Source: Dioscorea cayenensis subsp. rotundata
Lineage: Eukaryota; Streptophyta; Magnoliopsida; Dioscoreales; Dioscoreaceae
Assembly (NCBI RefSeq): GCF_009730915.1
Contig: NC_052475.1
Span: 22,502,285 to 22,566,284, forward strand
Reading direction: 5' to 3'
DNA length: 64,000 bases
The notes under the pieces were generated by a model that was not told the DNA's origin, did not search any database, and worked only from the letters and a program-made list of their open reading frames with translations. Below are positions 1-64,000 of the stretch, piece after piece. The position numbers and the translations under genes are program-made. Each line of letters opens with the position of its first letter. The first letter of the stretch is position 1.

Positions 1-638
1 TCTCGATGAAATCGTCGACCGGTGGGAACCCAGCTCCCAATGATCTTTGTTGTCGTGGCGACGGTTGAGAAGATCGTCGAATCCGTTGCCGTGGTCGTGG
101 CCGATGCTGATGACCAGCGAGGACACAATCCCACCACAACAAGAACCATGTAAGGAAGTGATACGCGGTTGATCTTTCGTCGCCCGTCGTCCCGCGTCGA
201 AGGAAGATCGTGATGAAGACCCCGACCGAGCAGCGAGAGAGATGATCAAGGCCCGATCAAAAATTGGACCGGGACGGCTCGGAAAGCTTTTTATTCGAAG
301 AAGAAGAAATGGGTTGGCTCGAGTCGTCTTAACAAATCTGAGCGAGGAGTTGATGAGGATCTTCCTCAAGCTGCTCTATGGACGGGTAAGTGTAACGTTT
401 TTATGATATTGTTTAAAGGGTTTCTTATAGTGTTTAACTATTACCTAATAGTGTTTAATACCATTATGTTATCATTTAAGTTTTAGCCTTACCGTTTAAT
501 TATATATAATATCATGTAACAATTGATAATATCATTTTAAATATTTACAATATGGTCTTCTAATATCCATTATCGTTTAACCTCGAGCATCGTCGTGTGG
601 AAGAATGACTGTCATTTCACCACCTGACGAGGTTATAC
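1..638. other. Transposon-derived spacer, left edge
   Basis: No supported gene. The first 370 bases are GC-richer than most of the window and could be coding-derived. A possible splice donor follows at about 387, but I recognise no domain. From about 400 the DNA turns AT-rich and begins a series of TGTTTAA-like motifs that continues to 2.65 kb. It is probably the same decayed element as the Ulp1 remnant to its right, cut off by the window edge. Confidence 0.4.
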
Positions 639-1340
639 ATGCTTGAAGGGAAGGAGATGGTCGCTGATGATGTGATGGGCGCTTTCGTATGCATAATACA
701 AAAAGTCGTGAGCAAAGAGCCATATCCTTACAAGAAGCGCCTCCATCATCGAACCGCTTGCTGCTGTTTATGTCAAAGCGGGGACGACGCACATGACACG
801 ATTATGGCTATGATCGGGGATGCTTTGTCGCAACTCGCATGAAGTTCAAATTGTCATCCTCCCGATAATCATGAATGGCCACTTCCATGTCGTCGTCATG
901 GACAATGATAAACAAGAATACAGGCATTATTCTTCATGTCCGGGGTACGATAAGGACGCGTTGGACATGGTAAGTTCTTTAATTATGTCCGATTAATATC
1001 TGTTTGGTATTTAAATCGGGTATTCTAATCTCGACTTGCATATCTCGACAGTGGAATCTATTCGACCTTTGTGTCGATATGGAGTTAAGCGAGTCGGCGG
1101 CAACAAAGTACCGCTCGTGCGCGACACGAAACCCCACGCCAAAAACAAGGAAGCGTCGATTGCGCCGTCTACGTCATCGCGGTTTATCGAGCAATTCTCG
1201 TGGGGTGAGAAGTTCACGGCTACTGCAGCAGGGCGTTCCTTACCTCGGATTACGGTATGTTACCCGCATACTTAAGGAGGGAGGCAGCGGCGTCCATGAC
1301 AAAGGGGTACGTCCTAGCGGGTTAAATTTGCATTTTTGAA
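639..1340 (+). pseudogene. Broken Ulp1-like (C48) cysteine peptidase of a transposon
   Basis: A peptidase-C48 fold can be read across at least three frames. 639-839 gives an N-terminal part with KEMVADDVMGAFVCIIQK. After a +1 shift, 841-969 gives LPIIMNGHFHVVVMDN, where the His (codon 880-882) and following Asp fit the catalytic His/Asp. A GT donor at 970 and an AG acceptor ending at 1051 fit an intron. 1134-1178 then reads PRQKQGSVDCAVYVI, the Gln...Cys box with Cys at 1161-1163, and a one-base shift leads into RFIEQFSWGEK. Ulp1 domains in plant DNA are often carried by Mutator-like or CACTA transposons, and no host gene structure surrounds this one. The frameshifts make it non-functional. 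Which transposon class it came from is not shown. Confidence 0.72.
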
Positions 1341-1379
1341 TAACATGTCTTGTATATCGATCGTCGATTTTGTTTTCAA

Positions 1380-1965
1380 ATGTAAATCTGGACAAATTCA
1401 ATTCATTGTTTTTCGTGTTCGAAGAACATGACTTGTATATCTTAATGTAAATTTTTGTTTGTTTTGAATTGTAAAAGCGGGTTAAATTCCATTCGGTTTT
1501 ATTTCATTGTTTAATTTACGTTGTAATTGTGTACATTTCACTTTCATTGTTTAAATATAGTATATATCGTTTAAACATCAGTTTTAAATATTTCAAATTA
1601 CGGTGTACCCGTTTAAAATAACACTTTCTCTGTTTAAATAAATGCACTCATTGTTTAACTAAATATGGAAAGTTGCCCATCAATACACAATTCAATTCAT
1701 TGTTTTTTTGTTTTTCGAAGAACATGACTTGTATATCTCAATGTAAATTTTGTTTTATTTCCAATTGTAAAGGCGGGGTTAAATTTCATTCGAGTTTCAT
1801 TTCATTGTTTAATTTACGTTGTAGTTGTGTACATTTCCGTTTCATTGTTTAAATATACCATATATCGTTTTAAACATCGGTTGAAATATTTCAAATTACA
1901 GGTGTATCCGTTTAAAAATAACAATGTCTCCGTGTAAATACATTCAATTCGTTGTAAATACACAA
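1380..1965. repeat. Diverged tandem duplication of about 300 bp
   Basis: The stretch from about 1380 to 1665 is repeated at about 1682-1965. Both copies share, in the same order, AATTCAATTCATTGTTTTT, a GAAGAACATGACTTGTATAT stretch, TTTCATTGTTTAATTTACGT and a run of GTTTAAA motifs. Differences are scattered substitutions and small indels. It is non-coding. Confidence 0.8.
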
Positions 1966-2379
1966 TGTTTCCACTATCATCGTCGGTTTATTAACAATGC
2001 CTAGTCGGCGACAGTTTCATTGCAAGATCGTCGATTGTGACCGGGATCCTTGGCGGTGGCTACAATGTAACTTCGCGGACATCAAAGCGCTTGCGACTCG
2101 ATCCTCTTTCGTCTAGGCCGCCCGGTGCCTTCTAGTCACGAGCGGTCGCATAAGCGAAGCTCACGATTTCCGTCCCGAAGGCTCGTCGTCGTCGGGTATG
2201 GGGAATATAGCTTCCTTGTATGCCAGTTTGTAATTGTCGACGGTGAAGTACCCGCTAATAAATCGATGTACGTTGGTGTCTGTCTGCATTATTGTCATCG
2301 TTCGAATGAAAGTTCTCAACTCAACATGAGTCTACGTGTAAGCGTCAAGCTTTTTTTATGTTTAAGCAGATACATATAG

Positions 2380-4332
2380 TGTTTAAAAATAACGGTTAAG
2401 CTGTTTAACTAAAAGTCTATATCATGTAAATAATATGTTATTGTTTAAATTGAATGCTTTTCATCGACATCAGCGTTGCTAGATGGGTACCTCTGAGTCA
2501 TTTGTTTAAACATATTTACGTATTTTCTTAAACACCGTTGTCATTGTTTAAAGAGTAACTTGAGTATTGTTTAACTTTTTCTATTGTTTACAATGAGCGT
2601 TTTTGTTTCCCACATTGTTTTTTTACTAGGTCTCTGTTTAAATTTCGAAGTTCACGATCAAATCACGATTGTTTCGTTTTTATTTATAAAAGATTTACAA
2701 CATTTACAACATTTACAAAGATTTACAACATTTACAACATTTACAACGTCCGCTCGGACTTTGGACACTCACGACTCGACCCTCGTATAGCTGAAACAAG
2801 TGTACGTACATTCGAATGCTCGCAGCGGTTGCATAACAAGCGCATCAACTTGAACACCGCAAAAGCGTACAACATTAAAAAAAGGTTAAACAACACACAT
2901 TCATGAAAAGCGACTATTAATCAATGTGTCATGGTAGGACTTAAGCGACGATCACGATAGTTAAACACGAGCGTATGAGTTGTACAGCTGGCGTCATTTT
3001 CTTAAGCGTTAACGAAAGTCTCAAGTGGTAAATGTCAACCCGTCTTAAAGGATGTTTCATGATCTCCCTCCTCTAGAGAATCCTCCGCAATCACGCAATA
3101 CGTGAAAAACTTTCTTTTCTTACCCAAGTCGAAAATGCTCTCTTAATTGCTTTCCCGTCATCCACATCTGGAGAATCCTGCGATTCGAGGCGATTATGAG
3201 AGGATTTCGAGCAAGCGAAAAAGATAGTTTAACTAGTTCGGTGATTACGGCTAGTGATTCTCAAGATAAGGGAAGAAGGCTCACGAAACATCCTTTTCGG
3301 ATAGAGTGGTTGTCCATGGGAAGAGGAGGAAGAGGAGGAGGAGGAGGAGGAGGATGATGAGGGACGGCGAGGGAGTGGTTGTCCATGGGGAGGGTTCTTC
3401 ACGGTTATTTATGGTGTGAAGTCCACAGGCGGTGACTCTTCGTGATCCAGAAAAAAAGTTAAGCGACGAGTGGCCGACATTGGTCGATGAGAGCGAGCGT
3501 GTGTTCGGAAATTTATGTTACCGTGCATAAGAATTAATGCCGTCATTAATTCTTCATGCATGGGATACTCTAACTCTCTGCCACCTGCCACGTGCCACAT
3601 GCCAACAATTCGGATCAAAGCGAAAAAGATCACCGTTTCTGCAGAGACTTTTGAGAATTTACACGTTTATGAATAGTTATACATGTAAAGATAATGTTAA
3701 AGCGGAGATGGGAAGTATTAAAGCGGATATGACAATTATTAAACATATTAGTAAAAATAGTTAAAGCGGATAATAGCAAATAGTTAAACATTATTTAAAA
3801 ATATACAAATAGATAACCATAAAGCGAGAAGAACTTTACAGTGAAATGAACTCAGTCGTAATTCTTTCGTTCTTCTACGTCGTAATACAACTTTACAACC
3901 ATAAGCGAGAAGGCGACAATGGCACATGCTCGCCTCGACGATAAAATCGACTACGACTCGTTTGAAGATGAAGTGCACTTGACCAATCCGATGGAAATCA
4001 ATTTCATTTTTACGTTAGAAACCGATTTATATATTTCGGGTATGATAATGAGGAGAACAACAAGATGTAATGCAACTCCTTGGCATTGTCTATCGAAACC
4101 AAGCGAAAGCCCTGCAAAAGGTTGAGCAGTGATGTGATTTGGCGCTTTCGCTTTCCCACCATTTTTCGGGGCCAAAAATGGGATTTCACAACATGGGACC
4201 CATTTGAAGTGAGCAGTGGGGGTAAAAGGGAAGTTAAACACTATGGAAGGGTCATCAGTGGTGTGTAAAAAGTAGGAGGGGTTTTTTTGGGAAGTTTTTG
4301 AAAATTACGATGGGTGAGCATGTAATTTTCCC
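2380..4332. other. Non-coding transposon-like spacer with minisatellite and GAG repeat
   Basis: No gene recognised. TGTTTAA motifs continue to about 2.65 kb. At about 2690-2750 a 9-bp ACAACATTT-type repeat is present, and at about 3325-3355 a purine run of GGA/GAG triplets. Short open frames at 3.4-4.2 kb show no known domain. The right end (about 4220-4332) may be the terminus of a transposon, since unique gene-bearing DNA starts directly after it, but I could not find a matching inverted end in the window. Confidence 0.45.
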
Positions 4333-6267
4333 TTGTTATTAATATTAATAAATTATAATTATTATTTTGAAAAAAAATAAATTTTAAATTTTAAATCATT
4401 TAATTTGATCGATATTGATGAAGCGAAACTATGGTTACATCAATTAAAATTTTTTCTTTCCTACTTAATATTTTTTTAAAAAAATTCCTAATCATAAATT
4501 TTGGTCTGACAATTAAAAACCCCAAAATAAATAAATAAATAAAAGAAATAGAGGAGAATATTTTGGACTCTCGGACAAAAACAAGAGCAATTATAGTTTT
4601 CGTACTTCTCGAGAAAACATCGAAACAAAACTACAAAACGCATGCGCCCATCGATTCGTCAAAAGTGGAAACAGTCGCCTTCGCTTCAAGATCTCCGCCG
4701 AATTTGCAAACCAAGGCGATACCACGAAGCTCGAGGACAAGCACGCCATGAATCCCTTCATACCTTCGATCTCCAACTCCGTCCCTTCTTCTCCTAATCC
4801 TCTCTCCATGTCTTCCTCTCTTCCTTTTTTTCTCCGGCTCGCTCCTCTCCGTCAATCTATCATCAGATCCACGATCCCAAATCACACTAGGGCGCCAGCA
4901 TACTCTTGGTTCTCCAAGGTACAGCCGTTGCGTTTTTCTCCAGCTTGATCTCTTGATTGATTTTTTTCTTTTTTTGGTGTTTCTAGCCATCCGGATTGCG
5001 CATTGATCGGCGGGGATGTACTTCGAGCGGTTTCCCCATCCGCGTCTCCGCCATGGACGACGTATGTCTTTTTAATGATGAAATGAGGTTCCTTTGTTGA
5101 TAATCTTGTGAAGTCTTTAATTTTTCTTGTGTATTTTTTTTTAAAAAAAATGATAGGATCCGATGGATGTTTATTCCATTTTCGATGAGAATGATGTGGT
5201 TTCTGGAATGAATTCTTCGTACATGATGTCTTCTAGTGAGGGCGAAGATAGTGATAGCGATCCGTTCCTGGATCCTAACAGGGATGTTGACTTACCGCCC
5301 AGGAAGGATCAAAAGGATATTCCAGATGCTGCATTAACTATGGCTGCGCATAGATTTGCTTCGATCAACAGAGGGCACAGAAAAAGGAGGTGAATGGATT
5401 TCTTGAGTTTGGAATTTTGGTATTTTTGTTGGATTATTTTTAAGATAATGAATATCTTGAAAGATGACACTTAGCTTAGTTTTAGTTGAGATCTTCGTTT
5501 AGTTTCCATGATCAACTGATATAGTGTGGTTGCAATTGTGCTATAAATTTGCAATCTAATAAATTTTCTTTTGCCAAACGCAAGAAAATTTCAAATAAAT
5601 AAATATGATACTGCACTTGAACCTGAGGCTCTCATACTTCTGTTGAAAAAATTTCATTTTGTCGGCAATGAATTGTTTATGAAGTGCTGAAGGTTAGAAC
5701 TATTGTTATGCACTCCAGTTTCAGTTTGGTTTTAAATCAAATGTATTGGATTCAAGTAATTTCAAATTTAAAAGTAATAATTTTACCTAAAAGAATGCTC
5801 AAAGAATTTCTATGTAGTTTCCCTGATGTTTTAAGCTTTACCTTCTGCACCACCTACATTCCCCTCTCTGGGCAGGGGGCACTGAGGCTGAGGATGCCCC
5901 TAATTGAGTCAAATCCACTATATCTGATTTGAGTTCAGCTGAACTCAACCTGATTGGCCACAACATTGAATTGATTTTGGTTAGCTATGATCAAAATTAA
6001 CTTTGTTGGTTAATTCAAAAGGCATGGGTTGACCATGATTAAGTTTCAGATCCTTCTGGACAGGTGCCGTCAATTTGGCAACATATTTTTGAGTTGGTAA
6101 TGCCTTGGGTTAGACTTTAGAGAATCAAACTGTGAAAATCCAGTTGTGATAACAAAAATAACTCTTATGATTGAGTGCTAGATTATACAGCCCGCTTTAG
6201 CAGGCCATACCTTCTTTGTGATCATCAGTGTTTTGTTCGTAATTCTTTTTCTAACACACAAGGTGAA
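4333..6267 (+). repeat. Gene-bearing duplicated block, copy A
   Basis: This 1.93-kb block is nearly identical to 62023-63962 in direct orientation. It includes about 410 bases upstream of a small gene, its three exons, both introns and about 870 bases downstream. Differences are mainly homopolymer lengths (for example intron 1 near 4965) and a few substitutions (for example near 4418, 5457 and 5639). Homology stops sharply at both ends. A LINE-like 3' fragment lies directly to the right of this copy. Confidence 0.93.
4748..5393 (+). CDS. Small acidic protein of unknown function, copy A (3 exons)
   Basis: The exon model is 4748-4918, 4987-5061 and 5157-5393. All introns are GT-AG, all three exons keep one frame, and the product is 160 aa. 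I do not recognise the family. Residues 1-58 are rich in Ser, Pro, Arg and hydrophobic residues with almost no acidic ones, which suggests an organelle transit peptide. The C-terminal part has an acidic Ser/Asp stretch (SSSEGEDSDSDPFLDP), then DVDLPPRKDQKD and a basic end (GHRKRR). The start is the first ATG in this frame. The only upstream in-frame extension would need a non-ATG start. The same protein, unchanged, is encoded by copy B at 62446-63084. That both copies are open suggests recent duplication, selection, or both. The exon model is inferred, not tested. Confidence 0.7.
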
Positions 6268-6505
6268 TCAACGACGAGTTTCCTGGCTAGTTGTCCTCCT
6301 GATTTGCTGCTGTGTGTTGGAGGAGTCCCTCTCTCCTCATCCCTGTGTTTCTGTCTCGTCTCTTAGTCTTTGTTTCCCCTGTTGTGTGCTTTTGTTTCCA
6401 TTTCTAGTGGAGTTGTTTGTCTTTTTTGTTTCTTTGTACTGTTTCTCTCTCTTTTTAATGCAATTGTGGTTTATCCACTTTTTCAAAAAATAAAAATAAA
6501 AAGGA
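6268..6505 (+). mobile_element. LINE 3' end fragment, plus orientation
   Basis: A pyrimidine- and T/G-rich stretch ends in AATGCAATTGTGGTTTATCC followed by ACTTTTTC and an A-rich tail (AAAAAATAAAAATAAAAA). The same terminal motif occurs inverted near 29.02 kb and, weaker, near 19.18 kb, each next to a T run. This is the look of a 5'-truncated non-LTR retrotransposon 3' end. It begins where homology with duplicated copy B stops. Confidence 0.55.
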
Positions 6506-7257
6506 GGGGGGTGCTTCTACTACTAGCCTCTCATATGTATGTATGTATGTGTGTGCATATAAACACCATTAATTTGGGGGCCAAGCACACCACTAGCCTC
6601 TCATAGAAAAAGGATTTACTATGTCAGCTTCGAAGTGGTGCCCTAAGAAGTCTGCCTTAGAATTCTTCCATAGCTAGTGCAAGTATCCACAGTAAACAAA
6701 TCTTAAAACTTCCATCATGTCGACCGGCAGAAGGTGGAACTAGACAATGAAAGAAAAACGCTACATGCGGAAATCTAAGGGCTTCATAGAATTTGCTAAA
6801 GAATATTTGGTTTCTTCCAATAATAATTGAATGTGAAGGCAGATAATTACTACCAATGAAATATATTGTGTCTGTTTTGATTAAACCAAATTCTTCAATG
6901 ATATATATATATTGTTTAGAGATATTGAAAAAGTTAATTATTAATTTGACTGATATAAAAGATTAAATCGCATTGAAAACGCTATTTATGAATTTTAAAG
7001 ATTTGTCAAAAGATAAAATTCTTACAAAATTAATTCTATATATCCTTTGCTTCTTCATATTAAACGCACAAAGAAACTAACCGAGAATCAAATTTTTGAT
7101 GTATAAAATAAAAAAACTTTCATTAACTTAGATTAAAAGTTTCCAACAACTTTTTACATATACGACTCCATATGAATATCAAACAAAGAAATAAAAAAGT
7201 GTTGCGGCCATATACATATATGTACTTAACGACGAAGGAAATAGTAAAAAATTTAAG
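6506..7257. other. Intergenic spacer
   Basis: AT-rich, with no gene seen. A 14-15-base direct repeat, ACTAGCCTCTCATA, occurs at about 6522 and 6593, on either side of a short segment with a GTAT/ATGT microsatellite. The right part would hold the 3' UTR of the kinase on the minus strand. Confidence 0.5.
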
Positions 7258-8304
7258 CTAAATCGATATGAAAAGATCACTGAACCATCCATGGTCGAGA
7301 GCATCCTCTGCACTAATCCTCTTCCTTGGATCCACCTCCAATAGCCTCTTCAACAGATCATACCCTGGCCTTGATAGCTTCGTCGGCGGCACTCTCAACC
7401 GGAGAGTGTTATACCTCGCCGGGCCACCCAAAAAATAGCGAGCCATATCCAACTTATCCAATCCCGGCCATGACTTCAACCCAATCGTACCCATCACCAT
7501 GAAAATCATATCAAGCTGATCAATCTTCGACTTCCCAGGAAACAATGGCTTCCCCGTCACCATCTCCGCCATAATACAACCCACCGACCAAACATCAATA
7601 GCCGCGGTATACTTCTCATCTCCGAGAAGAAGCTCCGGCGACCGGTACCACTGAGTAACCACAGTCTGCGATAACAAATCATATGCTGTTCCTTCTTCTT
7701 CGTAAAGATAATGAAAACGCTTGCCGAGGCCGAAGTCACAAATCTTGAGCTGCCGCATGTCACCGACGCCGGTCAAGAGGAGGTTGCCGGGTTTCAAATC
7801 ACGGTGGAGAATCCCATGAGAGTGAAGATAAGAAACGCCTAGAAGCAGTTGGAGCATGAGCTTCTTCACCATGGCTTCTTTCAAGTTCCCTGACGCCAAA
7901 ATCAAGTGAGTCCTGAGATCCGTGACTGCCCGGTCCATGACGATGAAAACAGAGTGGAGGGCATCATCGATGATGAATTCTCTGAAACGGATGATGTTCG
8001 GGTGGCGACACGATGATAAGATGTCGATCTCGCGGAGAGAAGTGTAAGGGATGTCTTCAATATGATCTTCTGCATAACGGACGAACGTGGCTTGCTTGAC
8101 GGCAACTCTGTGGCCGGTTCTGAGGTCTATGGCTTCAAAAACACAACCGTAGGCTCCTTTGCCAAGCATCTTCACTATCTGGTAGTTTGCAATTGTGCTT
8201 TTCCGGCGATAATCGGCTTCAAGTCGTCCACTTTCCAAATCCATAGTCTCCATTGATATGTATTTTGTGTGCGCCATGTCACCGAGAGCAAGAGAGAGCG
8301 CCAT
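7258..8304 (-). CDS. Intronless CDK-like Ser/Thr protein kinase (CDKG/CDK11-like)
   Basis: A single 348-aa open frame covers a complete kinase domain. Visible landmarks are the glycine loop GKGAYG (48-53), Lys70 in AVK, a cyclin-binding-helix-like PYTSLRE (86-92, Glu92), HRDLKPGN (167-174, catalytic Asp169), DFG (190-192) and a WYRSPE motif (219-224) in place of the usual WYRAPE. The PYTSLRE helix resembles the PITSLRE helix of CDK11/CDKG kinases, so a cyclin partner is plausible but not shown. The segment between DFG and WYRSPE is longer than usual. Lack of introns suggests descent from a retrocopy. The start is ambiguous: Met1 and Met10 lie in two copies of a 27-bp in-frame duplication, and Met18 or Met21 aligns with the start of the dead paralogue at 16.2 kb. 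A GA-rich leader lies just upstream. Confidence 0.88.
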   Translation of the reverse strand: MALSLALGDMAHTKYISMETMDLESGRLEADYRRKSTIANYQIVKMLGKGAYGCVFEAIDLRTGHRVAVKQATFVRYAEDHIEDIPYTSLREIDILSSCRHPNIIRFREFIIDDALHSVFIVMDRAVTDLRTHLILASGNLKEAMVKKLMLQLLLGVSYLHSHGILHRDLKPGNLLLTGVGDMRQLKICDFGLGKRFHYLYEEEGTAYDLLSQTVVTQWYRSPELLLGDEKYTAAIDVWSVGCIMAEMVTGKPLFPGKSKIDQLDMIFMVMGTIGLKSWPGLDKLDMARYFLGGPARYNTLRLRVPPTKLSRPGYDLLKRLLEVDPRKRISAEDALDHGWFSDLFISI

Positions 8305-8983
8305 GTCACCGAGAGCGAGAGAGCGAGAGAGAGAGAGAGCAAATGGAAAATTTGGAAAGTTAGTTGTAATGATGAGATTATATAGTATTATTTGGGCGGG
8401 AGTGTTTGAATGGATAGCTTGGAGTTGAAGGGATATTATTATTTTAGTTAACTTCTAAATTTCTATCTAATATCATTTTAGAAAGTTAGAAAAAAAAAGG
8501 TTTAAAAATTTTGGAATTATTTTTGGATAATATTTATATTTAGTAAGGAATATCATGACTTTTTAATTAACACCTTTTAAATATCAATAAAATATATTTA
8601 AAATTTAAATTTTAAAGTTTACATTTCAATCTAAACTTATTTTATAATGATGGACTTCAAAACAGAAAGTTTAAAATTACTATTGTTTTTTTAAATTATT
8701 CTCTATTTAAGTTATAGTATAAATTTAGGAAATCATTTCATAATTTAAAGACTTAAAAAAAATCTATTTATTTAGTAATTTTATGACAGAAATCAACTTA
8801 TTTTAACTCTAAATCTTAATCTTGATACAACTCTAATTATATGTAAAACAAATTTTTATATTTTTATTTTTATTTAAATTTATTTATAACCATGGGCTTC
8901 AAAACAATATATATATATATATATATATATATTTTCATAAAAGGATAATAATCATTTCGGAATTTAAAAAAAAAAAAATCGGT
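8305..8983. promoter_or_regulatory. Kinase upstream region with conserved patch and (TA)n
   Basis: This is the 5' side of the kinase gene (minus strand). A GA-rich run lies at about 8305-8340. A patch at about 8395-8430 (GTGTTTGAATGGATAGC and GGAGTT) is also found upstream of the paralogous pseudogene at about 16312-16340, so the promoter region was copied with the gene. A (TA)n run is at about 8906-8931. No core promoter element can be assigned with certainty. Confidence 0.5.
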
Positions 8984-9060
8984 TGTGTATCATGGATCAC
9001 TTGAAAGCCCAAAAGTTTTTGACCCAAAAAGGCTTTTCAATATATAAATATAGTTTTTTT
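8984..9060. repeat. Kinase-upstream repeat, copy 1
   Basis: ATGGATCACTTGAAAGCCCA followed by a short related tail recurs near 17388 plus 18521 (split by a solo LTR) and near 20638. This copy shows the uninterrupted ATCACTTGAAAG site into which the solo LTR at 17.4 kb inserted in another copy. Confidence 0.65.
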
Positions 9061-9804
9061 ATAATTTTATTTTTACATTAACTGATAATGCATTTGAATC
9101 TAGAAAAGTCCTTTTAAAAAAAAAATTCAAGGAAATAATCCTTAGAAATTTCGTTTCTAAGGAGGACTAATTAAGGAATATGCAGTTAATGCCAATAACA
9201 TATAAATATATAATCCAATGACGTCTAGGTAGATAACAACAAATGAAAATGGATATGTTTCCTCAAACCAAATGCTTCAATAAGTTATCTATGTGTGTAT
9301 ATATATATTTAAAATATATTATTTCAATAAATTATACATTTATCTACTTTTATCTAAAGTGAACATAGCTCGTTTTTATATTGTTTTGTAGTATTGTACT
9401 ACCTAAAGAGAGATTTTGATTATTATTTGTTCTACATTGTTATTATTAAAAGCATGAATTATTGATTTGAGCGTTAAAAAAACACATTAACTCGCTCACG
9501 TTGAGTGGTTCAAATAATTAGAGACATTAACACTTGTGTAGCTAGCGTACAGAATGATGAGAGTTCAAATTCTCGTTGAAAAATTAATTCAAATGTAGTA
9601 GAAATACTAATATGTGATTGTCGTTTTTTTTAAATATTAAAAAATATTATTTATAAAATTTATAAGAAAGTGAAAATTAAACCTTTCCCCCGAAAAGTAA
9701 ACAAAAATCAACAAAGAATAAAAATTCAATGTATAATTACAAATAATTTAAATATATTTGCATTAAAATTCTCCAATGCAACACGAATTTATGTATATAC
9801 AGCT
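9061..9804. other. AT-rich spacer
   Basis: No gene or clear element seen. Low-complexity A/T runs only. An open frame at 9670-9885 has no recognisable domain and runs into an inverted repeat. Confidence 0.5.
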
Positions 9805-9934
9805 CCAAGTAAGTCCCTAGTTCTGGACTATCATATGATGCCACGTGCCCACATAAAAAAATTAATTACAATAGAAAATAAATAAAATGGACATATGGCA
9901 ACATGTGATAGGCCAGAACCAGGGACTTGCCTGG
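9805..9934. repeat. Inverted repeat / hairpin-forming element
   Basis: The left arm (about 9805-9848) and right arm (about 9891-9934) are near-complementary. AAGTCCCTAGTTCTGGACTA on the left pairs with the reverse complement of the right arm, which begins AAGTCCCTGGTTCTGGCCTA. Mismatches are few and the loop is about 42 bases. It could be a small foldback element or a hairpin-RNA source. There is no evidence of function. Confidence 0.65.
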
Positions 9935-10019
9935 TTTTCAAACTAGGAAGTTGAACTCTCCATGCTAACATCAAAACAAATTATAGTCACAAAAAAGTTG
10001 GCAACAATTAGAGGAAGAA

Positions 10020-10410
10020 AGGATCACGTAGGGCATGCTTGAGAGCGGCCTCTGTAGTAATCCTTTTCCTTGGATTCACCTCCAACAACCTCTTCAACAG
10101 ATCATACTCTGGCCTTGATAGCTTCCTCACCATCACTATCGGACGGAGAGTGTTATACCTCGCTTAGCAACCCAAAAAATTGTGAGTCTTACCTAACTTA
10201 TCCAATCCTGGACATGACTTCAACCCAATTGTACCCATCACCATGAAAATCATATCAAACATGATCAATATCGATCCCAGCTCAAAGAAACAACACCTTC
10301 CTTGTCACCATCTCCGCCATAATACATCCCCCTGACCAATTATCAATAGCCGAGCTATACTTCTCTCCAAGAAGGAGCTCCGGTGATCAGTACCACTTGG
10401 TACCCATAGG
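10020..10410 (-). pseudogene. CDK-like kinase pseudogene, C-terminal part
   Basis: On the minus strand this aligns by eye with the C-terminal half of the intact kinase at 7258-8304, from about the WYRSPE motif to near the C-terminus. It carries stops: the Arg after WY is TGA, and another stop follows a Leu-Gly position near 10164. It also has small indels. Its N-terminal half lies at 15781-16240 in the right order and strand. About 40 codons between the two parts (roughly residues 176-215 of the intact kinase) are missing, lost beside the LTR element that now separates them. Confidence 0.85.
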
Positions 10411-11493
10411 GGTATCCGGAATTATATTGTTTCAAAACAATAGAATTAAGTAAAAATCATTAAGTAAATTCATGAAGATCTCCCAATTAAACTTGGTACG
10501 ATACTCCAGCAAGACACAACAAGAGTTCCAACATCATCATGCAAAATCTGAAAATCATTTCAAAACAAAACCAATACATCATGTAAGAGTTAAAAGAAAC
10601 CAACAAGGATTAGCTAGGTTAGCCCACTCACTTGAAATCTCTAGCTTCCCCCCTTACTTCAAAGGATCTAGGAAGAAACCAAAAGAGAAAAAAATGGAGA
10701 CCAGATCTAGGGTTAAGATCAACAATTGCATTAAAAAAAATTAAGGAAAATCCAATATTTACTTACCAATAACCATCCACAATCAAAGATGGAGAAAGAT
10801 CTTAATTAGGGCTAGGGTTTGCAACACATGAATGTGAGATCGAGTTGGAGGAGACAAAAGGTTAATATTGTAATCTTGGGCTACTACAGTAACTGACATC
10901 TACAGTAATGGCTTCTATAGTAACAGGCTTTTGTAGTAATGGGCCAAAAAAATTGGTTATTACAATCTACCCCCCCCCCTTAAGAAAAATTTCGTCCTCG
11001 AAATTTTCTTAGACTCTAATATTTTACTTCTATGGTTCCACAACTATGATAGATTGATTACACATAAAATGAATTTCCACTGGGTTACTACACTCAACTA
11101 TACTACAAATTGGATCCAGTAGGAGTCATCAAAACACATGAATCAAAATATTGAACTATAAAACTCAAACCAAAGCTTTAGTTTTTAGTTATTTGAAAAT
11201 CTCTAATACCACTTAATTTGTCACGCCCCGAACCCGGCCTAGTTGGACCCTACAAGCGAACAAACGGCCGTAGACCCATAGGGCGTGAACCCTATAAGTC
11301 TGCAAGGCCTCAGAACCTGATTCAGAGAAGATAAAAATAAATCAATGAAGTTACAAAAGTACTTTTACAACTTAATATTATTCAATAATATAAAAGAAAG
11401 AGTATTTTCAGAAAAATTTCGAGAAAGCGTCAACACTAGTGGATCCATCCTAGCACTGGCTGAACATCACTAGAATTAAGCACATTAACCTTT

Positions 11494-12778
11494 GGGGTCG
11501 TTTGGTTCACGGTAATGATATATTACTGCGTAATGAGATTACCGTGGTAATGAGATTACCGTGGTAATGAGATCATGAATATTATATGCATAGAATATGG
11601 TGGTAATTTATGATAACCATGTTTGGTTGAAAATTCTTAATACATAATAATCAACTTGGTAATGTTCTAAATTTCCCAAAATACCCTTGTGTCTACCCAT
11701 TTTGTGCAAGTTTAAATTTAAAATAAATAAATCTATACTGGCCGTTTGGTTCGTGGTAATGACATATTACCACGTAACGAGATTACCATGGTAATTTTTG
11801 GTTCGCGGTAATGTAGAAGGATTACCATGTGTTACGTGGTAATCTGAAAATATTACCACGTTTGGCATTGTATCAGTGGTAATCTGTATGGTAATATCAC
11901 ATTACCAACTTATAAATATTACCAAGAAAGTGGTAATCCTATTACCACCAAATTTGGTGTCTATCTTGGATTACTGTAGTAATCTTATAATTTTTTATAT
12001 TTTAACAAATTGATTACCATGAAAACCAAAGTAATAAGAGTTCCCAACCAAACATTGTTATATTAAATTACCGCAATATTCCCACCCATATAACATTCCC
12101 ACTCATATTACCATGGTAATCTCGTTACGTGGTAATATGTCATTACCACGAACCAAACATGTATAATCTACTCTGAGAGCGTTTCAATGAACAATTTTAT
12201 TTTTTTATAACATTTAAGTTTTTATTTATATTACTTATAATATTAATAATTGAAAAACATTAATTACACCTAATTATTTATGTAATAAATGTCCATAAGA
12301 CCTTTGAAATCTAAGTCATAAAATAGTTTCCATGGTAAGAGTTGTTTAATTATATTATTTAATATATGATATTGCCTCAAAACTTCTCACAAAATTTTAA
12401 TAACTTCGATACGAAGCCAAGAAAAATACCTATTTTTGAATAAAAAATAAATAAATTTTCGAAGTTCAACATATTCCCAAAATAATGTTATTTAAATTTT
12501 ATTTTTTTATCCAACTAATAAAGTATGAAAATTATTATTTTTAAACAAAGGACATATTTATCCAAAAAATATTTTAAATTACCACCCAATTAGTAATCCA
12601 ATATAACCACCTATTTTGTTGGTGATGGGATTACCAAGTTTCTTAGTAATCTTTCAATGTTGCTAATCACATATTACCATCAATATTACCATCTTCACCA
12701 ATCCAAACGTGCTAATTTGAAAAGATTACCACGAAACAGATGGTAATGTTTTCACATTACAGTGAATCAAACGGCCCC
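11494..12778. mobile_element. MITE-like element nested in the LTR
   Basis: The ends are inverted: GGGGTCGTTTGGTTCACGGT on the left and the complement of GGGGCCGTTTGATTCACTGT on the right. The interior is AT-rich and full of GGTAAT/ATTACC motifs. No open frame and no clear target duplication were found. GGGGCCGTTTGG-type ends are common on plant DNA-transposon MITEs. The superfamily is undetermined. Confidence 0.65.
11744..12158. mobile_element. Second MITE-like inverted-repeat element nested within the first
   Basis: The two ends are near-perfect inverted repeats of about 50 bases: GTTTGGTTCGTGGTAATGAC on the left, its complement ending at 12158, each continuing through ACGTAACGAGATTACCATGG. 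It sits inside the larger element 11494-12778 and shares the GGTAAT motif with it, so one may have inserted in a relative. It is non-coding. Confidence 0.75.
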
Positions 12779-15700
12779 ATAGAGTCCAGTACCTGAAAAG
12801 ATAGAAGAAGAGAGGCTGAGTAACCCGGTTCCTCAGTGAGTGGGGTAAAAAATAGGTGGAAAACTTTTGAACACTTTCAAATACAGAAAAAGTTTATTCC
12901 AACCTTTCCAAACATCAGTAAAAACCACAAGTAAATAAACGTTAGGCAAGAAACCATGTACAAGTACGAATATGTAAACATAAGTTTCCAATGCACAACT
13001 TTGCAAACACTTCTCAACATCGGCATTAACTAGATATGAAATCCAGAAATACAAATCTTGGAAATATAGAAACTTATAAACATGATTTCAAACAAAATAT
13101 CTCCAAATTTACTATAGATAACAGATAGCCGTTTATTATTACTGAACGGACACGGTACCAGATGACCATTTATTACTACCCAATGGATACGGTATCATAT
13201 ATATGGCCGTTTACCACAAAACGGACAGGGTACGAAACTGTAATCTCGATTTTTACAAAAATTCTTGTTTACAAGGTCAGTATTTAACCCCTTCTGACAG
13301 GGTTGAGTACAGTTTATTTGGAGACTAAAACTATTCAAACAAACTTGTAGTCAAAAAACAGAAAGTTCGCAAATTTTTTTCAGATATTCGAATAAACAGA
13401 AATTTTGAATTTCAGAATTCTACTTTAGGGGAAAGTAGATAAACTGAAATCAAGTATTGAATTTGGTAAATAAATTACCAACTCATTAATACATACCAAA
13501 TCACTCTCGAAAATCAAGAGTAAAACTACTGTATAACCGAATAAAGTAATAAGCGAGATTAAATATGAGCAAAACTATAATAGGGAAATAACATAACAAG
13601 TAAATTTTACACTCCAACACATAATTACATGATTGTTAAAATCCAACAATTCCAACAATTACAACAATTCCAAATACAAATAACCTCAAGATTCCCATTA
13701 TCAAGCTGGATTACATCTAACCATGTTTACCAACCTAAAAACACATAGAACCCAAGGTATAATGCAAGATAAACACTTAGTTTATTATATTACATCCCAC
13801 ATCTCTCAGCATAAAAACACCTCTAAATATGCCTCATTCCATAACACATAACTCCAAAAACATAATATCAAATGCAAAGATATTTTGTAGAAACAAACTT
13901 AGGACAATCCTGAACATTTCCTTCTTTAATTCTTTCCCAAATTCAACCTCCAAGAGTGCGAAAAAATCCTTATAAATCTGAAAAGTCTACATAGAAACAT
14001 CATCCTGCACAAGCCCTCTTTAATAGATCATAAATCAAAATCTACAAATCCAATGAACTTGAAATTTTCCAAGTTAAAAGTTAAGGTGATAAGAAATATT
14101 TTCTATATTGGGCACTTTGTCTAATTGCACTTAATAAGTCTGGAGTTTCCCTTTAAATCTGCATGTCTACACAGAAGTACCTCAAGGACATATCAAATTG
14201 AATGGATCGTTTCGCATAGAATATATGCCCAATAAATATGAAATTTGGCAGGAAGATAGATTAAACAATTCGATACAACTTTCCAATTTTAATCTTCCAC
14301 AAATTCTGTCTCTATGACCTTCGAATGTTGGCCACAATTTCCAGCCACTCAAGGTCATTTCAAGATATCAAGATACATGCATTAATCTAGTCTTAAAGCA
14401 ACTCTCTTAACTCAAGTCATGCAAGGATATGAGATATCATTTTCAAAGGTTTCTCAATCAATTGAAATTTACGAGTTTAAACAATCATCCAAAATTTATA
14501 TAACCATAAAATTTCCTCTAACCACAGACCTTCACTTCAAAAATACCATCATTTTCCCCAACAATCTCATAATCACAGGGTCATTGCTTACAAGCAATTC
14601 TTAAAGGATTATGTCAAACACTTGGCATTCATTATTCAAATATTCACACATGAGTTCCAACATAACCAATAATGATCAATTTACATACACCAATTCTCTC
14701 TAATAATAAAGATGTAATAACACTAAAGTAAACTCACCAATTTTTCAATTTAACAAACCTAGGACTATTTTCCATTCCAATTGTGGATATAGGGAAACTA
14801 AAGTATTCTTTCACCAATCTACAAATCTAAAATAACAATTCAAACACACCTGATATAAGCATATATACCCATGCCATTAACATTAATATAAAACTCTCAC
14901 ACACACATCACCTCCAACAATTCATAAACTCATATCATCATATTCTAACAATCAATTGGTCATTGCTCACATTAAATACTCAAGAGTATTTCATTACCAA
15001 CTTTCCACACATAAATTCTGGCATAATACATGAAAACAACCCATTTACATAAGACATTCTTCAAATATTTTTGTTTCACCCAAAATGGGAAAATCACCCC
15101 ATTTAATACATGAGATCCACTAAATTTTTCCACATAAATCACATTGATTCTAACTCATAAAGGTCTTCAATTTCCACAACCCAAAACTAAGATCGAGCAT
15201 GGTGTTTGTTATCCAACACAAAATGAATCTTAGCAAGTAGAATAATAATGAGCCAAAATATATAAATAAAGCATCGAATATCAAATAAAAATTATTAAGT
15301 AAATTTATGGAGATTTCTCAATTAAACTTGGTATGATACTCCAACAAGACAAAACAAGAGTTCCAACATCATCATGCAAAATCATTTCCAAACAAAACCA
15401 ATACATCATGTAAGAGTTAAAAGAAACCGATAAGGATTAGATTAGCCCACTCACCTGAAATCTCTAGCTTCCCCCCTTACTTCAAATGATCTAGGAAGAA
15501 ATCAAAAGAGAAAAAAATGGAGACCAGATCTAGGGTTAAGATCAACAATTGTATAAAAAAATATTAAGAAAAATTGAAGGTTCACTTACCCATAACCATC
15601 CACAATCAAAGGTGGAGAAAGTTCTTAGGGCTAGGATTTGCATCACATGAATGTGAGATGGAGTTGGGGAGACAAAAGGTTAATATTCTAATCTCGGACT

Positions 15701-15780
15701 GCTACATGCTACAGTAACATCTTCTACGATGCCGGGCTGCTGCGGTAATTAATGGGGCAAAAAAAAAACTAGTTATTACA

Positions 15781-16240
15781 AGGATGTTGTCGGGTTTCAA
15801 ATCATGGTGGAATATCCCGTGAGAGTGAAAATAACCCAAGCTTCGGAGCAATTGGAACATGAGCTGCTTCACCGTGGCTTCCTTCAAGCCCTTCGGTGAA
15901 GAGGCCATGTGAGTCTTGAGGTTGGTGACGGCCCACTCCACGACGATGAAAACGGAGTTGAGGGTACAATCGATGATGGATTCTCTGAAGCCGATGATGT
16001 TTGGGTGGCGACAAGATGATAAGATGTCGATCTCGTGAAGATTAAGTGTCAGGGATTTCTTCATTTTCTTCAAATGTGACTTGCTTGACGGCAACCATTT
16101 CAACGGTTCTGAGGTCTTTGGCTTCAAAAACTCAGCCGTAGGCTCCTTTGCCGAGTTTCTTCACTGTTTGGTAGTTTTCCACTGTGCTCTTCCGGGCATG
16201 ATCGGCTTCTTGTTTGCTTTCCCAATCCATAGTGTCGCTT
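15781..16240 (-). pseudogene. CDK-like kinase pseudogene, N-terminal part
   Basis: On the minus strand this reads MDWESKQEADHARKSTVENY, then KKLGKGAYG, and then TGA where the intact kinase has Cys (GCV). After that come VFEAKDLRT, AVKQVTF, a frameshift near 16050, EIDILSSCRHPNIIGFRE, and finally HHDLKPDN in place of HRDLKPGN. It matches residues about 21-177 of the kinase at 7258-8304. The stop, the frameshift and the changed HRD Arg make it dead. The LTR element begins directly after the Asn of the catalytic loop. Upstream DNA (16.3 kb) shares a patch with the intact gene's promoter, so this is a local duplicate. Confidence 0.88.
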
Positions 16241-16340
16241 AAAGATGGATGAGAATTATATATGTACCTCAAAGGTAGGAAGGTTTGCAATAACGATGAG
16301 ATGATTTTGGGCGAGTGTGTTTGAATGGATAGCATGGAGT

Positions 16341-17236
16341 TAATGCAACACTTGGATTTCTATCAAGAATAATTCTAGTTAGATATATAAAAAATCAAAG
16401 TATGTATAATCAGGTCATTTCAAAACTTTAGAATTATTTGAGGATAACATTTATATTTAATAATGGTTAATTACTTATACGTGTAAGTATACAAAAGAAA
16501 TAATATAATAATAAAGAAGTTAATACAATATGAGTACTTTTTAATTAAAACTTGTTTTATTAAAAAAAATTGAGTATCAATAAAATATTTAAATTCTAAA
16601 TTTTAAATTTCAGTTTTAAATTTGTTTTATAATTATTGACCAAAAAATAAGATTTAAAAAAAAAAATTTTGAATTTTTCTTTATTTTTGTTTTCACAAAA
16701 AATTTGTTGGGATTTGTAAAGCTAAAAAAACCACCTATTTAGCAATTTTGGATAGAAATTGATGTGCTTTAAATTCAAGCTACTAGGAAAAATATCAATA
16801 GTCTTAGCAATCCTATGTATACCTATACATTAACTTTAACTTGCACAACCAATGCCCGATGCAGTGGATGGAGAAGTGCAAGGTTAAAAATATGTAATGT
16901 ATACTACATTAGTACTATTTATTTATTATTTTTAAACACAAATATTATTTAAATTAGTCCCGATAAGTCCTCTATCCTAGGAGTTATGTCCATCCTCTTA
17001 GAGTTGCATTGTAGGGAGACTCATTAGTTCAGTATAGTTCTTTTGGGTGCGCACGTGATTGACTTTTATTGCCACATATATGTAATACTGATAGAGTTAA
17101 TAAATTTGTTGGGGATTGATAAGTTATTGTAACTATCACATTTCTGTACTTATTTATTTTTTGACAAACCTTTAAGTAAAATGCATTTGTCACCTACGAT
17201 TAAATATTATATATATATACCTCTGCAGTTATGTTG
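16341..17236. other. AT-rich spacer
   Basis: No gene seen. The first 30 bases belong to the patch conserved with the intact kinase promoter. The remainder is low-complexity AT-rich DNA with a short (TA)n near 17208. Confidence 0.5.
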
Positions 17237-17399
17237 TCTTTCTTCAACTTACTAAAACTAATTAAGGGAATTATAATAAGCCATTGTCAGAAAACCACAA
17301 AACAAGACTACAAAACTGCCCACCAATATATCTCAGGAGATTCAACCATGGTTTTCAATGTTCGAATATATTGGACTTGCATCGTGCATGGATCACTTG
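17237..17399. repeat. Kinase-upstream repeat, copy 2 (left part)
   Basis: From AATTAAGGGAATTATAATAA to GATCACTTG this matches about 20471-20650 with indels. It continues after the solo LTR at 18521. Its distance upstream of the pseudogene start (about 1.0 kb) resembles that of copy 1 from the intact kinase (about 0.7 kb), which suggests a gene-plus-promoter duplication. Confidence 0.65.
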
Positions 17400-18520
17400 T
17401 GTTGGGTTTCAGCCCATTTGGTGGGCTACCAACAAAGAGTAATAATGCTTGGGCTTGGCCCAAGATAAAAATGAAAAAGAAAAAAAAATGAAGCTATGTC
17501 AATAATGAAGAAGTGGAGGGCAACAAGGTATTTTCACAGGCTAAATTCTCTCATTCTTTTGTGAATGAGAATGAGTCATTCTTGGTAGAGAAGGGTAATG
17601 GGCAACATGTGAGAGAGAGAGAGAGAGAGGAAGCTACCACCAAGAAACCAAGAGAGGAGAAAGGGAAGAGAGGGAGCTAGGGTAAGGAGATCGGACGGCC
17701 AAACATCGCCGGATCTCACTCAAACTCCGGGAGGAGATTCCTTGCAAGAAGCTCAACCTATTGATTAGGTTTGATCCTTCCTTCACCTCTACTTGTTGTT
17801 TGTTATCCATCCTTGTTGATGATGATGGTGGTAATGTCATACAAATCCTTTCTTATGAATGTTGTTGCCCTCATGCATGTAAACCTCTAGATAGCTAGAG
17901 AGGAACCATTATAACCCATTGTTGACATAGTGGATGCATGTTTAAGAGGCTCTAAGGAGTCCCGTGGTTTTTTCCTCGATTTGTAGGGTTTCCACGCTAA
18001 AAATCGTTGTCTTGAATCTTTGTTTATTTGTTCATCTCATTCTAACATGAATGAGGGGTTTGATAGCATTTTATGAGTTGTTTTGAAGCTTTGAAGCCTT
18101 GAGAACCCTTGGGAGAAACATTGAAGCCTCAAGGGAAGACATTGAAGGTTTTTTTGCGACTTATGCGGGCTGCATCACGGGCCGCACTAAGATCGCTGAG
18201 TGAGTTTCACGGGGTGTATCGCGGGCGCATGAACCCCGTAAGTGAGCAGATGTTTTTTTGCTACGATAGAACGGTACTACGATTGTCCGTTCTACGATGA
18301 AATTGCTACGATGACAAAATAGAGCAGAAAACCTCACGGGCAACCGTGCGCCCGCATACCAACCCGCATAGTTTTGCCGATGAACTTCACGGGCGGTGTG
18401 CGTGAGTATACTGGGTCGCATGTGAGCGAATAAGAGATGCAGATAGCGATGACTACGATGAATATTGCTACGATAGAATTCGCCGTTTTCACTGTTGCAT
18501 TTCAGGGCAAACCCCCAACA
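17400..18520. mobile_element. Solo LTR with 5-bp target duplication
   Basis: The element starts TGTTGGG and ends CCCAACA, giving a perfect 7-bp terminal inversion. It is flanked on both sides by ACTTG (17395-17399 and 18521-18525). The length is 1121 bp and there is no internal domain, so it is a solo LTR left by recombination. The uninterrupted target can be seen in the related repeats at 8.99 kb and 20.64 kb. The interior has a GA run near 17610 and a GC-rich part at 18160-18420. The superfamily cannot be read without the coding region. Confidence 0.9.
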
Positions 18521-18611
18521 ACTTGAAAGGCCATAGTGTTTATAGAAATATATTTGACTTCCTAACTCATTTGACCCGAAAAGACTTGTCTTTATATAAA
18601 CTAACTTTTTT

Positions 18612-18640
<29 letters not shown>
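18521..18640. repeat. Kinase-upstream repeat, copy 2 (right part)
   Basis: It continues the repeat broken by the solo LTR: ACTTGAAAGGCCATAGTGTT, then TAGAAATAT and AACTCATTTGAC as in the copy at 20.64-20.75 kb. An (ATT)n microsatellite of about eight units follows at about 18625-18648. Confidence 0.65.
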
Positions 18641-18642
<2 letters not shown>

Positions 18643-18648
18643 TTATTG

Positions 18649-19149
18649 ACAAATTGGTGCCAAGCATTCTTTCAAGCATTTAAGAAAAATAAAAAATGTG
18701 CATAAACGAAAAGTTTATTTCTCTGCACATTATGTACTCTCACATTGTATGAGTTTTGAGATTTGATCTCAGGTTCTCTTTAGAATTAACATTTTACGCA
18801 AGAGACATGATGTTTAGAGGCATTTGGTTTTTAATTTCTATTTACATTTGAGATTTTTATTTGATTATTTTAAATTATTTTTAGATTGGTAGAAGCTCAT
18901 TTTATTTTCTTGTAGTTTAGAAAATTTACATTAAACTTGCATTTATCTAATTTTCTAAAATTGTATTAATTTTTTTTTATAAAATTTATAAACATCTTAT
19001 TCACTTAACCAATATAATTATTATGCTTTTGAAACCTATTTAGAAATTAGAAAATCAAGTAATAAATTTTTTTTTTCTAATTACAAAAAAATATTTAATC
19101 TTTAATAGTTCCCAGGGGAAATTCTGGTTTTGAGTTTAAACCTCTTAAT
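18649..19149. other. AT-rich spacer
   Basis: No gene or clear element. A and T runs only. Confidence 0.5.
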
Positions 19150-20340
19150 TATTTTTTTTATTACTTTTTTTTAAGTGGATAAACCATTGATTTATTAAAC
19201 TAGAAAATTGGGAAAAACAAATAAGGATACAAGCAATAAAACAGTAAAACAGCCGTACACAAAAACATAAAAGAACAACAAAAATATTGCAAAAGGAAAA
19301 CAACATGACACTAAGAGACAATTATCAGAGGTGATGCACTCCTAAATAAAATTGTTGAAATGATTGGAACATGAAAGGAAAGATACAACTGAGTCGACAA
19401 AGTCCACCGTTTGATAACAAAAGGCCTATTCAAGTTGTCAGGGTGGAGTGGCTCACTCTCCAGGAGCCTGTGAGGTCGATGTGCCTGTGAAATCTATCTA
19501 TCTAGCTCACTCAAGAAGTCCAAGGAGCGGTTGAGGTTTTGGAGCGAGTCCTTAGAAAGTGTTTTTTTTTCTACAAGAGGAACAGACAGCCCGAATACCC
19601 TGCTAAATCGTCAGGGGTGTGCACAAGCCTTGGTGGAGTAAGTGGGGGTGGGGCCCACGCACAAATGGGCGTTGGAACCACCCGCACACAACCATCGCTC
19701 ACATCTCCCAGAAATGTGCCTTTAGCCGAGAATCGAACTCTCACCACTAGATGAAGAGTTCTATCAGTGACCCGTATATCAATAGACCATTTGGCCGTTG
19801 GTTGGTGAGTCCTTAGGAAGTGTTGTTGTGGTCTTAAGTTACAAAGATACGAAAAAAAAGAGAGAATATGAATAATTTTAAAAATGATTGAAAAGACGGA
19901 AGAGCATGGATTTTGAAAATTTTACTACATCAGGATGGGCATTTCAAAAAATGGCTCTCAAAAGAAAATCTCTCATTAAGCATTGTCAGGCTTCCAAAGC
20001 GGGGCTAAGAAGTCCATATCACGCAAAAGATCTGGGGGTGAGTTTGTAAGCCCATAATTTGTTTAAGGAAGTGTCAAATATGCTTAGTGAAACTGTACTT
20101 GAGGAAAATGTGGTCCGCCGTTTCTAAAGCACGATAGCAAAAAATACATGTATCTATGGCACATTAGATGTTACAACCTCTTTTAACAAAATTATCAAGG
20201 ATAAATATTTTGCTATTCCAAGCCAACCAACAGAACAAGATTTTCTTACTCATGAAACTAATTTTTCAAAAATAGGGATCAAAATCCTGCAAAGCTTTAA
20301 CTCAAAAAATAAAAAAATAAAAACAATCAGCAACTCTTGA
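19150..20340 (-). mobile_element. LINE remnant (minus strand) with zf-RVT-like end
   Basis: On the minus strand, about 20290-19890 reads broken fragments of the C-terminal zinc-binding region of a plant LINE reverse transcriptase: FCWLAWNSKIFILDNFVKRG, then C..C, then RALETADHIFLKYSF. At least two stops interrupt it. To the left come a 3' UTR-like stretch and, at about 19155-19185, a T run with AAGTGGATAAACCA, the reversed tail motif of the family. A SINE is inserted at 19562-19806. Confidence 0.7.
19562..19806 (-). mobile_element. tRNA-derived SINE flanked by an 18-bp target duplication
   Basis: On the minus strand the element begins with a tRNA-like head: GGCCAAATGGTCTATTGA as a possible A box and GAGTTCGATTCTC as the B box. 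It ends in a run of nine A (T run at 19562-19570). The flanks are near-identical direct repeats, GAGTCCTTAGAAAGTGTT at 19546-19563 and GAGTCCTTAGGAAGTGTT at 19807-19824, as expected for target-primed insertion. It is not a tRNA gene, because no cloverleaf partner stems follow. Confidence 0.85.
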
Positions 20341-20469
20341 TAAAATTGGCATGCTTTAATTCCAAGTTACCCTGTACTCATGTAACGTATATTTTATTTC
20401 CCTCCCAAGTTTAAGGTTGAAAGTTGAAATCCTTCCCAACACATACTTTAGCGTTCATCAAAGCCCTAA

Positions 20470-20760
20470 AAATTAATGAGGATTATAATGAGTCATGGTC
20501 GGAAAACCACAATATGAGAATACAAAGTTGCCAATAAGATTGACCAAGGATCATTTGGAAAACAGTCGACACCTTTGCCATCATTGATCTCAAGAGATTC
20601 ATCCATGGATTTCCAATGTTTGATACGTTGGGCTTGCGTCATGGATCACTTTGAAAGCCCAAAGTCTTCATAGAAATATTTGTAACTTTCCAACTCATTT
20701 GACTTAGGAAGGCTCTTCTAAATATAAACAGATTTTAAAAAAATATATATTTGAAGTTTT
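20470..20760. repeat. Kinase-upstream repeat, copy 3
   Basis: It is related to 17237-17399 plus 18521-18640 and to 8984-9060. Shared strings include AAAACCACAA, TTCATCCATGG, CATGGATCAC and AACTCATTTGAC. No kinase fragment is visible next to this copy. Confidence 0.6.
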
Positions 20761-22208
20761 TACTTAATTATTAAGCTATTTTCAGGTTATAAGAAACTCC
20801 CTTGTGGTTCCCTTTGTTACGATCTAGAGAAATTAAATTAAACTTGCACTAGTTTAATTTTCTAAAATTATATTTTGTAAAAAATTTATAATCATCTAAT
20901 TTATTAACCAACATAATTCTAAGATAGAAATTTCTCATCCATTGCATCGGAAAGAAGTCGAACTCTCCTTTTACTTTTAAAAATAATAAATTACCACTCT
21001 TCTATTATATGAGTGGTTAATTAGAAAATCAAGTAATCTCTATTAGTTCTCAAAGGAAGTTCACATCATTGTTGTGGAGGGGAAAAATTAGTAGTTTTGA
21101 GTCTAAGATCTTTTTATTATGGATTATAATATACTTATTCTCTCATAGAGATGAAAATAATATATTATAAATAAACATTTTTATAAATAAAAATAAAAAG
21201 TGGTATTTGATAAATTAAGAGTTATATAATTATATATCATTAATTACTAGTTACTATTTTATATCCCTCTCAAATTAAAAATCAAGTGTTCAAATTTTAT
21301 TTGTGATCTCTTTGTATGTTTACAGAATAAAGTTATTTTTCTTAAATAAATTTATTGTTTTTGTTTTAAATGAGAGAATGGCAGACAGAGCATGAATAAA
21401 ATTTTTAAACCTTAAACCTTTAATCTTTGAGTAGGGATGTGAATAAGATACCAATTTCCCTATTAATTTGTAGGGTTTATGAATGAATTTATGATTGATT
21501 CATGTGAGCTCAAGAAAATTCTTCCTTTATGATTTTTCTATACATAATTTATGTTTTTGAATATATATATATATTTAGCTTCTTTCTTCATAGATGTTTA
21601 TATATATTTTAATACACGTGGTCGGGATTTAAAAATGTTACATTGAAATAATGTTCTAATTCAAGTTTTCAAACATTATTTATTTTTACGTGTCAAATTT
21701 AGTATTTTAAAAAAAACTCTTATCATATATGACGCTTTCCTAAAAAAAATAATTATATACGTAGACACCATGGTCACAAACATAGGATTAGTCTCTATCA
21801 ATTCTAGGTGAAAATTCACATTTTTCGCAAAAAAATATATATTTTCTAAAGTGGAGTGAATGTGACAAGTCCATTCCCACATCGAGGTCATAAAAGAAAA
21901 TAAATAAAATGAAAACTTGATTGAACCCCCTCCCCTCCCCTTTTCTCTCTTTTCTATTAATTATTCATTAAATCATTGATCAACCATCATAGACTTTTCT
22001 ACATAAATCATGCTTACTAATAGTCACATTACACATGATATGTTCTTGATGTTCTTGGACTATATCAACCAATGAATTACTTAAAAAAACAATGTTTAAC
22101 TTAATCTACATCAAATGCATGTGTCATCTCCAAATCCAAACTATTTTTTAAAAAAGACAAATAATAATAATAAATCTTGTCACTTTCCTCTTTCTATCTC
22201 TTTATATA
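20761..22208. other. AT-rich spacer
   Basis: No gene seen. Low-complexity AT-rich DNA with short open frames that lack any recognisable domain. Confidence 0.5.
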
Positions 22209-22216
22209 CTTATGAA

Positions 22217-23138
22217 CAAGGGTTGTCAGGGGACTCGGACCTGGCTACGGGTTCAATCGGAAAAACCGGAGCCAGTAGTATGGCCGCAGGGTATCTCATT
22301 GACCGGGGTATTAAAAAACCCGGTGTTAACCCGGTGACCGGACGGTCCAATCGGGGAACCGGTTGACCCGTACGGGTCAATCGAGTCACAATGTTTAATT
22401 TTTACTAATATTTAATAATTTATTATTATTTTCTCATTAGAAACCACAAAATCGTGTATATTTATTAATATTAATTTATAATTTATAATTTATAATCGAT
22501 AAATAGAATTACAATATATATACATATATATATCATAAACATACCAACAAAAATTAATATTTAAAAAAATAAAAATATATTAATGTGTTATGTAAATACT
22601 TTTCTAAAAAAATTTAATTTATTAAGAAAAATAAAACAATAAATGGGTGTAATTTTTATTATAAAAAAATATAAATTCAAAAGGATTCTAATTAAATAAA
22701 AAAATATAAGAAAAATTTAAAATAAAAATAAAAAAACTCAATTGAGATATAAGAAATTAGTGAATTAATTTTTTTTATTTATTTTAACAAAAATCAACCA
22801 AATAAACAAATAAATAAATAAATAACACGAAAGAAGTTCGATAATTATATATTAATATATTAAATTTGTAAATATTTAAAAAAATGTAAAAATAAATGAC
22901 ATAATTAGAAAACTCTACTGTATATAAGGTCATTTATCAATTTAAATATCAAATTTGAGTAGGTTTTTATAATATAATTATGGGTTTAATATTATATTTG
23001 CTCAATATTAATTATTATAATATTTTTTATATTTAATTATTGACCCCGGTTCAACCCCGGTTCGACCCGGTCGAACCCATTGACCCCTGACCCCTGGGCT
23101 GAGCCGGGTCATTGCCCGGGCCGGGTCTGACAACCTTG
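22217..23138. mobile_element. Non-autonomous hAT-type element with 8-bp target duplication
   Basis: The flanks are CTTATGAA at 22209-22216 and 23139-23146. Terminal inverted repeats are CAAGGGTTGTCAG on the left and the complement of CAAGGTTGTCAG on the right. An 8-bp duplication and short CA-starting ends fit the hAT superfamily. Subterminal regions of about 150 bases are GC-rich, with many CCGGTT/CCCGGT/GGGTCAA motifs. The middle of about 650 bases is extremely AT-rich and non-coding. The length of 922 bp is MITE-like. Confidence 0.85.
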
Positions 23139-23504
23139 CTTATGAAGCCAACTAAGAGACCTCAGTATTCCCCACTAAAAAAACTTATTAAAATTTAGAT
23201 ACCATTAATTTAAAGCATTATATTATATTGGTTTTTGTATTTAATTTTCAAACTCTAGTTTGAGAGCCCTAGTTCCTTTGTTGCAAACTAAGTAACCATA
23301 TTAATCCAAAACAATGTAGCCCCATCCCTTTGAAAGAGTCATAGTTGGGATGATTCTCTTGTACGTTTGGCTTCAAAGCATTAGAGGCCCACCTTTTGGC
23401 TACAATCATCAATTCCTCTTGATTCTCAAATGAGTCAATGCTTTAATTTGTCTCTCATTGAACAAGTTAGTTACTTCCAATTCATCATAGATTATAGTAG
23501 GGTA

Positions 23505-24155
23505 TAAAACATATTCTTTTTTGTTATTATAACAAGAGAAAATGGAATATTTGTTACAAGGTCAATACCATATAATATAGGACATGGAAATAATTAGACA
23601 GAAAGATAACAAAAAGATGAAAAACTAGTGATTAGTTATTATAAAGCAAACAAGCAGAGACTAAACTCTACTCATTAACATTAGTTTATGTTGAATAATT
23701 TAATGAGTTTAAACAAATTAATTCAATTTCTCCAATTTATCATGTTTTATAATAAGATATATATCATATATACTTCTTGTTTATTATTGGCACAAGAGAA
23801 AATATAATATTTGTTATATAGGAGATCAATATCATATTATATATGATACAGTAAAAATTAGATATAAAAGACCAATGATTCAACAATAATGAAAGTAAAC
23901 AAGTCAAGACTAAACTTATAAACATTGGTTTATATGATTCATAATTTAATGACTTTAGACTGACTAACTTAAGTTGTTCATGAATAACTCAAGTTATTTT
24001 ATGAAGTATGCAGTATGGTTTGTTATTTGTCCTTTTTTTCCTGTCATTGTAATTTTTTTAATTCATTATTTATCACAAATGATATATAAACAAAGTCAAT
24101 ATCATATAGAAAAATATAACAAATACCACAATTATATCATAATGACTAAACAGTA
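23505..24155. repeat. Diverged tandem repeat, about 250-270 bp, two to three copies
   Basis: Strings such as CAAGAGAAAAT, ATATTTGTTA, GTCAATA/ATCAATA..CATAT, AAGCAAAC/AAGTAAAC, ACTAAACT and ACATT(A/G)GTTTAT recur in the same order at about 23530, 23790 and (partly) 24025. It is non-coding. Confidence 0.55.
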
Positions 24156-25880
24156 AGGTGTTTGATTCTCATGTGAGAGATTAAGGGTTTGATTCTCTCA
24201 ATAAATAATTAAGACGTAAATAGAATGTGTGTTGGATACTAAACTCCAACCATGAAACTCTGATTCATAATCTACCTAAAGTTAATATATATTTAGTACA
24301 TATATATACACAAAGAATGGTTGTTAGTTTGGGCAGGACAAGGTGAGAAGAACAAATAGATAAAAAGTGACAAATTAGAAAAGTTGATAGAGAGGGCATA
24401 TAAGAGTAGAAAGATGAAAAAGGGTAGAAATAGACTTGTCTTCCCAAAATGAGATCACATCAACCTACAAGATCAATTCTCATTCCTCATTTTGCCAATG
24501 CATGGTAGGTTAGTAGCTCATGAATATTCAATACAAGATCTTGTTGTTAGTGAAGAACCAAGTAGTGCTTGACACCTCAGAACACACCAAGAAATAAGAC
24601 AAAAAATAAATAAATAAATAAATAAATAAATAAGAATAGGGCTTACTATACAAGGCATTAATATCATTTGAGAATGTTGTTAGTTTCTCAATTAATATGA
24701 TTAAATTAAGATGAATGTTGTTTGTTGGTCATTTATCATTTTCATGTACCTTAGTTTGTCTGCCATTTGTCAGGGATTAGCTTTGAGAATGTAAGTAAAC
24801 AATGGCTAGAGACATGTGACATCTACCAACTTCAACATAGTTGAGTGAAGGATGTTTGTTAATTACTTATTTATTGGATGTTATGGTTTTAGCTCGATTG
24901 AATATATTAATATATAAGTTCGGATAAAGTGTGGATTGAGACATCTAAATTACATAAATGTTCTTGTGAATATATAATTATTATGTATAATTAATCTCTC
25001 AATTGAAACATTTAACACTAACTATAAAGACCATTGTTTATTAAGAGTTGTTTTAAACTTTTAATAATAGGTTAACCAAAGGATAATGAAAACTCTTCCA
25101 TAGAGCTATATATATATATATATATATTCCTTTTTTTGTTTGGTGTGCATATGTTATGATGTATGTCTATGATAAAAATGAATAATTTACAGTATCTTAC
25201 TAGTTATTATCACACCCTATGGACTTACTTAATAAAATATAATATTTTATTATTAATGTTCTACTATCATCCAAACCTCATTATTTTTTTATAGTGTTTT
25301 ATTTATTCCAAACTCTTAAATGTTTTAAATACATATATTATATAACAAGATATACAAATTTTAAAATTTTTTATTAGCTTTTTAAAAGAATAAAAGACGC
25401 CTTCTTTTGTATTGTCTACTATAGAAACAAACAAATTATTTTAAAACCTCAATCTCTCATTTGAAAGGAAGAATGCTTTATTAAATTTAAATTTGTTATA
25501 TATTACTAATAATAAAATAATGATGTAAAGTATTATATTTATATGGCAGTGTTGATTTCTAAAATAAATTCAAACAAGTATAATTTTAGTTAAGAGAACT
25601 AAATAGGCTAGTTTGATACTTTCTTATAAATTTAGTTAATTAAGGAAAATTAATTTTTTTTTATAAAAAAACCACTAGGCTATGCCTTGGTTCTTAAAAT
25701 TAAATTTTTTAAAACAATTTAATGTAAAAATTAAGATATTTTATTCACATAAAATTGTTAATTCTTAAATAAATTCAAAAGAAGTGATTAGTTATCACCT
25801 CTAAAATAAAAAATAAGTTAATAATCCTATTCATGACTTATCTATAGTTTCTCTAAAAAAATGTTTTACTATTTTTATTT
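24156..25880. other. AT-rich spacer with simple repeats
   Basis: No gene seen. It holds an (AAAT)n run at about 24604-24634 and a (TA)n run at about 25108-25127. Confidence 0.5.
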
Positions 25881-26230
25881 ATTTTTTTTTAAAAAATGTG
25901 AATAAACTATTTTTTTAAGAGCAAAAAGTATAATAAACCCCCAAGTCTTTACCACGAGAAAAGACAAGGGGGAACTACAAAGAATCATAAGAAGTGGAAC
26001 ATCACACAATGAGCAACACAAAGTAAAACAAAACAAAGCAAAATGACAACCTCCACCACCCTCTTGACACACTACCAACTAGCAAGTGTGCGGGTCATGT
26101 CCCACATCCGGAGTCGGCACGCCTCCCGAGCTCCTCCACCGTAGTACCAAAAAACTCCAGACTATGCCTGATAGCTGAAGTATGTTTCCTCCATCTTTGC
26201 TCTGGACTCCTCAGTAACTTTCGCTTTACT
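25881..26230 (-). mobile_element. Probable LINE 3' fragment, minus orientation
   Basis: A T-rich start with GTGAATAAACTATTTTTT resembles the reversed tail motif of the LINE ends at 19.18 and 29.02 kb. A GC-richer 3' UTR-like stretch follows (for example GGAGTCGGCACGCCTCCCG). No coding part is visible, so the call rests on the tail alone. Confidence 0.35.
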
Positions 26231-28074
26231 ATTTTTGACGTGTACAAATTACATCAGGGATATATATGAGTGAAAAAGTTAATATCTCAACCCAGTTATG
26301 CTCTCACCATATATAAATTAAGATTTAAACCTATGTTTTTTTTTTGGGCAAGAACATAATATTCTAAGCATGGACCACTCAAGTCTGGTGCTCATAGAAC
26401 AAAAGTCCATTGGCTATAGAAAAGAATTCATCAGTCACAATTATAAGTTAATTATTTAGGAAAATATATTATATAGTTATGTACACTAACCTCTCTAATT
26501 TAGGAATGTTAAAAAAAAAATCTTTTTGTTGTCTAGTTAATGCAAAGATTCTGTAGAGAGAGAGAGAGAGAGAGAGAGAGAAGCAGTGATTCTTGTACAG
26601 CAAAACAGCCTTGTGGTGGTGAGCATGGAGAGAGAAAGAGAAGAAAAGAAACCAAAGTGGCCAAGCTAATGTTGTGGTGAAGGGATAGTACTGCGGCATC
26701 AGTGCCCAGATCTCTTTAATAACTCTTGCTGTGCTTCTCTCTCACTGTGTGTGCTTTTCTTTCCCCTTTCATTTGATGAGTGTAATGCAGAGGACACAGA
26801 GGGAAATCTATTAATTGTGGGATATCTGGAAAAGTTTGGGAGTTTCTCTATTGTTAATTGGTGTCTTTTGTCATGTGGTGTTGTTTTACTGGGCAGGGGC
26901 AGCAGCAACAGCGCAGAGAGGGAAGAAGAAGAAGAGGGAAAGCTTGTGGCTGCTTCTACTGCTGCTCTTACTACTCACCACTGAAAGGGTAAAGGAAAGG
27001 TGTGATTTTTCTTGCTTTTTTTTTTGTGGCTTGATTTTTGTTTGCTTGTTTGTGTGCTGATCCTTGGGTGTGAATTTGTTGATGGGTCCTGCTGGTTACT
27101 TCTGGTGAGGAGGAGGTAGGGAAGTGAAAAAGTTTGTTCCTTTCGTCTGTTCGGATCTGCATTCTTGCCTCTGAAATCTTGGGTTGTTGGGAAATGCTTG
27201 GTTTTGTGTTGATTTCGATGAAAGTTGGGAACTTTGTGGGAGTTTTTGGTTTTTTGTTTTCCTTGCTGTGGTCTTGGGTGATCTGATGTTTTTGAGGGAT
27301 TCGGTGGATTTCACGGGTTTGAGATTGGCAATGGAAGAGGTTGGGGATGTGGGTTCTGTGTTTGATTATCCAGAAATACTGGTTTTTTCCTGTTCGGTTT
27401 GTCCCAAAATTAGATTTGAGGCTTGATTATTCTGGTTTTGGTGCTGCAAAGTAGCACTTTCGTGTAGTTTGGACTCTCAAATCCCTTTTTATTGGCAAAC
27501 GACCCATTCTGTTGATTTAAAAACACTATTATGGTTCTGAAATAATTGTGTTTTCTTCCTTGGGACTGCACATTGTGATTGCCGATGTTTTTATTCTGCT
27601 GTACACTTTCCCAAAACTAGGTGGTACTGTCATCTTGTGTAATTAGTACTTTGATAATCTTGGGGCAGATTTCAATCATGTTCTTCTTCTTCTTCTTCTG
27701 GTTTGTTAATCTCCTCCAGCTGTGAAAGAGAGAACTTTGCAAGCGTTTGAAGCTTCAGAGCAGGAAAGATAGATTTCGGTCTTTTGCCATGCGATCTTGA
27801 AGTAAAATGCTGGTACAAGCATTCTCGGAAATCCGCTTAAACTGGTAGAACGTCCTTATGCATTCGGTACTGATGCCTTATATTTCCCAAATATGATCTA
27901 TTATTATTTACCTATGTATTTTATTAACTTGATAATATTCTTGCCTCAAAACTTAGAATGAAAGTTATATGTATTGGTATTTGTTGTGAAGTAAAGGTGA
28001 GGTTACTGCCATTTATTGGTGTGCCGCCATTCTGAGCTCTGGTGCAAACTGGATATGAGTTTATTGGTGGGGAC
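26231..28074 (+). promoter_or_regulatory. Promoter and long 5' leader of the ubiquitin protease gene
   Basis: A (GA)n run is at about 26554-26581. From about 26700 the sequence is T/G-rich and less AT-biased, as in a plant 5' UTR with a leader intron. A (TTC)n run is at about 27679-27700. Several short ATG frames precede the chosen start at 28075. The transcription start and leader introns cannot be fixed from sequence alone. Confidence 0.4.
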
Positions 28075-31000
28075 ATGCTCCAGCCAAGGGAAGCTGATCT
28101 GCCTGTTCTCTTTCTGGTCTTGATTGTGCTTCCTGTGGCCACTTACATTCTACTCGGGAGATGGACTGAAGCAGCAAAGAAGAAAAATAGGATAAGTTTG
28201 CTTGCTCAACTAGCTTCAGAAGAAGCCTTTAGAGTAGAGGCAATGACTTCTGCCGATGTGATCCCACCTTTGGTCTCTTCAAAGACGGGCTTTTATGTGT
28301 GTGCCAGATGCTTCGCTCCTGCCACTACTCGCTGCTCTAAATGCAAGTCAATTAGATACTGGTATGATTTATTTTCCTTTGTATTATGTCATCTTCTTGC
28401 TATATACTGGTAAGAGTATGATTTCATAAATGTTGTAAGCCTTGCATGCAACTCTTGACAAACTACTGAAACTTTTTATGGATACTTCATATATAATCTT
28501 GATGATGCAAAGTATGAGGTAGACAACAAGTTACTTTCTTGTCCTTCTGAGTTCTGACTGCTGATAAATTATAGATATATTGCAAGGTAAAACTGCTGTA
28601 TATGTTAGATTCAGATACTCAATATCAGATGTGAGATTTTCATTTACCCATTGTCATTGGTTTTAAAATGCTAAAAACTTCTCCTTCATCTCCTTTGTCT
28701 CGTTTTTAAAACCTAAAATGTTTTTCTGAACCTAAGATTTGGGGTATTTAGTGTGTTTTGGTTTAGACAACCAATTTATGGACATGTACAAGAGAGGGAA
28801 ATTCAAAACCTGCAGCACATACTAATGTTCTTTATGGTTTGGACTTAGAGTTATCTAAGAGTTAATGTTATGTGCTTTCATGATGTTTAATGTTAGGGTA
28901 TTTAAGAAGTTCTTTTTTGGATTTCAGGACTTTCCCATATATGGTGGATTTATTCTTTGAATTTTTCTTAACTATGAGTTGACTGATACATCTATATTTT
29001 TATTTTTTATTTGTTTGTTGAAAAAAGTGGGTAAACCACATTGCATCGATAGATCTAGAATTTTAGATGATAAGTTGGTGTAGATACTCCTGCAATTGTT
29101 TTTTGTTTTGTTTTTTGTTTTCCCTACTATGCTTGCGTCAAAGTTTGCTCTAATAAGATCTCTGATCTCTATACACAGGAGGTAGCTCTTTCTCAAGAAA
29201 TTAATGAATGAACGGAATTTTTTTCAGCATAATGCTAGGTGCTATGGACTGGGTTTTTGTTGTACTGGAGAGATGTATATAGTTGCATTTTTAATCTACT
29301 AATATGGTGTCATCTCTTGGTTCATGAGAAGTTCAGTATCAACTTTAATTTGGTTTTGTGCCCAAAGATCTGCAAAAATTTTTAAATGGAAAGAAGCAAA
29401 GTCTACAATCAAGACTGATGAAGATATTATGACCTTTATAATTTAGCATGTTATGATATCCGTAGAAGTTGATTCCTAAGTGTACCACCTTTTTTCTAAA
29501 TGCATGTGCATCGAGCATGCAATCAAGGTATTAACAGAGGACAATTTTTTTCAATTGATAAGTCAGGGAGTAACTTTTTTTAACTATCCATCATTCTTCA
29601 TCCGTAAAGTGATGTCATGCATCCCAAACCACACCGTTACAGTTAGTTTGGCAAGTGTGGGTATGGGTCACGTGTAGTTGACTTGCCTTCATATGCTAGT
29701 TGTCAAATCTAAGAGAAGAAAGAGCAAGTTTGACTTTCAAATCGCATATCCGATTTGTCGTTTTCCTGACTTTGTTCTAGTTTAACTTTCACAAAATAAC
29801 AACTTCCTATTTCTGAAGAGCTTAGTTTTAGCTTTGGAAATGGACTTGTCTTTCCAACTTTCTTCACAAATCTTTTATTCCAGCTAATATGTAAAATTAA
29901 GCAGTGGCATAATGATAATATTGCCCAACAGGCCAAAAAGGTACATTGCAGTACAAATTGATATGGAATAACACTCTAGAACTGCATTGTTACTTTTATA
30001 CTATTTTGGCTTTCTGGCAAAAGTTTGGATGTCCAATCGTTTGCTTGAATTAAGATTTTCAACCATGACCATCTTAATAATAAGAGATGATGGAATAAAA
30101 AGTTGAATTCTAGGTTGACAGCAATATTACTTGTATTTTGGCCTGAGATACATGTGTGAAATGAAAATTTTTGCTGATATTTGAACAGGCTATTGGTTTA
30201 TAGCATACTTATAAAATTAATGCAGTTTAAAATTCTTCAATCCAATCTATCAATGCTGTTTCTGTTTCTCTTGAAGCTACACTAACATTTGAGAAGAAAT
30301 TTACATGAAAACACATATATTTTCAGCCATATGAAATTAAATATGGTCATCATAAAGATAACCTAAGTGGTTTTATTTTGCCATATTCTCTTTCTTTTTT
30401 AATTTTAATTTTATTTATTTTAAAGCTGTTTTCTAATTTCACTTGGTGAATGCCCATTGCCGATTTTTTTTTCCCCTCTGAAGTTGAAATTGTTATGCAT
30501 TTGCAGCTCAGGTAAGTGCCAAATAATACACTGGAGACAGGTGCACAAACAAGAATGTCAGATGTTGCAAGACAGTAGGTTAAATAATCTCTCTGGGAGT
30601 TTGGCCTCTGTTTCAGAGTCTGCTATGCTGGAGCATTCCATATTTGAGAACTCAAGACCTCAATTCCTTGACGATGATAGGGAGGAACTCCTGCATAATG
30701 ATACTTCTTCAAATCTATCAGATGATTCTTGTGTCACCTTTGCTACTAACTTATCTGATGTGGCACTTGATTCAGCTCAGCATTCAGCAGTAGGGAAAAA
30801 ATTGCTAGAAAAAAGTGCATCAAAAAAATTGAAGCGAGAGAAATTTAGAAATGATGGGTATGTTTCATGTTCTAAAGATGAAACTATTAACTGTGATTTG
30901 GCTCCAACTACAAGTTCAAGCACCTTGTCAGCAGAAGTTTCCTTAGAAGGTGTTTCAGTCAGGCACAAGGTTGTTATTAATCTAATTTATTGCCTTCCGT

Positions 31001-34000
31001 ATCAGTCAATGTACTATGTTGAAAATTCAGTTCTGTATATTTCTGAACATTATGCTTTTTTCTCTTTGTTTGACAGTTGGGAACTGAGAATCATATTTCT
31101 GCCAGTAGAAATCATAGAAGTCAGGACACCACCAGCCAAATCTTTTCCCATGCTCCAAACGTTCTAAGAAATATACTGCATCAGTCTCATAAGTCAACAG
31201 GCAAAATGATGAATGTCTCAAAATCAAAAGGCTCACCTATCTTGTCGACTTCAGTGTCTATGAACAGAAATGCAATGAGTGAACATGAAACTGACATGGA
31301 GTTCAGTTCAGAGGAAGTGAGCATTCATAATGGTAAAGCTTATTCTGCTAGTGAAGAATTAGATTTAACTTCTGCAGGTGAAAAAGCTAAGGGAAGCTTA
31401 AAGTATAAAAAACCTCCATACACAGTGGGAACCATTTCTTCCTTATCCCAAAAACTGGCAGATGAAGTACCAAAAGGTCAAACCTTTGTGGGGATTGCAA
31501 GGAACACATGCGTGGATGATGAATCTAGTATGTGCCACATTTTTGCAGAACCATGCTTGCTCATTCCTTAACTCTGTTGACTAATTTCATGTTTGTATTA
31601 TTATAGGGATACAACAAAGTAGTATTTCCAAGAGCATCCCTTCAGATTGCTCCAATAGGTTCTCAGTTGTGGGAAGCACCAAGACTGATGGTTCAAGAAA
31701 GTCATCTAAGATTCCCAAGGGAAAGATTGCTGGACTTTTAAATTACTGTAAGAAAAACAAGGTATGAGTTCAACTAGTTATTTTTTGTGTGGACTCTTAA
31801 TAATCTAAACCATGTGCTGTAAACAAACTGTTTTGCTTTACCCTTTTGCTTTACCATAATTTTACAGGTGCTGTTTCCCTATGAAGATCTTGTTAAGCTT
31901 TTTCAATGTGAAGTTTGGGACGTATCTCCTCGAGGGCTTCTTAACTGTGGCAACAGGTTCAGTAATGGAAGAACTTTACTTCTTTTTTGCATTGTGGAGG
32001 TTTTAGTTTTTCTGGGACATTTAATTGCATGTGAAGGTCATTGACTGAGTTGAAATTTCTCAATGTCAAATTTGAATTTTTTTTTTTATCAATTCCTCTA
32101 TGCTTGTCAGTGTTCATGAAATTGTGAACTGCAAGTTTGAAATCACTTTAATCAAGGGTTTCAGACAGCCATTGCCTATACATAACCTGTAAGAACATTT
32201 TTTTTTTAATCTATGCCTATTTTCTCTCTGTAAATGAGCCATTTATTATTGGCAAGGTTTTAGTGTTAGATTTGATCCTCTCCATTGTAGCTTTATTTTG
32301 ACAAGTTGGTTTTCTTGACAGTTAAATATTTAAAGTAAAAATTAAATTGGAACTTTGAAATTTTATAGGAATATATGGCTAAGGTGGTGTTAAGTGAAGT
32401 ATATGTACAATTGAAAATATAGTACTTTCTATTCATTTTAAATTTTCTAGAGAAACGAAAGTTTTCTTCTAGGCATTAAATGAAAATGTTCTTTGCAAGT
32501 CCATGGTAAGGATATCTATATATATATATATATATATATATTACATAGTTAATATCAGTCAAATTTGGGGTTTTGGAAAAATGCATTCCAGACTATTGAG
32601 TTTTCTTTATTTATTTATGTTCTTTTTTGCAGTTGCTATGCTAATGCTGTGCTTCAATGCTTAACATGCACAAAGCCTCTCATGGTCTACTTGCTGCGGA
32701 GATTACATTCAAGAACCTGTATCTTCTCATACCTTTTCTCATTATGCAAACAACATACCGCCATTCTCTATTTTCTAGTGTCCAAAATTATTTACTTTAT
32801 CATTTTATTTGTTATAGGTTGTGTTAAAGATTGGTGCCTTATGTGTGAACTTGAGCAACATGTGTCCATGTTGCGAGAAAGTGGTGGCCCTTTATCTCCA
32901 AATGGAATCCTCTCAAATATGAGAAATATTGGGTGGAGAATGGGTGGTGGAAATCAAGAAGATGCTCATGAATTTTTAAGGTGTGTAAGATTAATAAGTT
33001 ACCTCCATTTGGTGGTTGTTGTCAATTTATTTTTTCTTTGTTGCTTACAAAAATCATTTTCATGGAATAACCACAACACTGATAGTTCCTTTTTTTTTGT
33101 TGACTTGTTCTCTAATATTAATCTTGATACTAATTGCATTCAGGCTTTTACTAATGTCTATGCAAGCTATATGCCTCGAGGGCCTGGGTGGTGAGAAAAA
33201 TGTTGATTGTAGGTTGCAAGAGACCACCCTAATACAACAGATCTTTGGCGGTCGCCTTAGATCAAAGGTACAGGTTCCTTCTTGTCCGCTGATCATATAT
33301 TTCTAATTTCCTATTTACTGTTATATCTGTTTTCTCAAGTTTTAATCCGTTTAATTTTCTGACTGATATTGATCTATTTTCCTATATAAAACCAGGTCAA
33401 ATGCATGAGATGCCATCTTGAGTCAGAAAGATATGAAAACATCATGGATCTCACCTTGGAGATACATGGTTGGGTTGAATCCTTGGAGGATGCACTCACC
33501 CAATTCACTGCTGCCGAGGATTTAGATGGAGAGAACATGTACAGATGTGGAAGGTTTGTTTTTATCCTTGTCAACTTCTCTTAAGTCCGTGCATCCTAAA
33601 GTATGGTATGCCTTGATCTTGTTCAATTAAATGATGTTTCAGGTGTTCCACATATGTCAATGCCCGAAAGCAATTAAGTATACATGAAGTGCCAAATATC
33701 TTGACAGTTGTTCTGAAGAGATTTCAGGTAACTATTTATTGCTGAGTATCAATTTAGAAGGGCCTCATTGTGTTTTCCTACATAGGATGAAATGCTGACA
33801 TTAAGAAATAGTAGGTAAAATCTACATACAAATTTTCATGAAGCATACAGTCTGTCAACTACCATTTTTTTTTTTAACATAACAAGGAAAAGGCTTGCCT
33901 AGCAAGCCTCTGCTCAGTGGCTGTGCTGCCCTTTTCCCTTAAAAAGATTTTGAGTGTTGAGATCTTACCAATGGGACAACCCATGGCGAGGGTTGCTACC

Positions 34001-35912
34001 CGACTGTTATGTCCAAGCAGCGGAATGTGGAAATAAGCATGCACAAATTAGTTTATTAGATAAATTATTAAACACCTTTGGGGTTTGCCAGTAATTAAGC
34101 GGACATGCTTGCCCTTTTTATGTTTTAAGGCCTACGATATAGATTATATAGTTCTTTAGATTATGTGAGGAGATAGCAACTTAAGTCTTTCTGTCTAGCG
34201 GCGAATCAAAAAATTAAATGTTACAAAAATTTCCCGCAGTATGTCTTTACTAACTCACATGGATCAATATGGAATTCTTTATGCAAAAATATGGCATTTT
34301 ACATAATTGTTGTAACACCATTCACAATAAACTAGATTAGGGGATAAATTTAGGTTTTAAAACATTTGAGGGTAAAGGCTTCGGTTGCAAACTGCATGGG
34401 GTATTTTATACTTAATCCTAATTTATATTTGTAATGTGCCATTGAGTAAAGTACCAAAAGAATTTCCCGAAGTTTCAAGTTCAGAACATTTTGATATATA
34501 TATTATCATCTTAGAACTTCTGTTAATAATTGTTTGTACCTTATTGAGTAATCGCAACATGTTTTGGGTTTTTAAACTATTCTGTCATCATACCATATGT
34601 ATTATTTGCTTGCTAATCTCCATATCCTTTTGGCTGATGAAGAACAAAGCACGTGCTGCATTTTCACTATAATTTAGTGTATCTCATTGTTTTTTCCATT
34701 TATTAGTAAGTGCATGCTGTGATAGTGGGTTGACAAATCAGACAGGGCAATACGGAAAAATAAATAAATGTGTTACCTTCCCGGATATGCTGGACATGAT
34801 ACCGTTCGTGACTGGAACTGCAGACATTCCTCCACTCTACATGCTCTATGCAGTTGTTGTACATTTAGATACCCTCAATGCGTCATTTTCTGGGCACTAT
34901 GTGTCCTATGTTAAGGATCTACAAGGAGCATGGTTCAGAGTTGACGATGCTGAGGTAATGTCTTGTTACTGTAACTAATGATCTGCATGCCATGATATTT
35001 GGTAAATCATTACTTGATCCTGCATTGTCATTGTTTACAAAGTTAATTTGATGTAGTAATGCTGATTCTAGATTTATCCATATTATTAGATAATATCCTG
35101 GCATAATATTTATGCCTTGTAAGTACATTTTGGATTTATGTAAAGTATTAGACTGATCAAATAACTGTCGGTTTACGAGTGGACTAGTCTGTTTACACCA
35201 GGTTATTGTTTCGAACAGGTGCAAGCAGTGCCATCAAGTCGGGTAATGTCTGAAGGTGCTTACATGTTATTCTATGCCAGGTATATCTTAATTGTCTTCA
35301 TTGGCCATTCATCTTTCTTGTCTTGATTGTTTAACATCCTTCAGATCTTTCCCGCGACCGCCCCGGGTTTACACTGAAAAACCATCATTACAAGCTAAAG
35401 CTATTTCAAGGCCTACCACAGCAAAGGCACATAAATCTTCTGAATTCAATGATGGACAAAGAGAGACGTTGTCAGCCTTGGGCAACCGCGTTGCTATGGC
35501 AAATGATTTTATAGCTGAAAACCGTGGGAGCGTCGGGGAAACATTTTCAGACTCATTCAGCATGGACTTTTCTGATGCTACTTCAAGTGATTGGTCTCTC
35601 TTCACAAGCTCCGATGAATCATCATTTACTACTGAGAGCACCCGGAATTCATTCAGCACTGTTGATTACGGGGATGCTGCAGGCCTCGACCCCATTGTAT
35701 CACTGTTTAGTCCATACTATGGCCCGGAATATCCCATAAGCAGCACCATATCCTGTACGAAGTTCTCGCCATGTAAAGTGGAGACGAGATTCGTTTCAGA
35801 GAGCAAAGCCTTTGTTGTGGATTCTTCGAAGAATTTTGTACATAGGGGACAGAATCTGGAGCCGGTCAATCTATCTTCAGGTGGTAGATACAAAAGTAGT
35901 CGGAAAGACTAA
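28075..35912 (+). CDS. Ubiquitin carboxyl-terminal hydrolase with MYND finger, UBP15/16-like (13 exons, 967 aa)
   Basis: The exons are 28075-28361, 30507-30969, 31077-31527, 31607-31761, 31868-31956, 32633-32718, 32818-32980, 33144-33267, 33396-33553, 33643-33727, 34742-34954, 35219-35280 and 35345-35912. All introns are GT-AG and the sum is divisible by three. The start [10 protein letters not shown] is followed by one membrane segment (about 10-27). A MYND finger follows (C76, C79, C87, C90, C96, C100, H109, C113). The USP domain has its Cys box NCGNSCYANAV (Cys483), the QEDAHEFLR box, two Cys pairs for zinc (CMRC and CGRC), and the His box [10 protein letters not shown] (His739). The enzyme cleaves ubiquitin from proteins. 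In Arabidopsis UBP15 influences organ size; the same role here is inference. The C-terminal tail is Ser-rich. It lies convergent with the SOUL gene. Confidence 0.93.
28970..29205 (-). mobile_element. LINE 3' fragment in intron 1 of the ubiquitin protease gene
   Basis: Inside the 2.1-kb first intron a T-rich run leads into AAAAAAGTGGGTAAACCACA and TTGCATCGAT. The reverse complement matches the LINE tail near 6.46 kb (ATGCAAT..GTGGTTTA.CCACTTTTT). It is non-coding and probably neutral for splicing. Confidence 0.5.
33868..34020 (-). mobile_element. Possible retroposon fragment in intron 10
   Basis: A T run at about 33868-33877 is followed by a GC-richer stretch (AAGGCTTGCCTAGCAAGCCT and ACCCATGGCGAGGGTTGC) unlike the surrounding intron. 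Reversed, it would end in poly(A) as a SINE or LINE tail would. I found no A/B boxes or clear target duplication. Confidence 0.3.
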
Positions 35913-36453
35913 CTTGTAGCATTGAATTCGAAAGTATTGTAATTTGCAGTCAGTAGATTCTTTTAGCTTTAGTTATGCTGTAGACAATGTTGATTATCAG
36001 GTAAACATATCAGCAGTGCCTCATTTTTTTTTAGTGGTATGAGGCAAATGCTTAATGTCATTAGGATCAATAGGAAAGAGAGGACTGAAGAGACTCATGC
36101 AGTAATGAAGCAACCATTTTTTGTCTCTCCTGCAGTTCTTGGGTGTGTCATTTTGTCTGGTCAATTAACATTTCTGTGATTCATTTTTAAAGCAAAAAAA
36201 TTAAAATAAACAAGATTAGAAGATAAAGACTAAAAGCACATTTAAATGTTGCATTTCAAGTTTAATAGCATATAAAGTTCGGATGCATGCATCAAACCAT
36301 CAAAGCCACTGTGATCCCAAATATAAACATCAATCACTCCAGTTCTCATTCCACAGCTCAATCAAATGCTTATCATAAAACATATAATGAGAACATCTTA
36401 AGCACTATTTGATCTTCTTTTCTCTACTTTTAGCACTCTAGTCTGGCAAACAC
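35913..36453. other. Convergent 3' flanks
   Basis: This lies between the ends of the ubiquitin protease (+) and SOUL (-) genes. It should hold both 3' UTRs. No other feature seen. Confidence 0.5.
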
Positions 36454-38034
36454 TTACATTGCAGAAGCATGAAGATCAAGTGTTATCCAGACCTCATTCA
36501 CTCTGCCAGAGAACTCAAATGGTGAATTATACTGTGCAACTGCATAAGCTTCAGATGGATCAATAGCAGAAGCCCAGTTGGAACCTGTGAGACTGGAAAG
36601 CAGAGCATCTGCTTGCTGTCCAATTGTATCATCAGACACAAAGCCACCAAATTGTCGCACAGCTAAAAATTTAGACTGCCATTTCTGCACATGAAGGCCT
36701 TCAGCAGGAGGAGGATTGGCCTGGTTCTTCTTTGGAACGTAAAAACTCACAACAAATGATGATTTACAGAAAGGTCCATCACTGGGTGAGATTTGGCTCA
36801 TCACTGGACCTGTCATTTCTATTGTTTCCCCATATTTATTCTTCCCTTGGATGTAATCAAATAACCTGAAAAACAGAAATATGGGGATACATAAGATACT
36901 GTCCATCCAGAAATATGGAGCAGTGTTTGGAAATAACACTATCAGAAACTTTTCTGCAGAAACAAATTTGAATATGCACATGCAAAGGCTTTTATAGGAC
37001 ACTCAAATTGAAGCTCTTAATTTATTCTGCATAGTAAATATTTTTTCCTGCACTTTGTACAGAAAAAAAATAATTATACAAAGCAATGAAGACTATTTCA
37101 GAGTGTTTTACAGTAGTGACTAAAGATTGAATTCTACAGAGCCTTCCCTGTAAATAACTGCATATTGATATATGCTATATTTCATTAATAAATTAAGGTC
37201 AACATTCATCACAAACATGGCTTATCTAGTGTTGAATTTTATATAAAAGCTGAAATACAAATGAACTTAGATACTAGCAGCTTTTATAGCAAGAAAATCA
37301 TTTATTATGTCATTTGTATCAGTTTAGATTAGTCTTGTAATAAGAGTCAAACCAATTAAGAATAAACCAAATTTCTCTTCTATATCAATCCATTCTCAGT
37401 GCCAACTTACAGACAAGCAAAGTTTTTTTCTTTAAAAATCTCATTGATGCAATTAAATTAATTATATAACCTTTTGTCAAGGTTTCTTAGTAGTGCTTTA
37501 GGAATAGCTGAAAAGAAAACTTAACGGGAATTGACCACACATCTAATCATTTTCAAAACAGTAAAAGAGAAATTTTTAGCAAACTTCAATCCAAATCTTT
37601 CACTATATATATATATATATATATATAATTGCAACCCTTTCATCCATTTCCAGAGAAATGAAGCTCCAGTTCACTATCACCACACTTCCCCAACTCATCC
37701 TAAACAAGCACTCCACACGAAACGCACACAAGATGCATGACGAAATGCGAAGCATGAAAAGCAAAAGAAATCGAATGTCTTACTGAAGAAATCCAGTCCG
37801 AGTGGCGTTCACCAAAGAGATATCGTCGATGAGGGAGGTGGACATCCAAACTGCGGAATTATACCGACGAATCTCATACCCGTCGCCCTCAGCGATCACA
37901 TCAAACTCCGCGCACTCGATCCTCTCGCAAGTCGGAGGGAAGATTCCCACGCCGGCCACCCCAACGGCGGCAACCAGCAGCGACGAGAGGGCGAAGACGG
38001 TGAGCAAACGCATGCCGTGCATTCTGAAACCCAA
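36454..38034 (-). CDS. SOUL haem-binding family protein, secreted (2 exons, 220 aa)
   Basis: On the minus strand exon 1 is 38034-37784 and exon 2 is 36865-36454, with a GT-AG intron and the frame kept. The N-terminus MGFRMHGMRLLTVFALSSLL is a likely signal peptide ending near residue 30. The mature part begins FPPTCERIECAEFDVI and carries the family strings YEIRRYNSAVW, IQGKNKYGETIEMTGPV, SPSDGPFC, VSFYVPKKNQ, LAVRQFGGFVSD and YNSPFEFSGRVNEVW. These match the plant HBP/SOUL group, which binds haem and porphyrins. The exact role here is unknown. The length is usual for the family. Met5 or Met8 could also be the start, with the signal peptide retained. Confidence 0.92.
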
Positions 38035-39691
38035 TATTACAACAAGACCAGAAGCAAATCCAGTGAACCCAAGACAAGACGGGGTTTAAAGGCCTCAAAA
38101 TATAATCGGATCTTAGATTACGGGTCGGTCTTTTGTAGATCCGGATCCGCTAATTTGCTAATTATACCTATTTTATCGCTTTACTGCAACTTTGGCGGAT
38201 TATGGATCTTAGTTGGGTTGCAAGATCCGATAATGGGATCCGATAAATTTGGGATTAGGTGATGGATATAGTTCCACGTGGCCTAAGATTGTGGATTGCA
38301 TGAATTGGGGTAAAGTTAGACGGAAAGGGGAAGAAAAGATAAGAATTTATGTGGAGGGAGTGATCTACGTGCAGAGATTATTCCATTTTATTCTATTTAT
38401 TTATTTATTTGCATGTGATGTTTTGATTTATATATATATATATATATATAGCACTTGTATCAGTGGAAATTGAGAGTTATTATTTTAAGGCCATACATAA
38501 CTCTGTAATAATTTAATTAGAATTTTTTTAGAATTTAATTATTTTAAATGTAGATTGAGTGTTAAAAAAATGTATTATTGAATAAATAATTGAAAATATG
38601 GAAGAGTGAATAATTCCATATATTTTTCCATGCGTTATTGATAAAAAAAACAATGATTAAAACTATAAATTATATTTCTAATTAGAGTCAAATTTATTTG
38701 AATAAATATAAATATAAAGTAATTTAATTCAATTAATTTAAAAAATATGTTTTCAAAAGATAATTAGTTTATATTCTAGAAAAAATCCATGTTTTTAAGT
38801 AAATAAAATATTAATTAATTAGATGTGTTTTTTTATAAATATTAATTAATTAGATGCGTTTTATTATAATATATATATATATATATATAGACTCTTTGGA
38901 GTAAAATAAAATAAGCTTTTTAACTCTGTGTCACCAAATCAGGGCGCATAGAATGAATGATTCTAACTCGTGCACATGCTTTAAGGATTAAAAAAAAAAA
39001 ACTATGGTATGTAAATATATAATCCTATTAAACTTTCTTACCTGACATCAACAATAAATGTTCTTAATTTGGTAAACTACTACATGCATAACCCTTGACC
39101 ATGGTGAACCATGAAGAAAAATGTTGAACGTTTAAAATTTGGATGCCATTTTCCTAAACATTCACATGTGCATGTCATTCCTTTTAAATCCCCACACACA
39201 CACACACACACACAAACTTTCTCATCAAAATGTAAGTTTCATCAACTTCAAAATTAATATTTCAAATACGTCTTTTCTCCGACCAATTTTACGTATTTAG
39301 TTCTTTTATCCTCACGAACTGCTGCCGAATCAATCTGGCGAGAACTGAAACCACTCTCTCAGTTTTTACTTTTAAGACAATATTTTAATTTATTTCATAA
39401 TATATTAATTTTGGAAAATGATTCAATCGACATAATCACATTATAAAATATAAAAATGACAAAATGGATTTTTTTTTTATTTTTCATAATTTTTTCAAAG
39501 AATTTAATATATTGATCGATTCATAGTTGCTGTCATTTCTCCATAAAGTTCATTCTCACCACCAAGAAAGAAGAGAATTTATAAATAATAATAATAATAA
39601 TAGCAATAATAGAAATAATAATAATATTATTAATATAATAAAAAGAAAACATATAAATCAGTAATAACGAGAATGCCACTCCGATCTACTC
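38035..39691. other. Intergenic spacer with simple repeats
   Basis: It holds the SOUL gene's upstream region at the left. (TA)n runs are at about 38429-38450 and 38870-38889, an (AC)n run at about 39194-39212, and an (AAT)n run near 39580-39600. The 3' flank of the DUF538 gene is at the right. No gene or TE seen. Confidence 0.5.
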
Positions 39692-40129
39692 CTAGTTCTT
39701 CGTCTCCTCCAACTCGAAAGCGGAAACGGGGAAGGATCGAGACAAACCCGTGGGAGTCTTGAACGTGATCTTATCTCCATCAGCGTCGTTGATGAAGATG
39801 TCGCAGAGCGAGACCCAGATCAGCATCTCCTTGCTCTTCACGCCGGAAACCCTCTTCATCCGCCTGTCCTCCAGGAACGCCGTTACCTCCGTCGCGTACG
39901 ACACCGGACGGCCGATCTTATCGAAGTCATGCTTCACCGATTTGGGTTGCCGGAGCCAAACGAACCCCGTCGCCTTGTTCCGCCCAACCTCTTCGAGATT
40001 GTTCAGAGGCAGCAGCCCCCGAGGGAGATGCATCTCTTCAAGGACCTCGATGCACTTCTTTTTGCAGAGATCCGCGCCGTGGTAGACCTCGGCGCCATCG
40101 CGGTTGCTCTCGATCAGCTGCGTCGCCAT
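39692..40129 (-). CDS. DUF538 family protein (145 aa, intronless)
   Basis: The single open frame has the DUF538 pattern: AEVYHGADLCKKKCIEVLEE, MHLPRGLLPL, GFVWLRQPKS, VSYATEVTAFLEDRRMKRVS, GVKSKEMLIWVSLCDIFIND and KITFKTPTGLSRSFPVSAFE. The protein covers nearly the whole domain and has no signal peptide, like the shorter cytosolic members. DUF538 proteins are plant-specific and some respond to stress or affect trichome or growth traits. Biochemical function is unsettled. The start ATG at 40129 is the first in the frame, and a plausible AT-rich promoter lies to its right. Confidence 0.92.
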   Translation of the reverse strand: MATQLIESNRDGAEVYHGADLCKKKCIEVLEEMHLPRGLLPLNNLEEVGRNKATGFVWLRQPKSVKHDFDKIGRPVSYATEVTAFLEDRRMKRVSGVKSKEMLIWVSLCDIFINDADGDKITFKTPTGLSRSFPVSAFELEETKN

Positions 40130-41460
40130 TGATGGTATGCAAACCCTAGAAAATTTTTGCGTGTTTCTCTTGAGGGTAGTGAAAAGCGATTGAGATTCGA
40201 AGCGGTTTTATAGAGGTCGAGATGATGTGAAATGACTGAAATACCCTCACGGGGGTCAAATCTTCGAGAATTAGGTTGGTGGCAAGGGAGGCATTAAATG
40301 CTAGCAATTAAATATGCCGACTAATTAAGAAAAATAAATAAACAAAAGAGATTTTTTATATTATTTAAAGGTATAACATAATAGGGAAATCTAGTTTATA
40401 TAATTCAAATAATTAAGAACCGTGGATAAGCATAACTATCTTTCGTCTCTCTTTCCGAATTATATAGTATATAGTGGAGTTTATCTCTAAAAAATCAGTC
40501 AATCTACCGTAACTTTATGCATCTTTATACTCATTTTATTCTTTGTTTTATCATTTGTTTATTTTTTTGTTTTGTTTTGTCATTTATTGATTTTATAAAA
40601 AAAATTAATAATAAAAAACACTAAATACTATAATATATAAATAAATAAATAAATTTAATTAATAAGAGAAAGGCCAAATCAGAGTAAGCCAGAAATTTGG
40701 TTTACATAAGTGATTAAGTGAATAAGAAAGGGGAGCTAAATGTATAGAAACAAAAGAAAAGTAATTAAAAGATAAAAATAAATAAATAAACCAGAGCAAG
40801 CCATGTAAAGCATTGATGATTGAATAATGAACGAAGAAATCCATTAAATAAAGATGTACAAGGTAGTTCACCTAATAGCTTCCATCTGTTCCAACTTAAT
40901 GAAATTAATGTTGTAAGGTCTGTGACGTCTGTCACATGAGATGTAGCCATTAGTTATGTTATAAAAAATTATAGTTTTTTGGTATAGACCTTTAGGGCTC
41001 TGTTCTTGGTTGACCTTAGCCCATATGAATTGCGCTTGTCCACAGAATAAGGTGGCATGGACTTAAGGGCCTTTAGATTCAAATTTTTATTTATTTTTTT
41101 TAAATGTAGTTTAAATTTATAAAATATACATTAAATAATTTAAAAAATCTCAATAAAAATATTACCAAATAAGTTAAAAAAATCAAGCTATAGAAAATGA
41201 CTGAGATACTAGGTTTGACCAAAAAAATGATATGGTTGGCAACTTAAATTCAAACTATATAAATGCCTAGATTTTAAAAATCATCAAAAACATTATAAAA
41301 CCCAATCTAGATTTCTAGAATCTTTAAATTTTTAAACCCAAATATCATAAAATATTATAAAAAAATTTTTCAAAAACCTAAATTCTAAATATTAAATTGT
41401 AAACTGCAAATACTAAATCCTAATCCTTAAACCTAAACAGTAAACCATAATTACAATTTG
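40130..41460. other. AT-rich upstream region and spacer
   Basis: This is the promoter side of the DUF538 gene, then AT-rich DNA without recognisable genes. Confidence 0.45.
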
Positions 41461-42185
41461 GGCTCGATTCGGTGCTTTGCAATGAAAGACTTTCCATGTG
41501 AAAGTCTTTCGCTGTAAAGTCTTTCACCTACAATTACTTTCCCTGCAAAGTAACAAAATAATCTTTGGTACGTATCATAAAAAATGTAATTGAAATGCAT
41601 ATAAAGTTAATTCCTTCGTTTGGTATGAATAGGTTTTTATGTAAAGTTTTATATACATTTTGCCCTTAATTACTCTAGTTAATAAAATTTAAAAAAAATA
41701 TATATATAAAAAGTTAAAATCCCATCACCAAACCCTTGTAACATAAAATGAATTCATTAAAACCATACAAAAAGCTAAAATCTAGTTAAAAAAGATATAA
41801 TTTTTTTAAAAAAAAATAAAAAATTAAAAAATATATAAAAAAATCTAATGAGTGATCTCTCTTGCCCTAGAGTTTTGGAAAAAAAAAAAAAACGAAAGGA
41901 GTTTTGCTCTAGGGTTTTTAAAATAAAAAAAATAATGATAAAAAAATTATTTAAATAAGGGTAGTATCAAAATTTCACTCGCTTAATATTTCACAGCCAT
42001 TGTGTAATCCTTTTCACACCCTCCCTCCTATGAATCATTTTCCCTAGTCAAAGGGAAAGTAATTACATGAAGACCGTTACTTTGCATTGCTCAAATTAAA
42101 ACCAAACATGTGAAAGTCTTTCACAACTTTAGTTTCCCTTGTAAAGTTATTACTTTTCCACATACCAAACACCCTCTTTAGGTTT
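41461..42185. mobile_element. Possible MITE-like element with imperfect inverted ends
   Basis: The ends share motifs in opposite orientation: AAAGACTTTCCATGTGAAAG and AATTACTTTCCCTGCAAAGT on the left, and the complements of GTGAAAGACTTTCACATGTTTGG and AATTACTTTCCCTTTG on the right. The interior is AT-rich and non-coding. The ends are too diverged to fix exact borders, and no target duplication was found. Confidence 0.4.
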
Positions 42186-44699
42186 AAAAATACGTTTCCG
42201 TTTTTTGATTTACAATTAAAGATTTAGATTTAAGGTTTAAATGATAAAGAGAAACTAATTTTTTTAAAAAAGAGCAGAGTGTATCTTGATCTGAGTAAAT
42301 TTTTGGGGAGGTACCCAAACTTTGACTTTGTATTTTTCGGTATCCCAACTTTGATTTAGATCAAAAGCAGTTTACCCAGGCTATGATTCTCTTTATAGCA
42401 AGTGAGCCACCCAAACAATTCGAGCCCATATGTCTTTGATGTGGAGGCGGTTTTTGCTACCTCGACCTTTCAAATCCAAGTGTATGCGCAAGTGTATCTA
42501 CCACATTAACAATAGAACCACATCACCCAAAAATCTTTGCCGATTCGACACTCAGTCATCTAAATGTTTTTCTCTATTCCTCTCCCTCTTCGTCATTGTC
42601 ACAGAGATTGGTTGAGAAGAGTAGCCGGAGATGGTGCACAACCATGACAAGGGAAAGAGCGGCGCGCTAGCATTGTCCATTTCATGGAGGGTGAGCAAGG
42701 TTGCGTTCTCCTACGGCGAGCAAGGTGGTTCGCAACAAGATGGATTTGTCCTTAAAGTCACCGACGAGGGATTGCTAGCAAGGGAGACAAAGGATTAGTT
42801 GGTGGGTCGTGTTATTTTTTCATTATATTTTTTTGGTACCTTGAGGGATTTTATTTTGTATTTTTTTTTGTGTAATTTTGATGATGGGTTTGCGGGGATG
42901 TGCATCAAGGGTTATGTGTTCAATTGTTCATGTTGTAGATGTGGTTGTTGTTTTCGATGAAGGTGTGCCTATATTGTCTATTGATTGCAATAAGTTTTTT
43001 TCTTTTTCGGTTGTATTAGCAACTCTGGTTGTGCCTATATTGTCTATACGTACATATCTTGATGGTTAGAGTTTGTGAAACATCTGCACTTCTACTTTGA
43101 TTAAATTGAAACACTCAAATTGGAGTTTCTATGCTAATAATAATGCAATTGTAGGTGGGACATGTGCAAACTTAAATTTTGGAAGCTACATCTGACTTTA
43201 CTGAAAGTATTGAATTTAAATCAATAAATCTATTGAATGTTGTCTTGAATTGCAAACTTAGTAAAAAGATGCCTGTAAAAAACAATGAAAGAGTCCAATT
43301 TTGTGAAAAGATGTTTCACATAACTTAGTGAAAGGATGCTGCAAAAGCAATGAGACTTAGTGAAACTGCAAACTTAGTGAAAAAGAATGCTTCACAAAAC
43401 CTGTGTAAAAATTGCAAAAAAGAAGTTTATATAATCTGCAGTGAGTGTATTACTATAGATAAACAGCTTCATATAAATTGACATATAAATAGTTGATGAA
43501 AGTATTGCTGCGTATAAACAACTTTGTAAAAGTTGGTAGTACAAGTCATTGCTTTACTAGAATTTTTGTAAGTTAATACATTGATGGTCAATGCTGTACA
43601 AAAATAGGCACTGGAGTTTAGTGCTTTACAAAATTTTCTACAAGTCAATTCAGGAAGACAGTGTTGTATAGACATAGGCATTGCATAACAATGCTTTACA
43701 AAAAAATGATGCCACTAAAATTTCAACTTGAAGTTATACTTAACAAAACAAAAAAAATAAAAATAAAAGGAGCCACAAGCATCTGTGTTACTTAAAGGGG
43801 TTTTTTGTAAACAACTGATGCACCGAGCATGGAGTTCCAACTCACGGGGCACCCAAACTTTTTGCTTTTTCGGCATTGCCCTAGTCAATGGATGATGATT
43901 TCGTAGGGATTTCTAATAACCTTTGAAAGCCTAAAAATACAAATAAATTCAGTCATTTTGTTTTTGCCTATCTAACATAATTGAAGACCTTTAATTTCCT
44001 GAGATGAATTCAATAATACGAATAACTTCAAGCACTAACCTGGGTTGCAGGAACCTGGTTTACTTGTGTATCACTTGCTGTAATCCCTCTTTGAGTTCCC
44101 ACCAATTTTGAAGTTGTCACATGTGTTATGGTTACCGGGATTGGTAAAAACTACAAATCAAAAGGGAATGATCCAGTCATCATCCTCAAGGAAAGGGAAT
44201 GATACAATCACCAAAATTTATTAGTATCAATCCTCACTGCTTTGAGTTGACATTATTAAGTCATTTTGGTGAGAGAAATTCATATCACTATTAGGAAAGG
44301 ATTCACTTTGTTCGGGGAATGAGTACGTATATTTTGGTAGGGAAGAAGTCAGCATAAGTTATTGACATGAACAACCTAAACTACAAATCAGAATGTGTGA
44401 AGTAAATACTTGTGGCACCTGATGGTGTGATGGTTGTTTGTTTGCTGCAGTCCCTTCAACAAGTGGGTAGAGTGTTGGGCTTCCTTTGTTTTCCCTAGTA
44501 GGCATGAGCATATAATTAAATTAAATTCACCATGAACTATTCCCAAACATATATAGCTAACACCAAAAAACTAAATGTGCATACCTACGCACTCCATGGA
44601 ATCTTTTTGTTATGCCCCTATGCCTTTGCATATGCCACATCTCATCTTCACTCCTGCTTACTTTTCCATTGTTGAACCCACTATTTTCACTTGACTCTT

Positions 44700-47300
44700 T
44701 CCTCCTCATCATGGTTTTCTGCCGCTTCCTCTTGTTTTTACCACGTGGTGGGATGATTGGACCTTGGCCCTCTTAGGCCATGAATCTCTATCATGGGTGG
44801 GACTCAGGATGTGCCTATATGTTTCCATGAAAGTGCTTACCAAATAACATGAGTGAAGGTAATTTTCGGGCTTTTCCTTATTATAGTACATGGTGACCTG
44901 AATGGCTACAAAGGGATACCACTAAGCTGCCATTTCAAGCAAGAGCATGTGCATTCAGACTTACTCACAACAAATTGGCCATCTGGGCCTACCACTTGGT
45001 ATTTATCTCACACGACCATGTAGTCTTTGTAGAACCGACTTAATTCTTTTGGATTTCTCAAGTTTCTTTACAATTAAGGGGCGGTGTAGGGATTGTCACT
45101 TTTTGCATTGCATCTCTCATTTTACGAATCTTCTTCATCAATTGTGTCCTTATTGTCTCATTCATTGTTATAATTCCCTTGGTCCTAGCTTCTAAGATGT
45201 AACTATTAAAAACTTCACACAAGTTGTTCAACAGAATATCACATTTGAACCTACTCTGGAAATGTGATCTACTCAATCTTTGCTTCAATTTTTTTCCATG
45301 TACTCAAATGCTCCCAAATTCATTCCTTTTTAGACCCTCTAGTGCTCTCGTCAAATGTAGAGGTGTAAGTTGCCCTAGCTACATGACCAAAGTCGGTTCT
45401 TAAGTGCTTTTGCCCCTAAATGTCTTCTTGAAATTGGTATGGATGTGCCTAACACAATATGCGTGCTCACACATAGGAAATAATTCAGCTATTGGGAGGG
45501 CATCGACCCCTATTGTTTGGCCAAGGTAAGTGATGTAAGGTCATTCAACCACCCACAGGCAGAACAACAAGATGGAGAGTTTTTGAGAAAGGAAAAAAAT
45601 AAAAAAATAAAAAAATCGGGAGATCCAAAGACACATCTGAGAACAAGTTAAAAATCAGAAGTTGCAACCACATATATAGATAAGACAAAGCATCCATAAA
45701 AAAAAAAATCAGAAGATTGATAGTTTTTTAGATACATTTAAATAAAAATTAAAAAACACAAGATGCAAAGACACATATAGAACAAGTTAAAAAATCAGAA
45801 GTTGCAACCACATATATAGATAAGACAAAGCATCCATATCGGAAGATTGATAGTTTTTAGATACATTTAAATAAAAAAATTAAAAAAACACAAGATGCAA
45901 AGACACATCTGAGAACAAGTTAAAAAAATCGGGAAGTTGCAACCACATATATAGATAAGACAAAAGCATCCATATCGAGAAGATTGAGAGTTTTTAGATA
46001 CATTTAAATAAAAAATTAAAAACACAAGATGCAAGCGAGATATCTGAGAACAAGTTAAAAATCGAAGTTGCAACCACATATATAGATAAGACAAAGCATA
46101 CATAAAAATTGCAAATTCAGAAGATTGAGAGTTTTTTAGATACATTTAAATAAAAATTAAAAATCACAAGATGCAAGCAGATATATATAACAAGTTAAAA
46201 TTCAGAAGTTGCAACCACATATATAGATAAGACAAAGCATCCATAAAAATTGCAAATTCAGAAGATTGAGAGTTTTTATTGAAAAAAACCAAAACACATA
46301 CATATGGAAAAAACCAAAACTAGGACAAAGCATCCAATTTTCCAAATCTATATATATAGAATGTATTAAAAACAGTGTATTAAAATCTGGAAGTTGGAGT
46401 AGAATGGATTTGTTTACCTTCTGCCTATCAGTCATGAATGCCCATTGGTGGCTGTCATTGATCATGAGGTCTTGAGCAAGTATTTTGTAGAAACCATGTC
46501 CGGTTTTCCTTGTTCTCCTTCTCGACAACGAGCCCATGCAATGGGGTAGATGCACGATCATTGCATCTATCCCAATTGCAGACAATAGCTGGCCTCCATA
46601 CAATCCTTTTAGGAAGCATCCATCTAATGACACCAATTTCCTGCAACCTACTAAGAAACCTGCTCTCAATGGAGCTAGGCATACATACATACTTTCGAAG
46701 ACCTCTTCATTACAGTTAATTATTATTGTTGAGCTCGGGTGTGTCCTCACTAATTCCAACTTGTAGTCATACAACCTGGCCATTTGTGATTCCTCATCAC
46801 CATCTATGATCCTTAAATCATATTAGAAAACATGGTAGAAGTTTAGATTTAGGTCCCACAAGTTGTATGGAGAAATATTAAAAAAAATTGCAATGTTCAA
46901 GATTTAGCACACCTTTGAGCAATACACTTGGCCCTGTAGGCTTTTCAATCAGTGATGTCTACTTCTTGATTAGTTTTTCACGACCTGCACAATACCGAGC
47001 AACTCTCCAGCTGGGAGTGCGCCCTAAATTGTTCAAGGTAATTCTTTCCTATCCACTCTGCACTAACATGTACATTATTATGATCTCTAAGCGCATTCAT
47101 GCTCTAGCACTCCGGACTTTATTTGCCTGTGTGCTTTGAGTACATCTACCATTGGTGATGCCCATAAGTAAAAGGACACCCTTTCTTGCAAAAAGCCTTG
47201 CATTTCTTCTTGGTGTTAGGCCTAAAGTTCATCACATACCTATTCTTAATCCCATAGGTTTTTCTGACCTCTTTAAATTGTTTGAAATCTACTGAATTTC
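44700..47300 (-). pseudogene. Degenerate MULE transposase
   Basis: In minus-strand order: 47.29-47.18 kb reads FKEVRKTYGIKNRYVMNFRP and C..FCKKGCPF (MuDR DNA-binding domain). 46.78-46.42 kb reads YDYKLELVRTHPSSTIIINC, AGFLVGCRKLVSLDGCFLKG, LYGGQLLSAIGID and MTDRQK (catalytic core with the first two Asp). 45.29-45.06 kb reads KCDILLNNLCEVFNSYILEA (third acidic residue). Near 44.95-44.89 kb a SWIM-like CTC...LKWQLSGIPL is broken by a stop or shift, and 44.87-44.72 kb reads YLHSCYLVSTFMETYRHIL. Between the core and the Glu-bearing part lies a minisatellite. Multiple frame breaks make it inactive. Confidence 0.8.
45625..46280. repeat. Minisatellite, five copies of about 138 bp, inside the MULE
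   Basis: The string GAAGTTGCAACCACATATAT followed by AGATAAGACAAAGCAT recurs at about 45658, 45798, 45934, 46066 and 46206. Copies are separated by GAAGATTGA.AGTTTTTAGATAC, AAATAAAAATTAAAA and CACAAGATGCAA. It sits between two coding parts of the transposase, where an intron would be. Confidence 0.88.
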
Positions 47301-48659
47301 ATTCCAATTTTAAAGTGTGGAGATTCTTCATGTCAACTTCATCGTTAAATTCAGAATACCTAGGTCTAGGGTGGGAGCTGTTCCTCTTCATGCGTGGAAG
47401 AGCGAGGTTGTAACTCCTCACGAACCAACATAGTCGGGATTACGCAACATCATCATCTCTCCATCATGTGTGGCTTTACCATCTAAATCACCATCTGCGG
47501 TGAGATCTACTCAGGTTTTGCCTTTGACTTCATCTTGATTCCTCACCAAAAACTATAGTACGAATCATGGAAATCATCATCCTCATCAACCTTTTTCCCC
47601 CTATCAGGTTCCCATGACTACGGTTTTCCTCCAAGTCGCATCATCTCGACCTCCTCTTCTTCCCTCAGGGTACATATTTTAATAGTGCGGGCCCAATAGT
47701 TTCACCTAATCCCACACCTTCATCATTGCAAACATCAACACCAATACCATGGTCGATGGCCTACCACGTGGGAAGATTAATGCAAACATACACCTTTTTA
47801 CTACAATCAACGAGACATTGACATTGTTAGGGGCATCTAAATCGGTTTTTGATCTCCTTATACCCTTTCTCACCACTTGTTGTATCTAACCACCAAAATG
47901 ATGACCCTTCAATATCTAAACAAAATTCCTTGGCCATACTTATTAGCTCTAGTTTGGAAATTTTGTCAGAACAACAATAGTCTATGTATCCAACGATGCC
48001 CTCTATTTCATCCAACTTGTAATGCAACCTTATCTTTGAATAGCTCGAGCATCGGCACTATTAACAAATGTAGTGAAAGTTAAAAGGAGATCACATACCA
48101 AGAGGCTATTTAATACAACTTCGAGTTTGCATCCACACATATGTCTAAAAGTCTATCATCAGTTGCAACCACAATTTACTTCAATCAATTAAAAACATAT
48201 AGCAATAATTAAAACACATACCAATAATTAAAATCTTATCTTGCACATATTTTTAATACAACTACAAACTGAACTTTGGTTGCGTGTTCTCCGAGTCAAG
48301 TGCAATGATTCTCTGCACTAAGGAGAGAAGTGGTCGAACCGAGGGCCGGGGCCTCTATCTCAATAGCAAGTCAAACGGTGACTCTTATTTGAACCATAAA
48401 CCTTGGTTCAAAATATCAAAGCAAGGTACATATATACTCCAGCGAGGGTTTTTGTTCAAGCCAATATTCAAACCAAACAAACAAGTTGCTACTGAACTTT
48501 CGTTATCTAGTTAACATTGATGGCATGATATAAACATTACACAATAAATAAACCCACCCAAATCAGTTCAGTTAATGAGTACACAAGAAAATTACATATC
48601 AAACAAGTTTACCAGTTAACTGAGTTATCTCAGATAACATTGCAAATTAAGCATCCACT

Positions 48660-49020
48660 GATTTAATAACAATGATAAGAGCTATCAATTGCACGTGAAC
48701 TCACAAATTAAATGGTAGACACTACACATGAGTAAAAAAAAGGAAGCAAAATATTTTAAGAAAGATACAAGTGCATTCAAACAAGTGCAATATCTATTAA
48801 TTTAATAAGAATGATAAGATCTATTAGTTGCATGTGAACTCACAAATTAAATGGGGGACCAAATTAAATGGGGGACACTGCATATGAGTAAAAAAATAGA
48901 AGCAAAATATTTTAAGAAAGATACAAGTTCATTTAAACAAGTGCAATATCTACTAATTTAATAAGAATGATAAGAGAATTCAAAGACACATTAACTTAAA
49001 AATTAAATGGGGATCCATAT
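48660..49020. repeat. Tandem repeat, about 135-155 bp, two to three copies
   Basis: The strings AATGATAAGA, GTGAACTCACAAATTAAATG, ATGAGTAAAAAAA, AGCAAAATATTTTAAGAAAG and AAACAAGTGCAATATCTA recur in order from 48670, 48810 and (partly) 48965. It lies in the left arm (5' side of the transposase) of the 7.5-kb MULE. Confidence 0.75.
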
Positions 49021-49828
49021 GGGTCCCAGGCAAACACTACTCATGTGAAACAAAAGTACAAGCCCTACAAACAATACTCATAATAAAGTTGCTACAATTG
49101 CATCCAAACAAGTTATAACTAATTACTAAAACTATAATATTTACCACAATTACAACCTCATCCATGCAATAGAGCGAGTAAAGACTAAAAACCACCCCAA
49201 ACCCTACCTTCGATTCATCTTCAATTTCAAACTTCACCGGACCAAATAGTTCCAAAATGACTTGGATTTCAAAGAAGAGCACTTACGGTAGTGGGGCTTC
49301 TTCTCCTCGGACCGTACCTCCGATTATGACCCATTTTCACCGTGAGCTTTCTTAGATTCAATGGCGACCACTTGCGGGCAACCACAAGCTTCTCTTCCTC
49401 GCTTATGACCAAGACCAACACCGTCACCTCTTCTTCATCACTCTTCCCGTTTTCAAAGCCAAACAATGAGGATTGTATCCTTCTTTCGTTCTCAAGGTCA
49501 TACATTTTCCTTCTTTCATTCTCAAGGCGAAAGGGGCTCTGGCGCAGCGTGGCGAGCATTGTTCGACACGTGACTTTCTCCATGGCTGACGTGGAATTAT
49601 AATGTTTTCACATGAAAATTTAATGACTTGGCAGACACACTTGGATTTGAAAAGTTTGAGTGTGCAAAAACCGCCTCCACATCGTACATATGGGTCGGGA
49701 ATTGTTTGGAGTGGCCTGCGATGAAAGAGAATCATACATTTGGAGTAACTGCGTTTTGATCTAAATCAAAGTTGGGATACCAAAAAAATACAAAATCAAA
49801 GTTTGGGTACCTTCCAAAAAATTTACTC

Positions 49829-50225
49829 ATGCTGATACAATGTGAACTTCGCATCAATATCATTCAGACAAAGTTATTTGGCAAACCTGTAATAATTTAC
49901 TCATCGAAAATATTCAGGTGTTACTTTTAAATGAAAATTTCGCACATATTTCCCAATATCCCATTATTAATAATTAATTCTTAAAAATATATATAATTAT
50001 TGTTAGTGTTAGATGTTTTGTTGTAGGCAGTAGGAGAGACAGCACATCCCACCAAACAAACTGCACCACCTCTGAGTTCTGAAACTAAATATACATCAAT
50101 CCTTCCATCCAATACTCATAACAATATTGATTTTATTCACTTCTCACAAATTCTAAAAAAAAAAATTAATAACACAAAGAAAACCCTTCAATATTACCAT
50201 TAATAAATTTTAATTCAACCAAAAA
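49829..50225. other. Short spacer
   Basis: AT-rich. No gene seen. Confidence 0.5.
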
Positions 50226-50612
50226 CCCCGTTTGGTTCGAGGTAATGGAGAAAAGATTCTGCGTGTTCTGCGTTCTTGAGTTTCTAGGTGGTAATGTGGA
50301 TGATAATATCAGCATTCTGAAACATAAATATATCAGAAAGTGGTTATCTTATTCTGCTCGATTTGGTGTCTATCTTTGGATTACTATGGTAATTTTTATA
50401 ATTTTTTTATATTTTAACAAATTAATTCTAGCGCAATAGAAATACGGTAATGAAGCTCATACCGATAATAAGAGTTGTAATCGACATGGTTATATTAAAT
50501 TCTTTGTAATATTTTTAAGCTATATAACGATTTAATTTGATATTATCGTAGTAATCTCGAATAATAATATATTCATTCTACGAACCAAAAGCAGTAAAGA
50601 ACCAAACGCCCC
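50226..50612. mobile_element. MITE-like element upstream of the mannosidase gene
   Basis: The ends are inverted: CCCCGTTTGGTTCGAGGTAA on the left and the complement of GGGGCGTTTGGTTCTTTACT on the right. The interior is AT-rich and has remnants of GGTAAT and AGATTACTACG motifs like the nested elements at 11.5-12.8 kb, so it is probably the same broad family. It lies about 300 bases upstream of the mannosidase start codon and so within its likely promoter. Confidence 0.6.
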
Positions 50613-50925
50613 AAAGTATCATCTAGTAAATATTATCAATACAAAATAGTACCTCCGTAATGGGATTTATTAAGGTATCAAATTGAAGAATTTCCCAACT
50701 GTAAGAACCTGCGTACGTGTCTCACTCTCATTGGTCCGAGTGACACGGCGTTCTCTCAAAGACTCAAACGGTCCAACAAGTTGAAGCTGAGAACCAGAAC
50801 CAGAACCAGAACCAGAACTAAAGCAAAGGCGGGGTTGAAGCTCTTCCAATTTCTCCGATGCCCGACTTCTAGGGTTTGAAGGATCGAAGAGCGGAATCCG
50901 GGGATCCAAATCCTCGGGACTGAGC
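50613..50925 (+). promoter_or_regulatory. Mannosidase promoter/5' leader with hexanucleotide repeat
   Basis: At 50790-50819 five AGAACC-like units stand in a row, about 105 bases before the start codon. The stretch 50840-50925 is GC-richer and leader-like. The transcription start is not identifiable. Confidence 0.4.
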
Positions 50926-53900
50926 ATGGCTTCCCGGCCTTTGCCTTATTCGACAAGGGATTTGCACTACGACAATGCCAAATTCCGCCATAGATCCCCA
51001 TTCAAGGTGCCTCACCAGATCTAAATCCCTCTCCTATGTCTTTGAATCGTCTTCCTTGGATCTAAGTTATTGTTTTTGTTCTTCATGTTATCTGAATTTG
51101 CGGGAAACCTTTGATTTTGGGGTTTGTATAGGTTTTTTTAAGGGATGGATCAGATACTAGGTATGCAGTAGTGTATTGATTTAGGTTTTTGTTCTTGTAT
51201 GTTGCATAGATGTGAGAAGCAGTGCGCAGTGGGAGATCTTGTTCTTTTGAGTAAAACTTGGATTTTGGGGAGCTATTAGTTGTGGTATTTTCATCTCAGT
51301 TTGTTATGCTTCTTCAATCCAAATTGATAGAAAATATCAGCCTACCACTAGCAAGTTAAGATGATAAAATTTGCACTTTTGGATCATTAGATAATCATAG
51401 GGCTTATTCGTCAGGTTGGAATATGGCTACATATAAGTAGCAAACGATTCCTGGAGTATGTCTCTTGTAATTGCCATTTTGCATTTTGCCATGTGGGAAA
51501 AAAGGCAGCTTTAGCTTTTAGCATGCTTTTGTCTTTCACTTTCCAATGATCATGATGAAGGGTTGGATATTTACTATTCCAGTTTTCCTTCAGGAAATAG
51601 ACAACCAGAACAGAAAATTACCTGTATTATGCATTGTCTTGAATGAAAGAGCAAAGTGCTCTCTTGAAATGGGAGCATTATTAATCTTTATATCCTGAAG
51701 ATGTTATGTTAACTTGTAATTATATGATATATGGGCTTCCTATTCATGTTATCTTTCATTTTCTTACTATTACAATAAGGCGAGCTGGCATAAGTCTTAT
51801 ATTTTCTTCAGATAGTGTTTTCTTCTTTTCTATTGCATCTGCTGTCTAAGGTATTTTATATTCTCTCTCTGTCTGACGATTTCCTTCCTGGCTGTACTTA
51901 AGGGCTTGGTTAATCTGCTGGTATGCTGTTCATATTTTGTTGTGACCTTCTGTTTTCTCTGTTGCAGGTGATTACACAGGCACTGGTTTCTAGTAATGTC
52001 AGGCATGATTGTGGAAGATGTAGTATTGGTAAATTTCTGATATTATTGATGTTTGGTGGATTGACATACTTAATGTTAGTGCACAGAAGTTACAACCTGG
52101 ATACTCCTGCCTTTGAGAAAACTGACCATGGTAGGGTAGGTATTGGTAGAATTGGAAATTTTTTGAGAAAACCTCCAAGGCTCCCTCCACGGCTGTCTCC
52201 TGATGAAGTGCGTAATATTAGTTCTAATGTTGAAATAGGCAAGCCATCCACAGAATCTGAATGGATATCTCGGCAGGGAAAGGTCAAAGAGGCGTTCATC
52301 CATGCCTGGTCAGGCTACAAAAGCTTTGCAATGGGAAAAGATGAGCTTATGCCATTAACTAAAAGGGGTATTGATGGCTTGGGAGGATTAGGTGCCACTG
52401 TTATTGATTCTCTGGATACGGCCATGATAATGGGCATCAATGAGATTGCAGCAGAAGCTGGAACATGGATAGAAAAAAATCTTATGCAAAGAATTAGAGA
52501 AAAAGGGCAGGTTAATTTGTTTGAAACTACCATACGAGTTTTAGGGGGCCTTCTTAGCGCTTATCATTTGAGTGGGAGTGATAGCGGGAAGTCCCTACCT
52601 TCTAAAGGGCCTAAACGTGAAGTATTTCTTGAAACTGCAAAGGGCTTGGCTGATCGGCTGCTTGTAGCTTTTACTGCAAGCCCAACTGCCATTCCTTTCA
52701 GTGATGTAGTTCTTCGAGACCAATCAGCGCATCCAGCTCCTGATGGCTTGAGCAGTACTTCAGAAGTTTCAACGTTGCAACTTGAATTCAACTACCTTAG
52801 TGCTATTACAGGAGATCCAAAGTATTCTGCCAAGGCAATTAAGGTGTTAGAACATATGAGGACACTTCCCAAGGTGGAAGGCTTGGTCCCTATATATATC
52901 AGGTAACAACAAATCAGACATCTGCCTATATCTTTATCTGCATTATATATTCTTATTAGACTGAATACTTTTGCTCTTGGATTTAGTGTTGACTGTTAAT
53001 TTTTTTTTTATTATTCATAATGTTTTCCAAAAATCAATGAGGATGACCTTTGAACTATTTGTGATGCTCAAAAACATTTGTTTTTTCTTACTTGAGGCAA
53101 TCATACATTCTCTGGACATCTTCTGAGTCTCAAGTTTATTTAGAAATTTTATCCTTTTGAACCTAAAACAAGAAAGTTTTCAAGGCTTTTTGATATTTAA
53201 TGCAGAATATCTCTGTTTGTTTTGTCCATATTTTTGTTGACCTGGCATATCAAATATAATGGAGTGTCAAATTGGATATTTTGCCATTCCAGTTCTGCTC
53301 CATGCTTCTTGTCAGCACACTTGTAGTTAATGAACTGACTATTTTGATCAAGTGTGCCAATGCTTCGAATATATGGCAAATTAAATTGGATAAGGCATGA
53401 TTTAGGTTTACTTTGGTTTGTAGAATTGACCTAGAAGTGTATGCTAGGCCATATAACTGTTGATCACATTGTGCATTGGCTTTCGTGCTTTCTTCTTGAC
53501 GTTACACATTCTTTAAACACAACTTATGGAGAGTGATAATTTGTGGCACAGCCCTCATTCTGGTCAATTCAGTGGAGAGAATATTAGGCTGGGATCCCGT
53601 GGTGACAGTTATTATGAGTACTTAATTAAAGTATGGCTTCAGCAAAAGGCTAGTCGTGATGGGCAGCTAAAGTACTTGCATGAGATGTATGAGGAAGCAA
53701 TGAAAGGTGTAAGACATCTCCTTGTTCAGAAATCTATACCCAAGGGATTGATCTTTGTTGGGGAGCTTCCATTTGGAACTAAAGATTCCTTTAGTCCCAA
53801 AATGGACCACCTGGTATGTTTTACTTCAATGCCAATTCAAGTTTACAAAACTGATGTGAAATTTTCCTTTTCTTGACAAAGGGTGTCTCTAAAGATGTGA

Positions 53901-55474
53901 AACTGAATTTTAGTTCCTACTTTGCTTTTCAATTTTATTTACTTCTGCTTGAACCTATCAGTGAGATTAATATGGCTTGAAATTTTGTTGTTGGAATGGG
54001 GTGCTGATATAAAACTTTAAACTATTCATAGTAGTTTCAACTCTACAATTTCCAAATAGAATAGCAGTACATCTTCATAAAACCTGTTCCTAGAATTGTC
54101 ATTTTAAAACATGATGTTAAAGAAATAATCCTCTAGGTCTCAGCAAATTTAAAGGTAATCCTCTTTATTCAATATTCTGAATGCAATGACCTTGAGATTT
54201 ATAAATTATGTGTGGTTGTCTTCACATGAGTTGATTGTGCCTGGATGATCTTTAACTTGATTGGCATCCTGAGTTCCTTGCCCAGATTTTACTTTTAAAT
54301 AATCAGCCTGCCAAGGATTGTTTTGTTGCGTTTATTTAGCCAGCATGCGCAGAAGTTAGATGAACTATCCATGCCCTTATTTGTGACCAGATCTAGCAAA
54401 TGAGGTCTCTGGCCTGGTGGGTTTCTGTTAGGTCTCTGGTCTTGTCTCATTGACTAATTGGATAATATGAAAACTTTGAAGCCCCCTCAATTGCATGTTT
54501 CATCTTATTTAATTGTGGAGATTTTGAGAGTATTATTTCTGTGGCAATGAATCGTCTTATGTGGACGTCATGATTTGATCCGCTGTGCTTAGCATTGGCC
54601 ATATACCATGATCTCTAATAGAATGCATATTTTATAGAATGATGTGGATATTTTGTCTTCTGTCTTTTCAGGTGTGCTTCCTCCCGGGAACCCTTGCTCT
54701 TGGGGCAACTAAAGGTATAACAAAGAAAAAAGCAATTGAACAGAATTTGTTAAATGCAGAAGATATGGAGAATTTAAACCTTGCTGAAGATTTGGCTAAG
54801 ACTTGCTTTGAAATGTATGCTGTAACTTCCACTGGCCTTGCTCCTGAAATTGCTTATTTCCATACTGAGGTGAGTTATTTCCTTGGTATCAACACATATT
54901 GTTCTTGTTTCCCAACATGTCTTGGTCTGTTCTACACTGCAGATGATTTAAATTTCTCTGCTCATTTTAATTCAGGGTGCTTATGAGGGAGGTCATGATG
55001 GTGGTAATAAGAGTTCAGAATATATAAATGACATAATAATCAAGCCCAATGATCGCCACAACCTTTTGCGACCTGAAACTGTAGAATCTTTGTTTGTCTT
55101 GTACCGTATTACAGAAGATATAAAGTAAGTTCTCTATCAATATGTTCCAAGGCTTTATTGCATTCTCTTGTATAAGCATGACTGCATGATTCCTCTCCTA
55201 ACTTCAACTATGCTTCACCAGATACCGCGAATGGGGTTGGCAAATCTTCAAAGCCTTCGAAAAACATACAAAGATTGATTCTGGGGGATATACTTCTCTG
55301 GATGATGTCACTACTTTACCCCCACGAAAAAGAGATAAGATGGAAACTTTTTTTCTTGGAGAGACTCTCAAGTATTTATATTTATTGTTTGGTGACACCA
55401 ATGTTCTTCCTCTGGATAAGTATGTGTTCAATACAGAAGCACATCCTTTCCCGATTATTGAGTCTACAGGCTAG
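50926..55474 (+). CDS. MNS3: Class I alpha-mannosidase, MNS3-like, GH47 (6 exons, 625 aa)
   Basis: The exons are 50926-51006, 51968-52902, 53552-53813, 54672-54869, 54976-55124 and 55222-55474. All introns are GT-AG and the sum is divisible by three. It is a type II membrane protein: a cytosolic tail with LPYS (6-9) and [14 protein letters not shown], a membrane anchor at about 49-65, then the GH47 domain. Family strings are [121 protein letters not shown] and [10 protein letters not shown] (Thr expected to bind calcium). Plant MNS3 removes one mannose from Man9 N-glycans. In Arabidopsis the LPYS tail motif is reported to matter for Golgi location. The length matches the Arabidopsis protein (624 aa from memory). 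Confidence 0.94.
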
Positions 55475-55979
55475 TTTGATATTCTGAGCAATTTTTCCAT
55501 TTCCGTCGGCTGCAATGTCCGGGAAATTCCAGCATGAGATTCAAGGGAACTCGAACAATGTCTTCATTAATTGCCCGGAAACTCTTGCGTCCTCAGCTCT
55601 GGTGTTCATAACCTGTATACTGTATACTGAGAGGGGCTACTTTACATGATTATGCTAAAAGCTGCAAACTGATGTTTTATGGAATCAATTTTTGGTATTC
55701 TGATTCTTGTAGTCATGGAATAGCTAGCTCTACATCAGATTTGACCTTTTTGGAGTTGATTCATTCTGTGATAGTTCTTGCCTTCTTTCATAAGGTCATG
55801 CAGTGTTATTTTTGGAGCTGTTTGATGATTTCATGTATTTGTTCTTTATTGCTTGTGTTTCCCGCATCGCTTCTTAATATGCATAAATCTTGCAAGTAGC
55901 ATTCATAGATTTGTCACTTTACTCTAATTCGGATTTCTAAATTGATGTGTTGTATACATTATCTTCGTTATTAAAATTA

Positions 55980-56039
<60 letters not shown>

Positions 56040-56070
56040 CTTCAATACTTCGATGTTGGTTTTGTTTTCA
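55475..56070. other. Mannosidase 3' flank and (ATT)n microsatellite
   Basis: The 3' UTR would lie in the first few hundred bases. 55981-56039 is an uninterrupted run of about 20 ATT units, which alone creates an open frame of poly-Tyr. It ends about 30 bases before the left target duplication of the next MULE. Confidence 0.8.
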
Positions 56071-57673
56071 AATTAAATAGAGTAAGTATGACTGGTGGTC
56101 ACAAATGTTTCGTAAGTATAACGTTGTGGTCACATACGTATTTTTTGTAACGATATGGCCACTAAACTTGTCTCCGGTCACACTCATGGCCACAATTTCA
56201 TGTTTGGGGTCTTTTTCCGGCGAAAGTGCTGAAGTGGCGTCCGACGTGCATTATCTATTTTAAAAAAGATCTTAGGTAACATTCCACCTCACCACCCTTT
56301 CTCTGCCCACTGCCACGTCAGCTGAGAACTTTACCATTTCGTTCATCAGCCCCTTCTCATGTCCCGAAGATCACACTAATCTAAACCCTTGTCCGAGCGC
56401 CCCCATTTCTCCTCCCAATCTGAGATTGCCTCTCCATGCCATCAGCCCTTCCCGTCCGGTGATCTCCTCGACGTAGACTTCTGAACAGATCTAGCATCAC
56501 CACGGGCAGAATCCCAGTAAAAGCATTGGTGAAGGTAATAATTTAGGGATTTTAGGTTGATTGGTTTTGCATTTTATTTATTTTTTTTTTTTAGTTTGAT
56601 TGTTGTTCTATATTAGTTTAAGGTTGGAACTCCTAGAAATGAATTAGTAGTTTTGGAGATGGAGATGAGAGTTTAATTTATTTTCCCTAAAGTGATTTTT
56701 TTAATCTGAAAAGGCATGGGTTTTATGTGTTATGTTGTGGTTGTGTTGGTGAACTTACATTTTGGAAGGCAAGGTTTTCGTTGTTAGTCATAGTACTCAT
56801 AAGGAAGATGCTTCTCTTTCTAATGTGACAAACATCTCAGTGACAATAGACATGATTCACTAAAGCCTGGAATTTATGTTTTATAGCATTAATTTAGTTT
56901 TTAGATTGATGTCCCCTAGTTTTGTTTTTTATTCAAATTCGCTAAATCACCAACCATGGCTTATGAATTAAGGATGTGAATGAAACCATAATGAACTCTT
57001 TAAATTTTTTCATTACTAGAAGTTATTTCTTCATAATTTGTTGGCATATATTAGTTTGCCAAGTATAACATCTTCATGATTGAAAACATATAAACATTCA
57101 AATTGTCAAGCATGGCTTGTCATTTTGATCTTATCTGCATCAAGGGATCCAAACTTTGAACTATATGTTTCATAATTTTCTCAGCTAACATAAGTTTGTG
57201 AGTTTCTCATGGATCATGTTGGAATTGTGTTCGTGTTCTTACACTAAACAAGTATTAGCTTTTTTCCTATCAGGCTTAATTTCTTGCTTCTTTGAAGTCA
57301 TGGAGACCATAGTCTGAGTTGGTTTAGAATTATTTTGTTATCTCTTATATTAGCTTTATTTTCCCTAAAGTGATTTTCCCCCCATGAGTTCTGTTATGCT
57401 ATATTAAATCTCTTTATTTCCCCAAAACTGATGATTTATATATCTTTGTCATTAAGGTTTTCTCTGTTTTCTTGGTTTGCAACTTCTTCTTATTGTTGTA
57501 AAAATTGTTATCTCTTTTTGGTACTGCATTTTCCAAACAATTTTAATAACAGAGAATTAAATGTTTTCATTTACTATTGCTTGTGATCCTGTTGCTTGTG
57601 ATCGACATGCCAAATTAATATTTTGTTGTTTTTATTAGCAATTGAAATTGTATTAAAATACATCAGGTATAGT

Positions 57674-59608
57674 ATGGAAGAGGTGCTAAATAGTGGTGTG
57701 CCAGATGAACATCCAATTGAGGAGGATGACTTCATTGATTCTGACTATGATATCCCTTCTGGTGATAAGAACTTCCAGCAAGTTTTGTATGAACGAAATA
57801 GTGAAAATAAAGGCAGCAGAGATATCCCATCTTTCCCTCAAAATAGCACAGTAATAGAAGGACTTGTTGGAGAAGAAAGAGAGTCTGCTAGTGATAATTC
57901 TGAGGACTTGTTCACAGAACCAGAAACAGATGATGATGGTCACACTAGGTTTGTAGAGTTTAATGAAGAGAAGGAGATGTATAACCCTAGGTTAAGGGTT
58001 GGGTTGGTATTTAGGGATTTTGATCAACTAAAGAAGGCTTGTAGAAACTGGGGGATTAAGAACAGATTTCAGCTATGGTTCCCACAAAATGATAGAAAGA
58101 GAGTGATCTGTGCATGCCACAACAAACAATGTTCTTTTAGGATTTATGCAGCTCACATGAGCAAAGACAATCCATCAGGTATGCAGCTGAGCTCATGCAA
58201 ACCAACCCAGGTAGCACAGTAATTTTGTGGAGGGATGAAGGTGTCTTCAAATGGTTTTATGTCTGTCTGAAGCCCTTAAAGGATGCATTCTGGTCAGGTT
58301 GTAGGCCATTTATAGGATTTGATGGATGTTTTTTGAAATCTCTTTATGGTGGTCAGTTGTTGTCGGTAGTAGGGATTGACCCCAATGATTGTATATTACC
58401 CATTGCTTATGCAGTAGTGTTGGTTGAGAATGGAGATACTTGGACATGGTTCATGGATCTTTTGAGGGAAGATTTGGAGATCTGGAACATTAGATATCTC
58501 ACCATAATGAGTGACCGACAAAAGGTTAGCTGTATGTTTAAACATTTTCTATTGATAGTAACTGTCATTTAATTTTTGAATTATAATTACAGGGTTTAAA
58601 AAGGGCTATCAAGATATATTTCCAGATGCTGAACACAAAAATTGTGTTCGACACATGTATACTAATTTCAAGGAGAAATTCAAAGGGAAAGCACTAAAAG
58701 ATTTTTTATGGAATGTTGCGAGGGCTACTTATGTTCAAAGGTTTAACTATTGGCTTGGAGAAATAGAGAAGGTGAGTTCAGAAGCAAGAAGATGGTTTGA
58801 TCATGAAGATAGACCTCATGCAAGTTGGACTAGGGCGTTGTTCACAACCTCAAGAAAGTGTGACATCCTACTCAATAATATTTGTGAATGCTTTAACACA
58901 TACATACTTGATACAAGGGATAAGGGAATCATCACAATGCTTGAGATGATCAAGGTGAAACTGATGAGAAGAATGAAAACAAAAAAAGGAAGAAATGTTG
59001 AAGTACAAGGGACGCATATGCCCAAAGATCCAAAAGAAGCTAGACAAGATAAAGGAAGATGGGCAGTGCTACATCCCAGACTTCTCTAGTGGGCCCAAAG
59101 TGTAGATCATATTAGTGGGAGGGTCCTTTATTGTAGACATGATTGACAGAACTTGCACGTGCAGAAGATGGGACTTGACAGGTTTGCCTTACCCGCATGC
59201 AATCAGTGCTATTTATGGAAATGATCAGCAACCAGAAGATTATGTGCATGATTCCTATTTAGTTTCAACATATCTGCGGGTCTATGATCACTACATAAAC
59301 CCCACCAATATTGAAGAGATGTGGCCAAATGTAAATGATGGCACACAAGTGATCCCACCGCCAATTATGAGAAGAAAAAGGGGAAGGAAAGCAACATCAA
59401 GGAGAAAAGAACCTGAAGAGATAGAAAATGCCTTCAAGGCATCAAAATTCAATTCCATACCTTCTGGGTTAGGCAAACAAAAAATTAATAGGAAGGGGTT
59501 AAGCAAAGGTAGGTGTAGTGTATGCCATGCAATCGGCCATAACAAAAGGCATCATGAGAAAGTATGTATTTTGTTATTTAGTTCAGCTGAGTTCAAATGC
59601 ATTAGTTG
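57674..59608 (+). pseudogene. MuDR-type MULE transposase with internal deletion and frameshift
   Basis: The start MEEVLNSGVPDEHP is followed by an acidic region. The MuDR DNA-binding domain follows: NPRLRVGLVFRDFDQLKKAC, then RNWGIKNRFQLWFPQNDRKR, C.C...QCSFRIYA. It ends abruptly near 58178 and continues in another frame with YAAELMQTNPGSTV, so some 80 residues usually found between are missing (deletion plus shift). The catalytic core reads FDGCFLK, GIDPNDC and MSDRQK. An intron (about 58525-58592, GT-AG) leads to HKNCVRHMYTNFK and NNICECFNTYI. A frameshift in an A run near 58986 and a stop follow. The SWIM finger reads CTCRRWDLTGLPYPHAISAI, with Tyr where Cys is expected. A C..C....GHNKRHH knuckle-like end also lacks a Cys. 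It is inactive as read. Confidence 0.85.
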
Positions 59609-60344
59609 AATGATTTTAAATATCATCAATTTTTTTTAAATATGTTTTTTATAATGTCAGGGGATTGATAATGCACCTGAACCTGCACCTTCAAGCGTTG
59701 GCCGAAAAAGACAGAAAATACCTCATGTAATTTTCTCATATATAACTTGTTAAATAATGGAAGCTAGTTTGTGTTGCATTAATTTATTTGCATCTTTGTT
59801 TGCTTCACAGAGAAGAAGCAATCAGGAAGTCAATCTAGAAAATGTCTCAGTTGGTAGTATGCAGCTGCCAATTCACCAAGTCAGCCCTATGATCTCTTAG
59901 GCATCCAGCAGTCTCAGACAAGGCAACCAAGTCAAATTACCAACAAAGGGCCAGTATTAAATGTCAGCATAAGCATGTCTTCCCATGTTAGTGTGGCTAA
60001 CATGGGAAATGTGATCAATTGCACAATGCCAACTCAATCTCCAACAAGAGATAGGGCTTCTTCCTCAGTCATGGATGGTGGAAAGGAAATGGAATGTTTT
60101 GATGATGGAAAACTCTGTTGATATTTAAATTATGAACTTTGTGAACTAGTAGTAACATTTTATTTTGAGTCAATGTCTTTTGGATTTGTTATGAAGTTTC
60201 TTTTAAGCACTGTCAGTTATGTATTTTGTTGGATTTGTTATGATGAACTTTGTTGTAAGCACTGGATTTTGAGTCAATGTCCTTTGGATTTTGAGTTAAT
60301 GATGAACTTTGTTGTCAGCAGATTTATATTGTGCTCATTTATTC

Positions 60345-60725
60345 CCAGGTTTCAGTATATTTGTATTCCCAGGTTATTTGTATTTTCAGGTTTTATCAAC
60401 AAAGCATATTTGTATTATGCTAAATTATTACGAGATTTCTGCAACTTAGTATATTTGTATTCCCAGGTTTCAGTATATTTATATTCCTAGGTTTTATCAA
60501 CTAAACATATTTGATTTATGCTAAATTATTACTAGATTTCTGCAACTCAGTATATTTGAATTCCCAGATTTTATCAACTAAGCATATTTGTATTATGCTA
60601 AATTATTACCAGATTTCTGCAACTCAACATATTTGTATTCCCAGGTTTCAGTATATTTGTATTCCTAGATTTTATCAACTAAGCATATTTGTACTATGCT
60701 AAATTATTAACAAATTATTACCAGA
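60345..60725. repeat. Tandem repeat of about 75-115 bp near the right end of the MULE
   Basis: TTTATCAACTAAGCATATTT followed by GTATTATGCTAAATTATTAC and AGATTTCTGCAACT recurs at about 60383, 60493, 60569 and 60670. TATTTGTATTCCCAGGTTTC spacers occur between some copies. It is non-coding, downstream of the transposase. Confidence 0.8.
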
Positions 60726-61639
60726 TTTTAGTAAATCTGTTTGCAGATTTTAGCAACCCATGATGCAAATTTTTTTACATACAAGTCTGCAGACTTATAT
60801 TGTGCAATTTTTTTAAAATTGTAAATTGGTATTGGCAGTGCAAACATGTATTTTTTGCAATCCATTATGCAAATTCTTATGAAGTAAATTGGTATAGTAA
60901 AAAATTTCTCATGTGAAGAATGACAAAAAAAAACAAGATCAAATCCATGAGTGAAATAATAATCCAAAACAATCTCACAATAACACAAATGAAGTAAACT
61001 GACAATCTCACAAGTATTCATTCAAAATAAGGTTAAATTTCAATCTCACAATCATTTCACAAGCCTTCTAAACCTACAAGCTCTCTGTGCTAAACTCCAT
61101 TACAAACAATCTCACAAGCCTTCTAAAACAACAAATCAAGATCAAACCCATGAGTGATGCCCTAGTGTGGGCCGAGTAATGCTCGACATTGGGCGGAGTC
61201 ATGCTTGATTCTAGCCAAAGTAGCACACAAATCTTGCTGGAGCGATGTCCTAGTCTGACCAAGAGAAAAGAGTGCGTCATACTGGGCGAGAACAAGGTGG
61301 ATCGTCTGGCCGGAGGGAACGTTGTCCTAGCCCTAGCTCTAATTTGATGAATGAAGCAGTAGGGATGGTTCTCAGCTGACATGGTTGGCTGACGTGGCAG
61401 CGGGCAGAGAAAGGGTGGTGTGGTGGAATGCCACCTAAGATCTTTTTTAAAATAGACAATACACGTCGGACACCACCTCAGCACTTTCACCGGAAATAAC
61501 CCCCAAACATGAAATTGTGGCCATGAGTGTGATCGGAGACAAGTTTAGTGGTCATATCGTTACAAAAAAAACGTATGTGGCCACAATGTTATACTTACGA
61601 AATATTTGTGGCCATTAGTGATACTTAACCAATTAAATA

Positions 61640-62022
61640 ACACTTTTTACTCCGTTTTATCCATCAACCATGTTATCATGAAACTAGCACTTTTTCTAAT
61701 AGTAAAATTCCTCTGTCCTGTCTATAAATTTTCCTCTTTTTTTTAAAAGAAAAATATATGTTTTGATAAATTTGGCATATTCTTGGTTACCGGTGTAATA
61801 AAATAATGCCTTTTCACACTAGACTGCTAATATGACATAAATAAATTTGAGATAAATAGTTACGGCCAAAAAAAAAATAAAAAGAAAAACACTAAAGATA
61901 AATAGATGTAGTTATCTTTGAAAATTGAGATGATACAAATTACATCTTGTTTTACCGGGGGAGAACAATTATTTCCTCGCTAAATGCAGTGTGTGACAGT
62001 CACATGCACAAAAATTTTATGA
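61640..62022. other. Short AT-rich spacer
   Basis: This lies between the right target duplication of the MULE and the start of duplicated block B. No gene seen. Confidence 0.5.
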
Positions 62023-63962
62023 TTGTTATTAATATTAATAAATAATAATTATTATTTTGAAAAAAAAATAAAGTTTCAATTTTAAATCATTTAATTTGAT
62101 CGATATTGATGAAGCTAAACTATGGTTACATCAAAGAAAATTTTTTCTTTCCTACTTAATATTTTTTTAAAAAAATTCCTAATCATAAATTTTGGTCTGA
62201 CAATTAAAAACCCCAAAATAAATAAATAAATAAAAGAAATAGAAAAAAAAAAAGAATATTTTGGACTCTCGGACAAAAACAAGAGCAATTATAGTTTTCG
62301 TACTTCTCGAGAAAACATCGAAACAAAACTACAAAACGCATGCGCCCATCGATTCGTCAAAAGTGGAAACAGTCGCCTTCGCTTCAAGATCTCCGCCGAA
62401 TTTGCAAACCAAGGCGATACCACGAAGCTCGAGGACAAGCACGCCATGAATCCCTTCATACCTTCGATCTCCAACTCCGTCCCTTCTTCTCCTAATCCTC
62501 TCTCCATGTCTTCCTCTCTTCCTTTTTTTCTCCGGCTCGCTCCTCTCCGTCAATCTATCATCAGATCCACGATCCCAAATCACACTAGGGCGCCAGCATA
62601 CTCTTGGTTCTCCAAGGTACAGCCGTTGCGTTTTTCTCCAGCTTGATCTCTTGATTGATTTTTCTTTTTGGTGTTTCTAGCCATCCGGATTGCGCATTGA
62701 TCGGCGGGGATGTACTTCGAGCGGTTTCCCCATCCGCGTCTCCGCCATGGACGACGTATGTCTTTTTAATGATGAAATGAGGTTCCTTTGTTGATAATCT
62801 TGTGAAGTCTTTAATTTTTCTTGTGTATTTTTTTAAAAAAATGATAGGATCCGATGGATGTTTATTCCATTTTCGATGAGAATGATGTGGTTTCTGGAAT
62901 GAATTCTTCGTACATGATGTCTTCTAGTGAGGGCGAAGATAGTGATAGCGATCCGTTCCTGGATCCTAACAGGGATGTTGACTTACCGCCCAGGAAGGAT
63001 CAAAAGGATATTCCAGATGCTGCATTAACTATGGCTGCGCATAGATTTGCTTCGATCAACAGAGGGCACAGAAAAAGGAGGTGAATGGATTTCTTGAGTT
63101 TGGAATTTTGGTATTTTTGTTGGATTATTTTTAAGATAATGAATATCATGAAAGATGACACTTAGCTTAGTTTTAGTTGAGATCTTCGTTTAGTTTCCAT
63201 GATCAACTGATATAGTGTGGTTGCAATTGTGCTATAAATTTGCAATCTAATAAATTTTCTTTTGCCAAACGCAAGAAAATTTCAAATAAATAAATATGAT
63301 ACTGCACTTGAACCTGAGGCTCTCATACTTATGTTGAAAAAATTTCATTTTGTCGGCAATGAATTGTTTATGAAGTGCTGAAGGTTAGAACTATTGTTAT
63401 GCACTCCAGTTTCAGTTTGGTTTTAAATCAAATGTATTGGATTCAAGTAATTTCAAATTTAAAAGTAATAATTTTACCTAAAAAGAATGCTCAAAAGAAT
63501 TTCTATGTAGTTTCCCTGATGTTTTTAAGCTTTTACCTTCTGCACCACCCTACATTCCCCTCTCTGGGCAGGGGGCACTGAGGCTGAGGATGCCCCTAAT
63601 TGAGTCAAATCCACTATATCTGATTTGAGTTCAGCTGAACTCAACCTGATTGGCCACAACATTGAATTGATTTTGGTTAGCTATGATCAAAATTAACTTT
63701 GTTGGTTAATTCAAAAGGCATGGGTTGACCATGATTAAGTTTCAGATCCTTCTGGACAGGTGTCGTCAATTTGGCAACATATTTTTGAGTTGGTAATGCC
63801 TTGGGTTAGACTTTAGAGAATCAAACTGTGAAAATCCAGTTGTGATAACAAAAATAACTCTTATGATTGAGTCTAGATTATACAGCCCGCTTTAGCAGGC
63901 CATACCTTCTCTGTGATCATCAGTGTTTTGTTCGTAATTCTTTTTCTAACACACAAGGTGGA
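62023..63962 (+). repeat. Gene-bearing duplicated block, copy B
   Basis: This is the direct-orientation counterpart of 4333-6267, with about 99% identity by eye. Indels are mostly in A/T runs (for example 62230, 62661, 62830 and 63481). The last 40 bases of the window after 63965 are no longer alike, since copy A continues into a LINE fragment. Confidence 0.93.
62446..63084 (+). CDS. Small acidic protein of unknown function, copy B (3 exons)
   Basis: The exons are 62446-62616, 62681-62755 and 62848-63084. The exon sequence encodes the same 160 aa as copy A at 4748-5393, and all splice sites are kept. Introns differ only in homopolymer length. About 420 bases upstream are shared with copy A, so both copies carry the same near promoter. 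Further upstream, copy A follows Ulp1-transposon DNA and copy B follows a MULE, so their regulation could differ. I do not recognise the family. The likely layout is a basic, Ser/Pro-rich presequence, an acidic middle and a basic C-terminus. Confidence 0.7.
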
Positions 63963-64000
63963 TCATGATATACTCATCTTGAAACATTCAATGAGAGATT

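Follow-up and report, generated by a model that had tools for sequence, protein, structure and literature searches.

Recent direct or tandem segmental duplications with later transposon insertions are familiar in plants, where gene-bearing DNA beside transposons is also copied during break repair. Near-identical copies may in addition arise in the assembly itself: according to PMC9516828, most false duplications in vertebrate assemblies are heterotype duplications, and a gap between the copies is a typical sign of them. In the window analysed here (the whole stretch of DNA, 64,000 bases), a gene-bearing stretch occurs as two near-identical direct copies, and the transposon-like left flank of copy 1 ends exactly at the edge of the repeat. 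Most likely, either the stretch was duplicated recently in the ordinary way or the assembler joined two haplotypes.

The two copies and the gene they carry

Self-BLAST of the window returned, as its best off-diagonal match, a direct repeat with the following copies (self-BLAST and alignment):

4333 to 6270, forward strand: copy 1 of the duplicated stretch
62023 to 63965, forward strand: copy 2 of the duplicated stretch

The match (98.257% identity over 1951 columns, with 13 mismatches, 11 gap openings and E 0.0) extends over introns and flanking DNA, with both copies in the same orientation. It bears out the report, in the first-pass annotation, of a gene-bearing block present twice, direct and 57.7 kb apart, and the near-identity including introns and flanks supports the recent common origin proposed there; the block ends then given, 6267 and 63962, each lie 3 bases before those found by BLAST. 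MAFFT, run with a different gap cost, gave 17 mismatches and 9 gaps. By eye, four of these mismatches (4970 and 5834-5836) reflect gap placement in base runs and those at 4553-4554 form a single compound change, leaving 11 clear substitutions once both kinds are discounted, a substitution level of about 0.6%.

The copies are spaced by 57,690-57,695 bases (~57.7 kb), and with this period a window of 64,000 bases allows in-register pairing only between positions 1-6310 and 57691-64000. Since 1-4332 of this pairable part is occupied by an element (see below), more of a larger unit could not be visible within the window; the 1.93 kb is probably a lower bound on the size of the duplication. The window contains no N, hence no gap between the copies, and neither RNA families at gathering score nor tRNAs were found in it.

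The differences between the copies are unevenly spread. The best change-point split separates 6 mismatches in the first 113 aligned sites from 11 in the other 1817, a statistic equalled in 18 of 5000 permutations of the mismatch positions, and the left part holds 8 mismatches in 229 sites vs 8 in 1702 (Fisher p = 1.9e-4). Copy 2 also shows five one-base homopolymer gains inside 65 bp, a clustering that random placement of the 11 hand-placed indels matched 36 times in 20000, for a width picked after the gains had been seen; these gains are probably consensus error.

The gene was placed as follows:

4748 to 5393, forward strand: copy 1 gene, exons 4748-4918, 4987-5061 and 5157-5393 including the stop (splice sites and frame)
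62446 to 63084, forward strand: copy 2 gene, exons 62446-62616, 62681-62755 and 62848-63081 plus the stop (exact exon matches, alignment)
5390 to 6262, forward strand: possible intron 3 of copy 1, donor AG/GTGAAT and acceptor CTAAC..ACACAAG/GTG (read from the sequence)

If intron 3 is retained, the three-exon coding frame of copy 1 comprises 483 nt and 160 aa, whereas exon 3 would end at 5389 should it be spliced. The putative donor and acceptor pair reaches the end of the duplicated block (the copy 2 counterpart of the intron ends at 63957), and its use would give different C-termini, predicted as RR and stop in copy 1 and RRWIMIYSS and stop in copy 2. The unchanged 160-aa protein annotated at first thus stands in the three-exon reading, where none of the 17 MAFFT mismatches is coding, and falls if intron 3 is spliced. 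The spliced copy-2 product (167 aa) matched nothing in Pfam at E values up to 1 and had one PDB match at chance level (E 0.72). For the 160-aa protein, 48 pattern matches in a prokaryote genome collection and 9 in a virus collection yielded no confirmed relative, which says little for collections without plants. Arithmetic on the MAFFT mismatch positions, with gap-placement mismatches dropped by eye, counts 5 clear substitutions over the 1226 non-coding sites of the core, from which ~2 are expected in 483 coding sites; because only so few are predicted, zero coding changes at such divergence are unremarkable and no sign of selection.

Edges of the duplicated stretch and neighbouring elements

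Five features at or near the edges bear on how the repeat is bounded:

1 to 4332, no strand assigned: right part of a transposon-like element, with terminus GGGAAAATTACATG (read inward) and a TGTTTAA motif array; it abuts the start of copy 1 exactly
4333 to 4341, forward strand: right-hand copy of a putative 9-bp target-site duplication, TTGTTATTA, whose left-hand copy would fall outside the window
6271 to 6505, forward strand: right flank of copy 1, read as native exon 4 and 3'UTR or as the 3' end of a 5'-truncated LINE with an A-rich tail
56080 to 61630, forward strand: MULE with terminal inverted repeats of ~240 bp, target duplication and transposase domains
63961 to 64000, forward strand: possible 5-bp target site GATCA, then TGATATACTC, the putative first bases of an LTR-type element inserted into copy 2 (a weak reading from 35 bases)

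The terminus of the element at 1-4332, of which only the right end lies inside the window, begins GGGAAAATTAC. TGTTTAA occurs 26 times on both strands of these 4.33 kb vs 15 times in the 49.8 kb of 6271-56080; 17 of the 26 are forward, all within 410-2635, and 9 are reverse, the last at 4234. The element carries a dense array of a short motif in the same orientation, as looked for in MULE/VANDAL elements, and is probably MULE/VANDAL-like. The VANDAL21 motif YAGTATTAY is absent from either strand of 1-4332, a literature search with the terminus string found no paper, and the scanned ORFs (8 of 44, in an element incomplete in the window) gave no Pfam match above cut-off, whether transposase or VANC-like. 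A Peptidase C48 (Ulp1) domain suspected from one ORF found no support in Pfam.

Since the left edge coincides with this transposon-like terminus, we read it as an insertion and not as a duplication breakpoint. Target duplications of the Mutator type measure 9 bp, as does that of the MULE at 56080-61630, and the 9-bp TTGTTATTA at the block start fits this size and counts toward the insertion reading; it is single at 62023-62031, the presumed empty site in copy 2. The left flank of copy 2 ends CACAAAAATTTTATGA, and its positions 61629-62022 showed no match to 1-4332 (27 of 50 shuffles scored as high on the plus strand and 25 of 50 on the minus strand).

The right edge is visible through just 35 bases of copy-2 flank, up to the window end. 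Copy 2 diverges after ATCA, beginning with TG, a start expected by chance in 1 of 16 cases, and copy 1 would have kept the empty site as AATCA (6266-6270). These last 35 bases matched nothing in the window better than shuffles did, the copy 1 right flank at 6271-8500 included (73 of 100 shuffles as high). With its left edge looking like a transposon end and its right edge seen so briefly, the 1.93 kb is hard to maintain as the discrete unit it was first taken for.

The right flank of copy 1 (ACGACGAGTTTCC) looks LINE-like; the hairpin preceding its A-rich tail has z = -2.03, with 11 of 200 shuffles as stable. A LINE-primed chimeric copy, prompted by this flank, is not favoured because the block holds upstream DNA that in our judgement does not look transcribed and because no target duplication was found. 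The left (3800-4345) and right (6255-6900) flanks of copy 1 have no common 9-mer, and the idea that a 1.9-kb unit had simply inserted with a target duplication was rejected on this ground.

The inverted repeats of the MULE agree at 90.8% over 240 bp (BLAST, alignment) and are flanked by the 9-bp target duplication AATTAAATA at 56071-56079 and 61631-61639. Its transposase domains are DBD_Tnp_Mut (E 9.9e-13) and MULE (E 4e-10), with a SWIM domain under its cut-off (17.9 vs 19.6 bits). As far as seen, this MULE is a neighbour outside the duplicated stretch, its right end lying 392 bp left of copy 2. The first-pass annotation placed transposon DNA beside each copy; transposon-like DNA does abut copy 1 directly, whereas the complete MULE on the left of copy 2 stops short of the edge.

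Explanations of the repeat

The reading that we tentatively prefer, at somewhat under an even chance, is a larger recent direct duplication with a period of ~57.7 kb, present as two loci of one haplotype, with edges cut by transposon insertions. The visible copies would be the in-window part of this tandem-like duplication. A transposon would have inserted afterwards ~415 bp upstream of the gene ATG in copy 1, and a second element would probably have landed shortly after the gene in copy 2, the 1.93-kb limits being set by these insertions rather than by duplication breakpoints. Copy 1 on its left and copy 2 on its right would then both be flanked by insertions, with homology resuming past them outside the window. 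Against this, each presumed insertion has its second end and second target-site copy outside the window, the 8 of 44 ORFs scanned in 1-4332 held no transposon domain, the right-hand insertion is read from 35 bases, the LINE-like right flank of copy 1 gives an alternative account of the right edge, and an allelic pair would look like two loci. Direct repeats make it reasonable to suppose, as first annotated, that the region between the copies may be liable to unequal exchange.

An assembly artefact, upheld as a main alternative, is possible though somewhat less likely: the copies would be alleles of one heterozygous locus, differing in transposon presence or absence and both kept in one contig. 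About 0.6% substitutions and insertion differences on each side fit two haplotypes, as plant haplotypes often show this combination. The five clustered homopolymer gains suggest that the consensus is poor at this spot, as it might equally be in a true duplicate, and the absence of N is unlike the typical gap.

Less probable again, and rather doubtful, is a small dispersed duplication in which ~1.94 kb was copied between sites, for example as filler in double-strand-break repair by synthesis-dependent strand annealing, with true breakpoints beside transposons. Both edges are sharp, and in shuffle tests the flanks of copy 2 did not match those of copy 1; the left edge, however, falls to the base on a transposon-like terminus, which would need a coincidence or a linked event, and the lack of a common 9-mer in the copy 1 flanks also counts against it.

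Gene conversion enters in two forms. It is highly doubtful that an older pair had its transcribed core recently rewritten by ectopic conversion over 57 kb and is now losing its last exon differently in each copy, by a stop at the start of exon 4 in copy 1 and by the insertion in copy 2. It is very improbable that an older duplication was recently homogenised in its core, leaving older divergence at the left edge: the mismatches are indeed denser there, but two of them sit side by side and may stem from a single event, two more form a compound change, the left stretch is AT-rich and adjoins the presumed insertion, and no third copy serves as comparison. Carriage of the gene by a transposon (Pack-MULE, Helitron) or as a retrocopy is barely credible even with a MULE and a second transposon-like element close by, as introns in both copies rule out a processed retrocopy, the gene outside the MULE inverted repeats (MULE end 61630, copy 2 start 62023) rules out Pack-MULE capture, and the copy 1 flanks share no 9-mer as target duplication.

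Significance and comparison with known systems

Should the copies be genuine loci, an uncharacterised plant gene has recently changed in copy number, along with whatever else the repeated unit holds; should they be alleles, one gene too many is counted. Raw windows call for caution, as how large a duplicate looks and how sharply it ends may reflect later transposon insertions and the window end.

Compared with heterotype false duplications, as covered in PMC9516828, the locus shares an allele-like low divergence and a patch of likely consensus error, but its copies lack an intervening gap. The element at 1-4332 has in common with the VANDAL elements of Arabidopsis, as described in PMC5735166, tandem repeats and a short motif that recurs densely and mainly in the same direction, and differs from VANDAL21 in the motif itself (TGTTTAA vs YAGTATTAY).

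Set against recent direct or tandem segmental duplications of plants, the presumed unit for the greater part extends beyond the window or is without an in-window partner, and the breakpoints are unseen, whereas the near-identical direct copies, introns and flanks included, and the transposon-like DNA at an edge are what such duplications display.

The duplicated stretch and its uneven differences

Comparison of the window with itself returned a single long direct match between 4333-6270 (copy 1) and 62023-63965 (copy 2), at 98.257% identity over 1951 columns with 13 mismatches and 11 gap openings. The duplication claimed in the first-pass annotation is thus borne out, and the duplicated stretch, though confirmed, is nothing out of the ordinary. 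The alignment spans upstream DNA, two short introns and ~880 bp 3′ of the stop codon of the three-exon reading (a 160-aa frame that retains intron 3). A second alignment gave 17 mismatches and 9 gaps. Of the mismatches, 8 fall within the leftmost 229 bp, introns 1-2 hold 1, the DNA past the gene another 8, and coding sequence 0. By eye, four of the 17 (at 4970 and 5834-5836) reflect how gaps were placed in base runs, whereas those at 4553-4554 form part of a single compound change.

The first 113 aligned sites are richer in mismatches (change-point test; 18 of 5000 permutations as extreme). Moreover, short base runs of copy 2 gain a single base five times within 65 bp (63480-63548). When 11 hand-placed indels were scattered at random 20000 times, 36 of the placements were as clustered, with the 65-bp width chosen after the fact; these gains are probably sequencing consensus error. 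The 11-13 substitutions per ~1.94 kb amount to roughly 0.6% between copies, which, at plant substitution rates of ~0.7 to 1.3e-8 per site per generation or year, suggests a few hundred thousand (generations or years).

We tentatively favour a true tandem-like duplication. According to PMC9516828, a false duplication can be recognised by half depth, gaps between copies, discordant reads and one-copy k-mers, among which the gap alone was checked in the window. The window holds 0 N and the copies have no gap between them, which argues against two alleles of one locus kept and joined, an explanation that we consider somewhat unlikely; a small dispersed copy, with ~1.94 kb copied between sites, seems quite unlikely. 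As for the favoured duplication, the copies are offset by 57,690 to 57,695, and in the 64,000-base window in-register pairing is possible only for 1-6310 with 57691-64000, where 1-6310 comprises the element at 1-4332 and the block (4333-6270). No more of a larger unit could therefore appear in the window, so the 1.93-kb size is a lower bound. Transposons that inserted later, together with the end of the window, probably determined both edges and size.

The gene and the right edge

4748-4918, 4987-5061, 5157-5393: exons of the copy 1 gene, 160 aa
62446-62616, 62681-62755, 62848-63081 plus stop: exons of the copy 2 gene, the same as in copy 1

A plausible donor site (AG|GTGAAT) overlaps the 160-aa stop codon, and an acceptor-like TTCTTTTTCTAACACACAAG|GTG is followed by just 8 more bases of the block, so that a putative intron 3 of copy 1 can be read at 5390-6262. 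If it were spliced, copy 1 would stop at once (RR*) and copy 2 would read RRWIMIYSS*, so the claim of an unchanged protein stands on the three-exon reading and fails on the spliced one. With copy 2's base at 6266, exon 4 of copy 1 would read RRWINDEFPG*, which suggests that the right flank of copy 1 may be the native last exon. This flank also resembles a truncated LINE end; it could be one, and that would point to an event in copy 1 rather than copy 2. Copy 2 departs from the match after GATCA with TGATATACTC, 35 bases before the window's end; compared with 1-63900, these bases scored no better than shuffled sequence (52 of 100 plus-strand and 70 of 100 minus-strand shuffles scored as high). 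The 5-bp site followed by TG would fit, as weak evidence, an LTR-type insertion in copy 2. Right of copy 1, a 14-bp direct repeat, ACTAGCCTCTCATA, surrounds 56 bp with a TATG microsatellite (6522-6605).

The 167-aa spliced copy-2 product matched nothing in Pfam at E values up to 1 and had a single, chance-level match in PDB (E = 0.72). For the 160-aa product, genome_contigs and viral_contigs (prokaryote and virus collections) yielded no confirmed relative. In our judgement, the serine-rich start of the 160-aa product resembles an organelle targeting peptide.

Neighbouring genes and the MULE

56080-61630: MULE, inverted ends 90.8% over 240 bp, transposase domains

This element has a 9-bp target duplication (AATTAAATA) at both sides, transposase domains spread over several ORFs and internal tandem repeats at 60354-60716 (some counts took it as 56081-61628, with relevant results unaffected). 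It ends 392 bp before copy 2, so the two are not in direct contact. A possible second element at 42280-49839 has inverted ends of ~214 bp, no direct repeat of at least 7 bases between its end regions, and an ORF (46202-46783) with a weak MULE domain below cut-off (E 0.022).

Pkinase, SOUL, DUF538 and GH47 domains and MuDR-type elements mark the host as a plant, and the domains support the named SOUL, DUF538, MNS3 (through GH47) and kinase genes; for 'USP', nothing was seen beyond a MYND finger below cut-off at 28042-28413 (E 0.0098). The kinase gene is a single minus-strand ORF (7258-8304), with similar stretches at 10034-10397 and 15781-16233, one of them with a partial kinase ORF (15702-16127); 7258-16233 has the look of a kinase gene that was duplicated locally some time ago, with later decay.

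The element left of copy 1

The copy 1 block starts immediately after GCATGTAATTTTCCC, which, read inward, gives a terminus GGGAAAATTACATGC. TGTTTAA occurs 26 times in 1-4332 (6.0 per kb), 17 forward, all within 410-2635, and 9 reverse, the last at 4234, whereas 6271-56080 has 15 (0.30 per kb) and 56081-61628 has 2. Judged from sequence, 1-4332 is a distinct, transposon-like element reaching, or nearly reaching, the left edge, in agreement with the transposon DNA reported beside copy 1; 8 of its 44 ORFs were scanned, and none reached the Pfam cut-off. If the element came in by a Mutator-type insertion, its 9-bp target site would be TTGTTATTA at 4333-4341, single in copy 2, and the left-hand copy would lie beyond the window.

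The dense TGTTTAA array and internal tandem repeats give a layout like VANDAL motif arrays. Unlike VANDAL21, the element has 0 occurrences of YAGTATTAY, but its array is mostly same-orientation, as described for VANDAL21 in PMC5735166, which makes 1-4332 a candidate for an element of the anti-silencing type.
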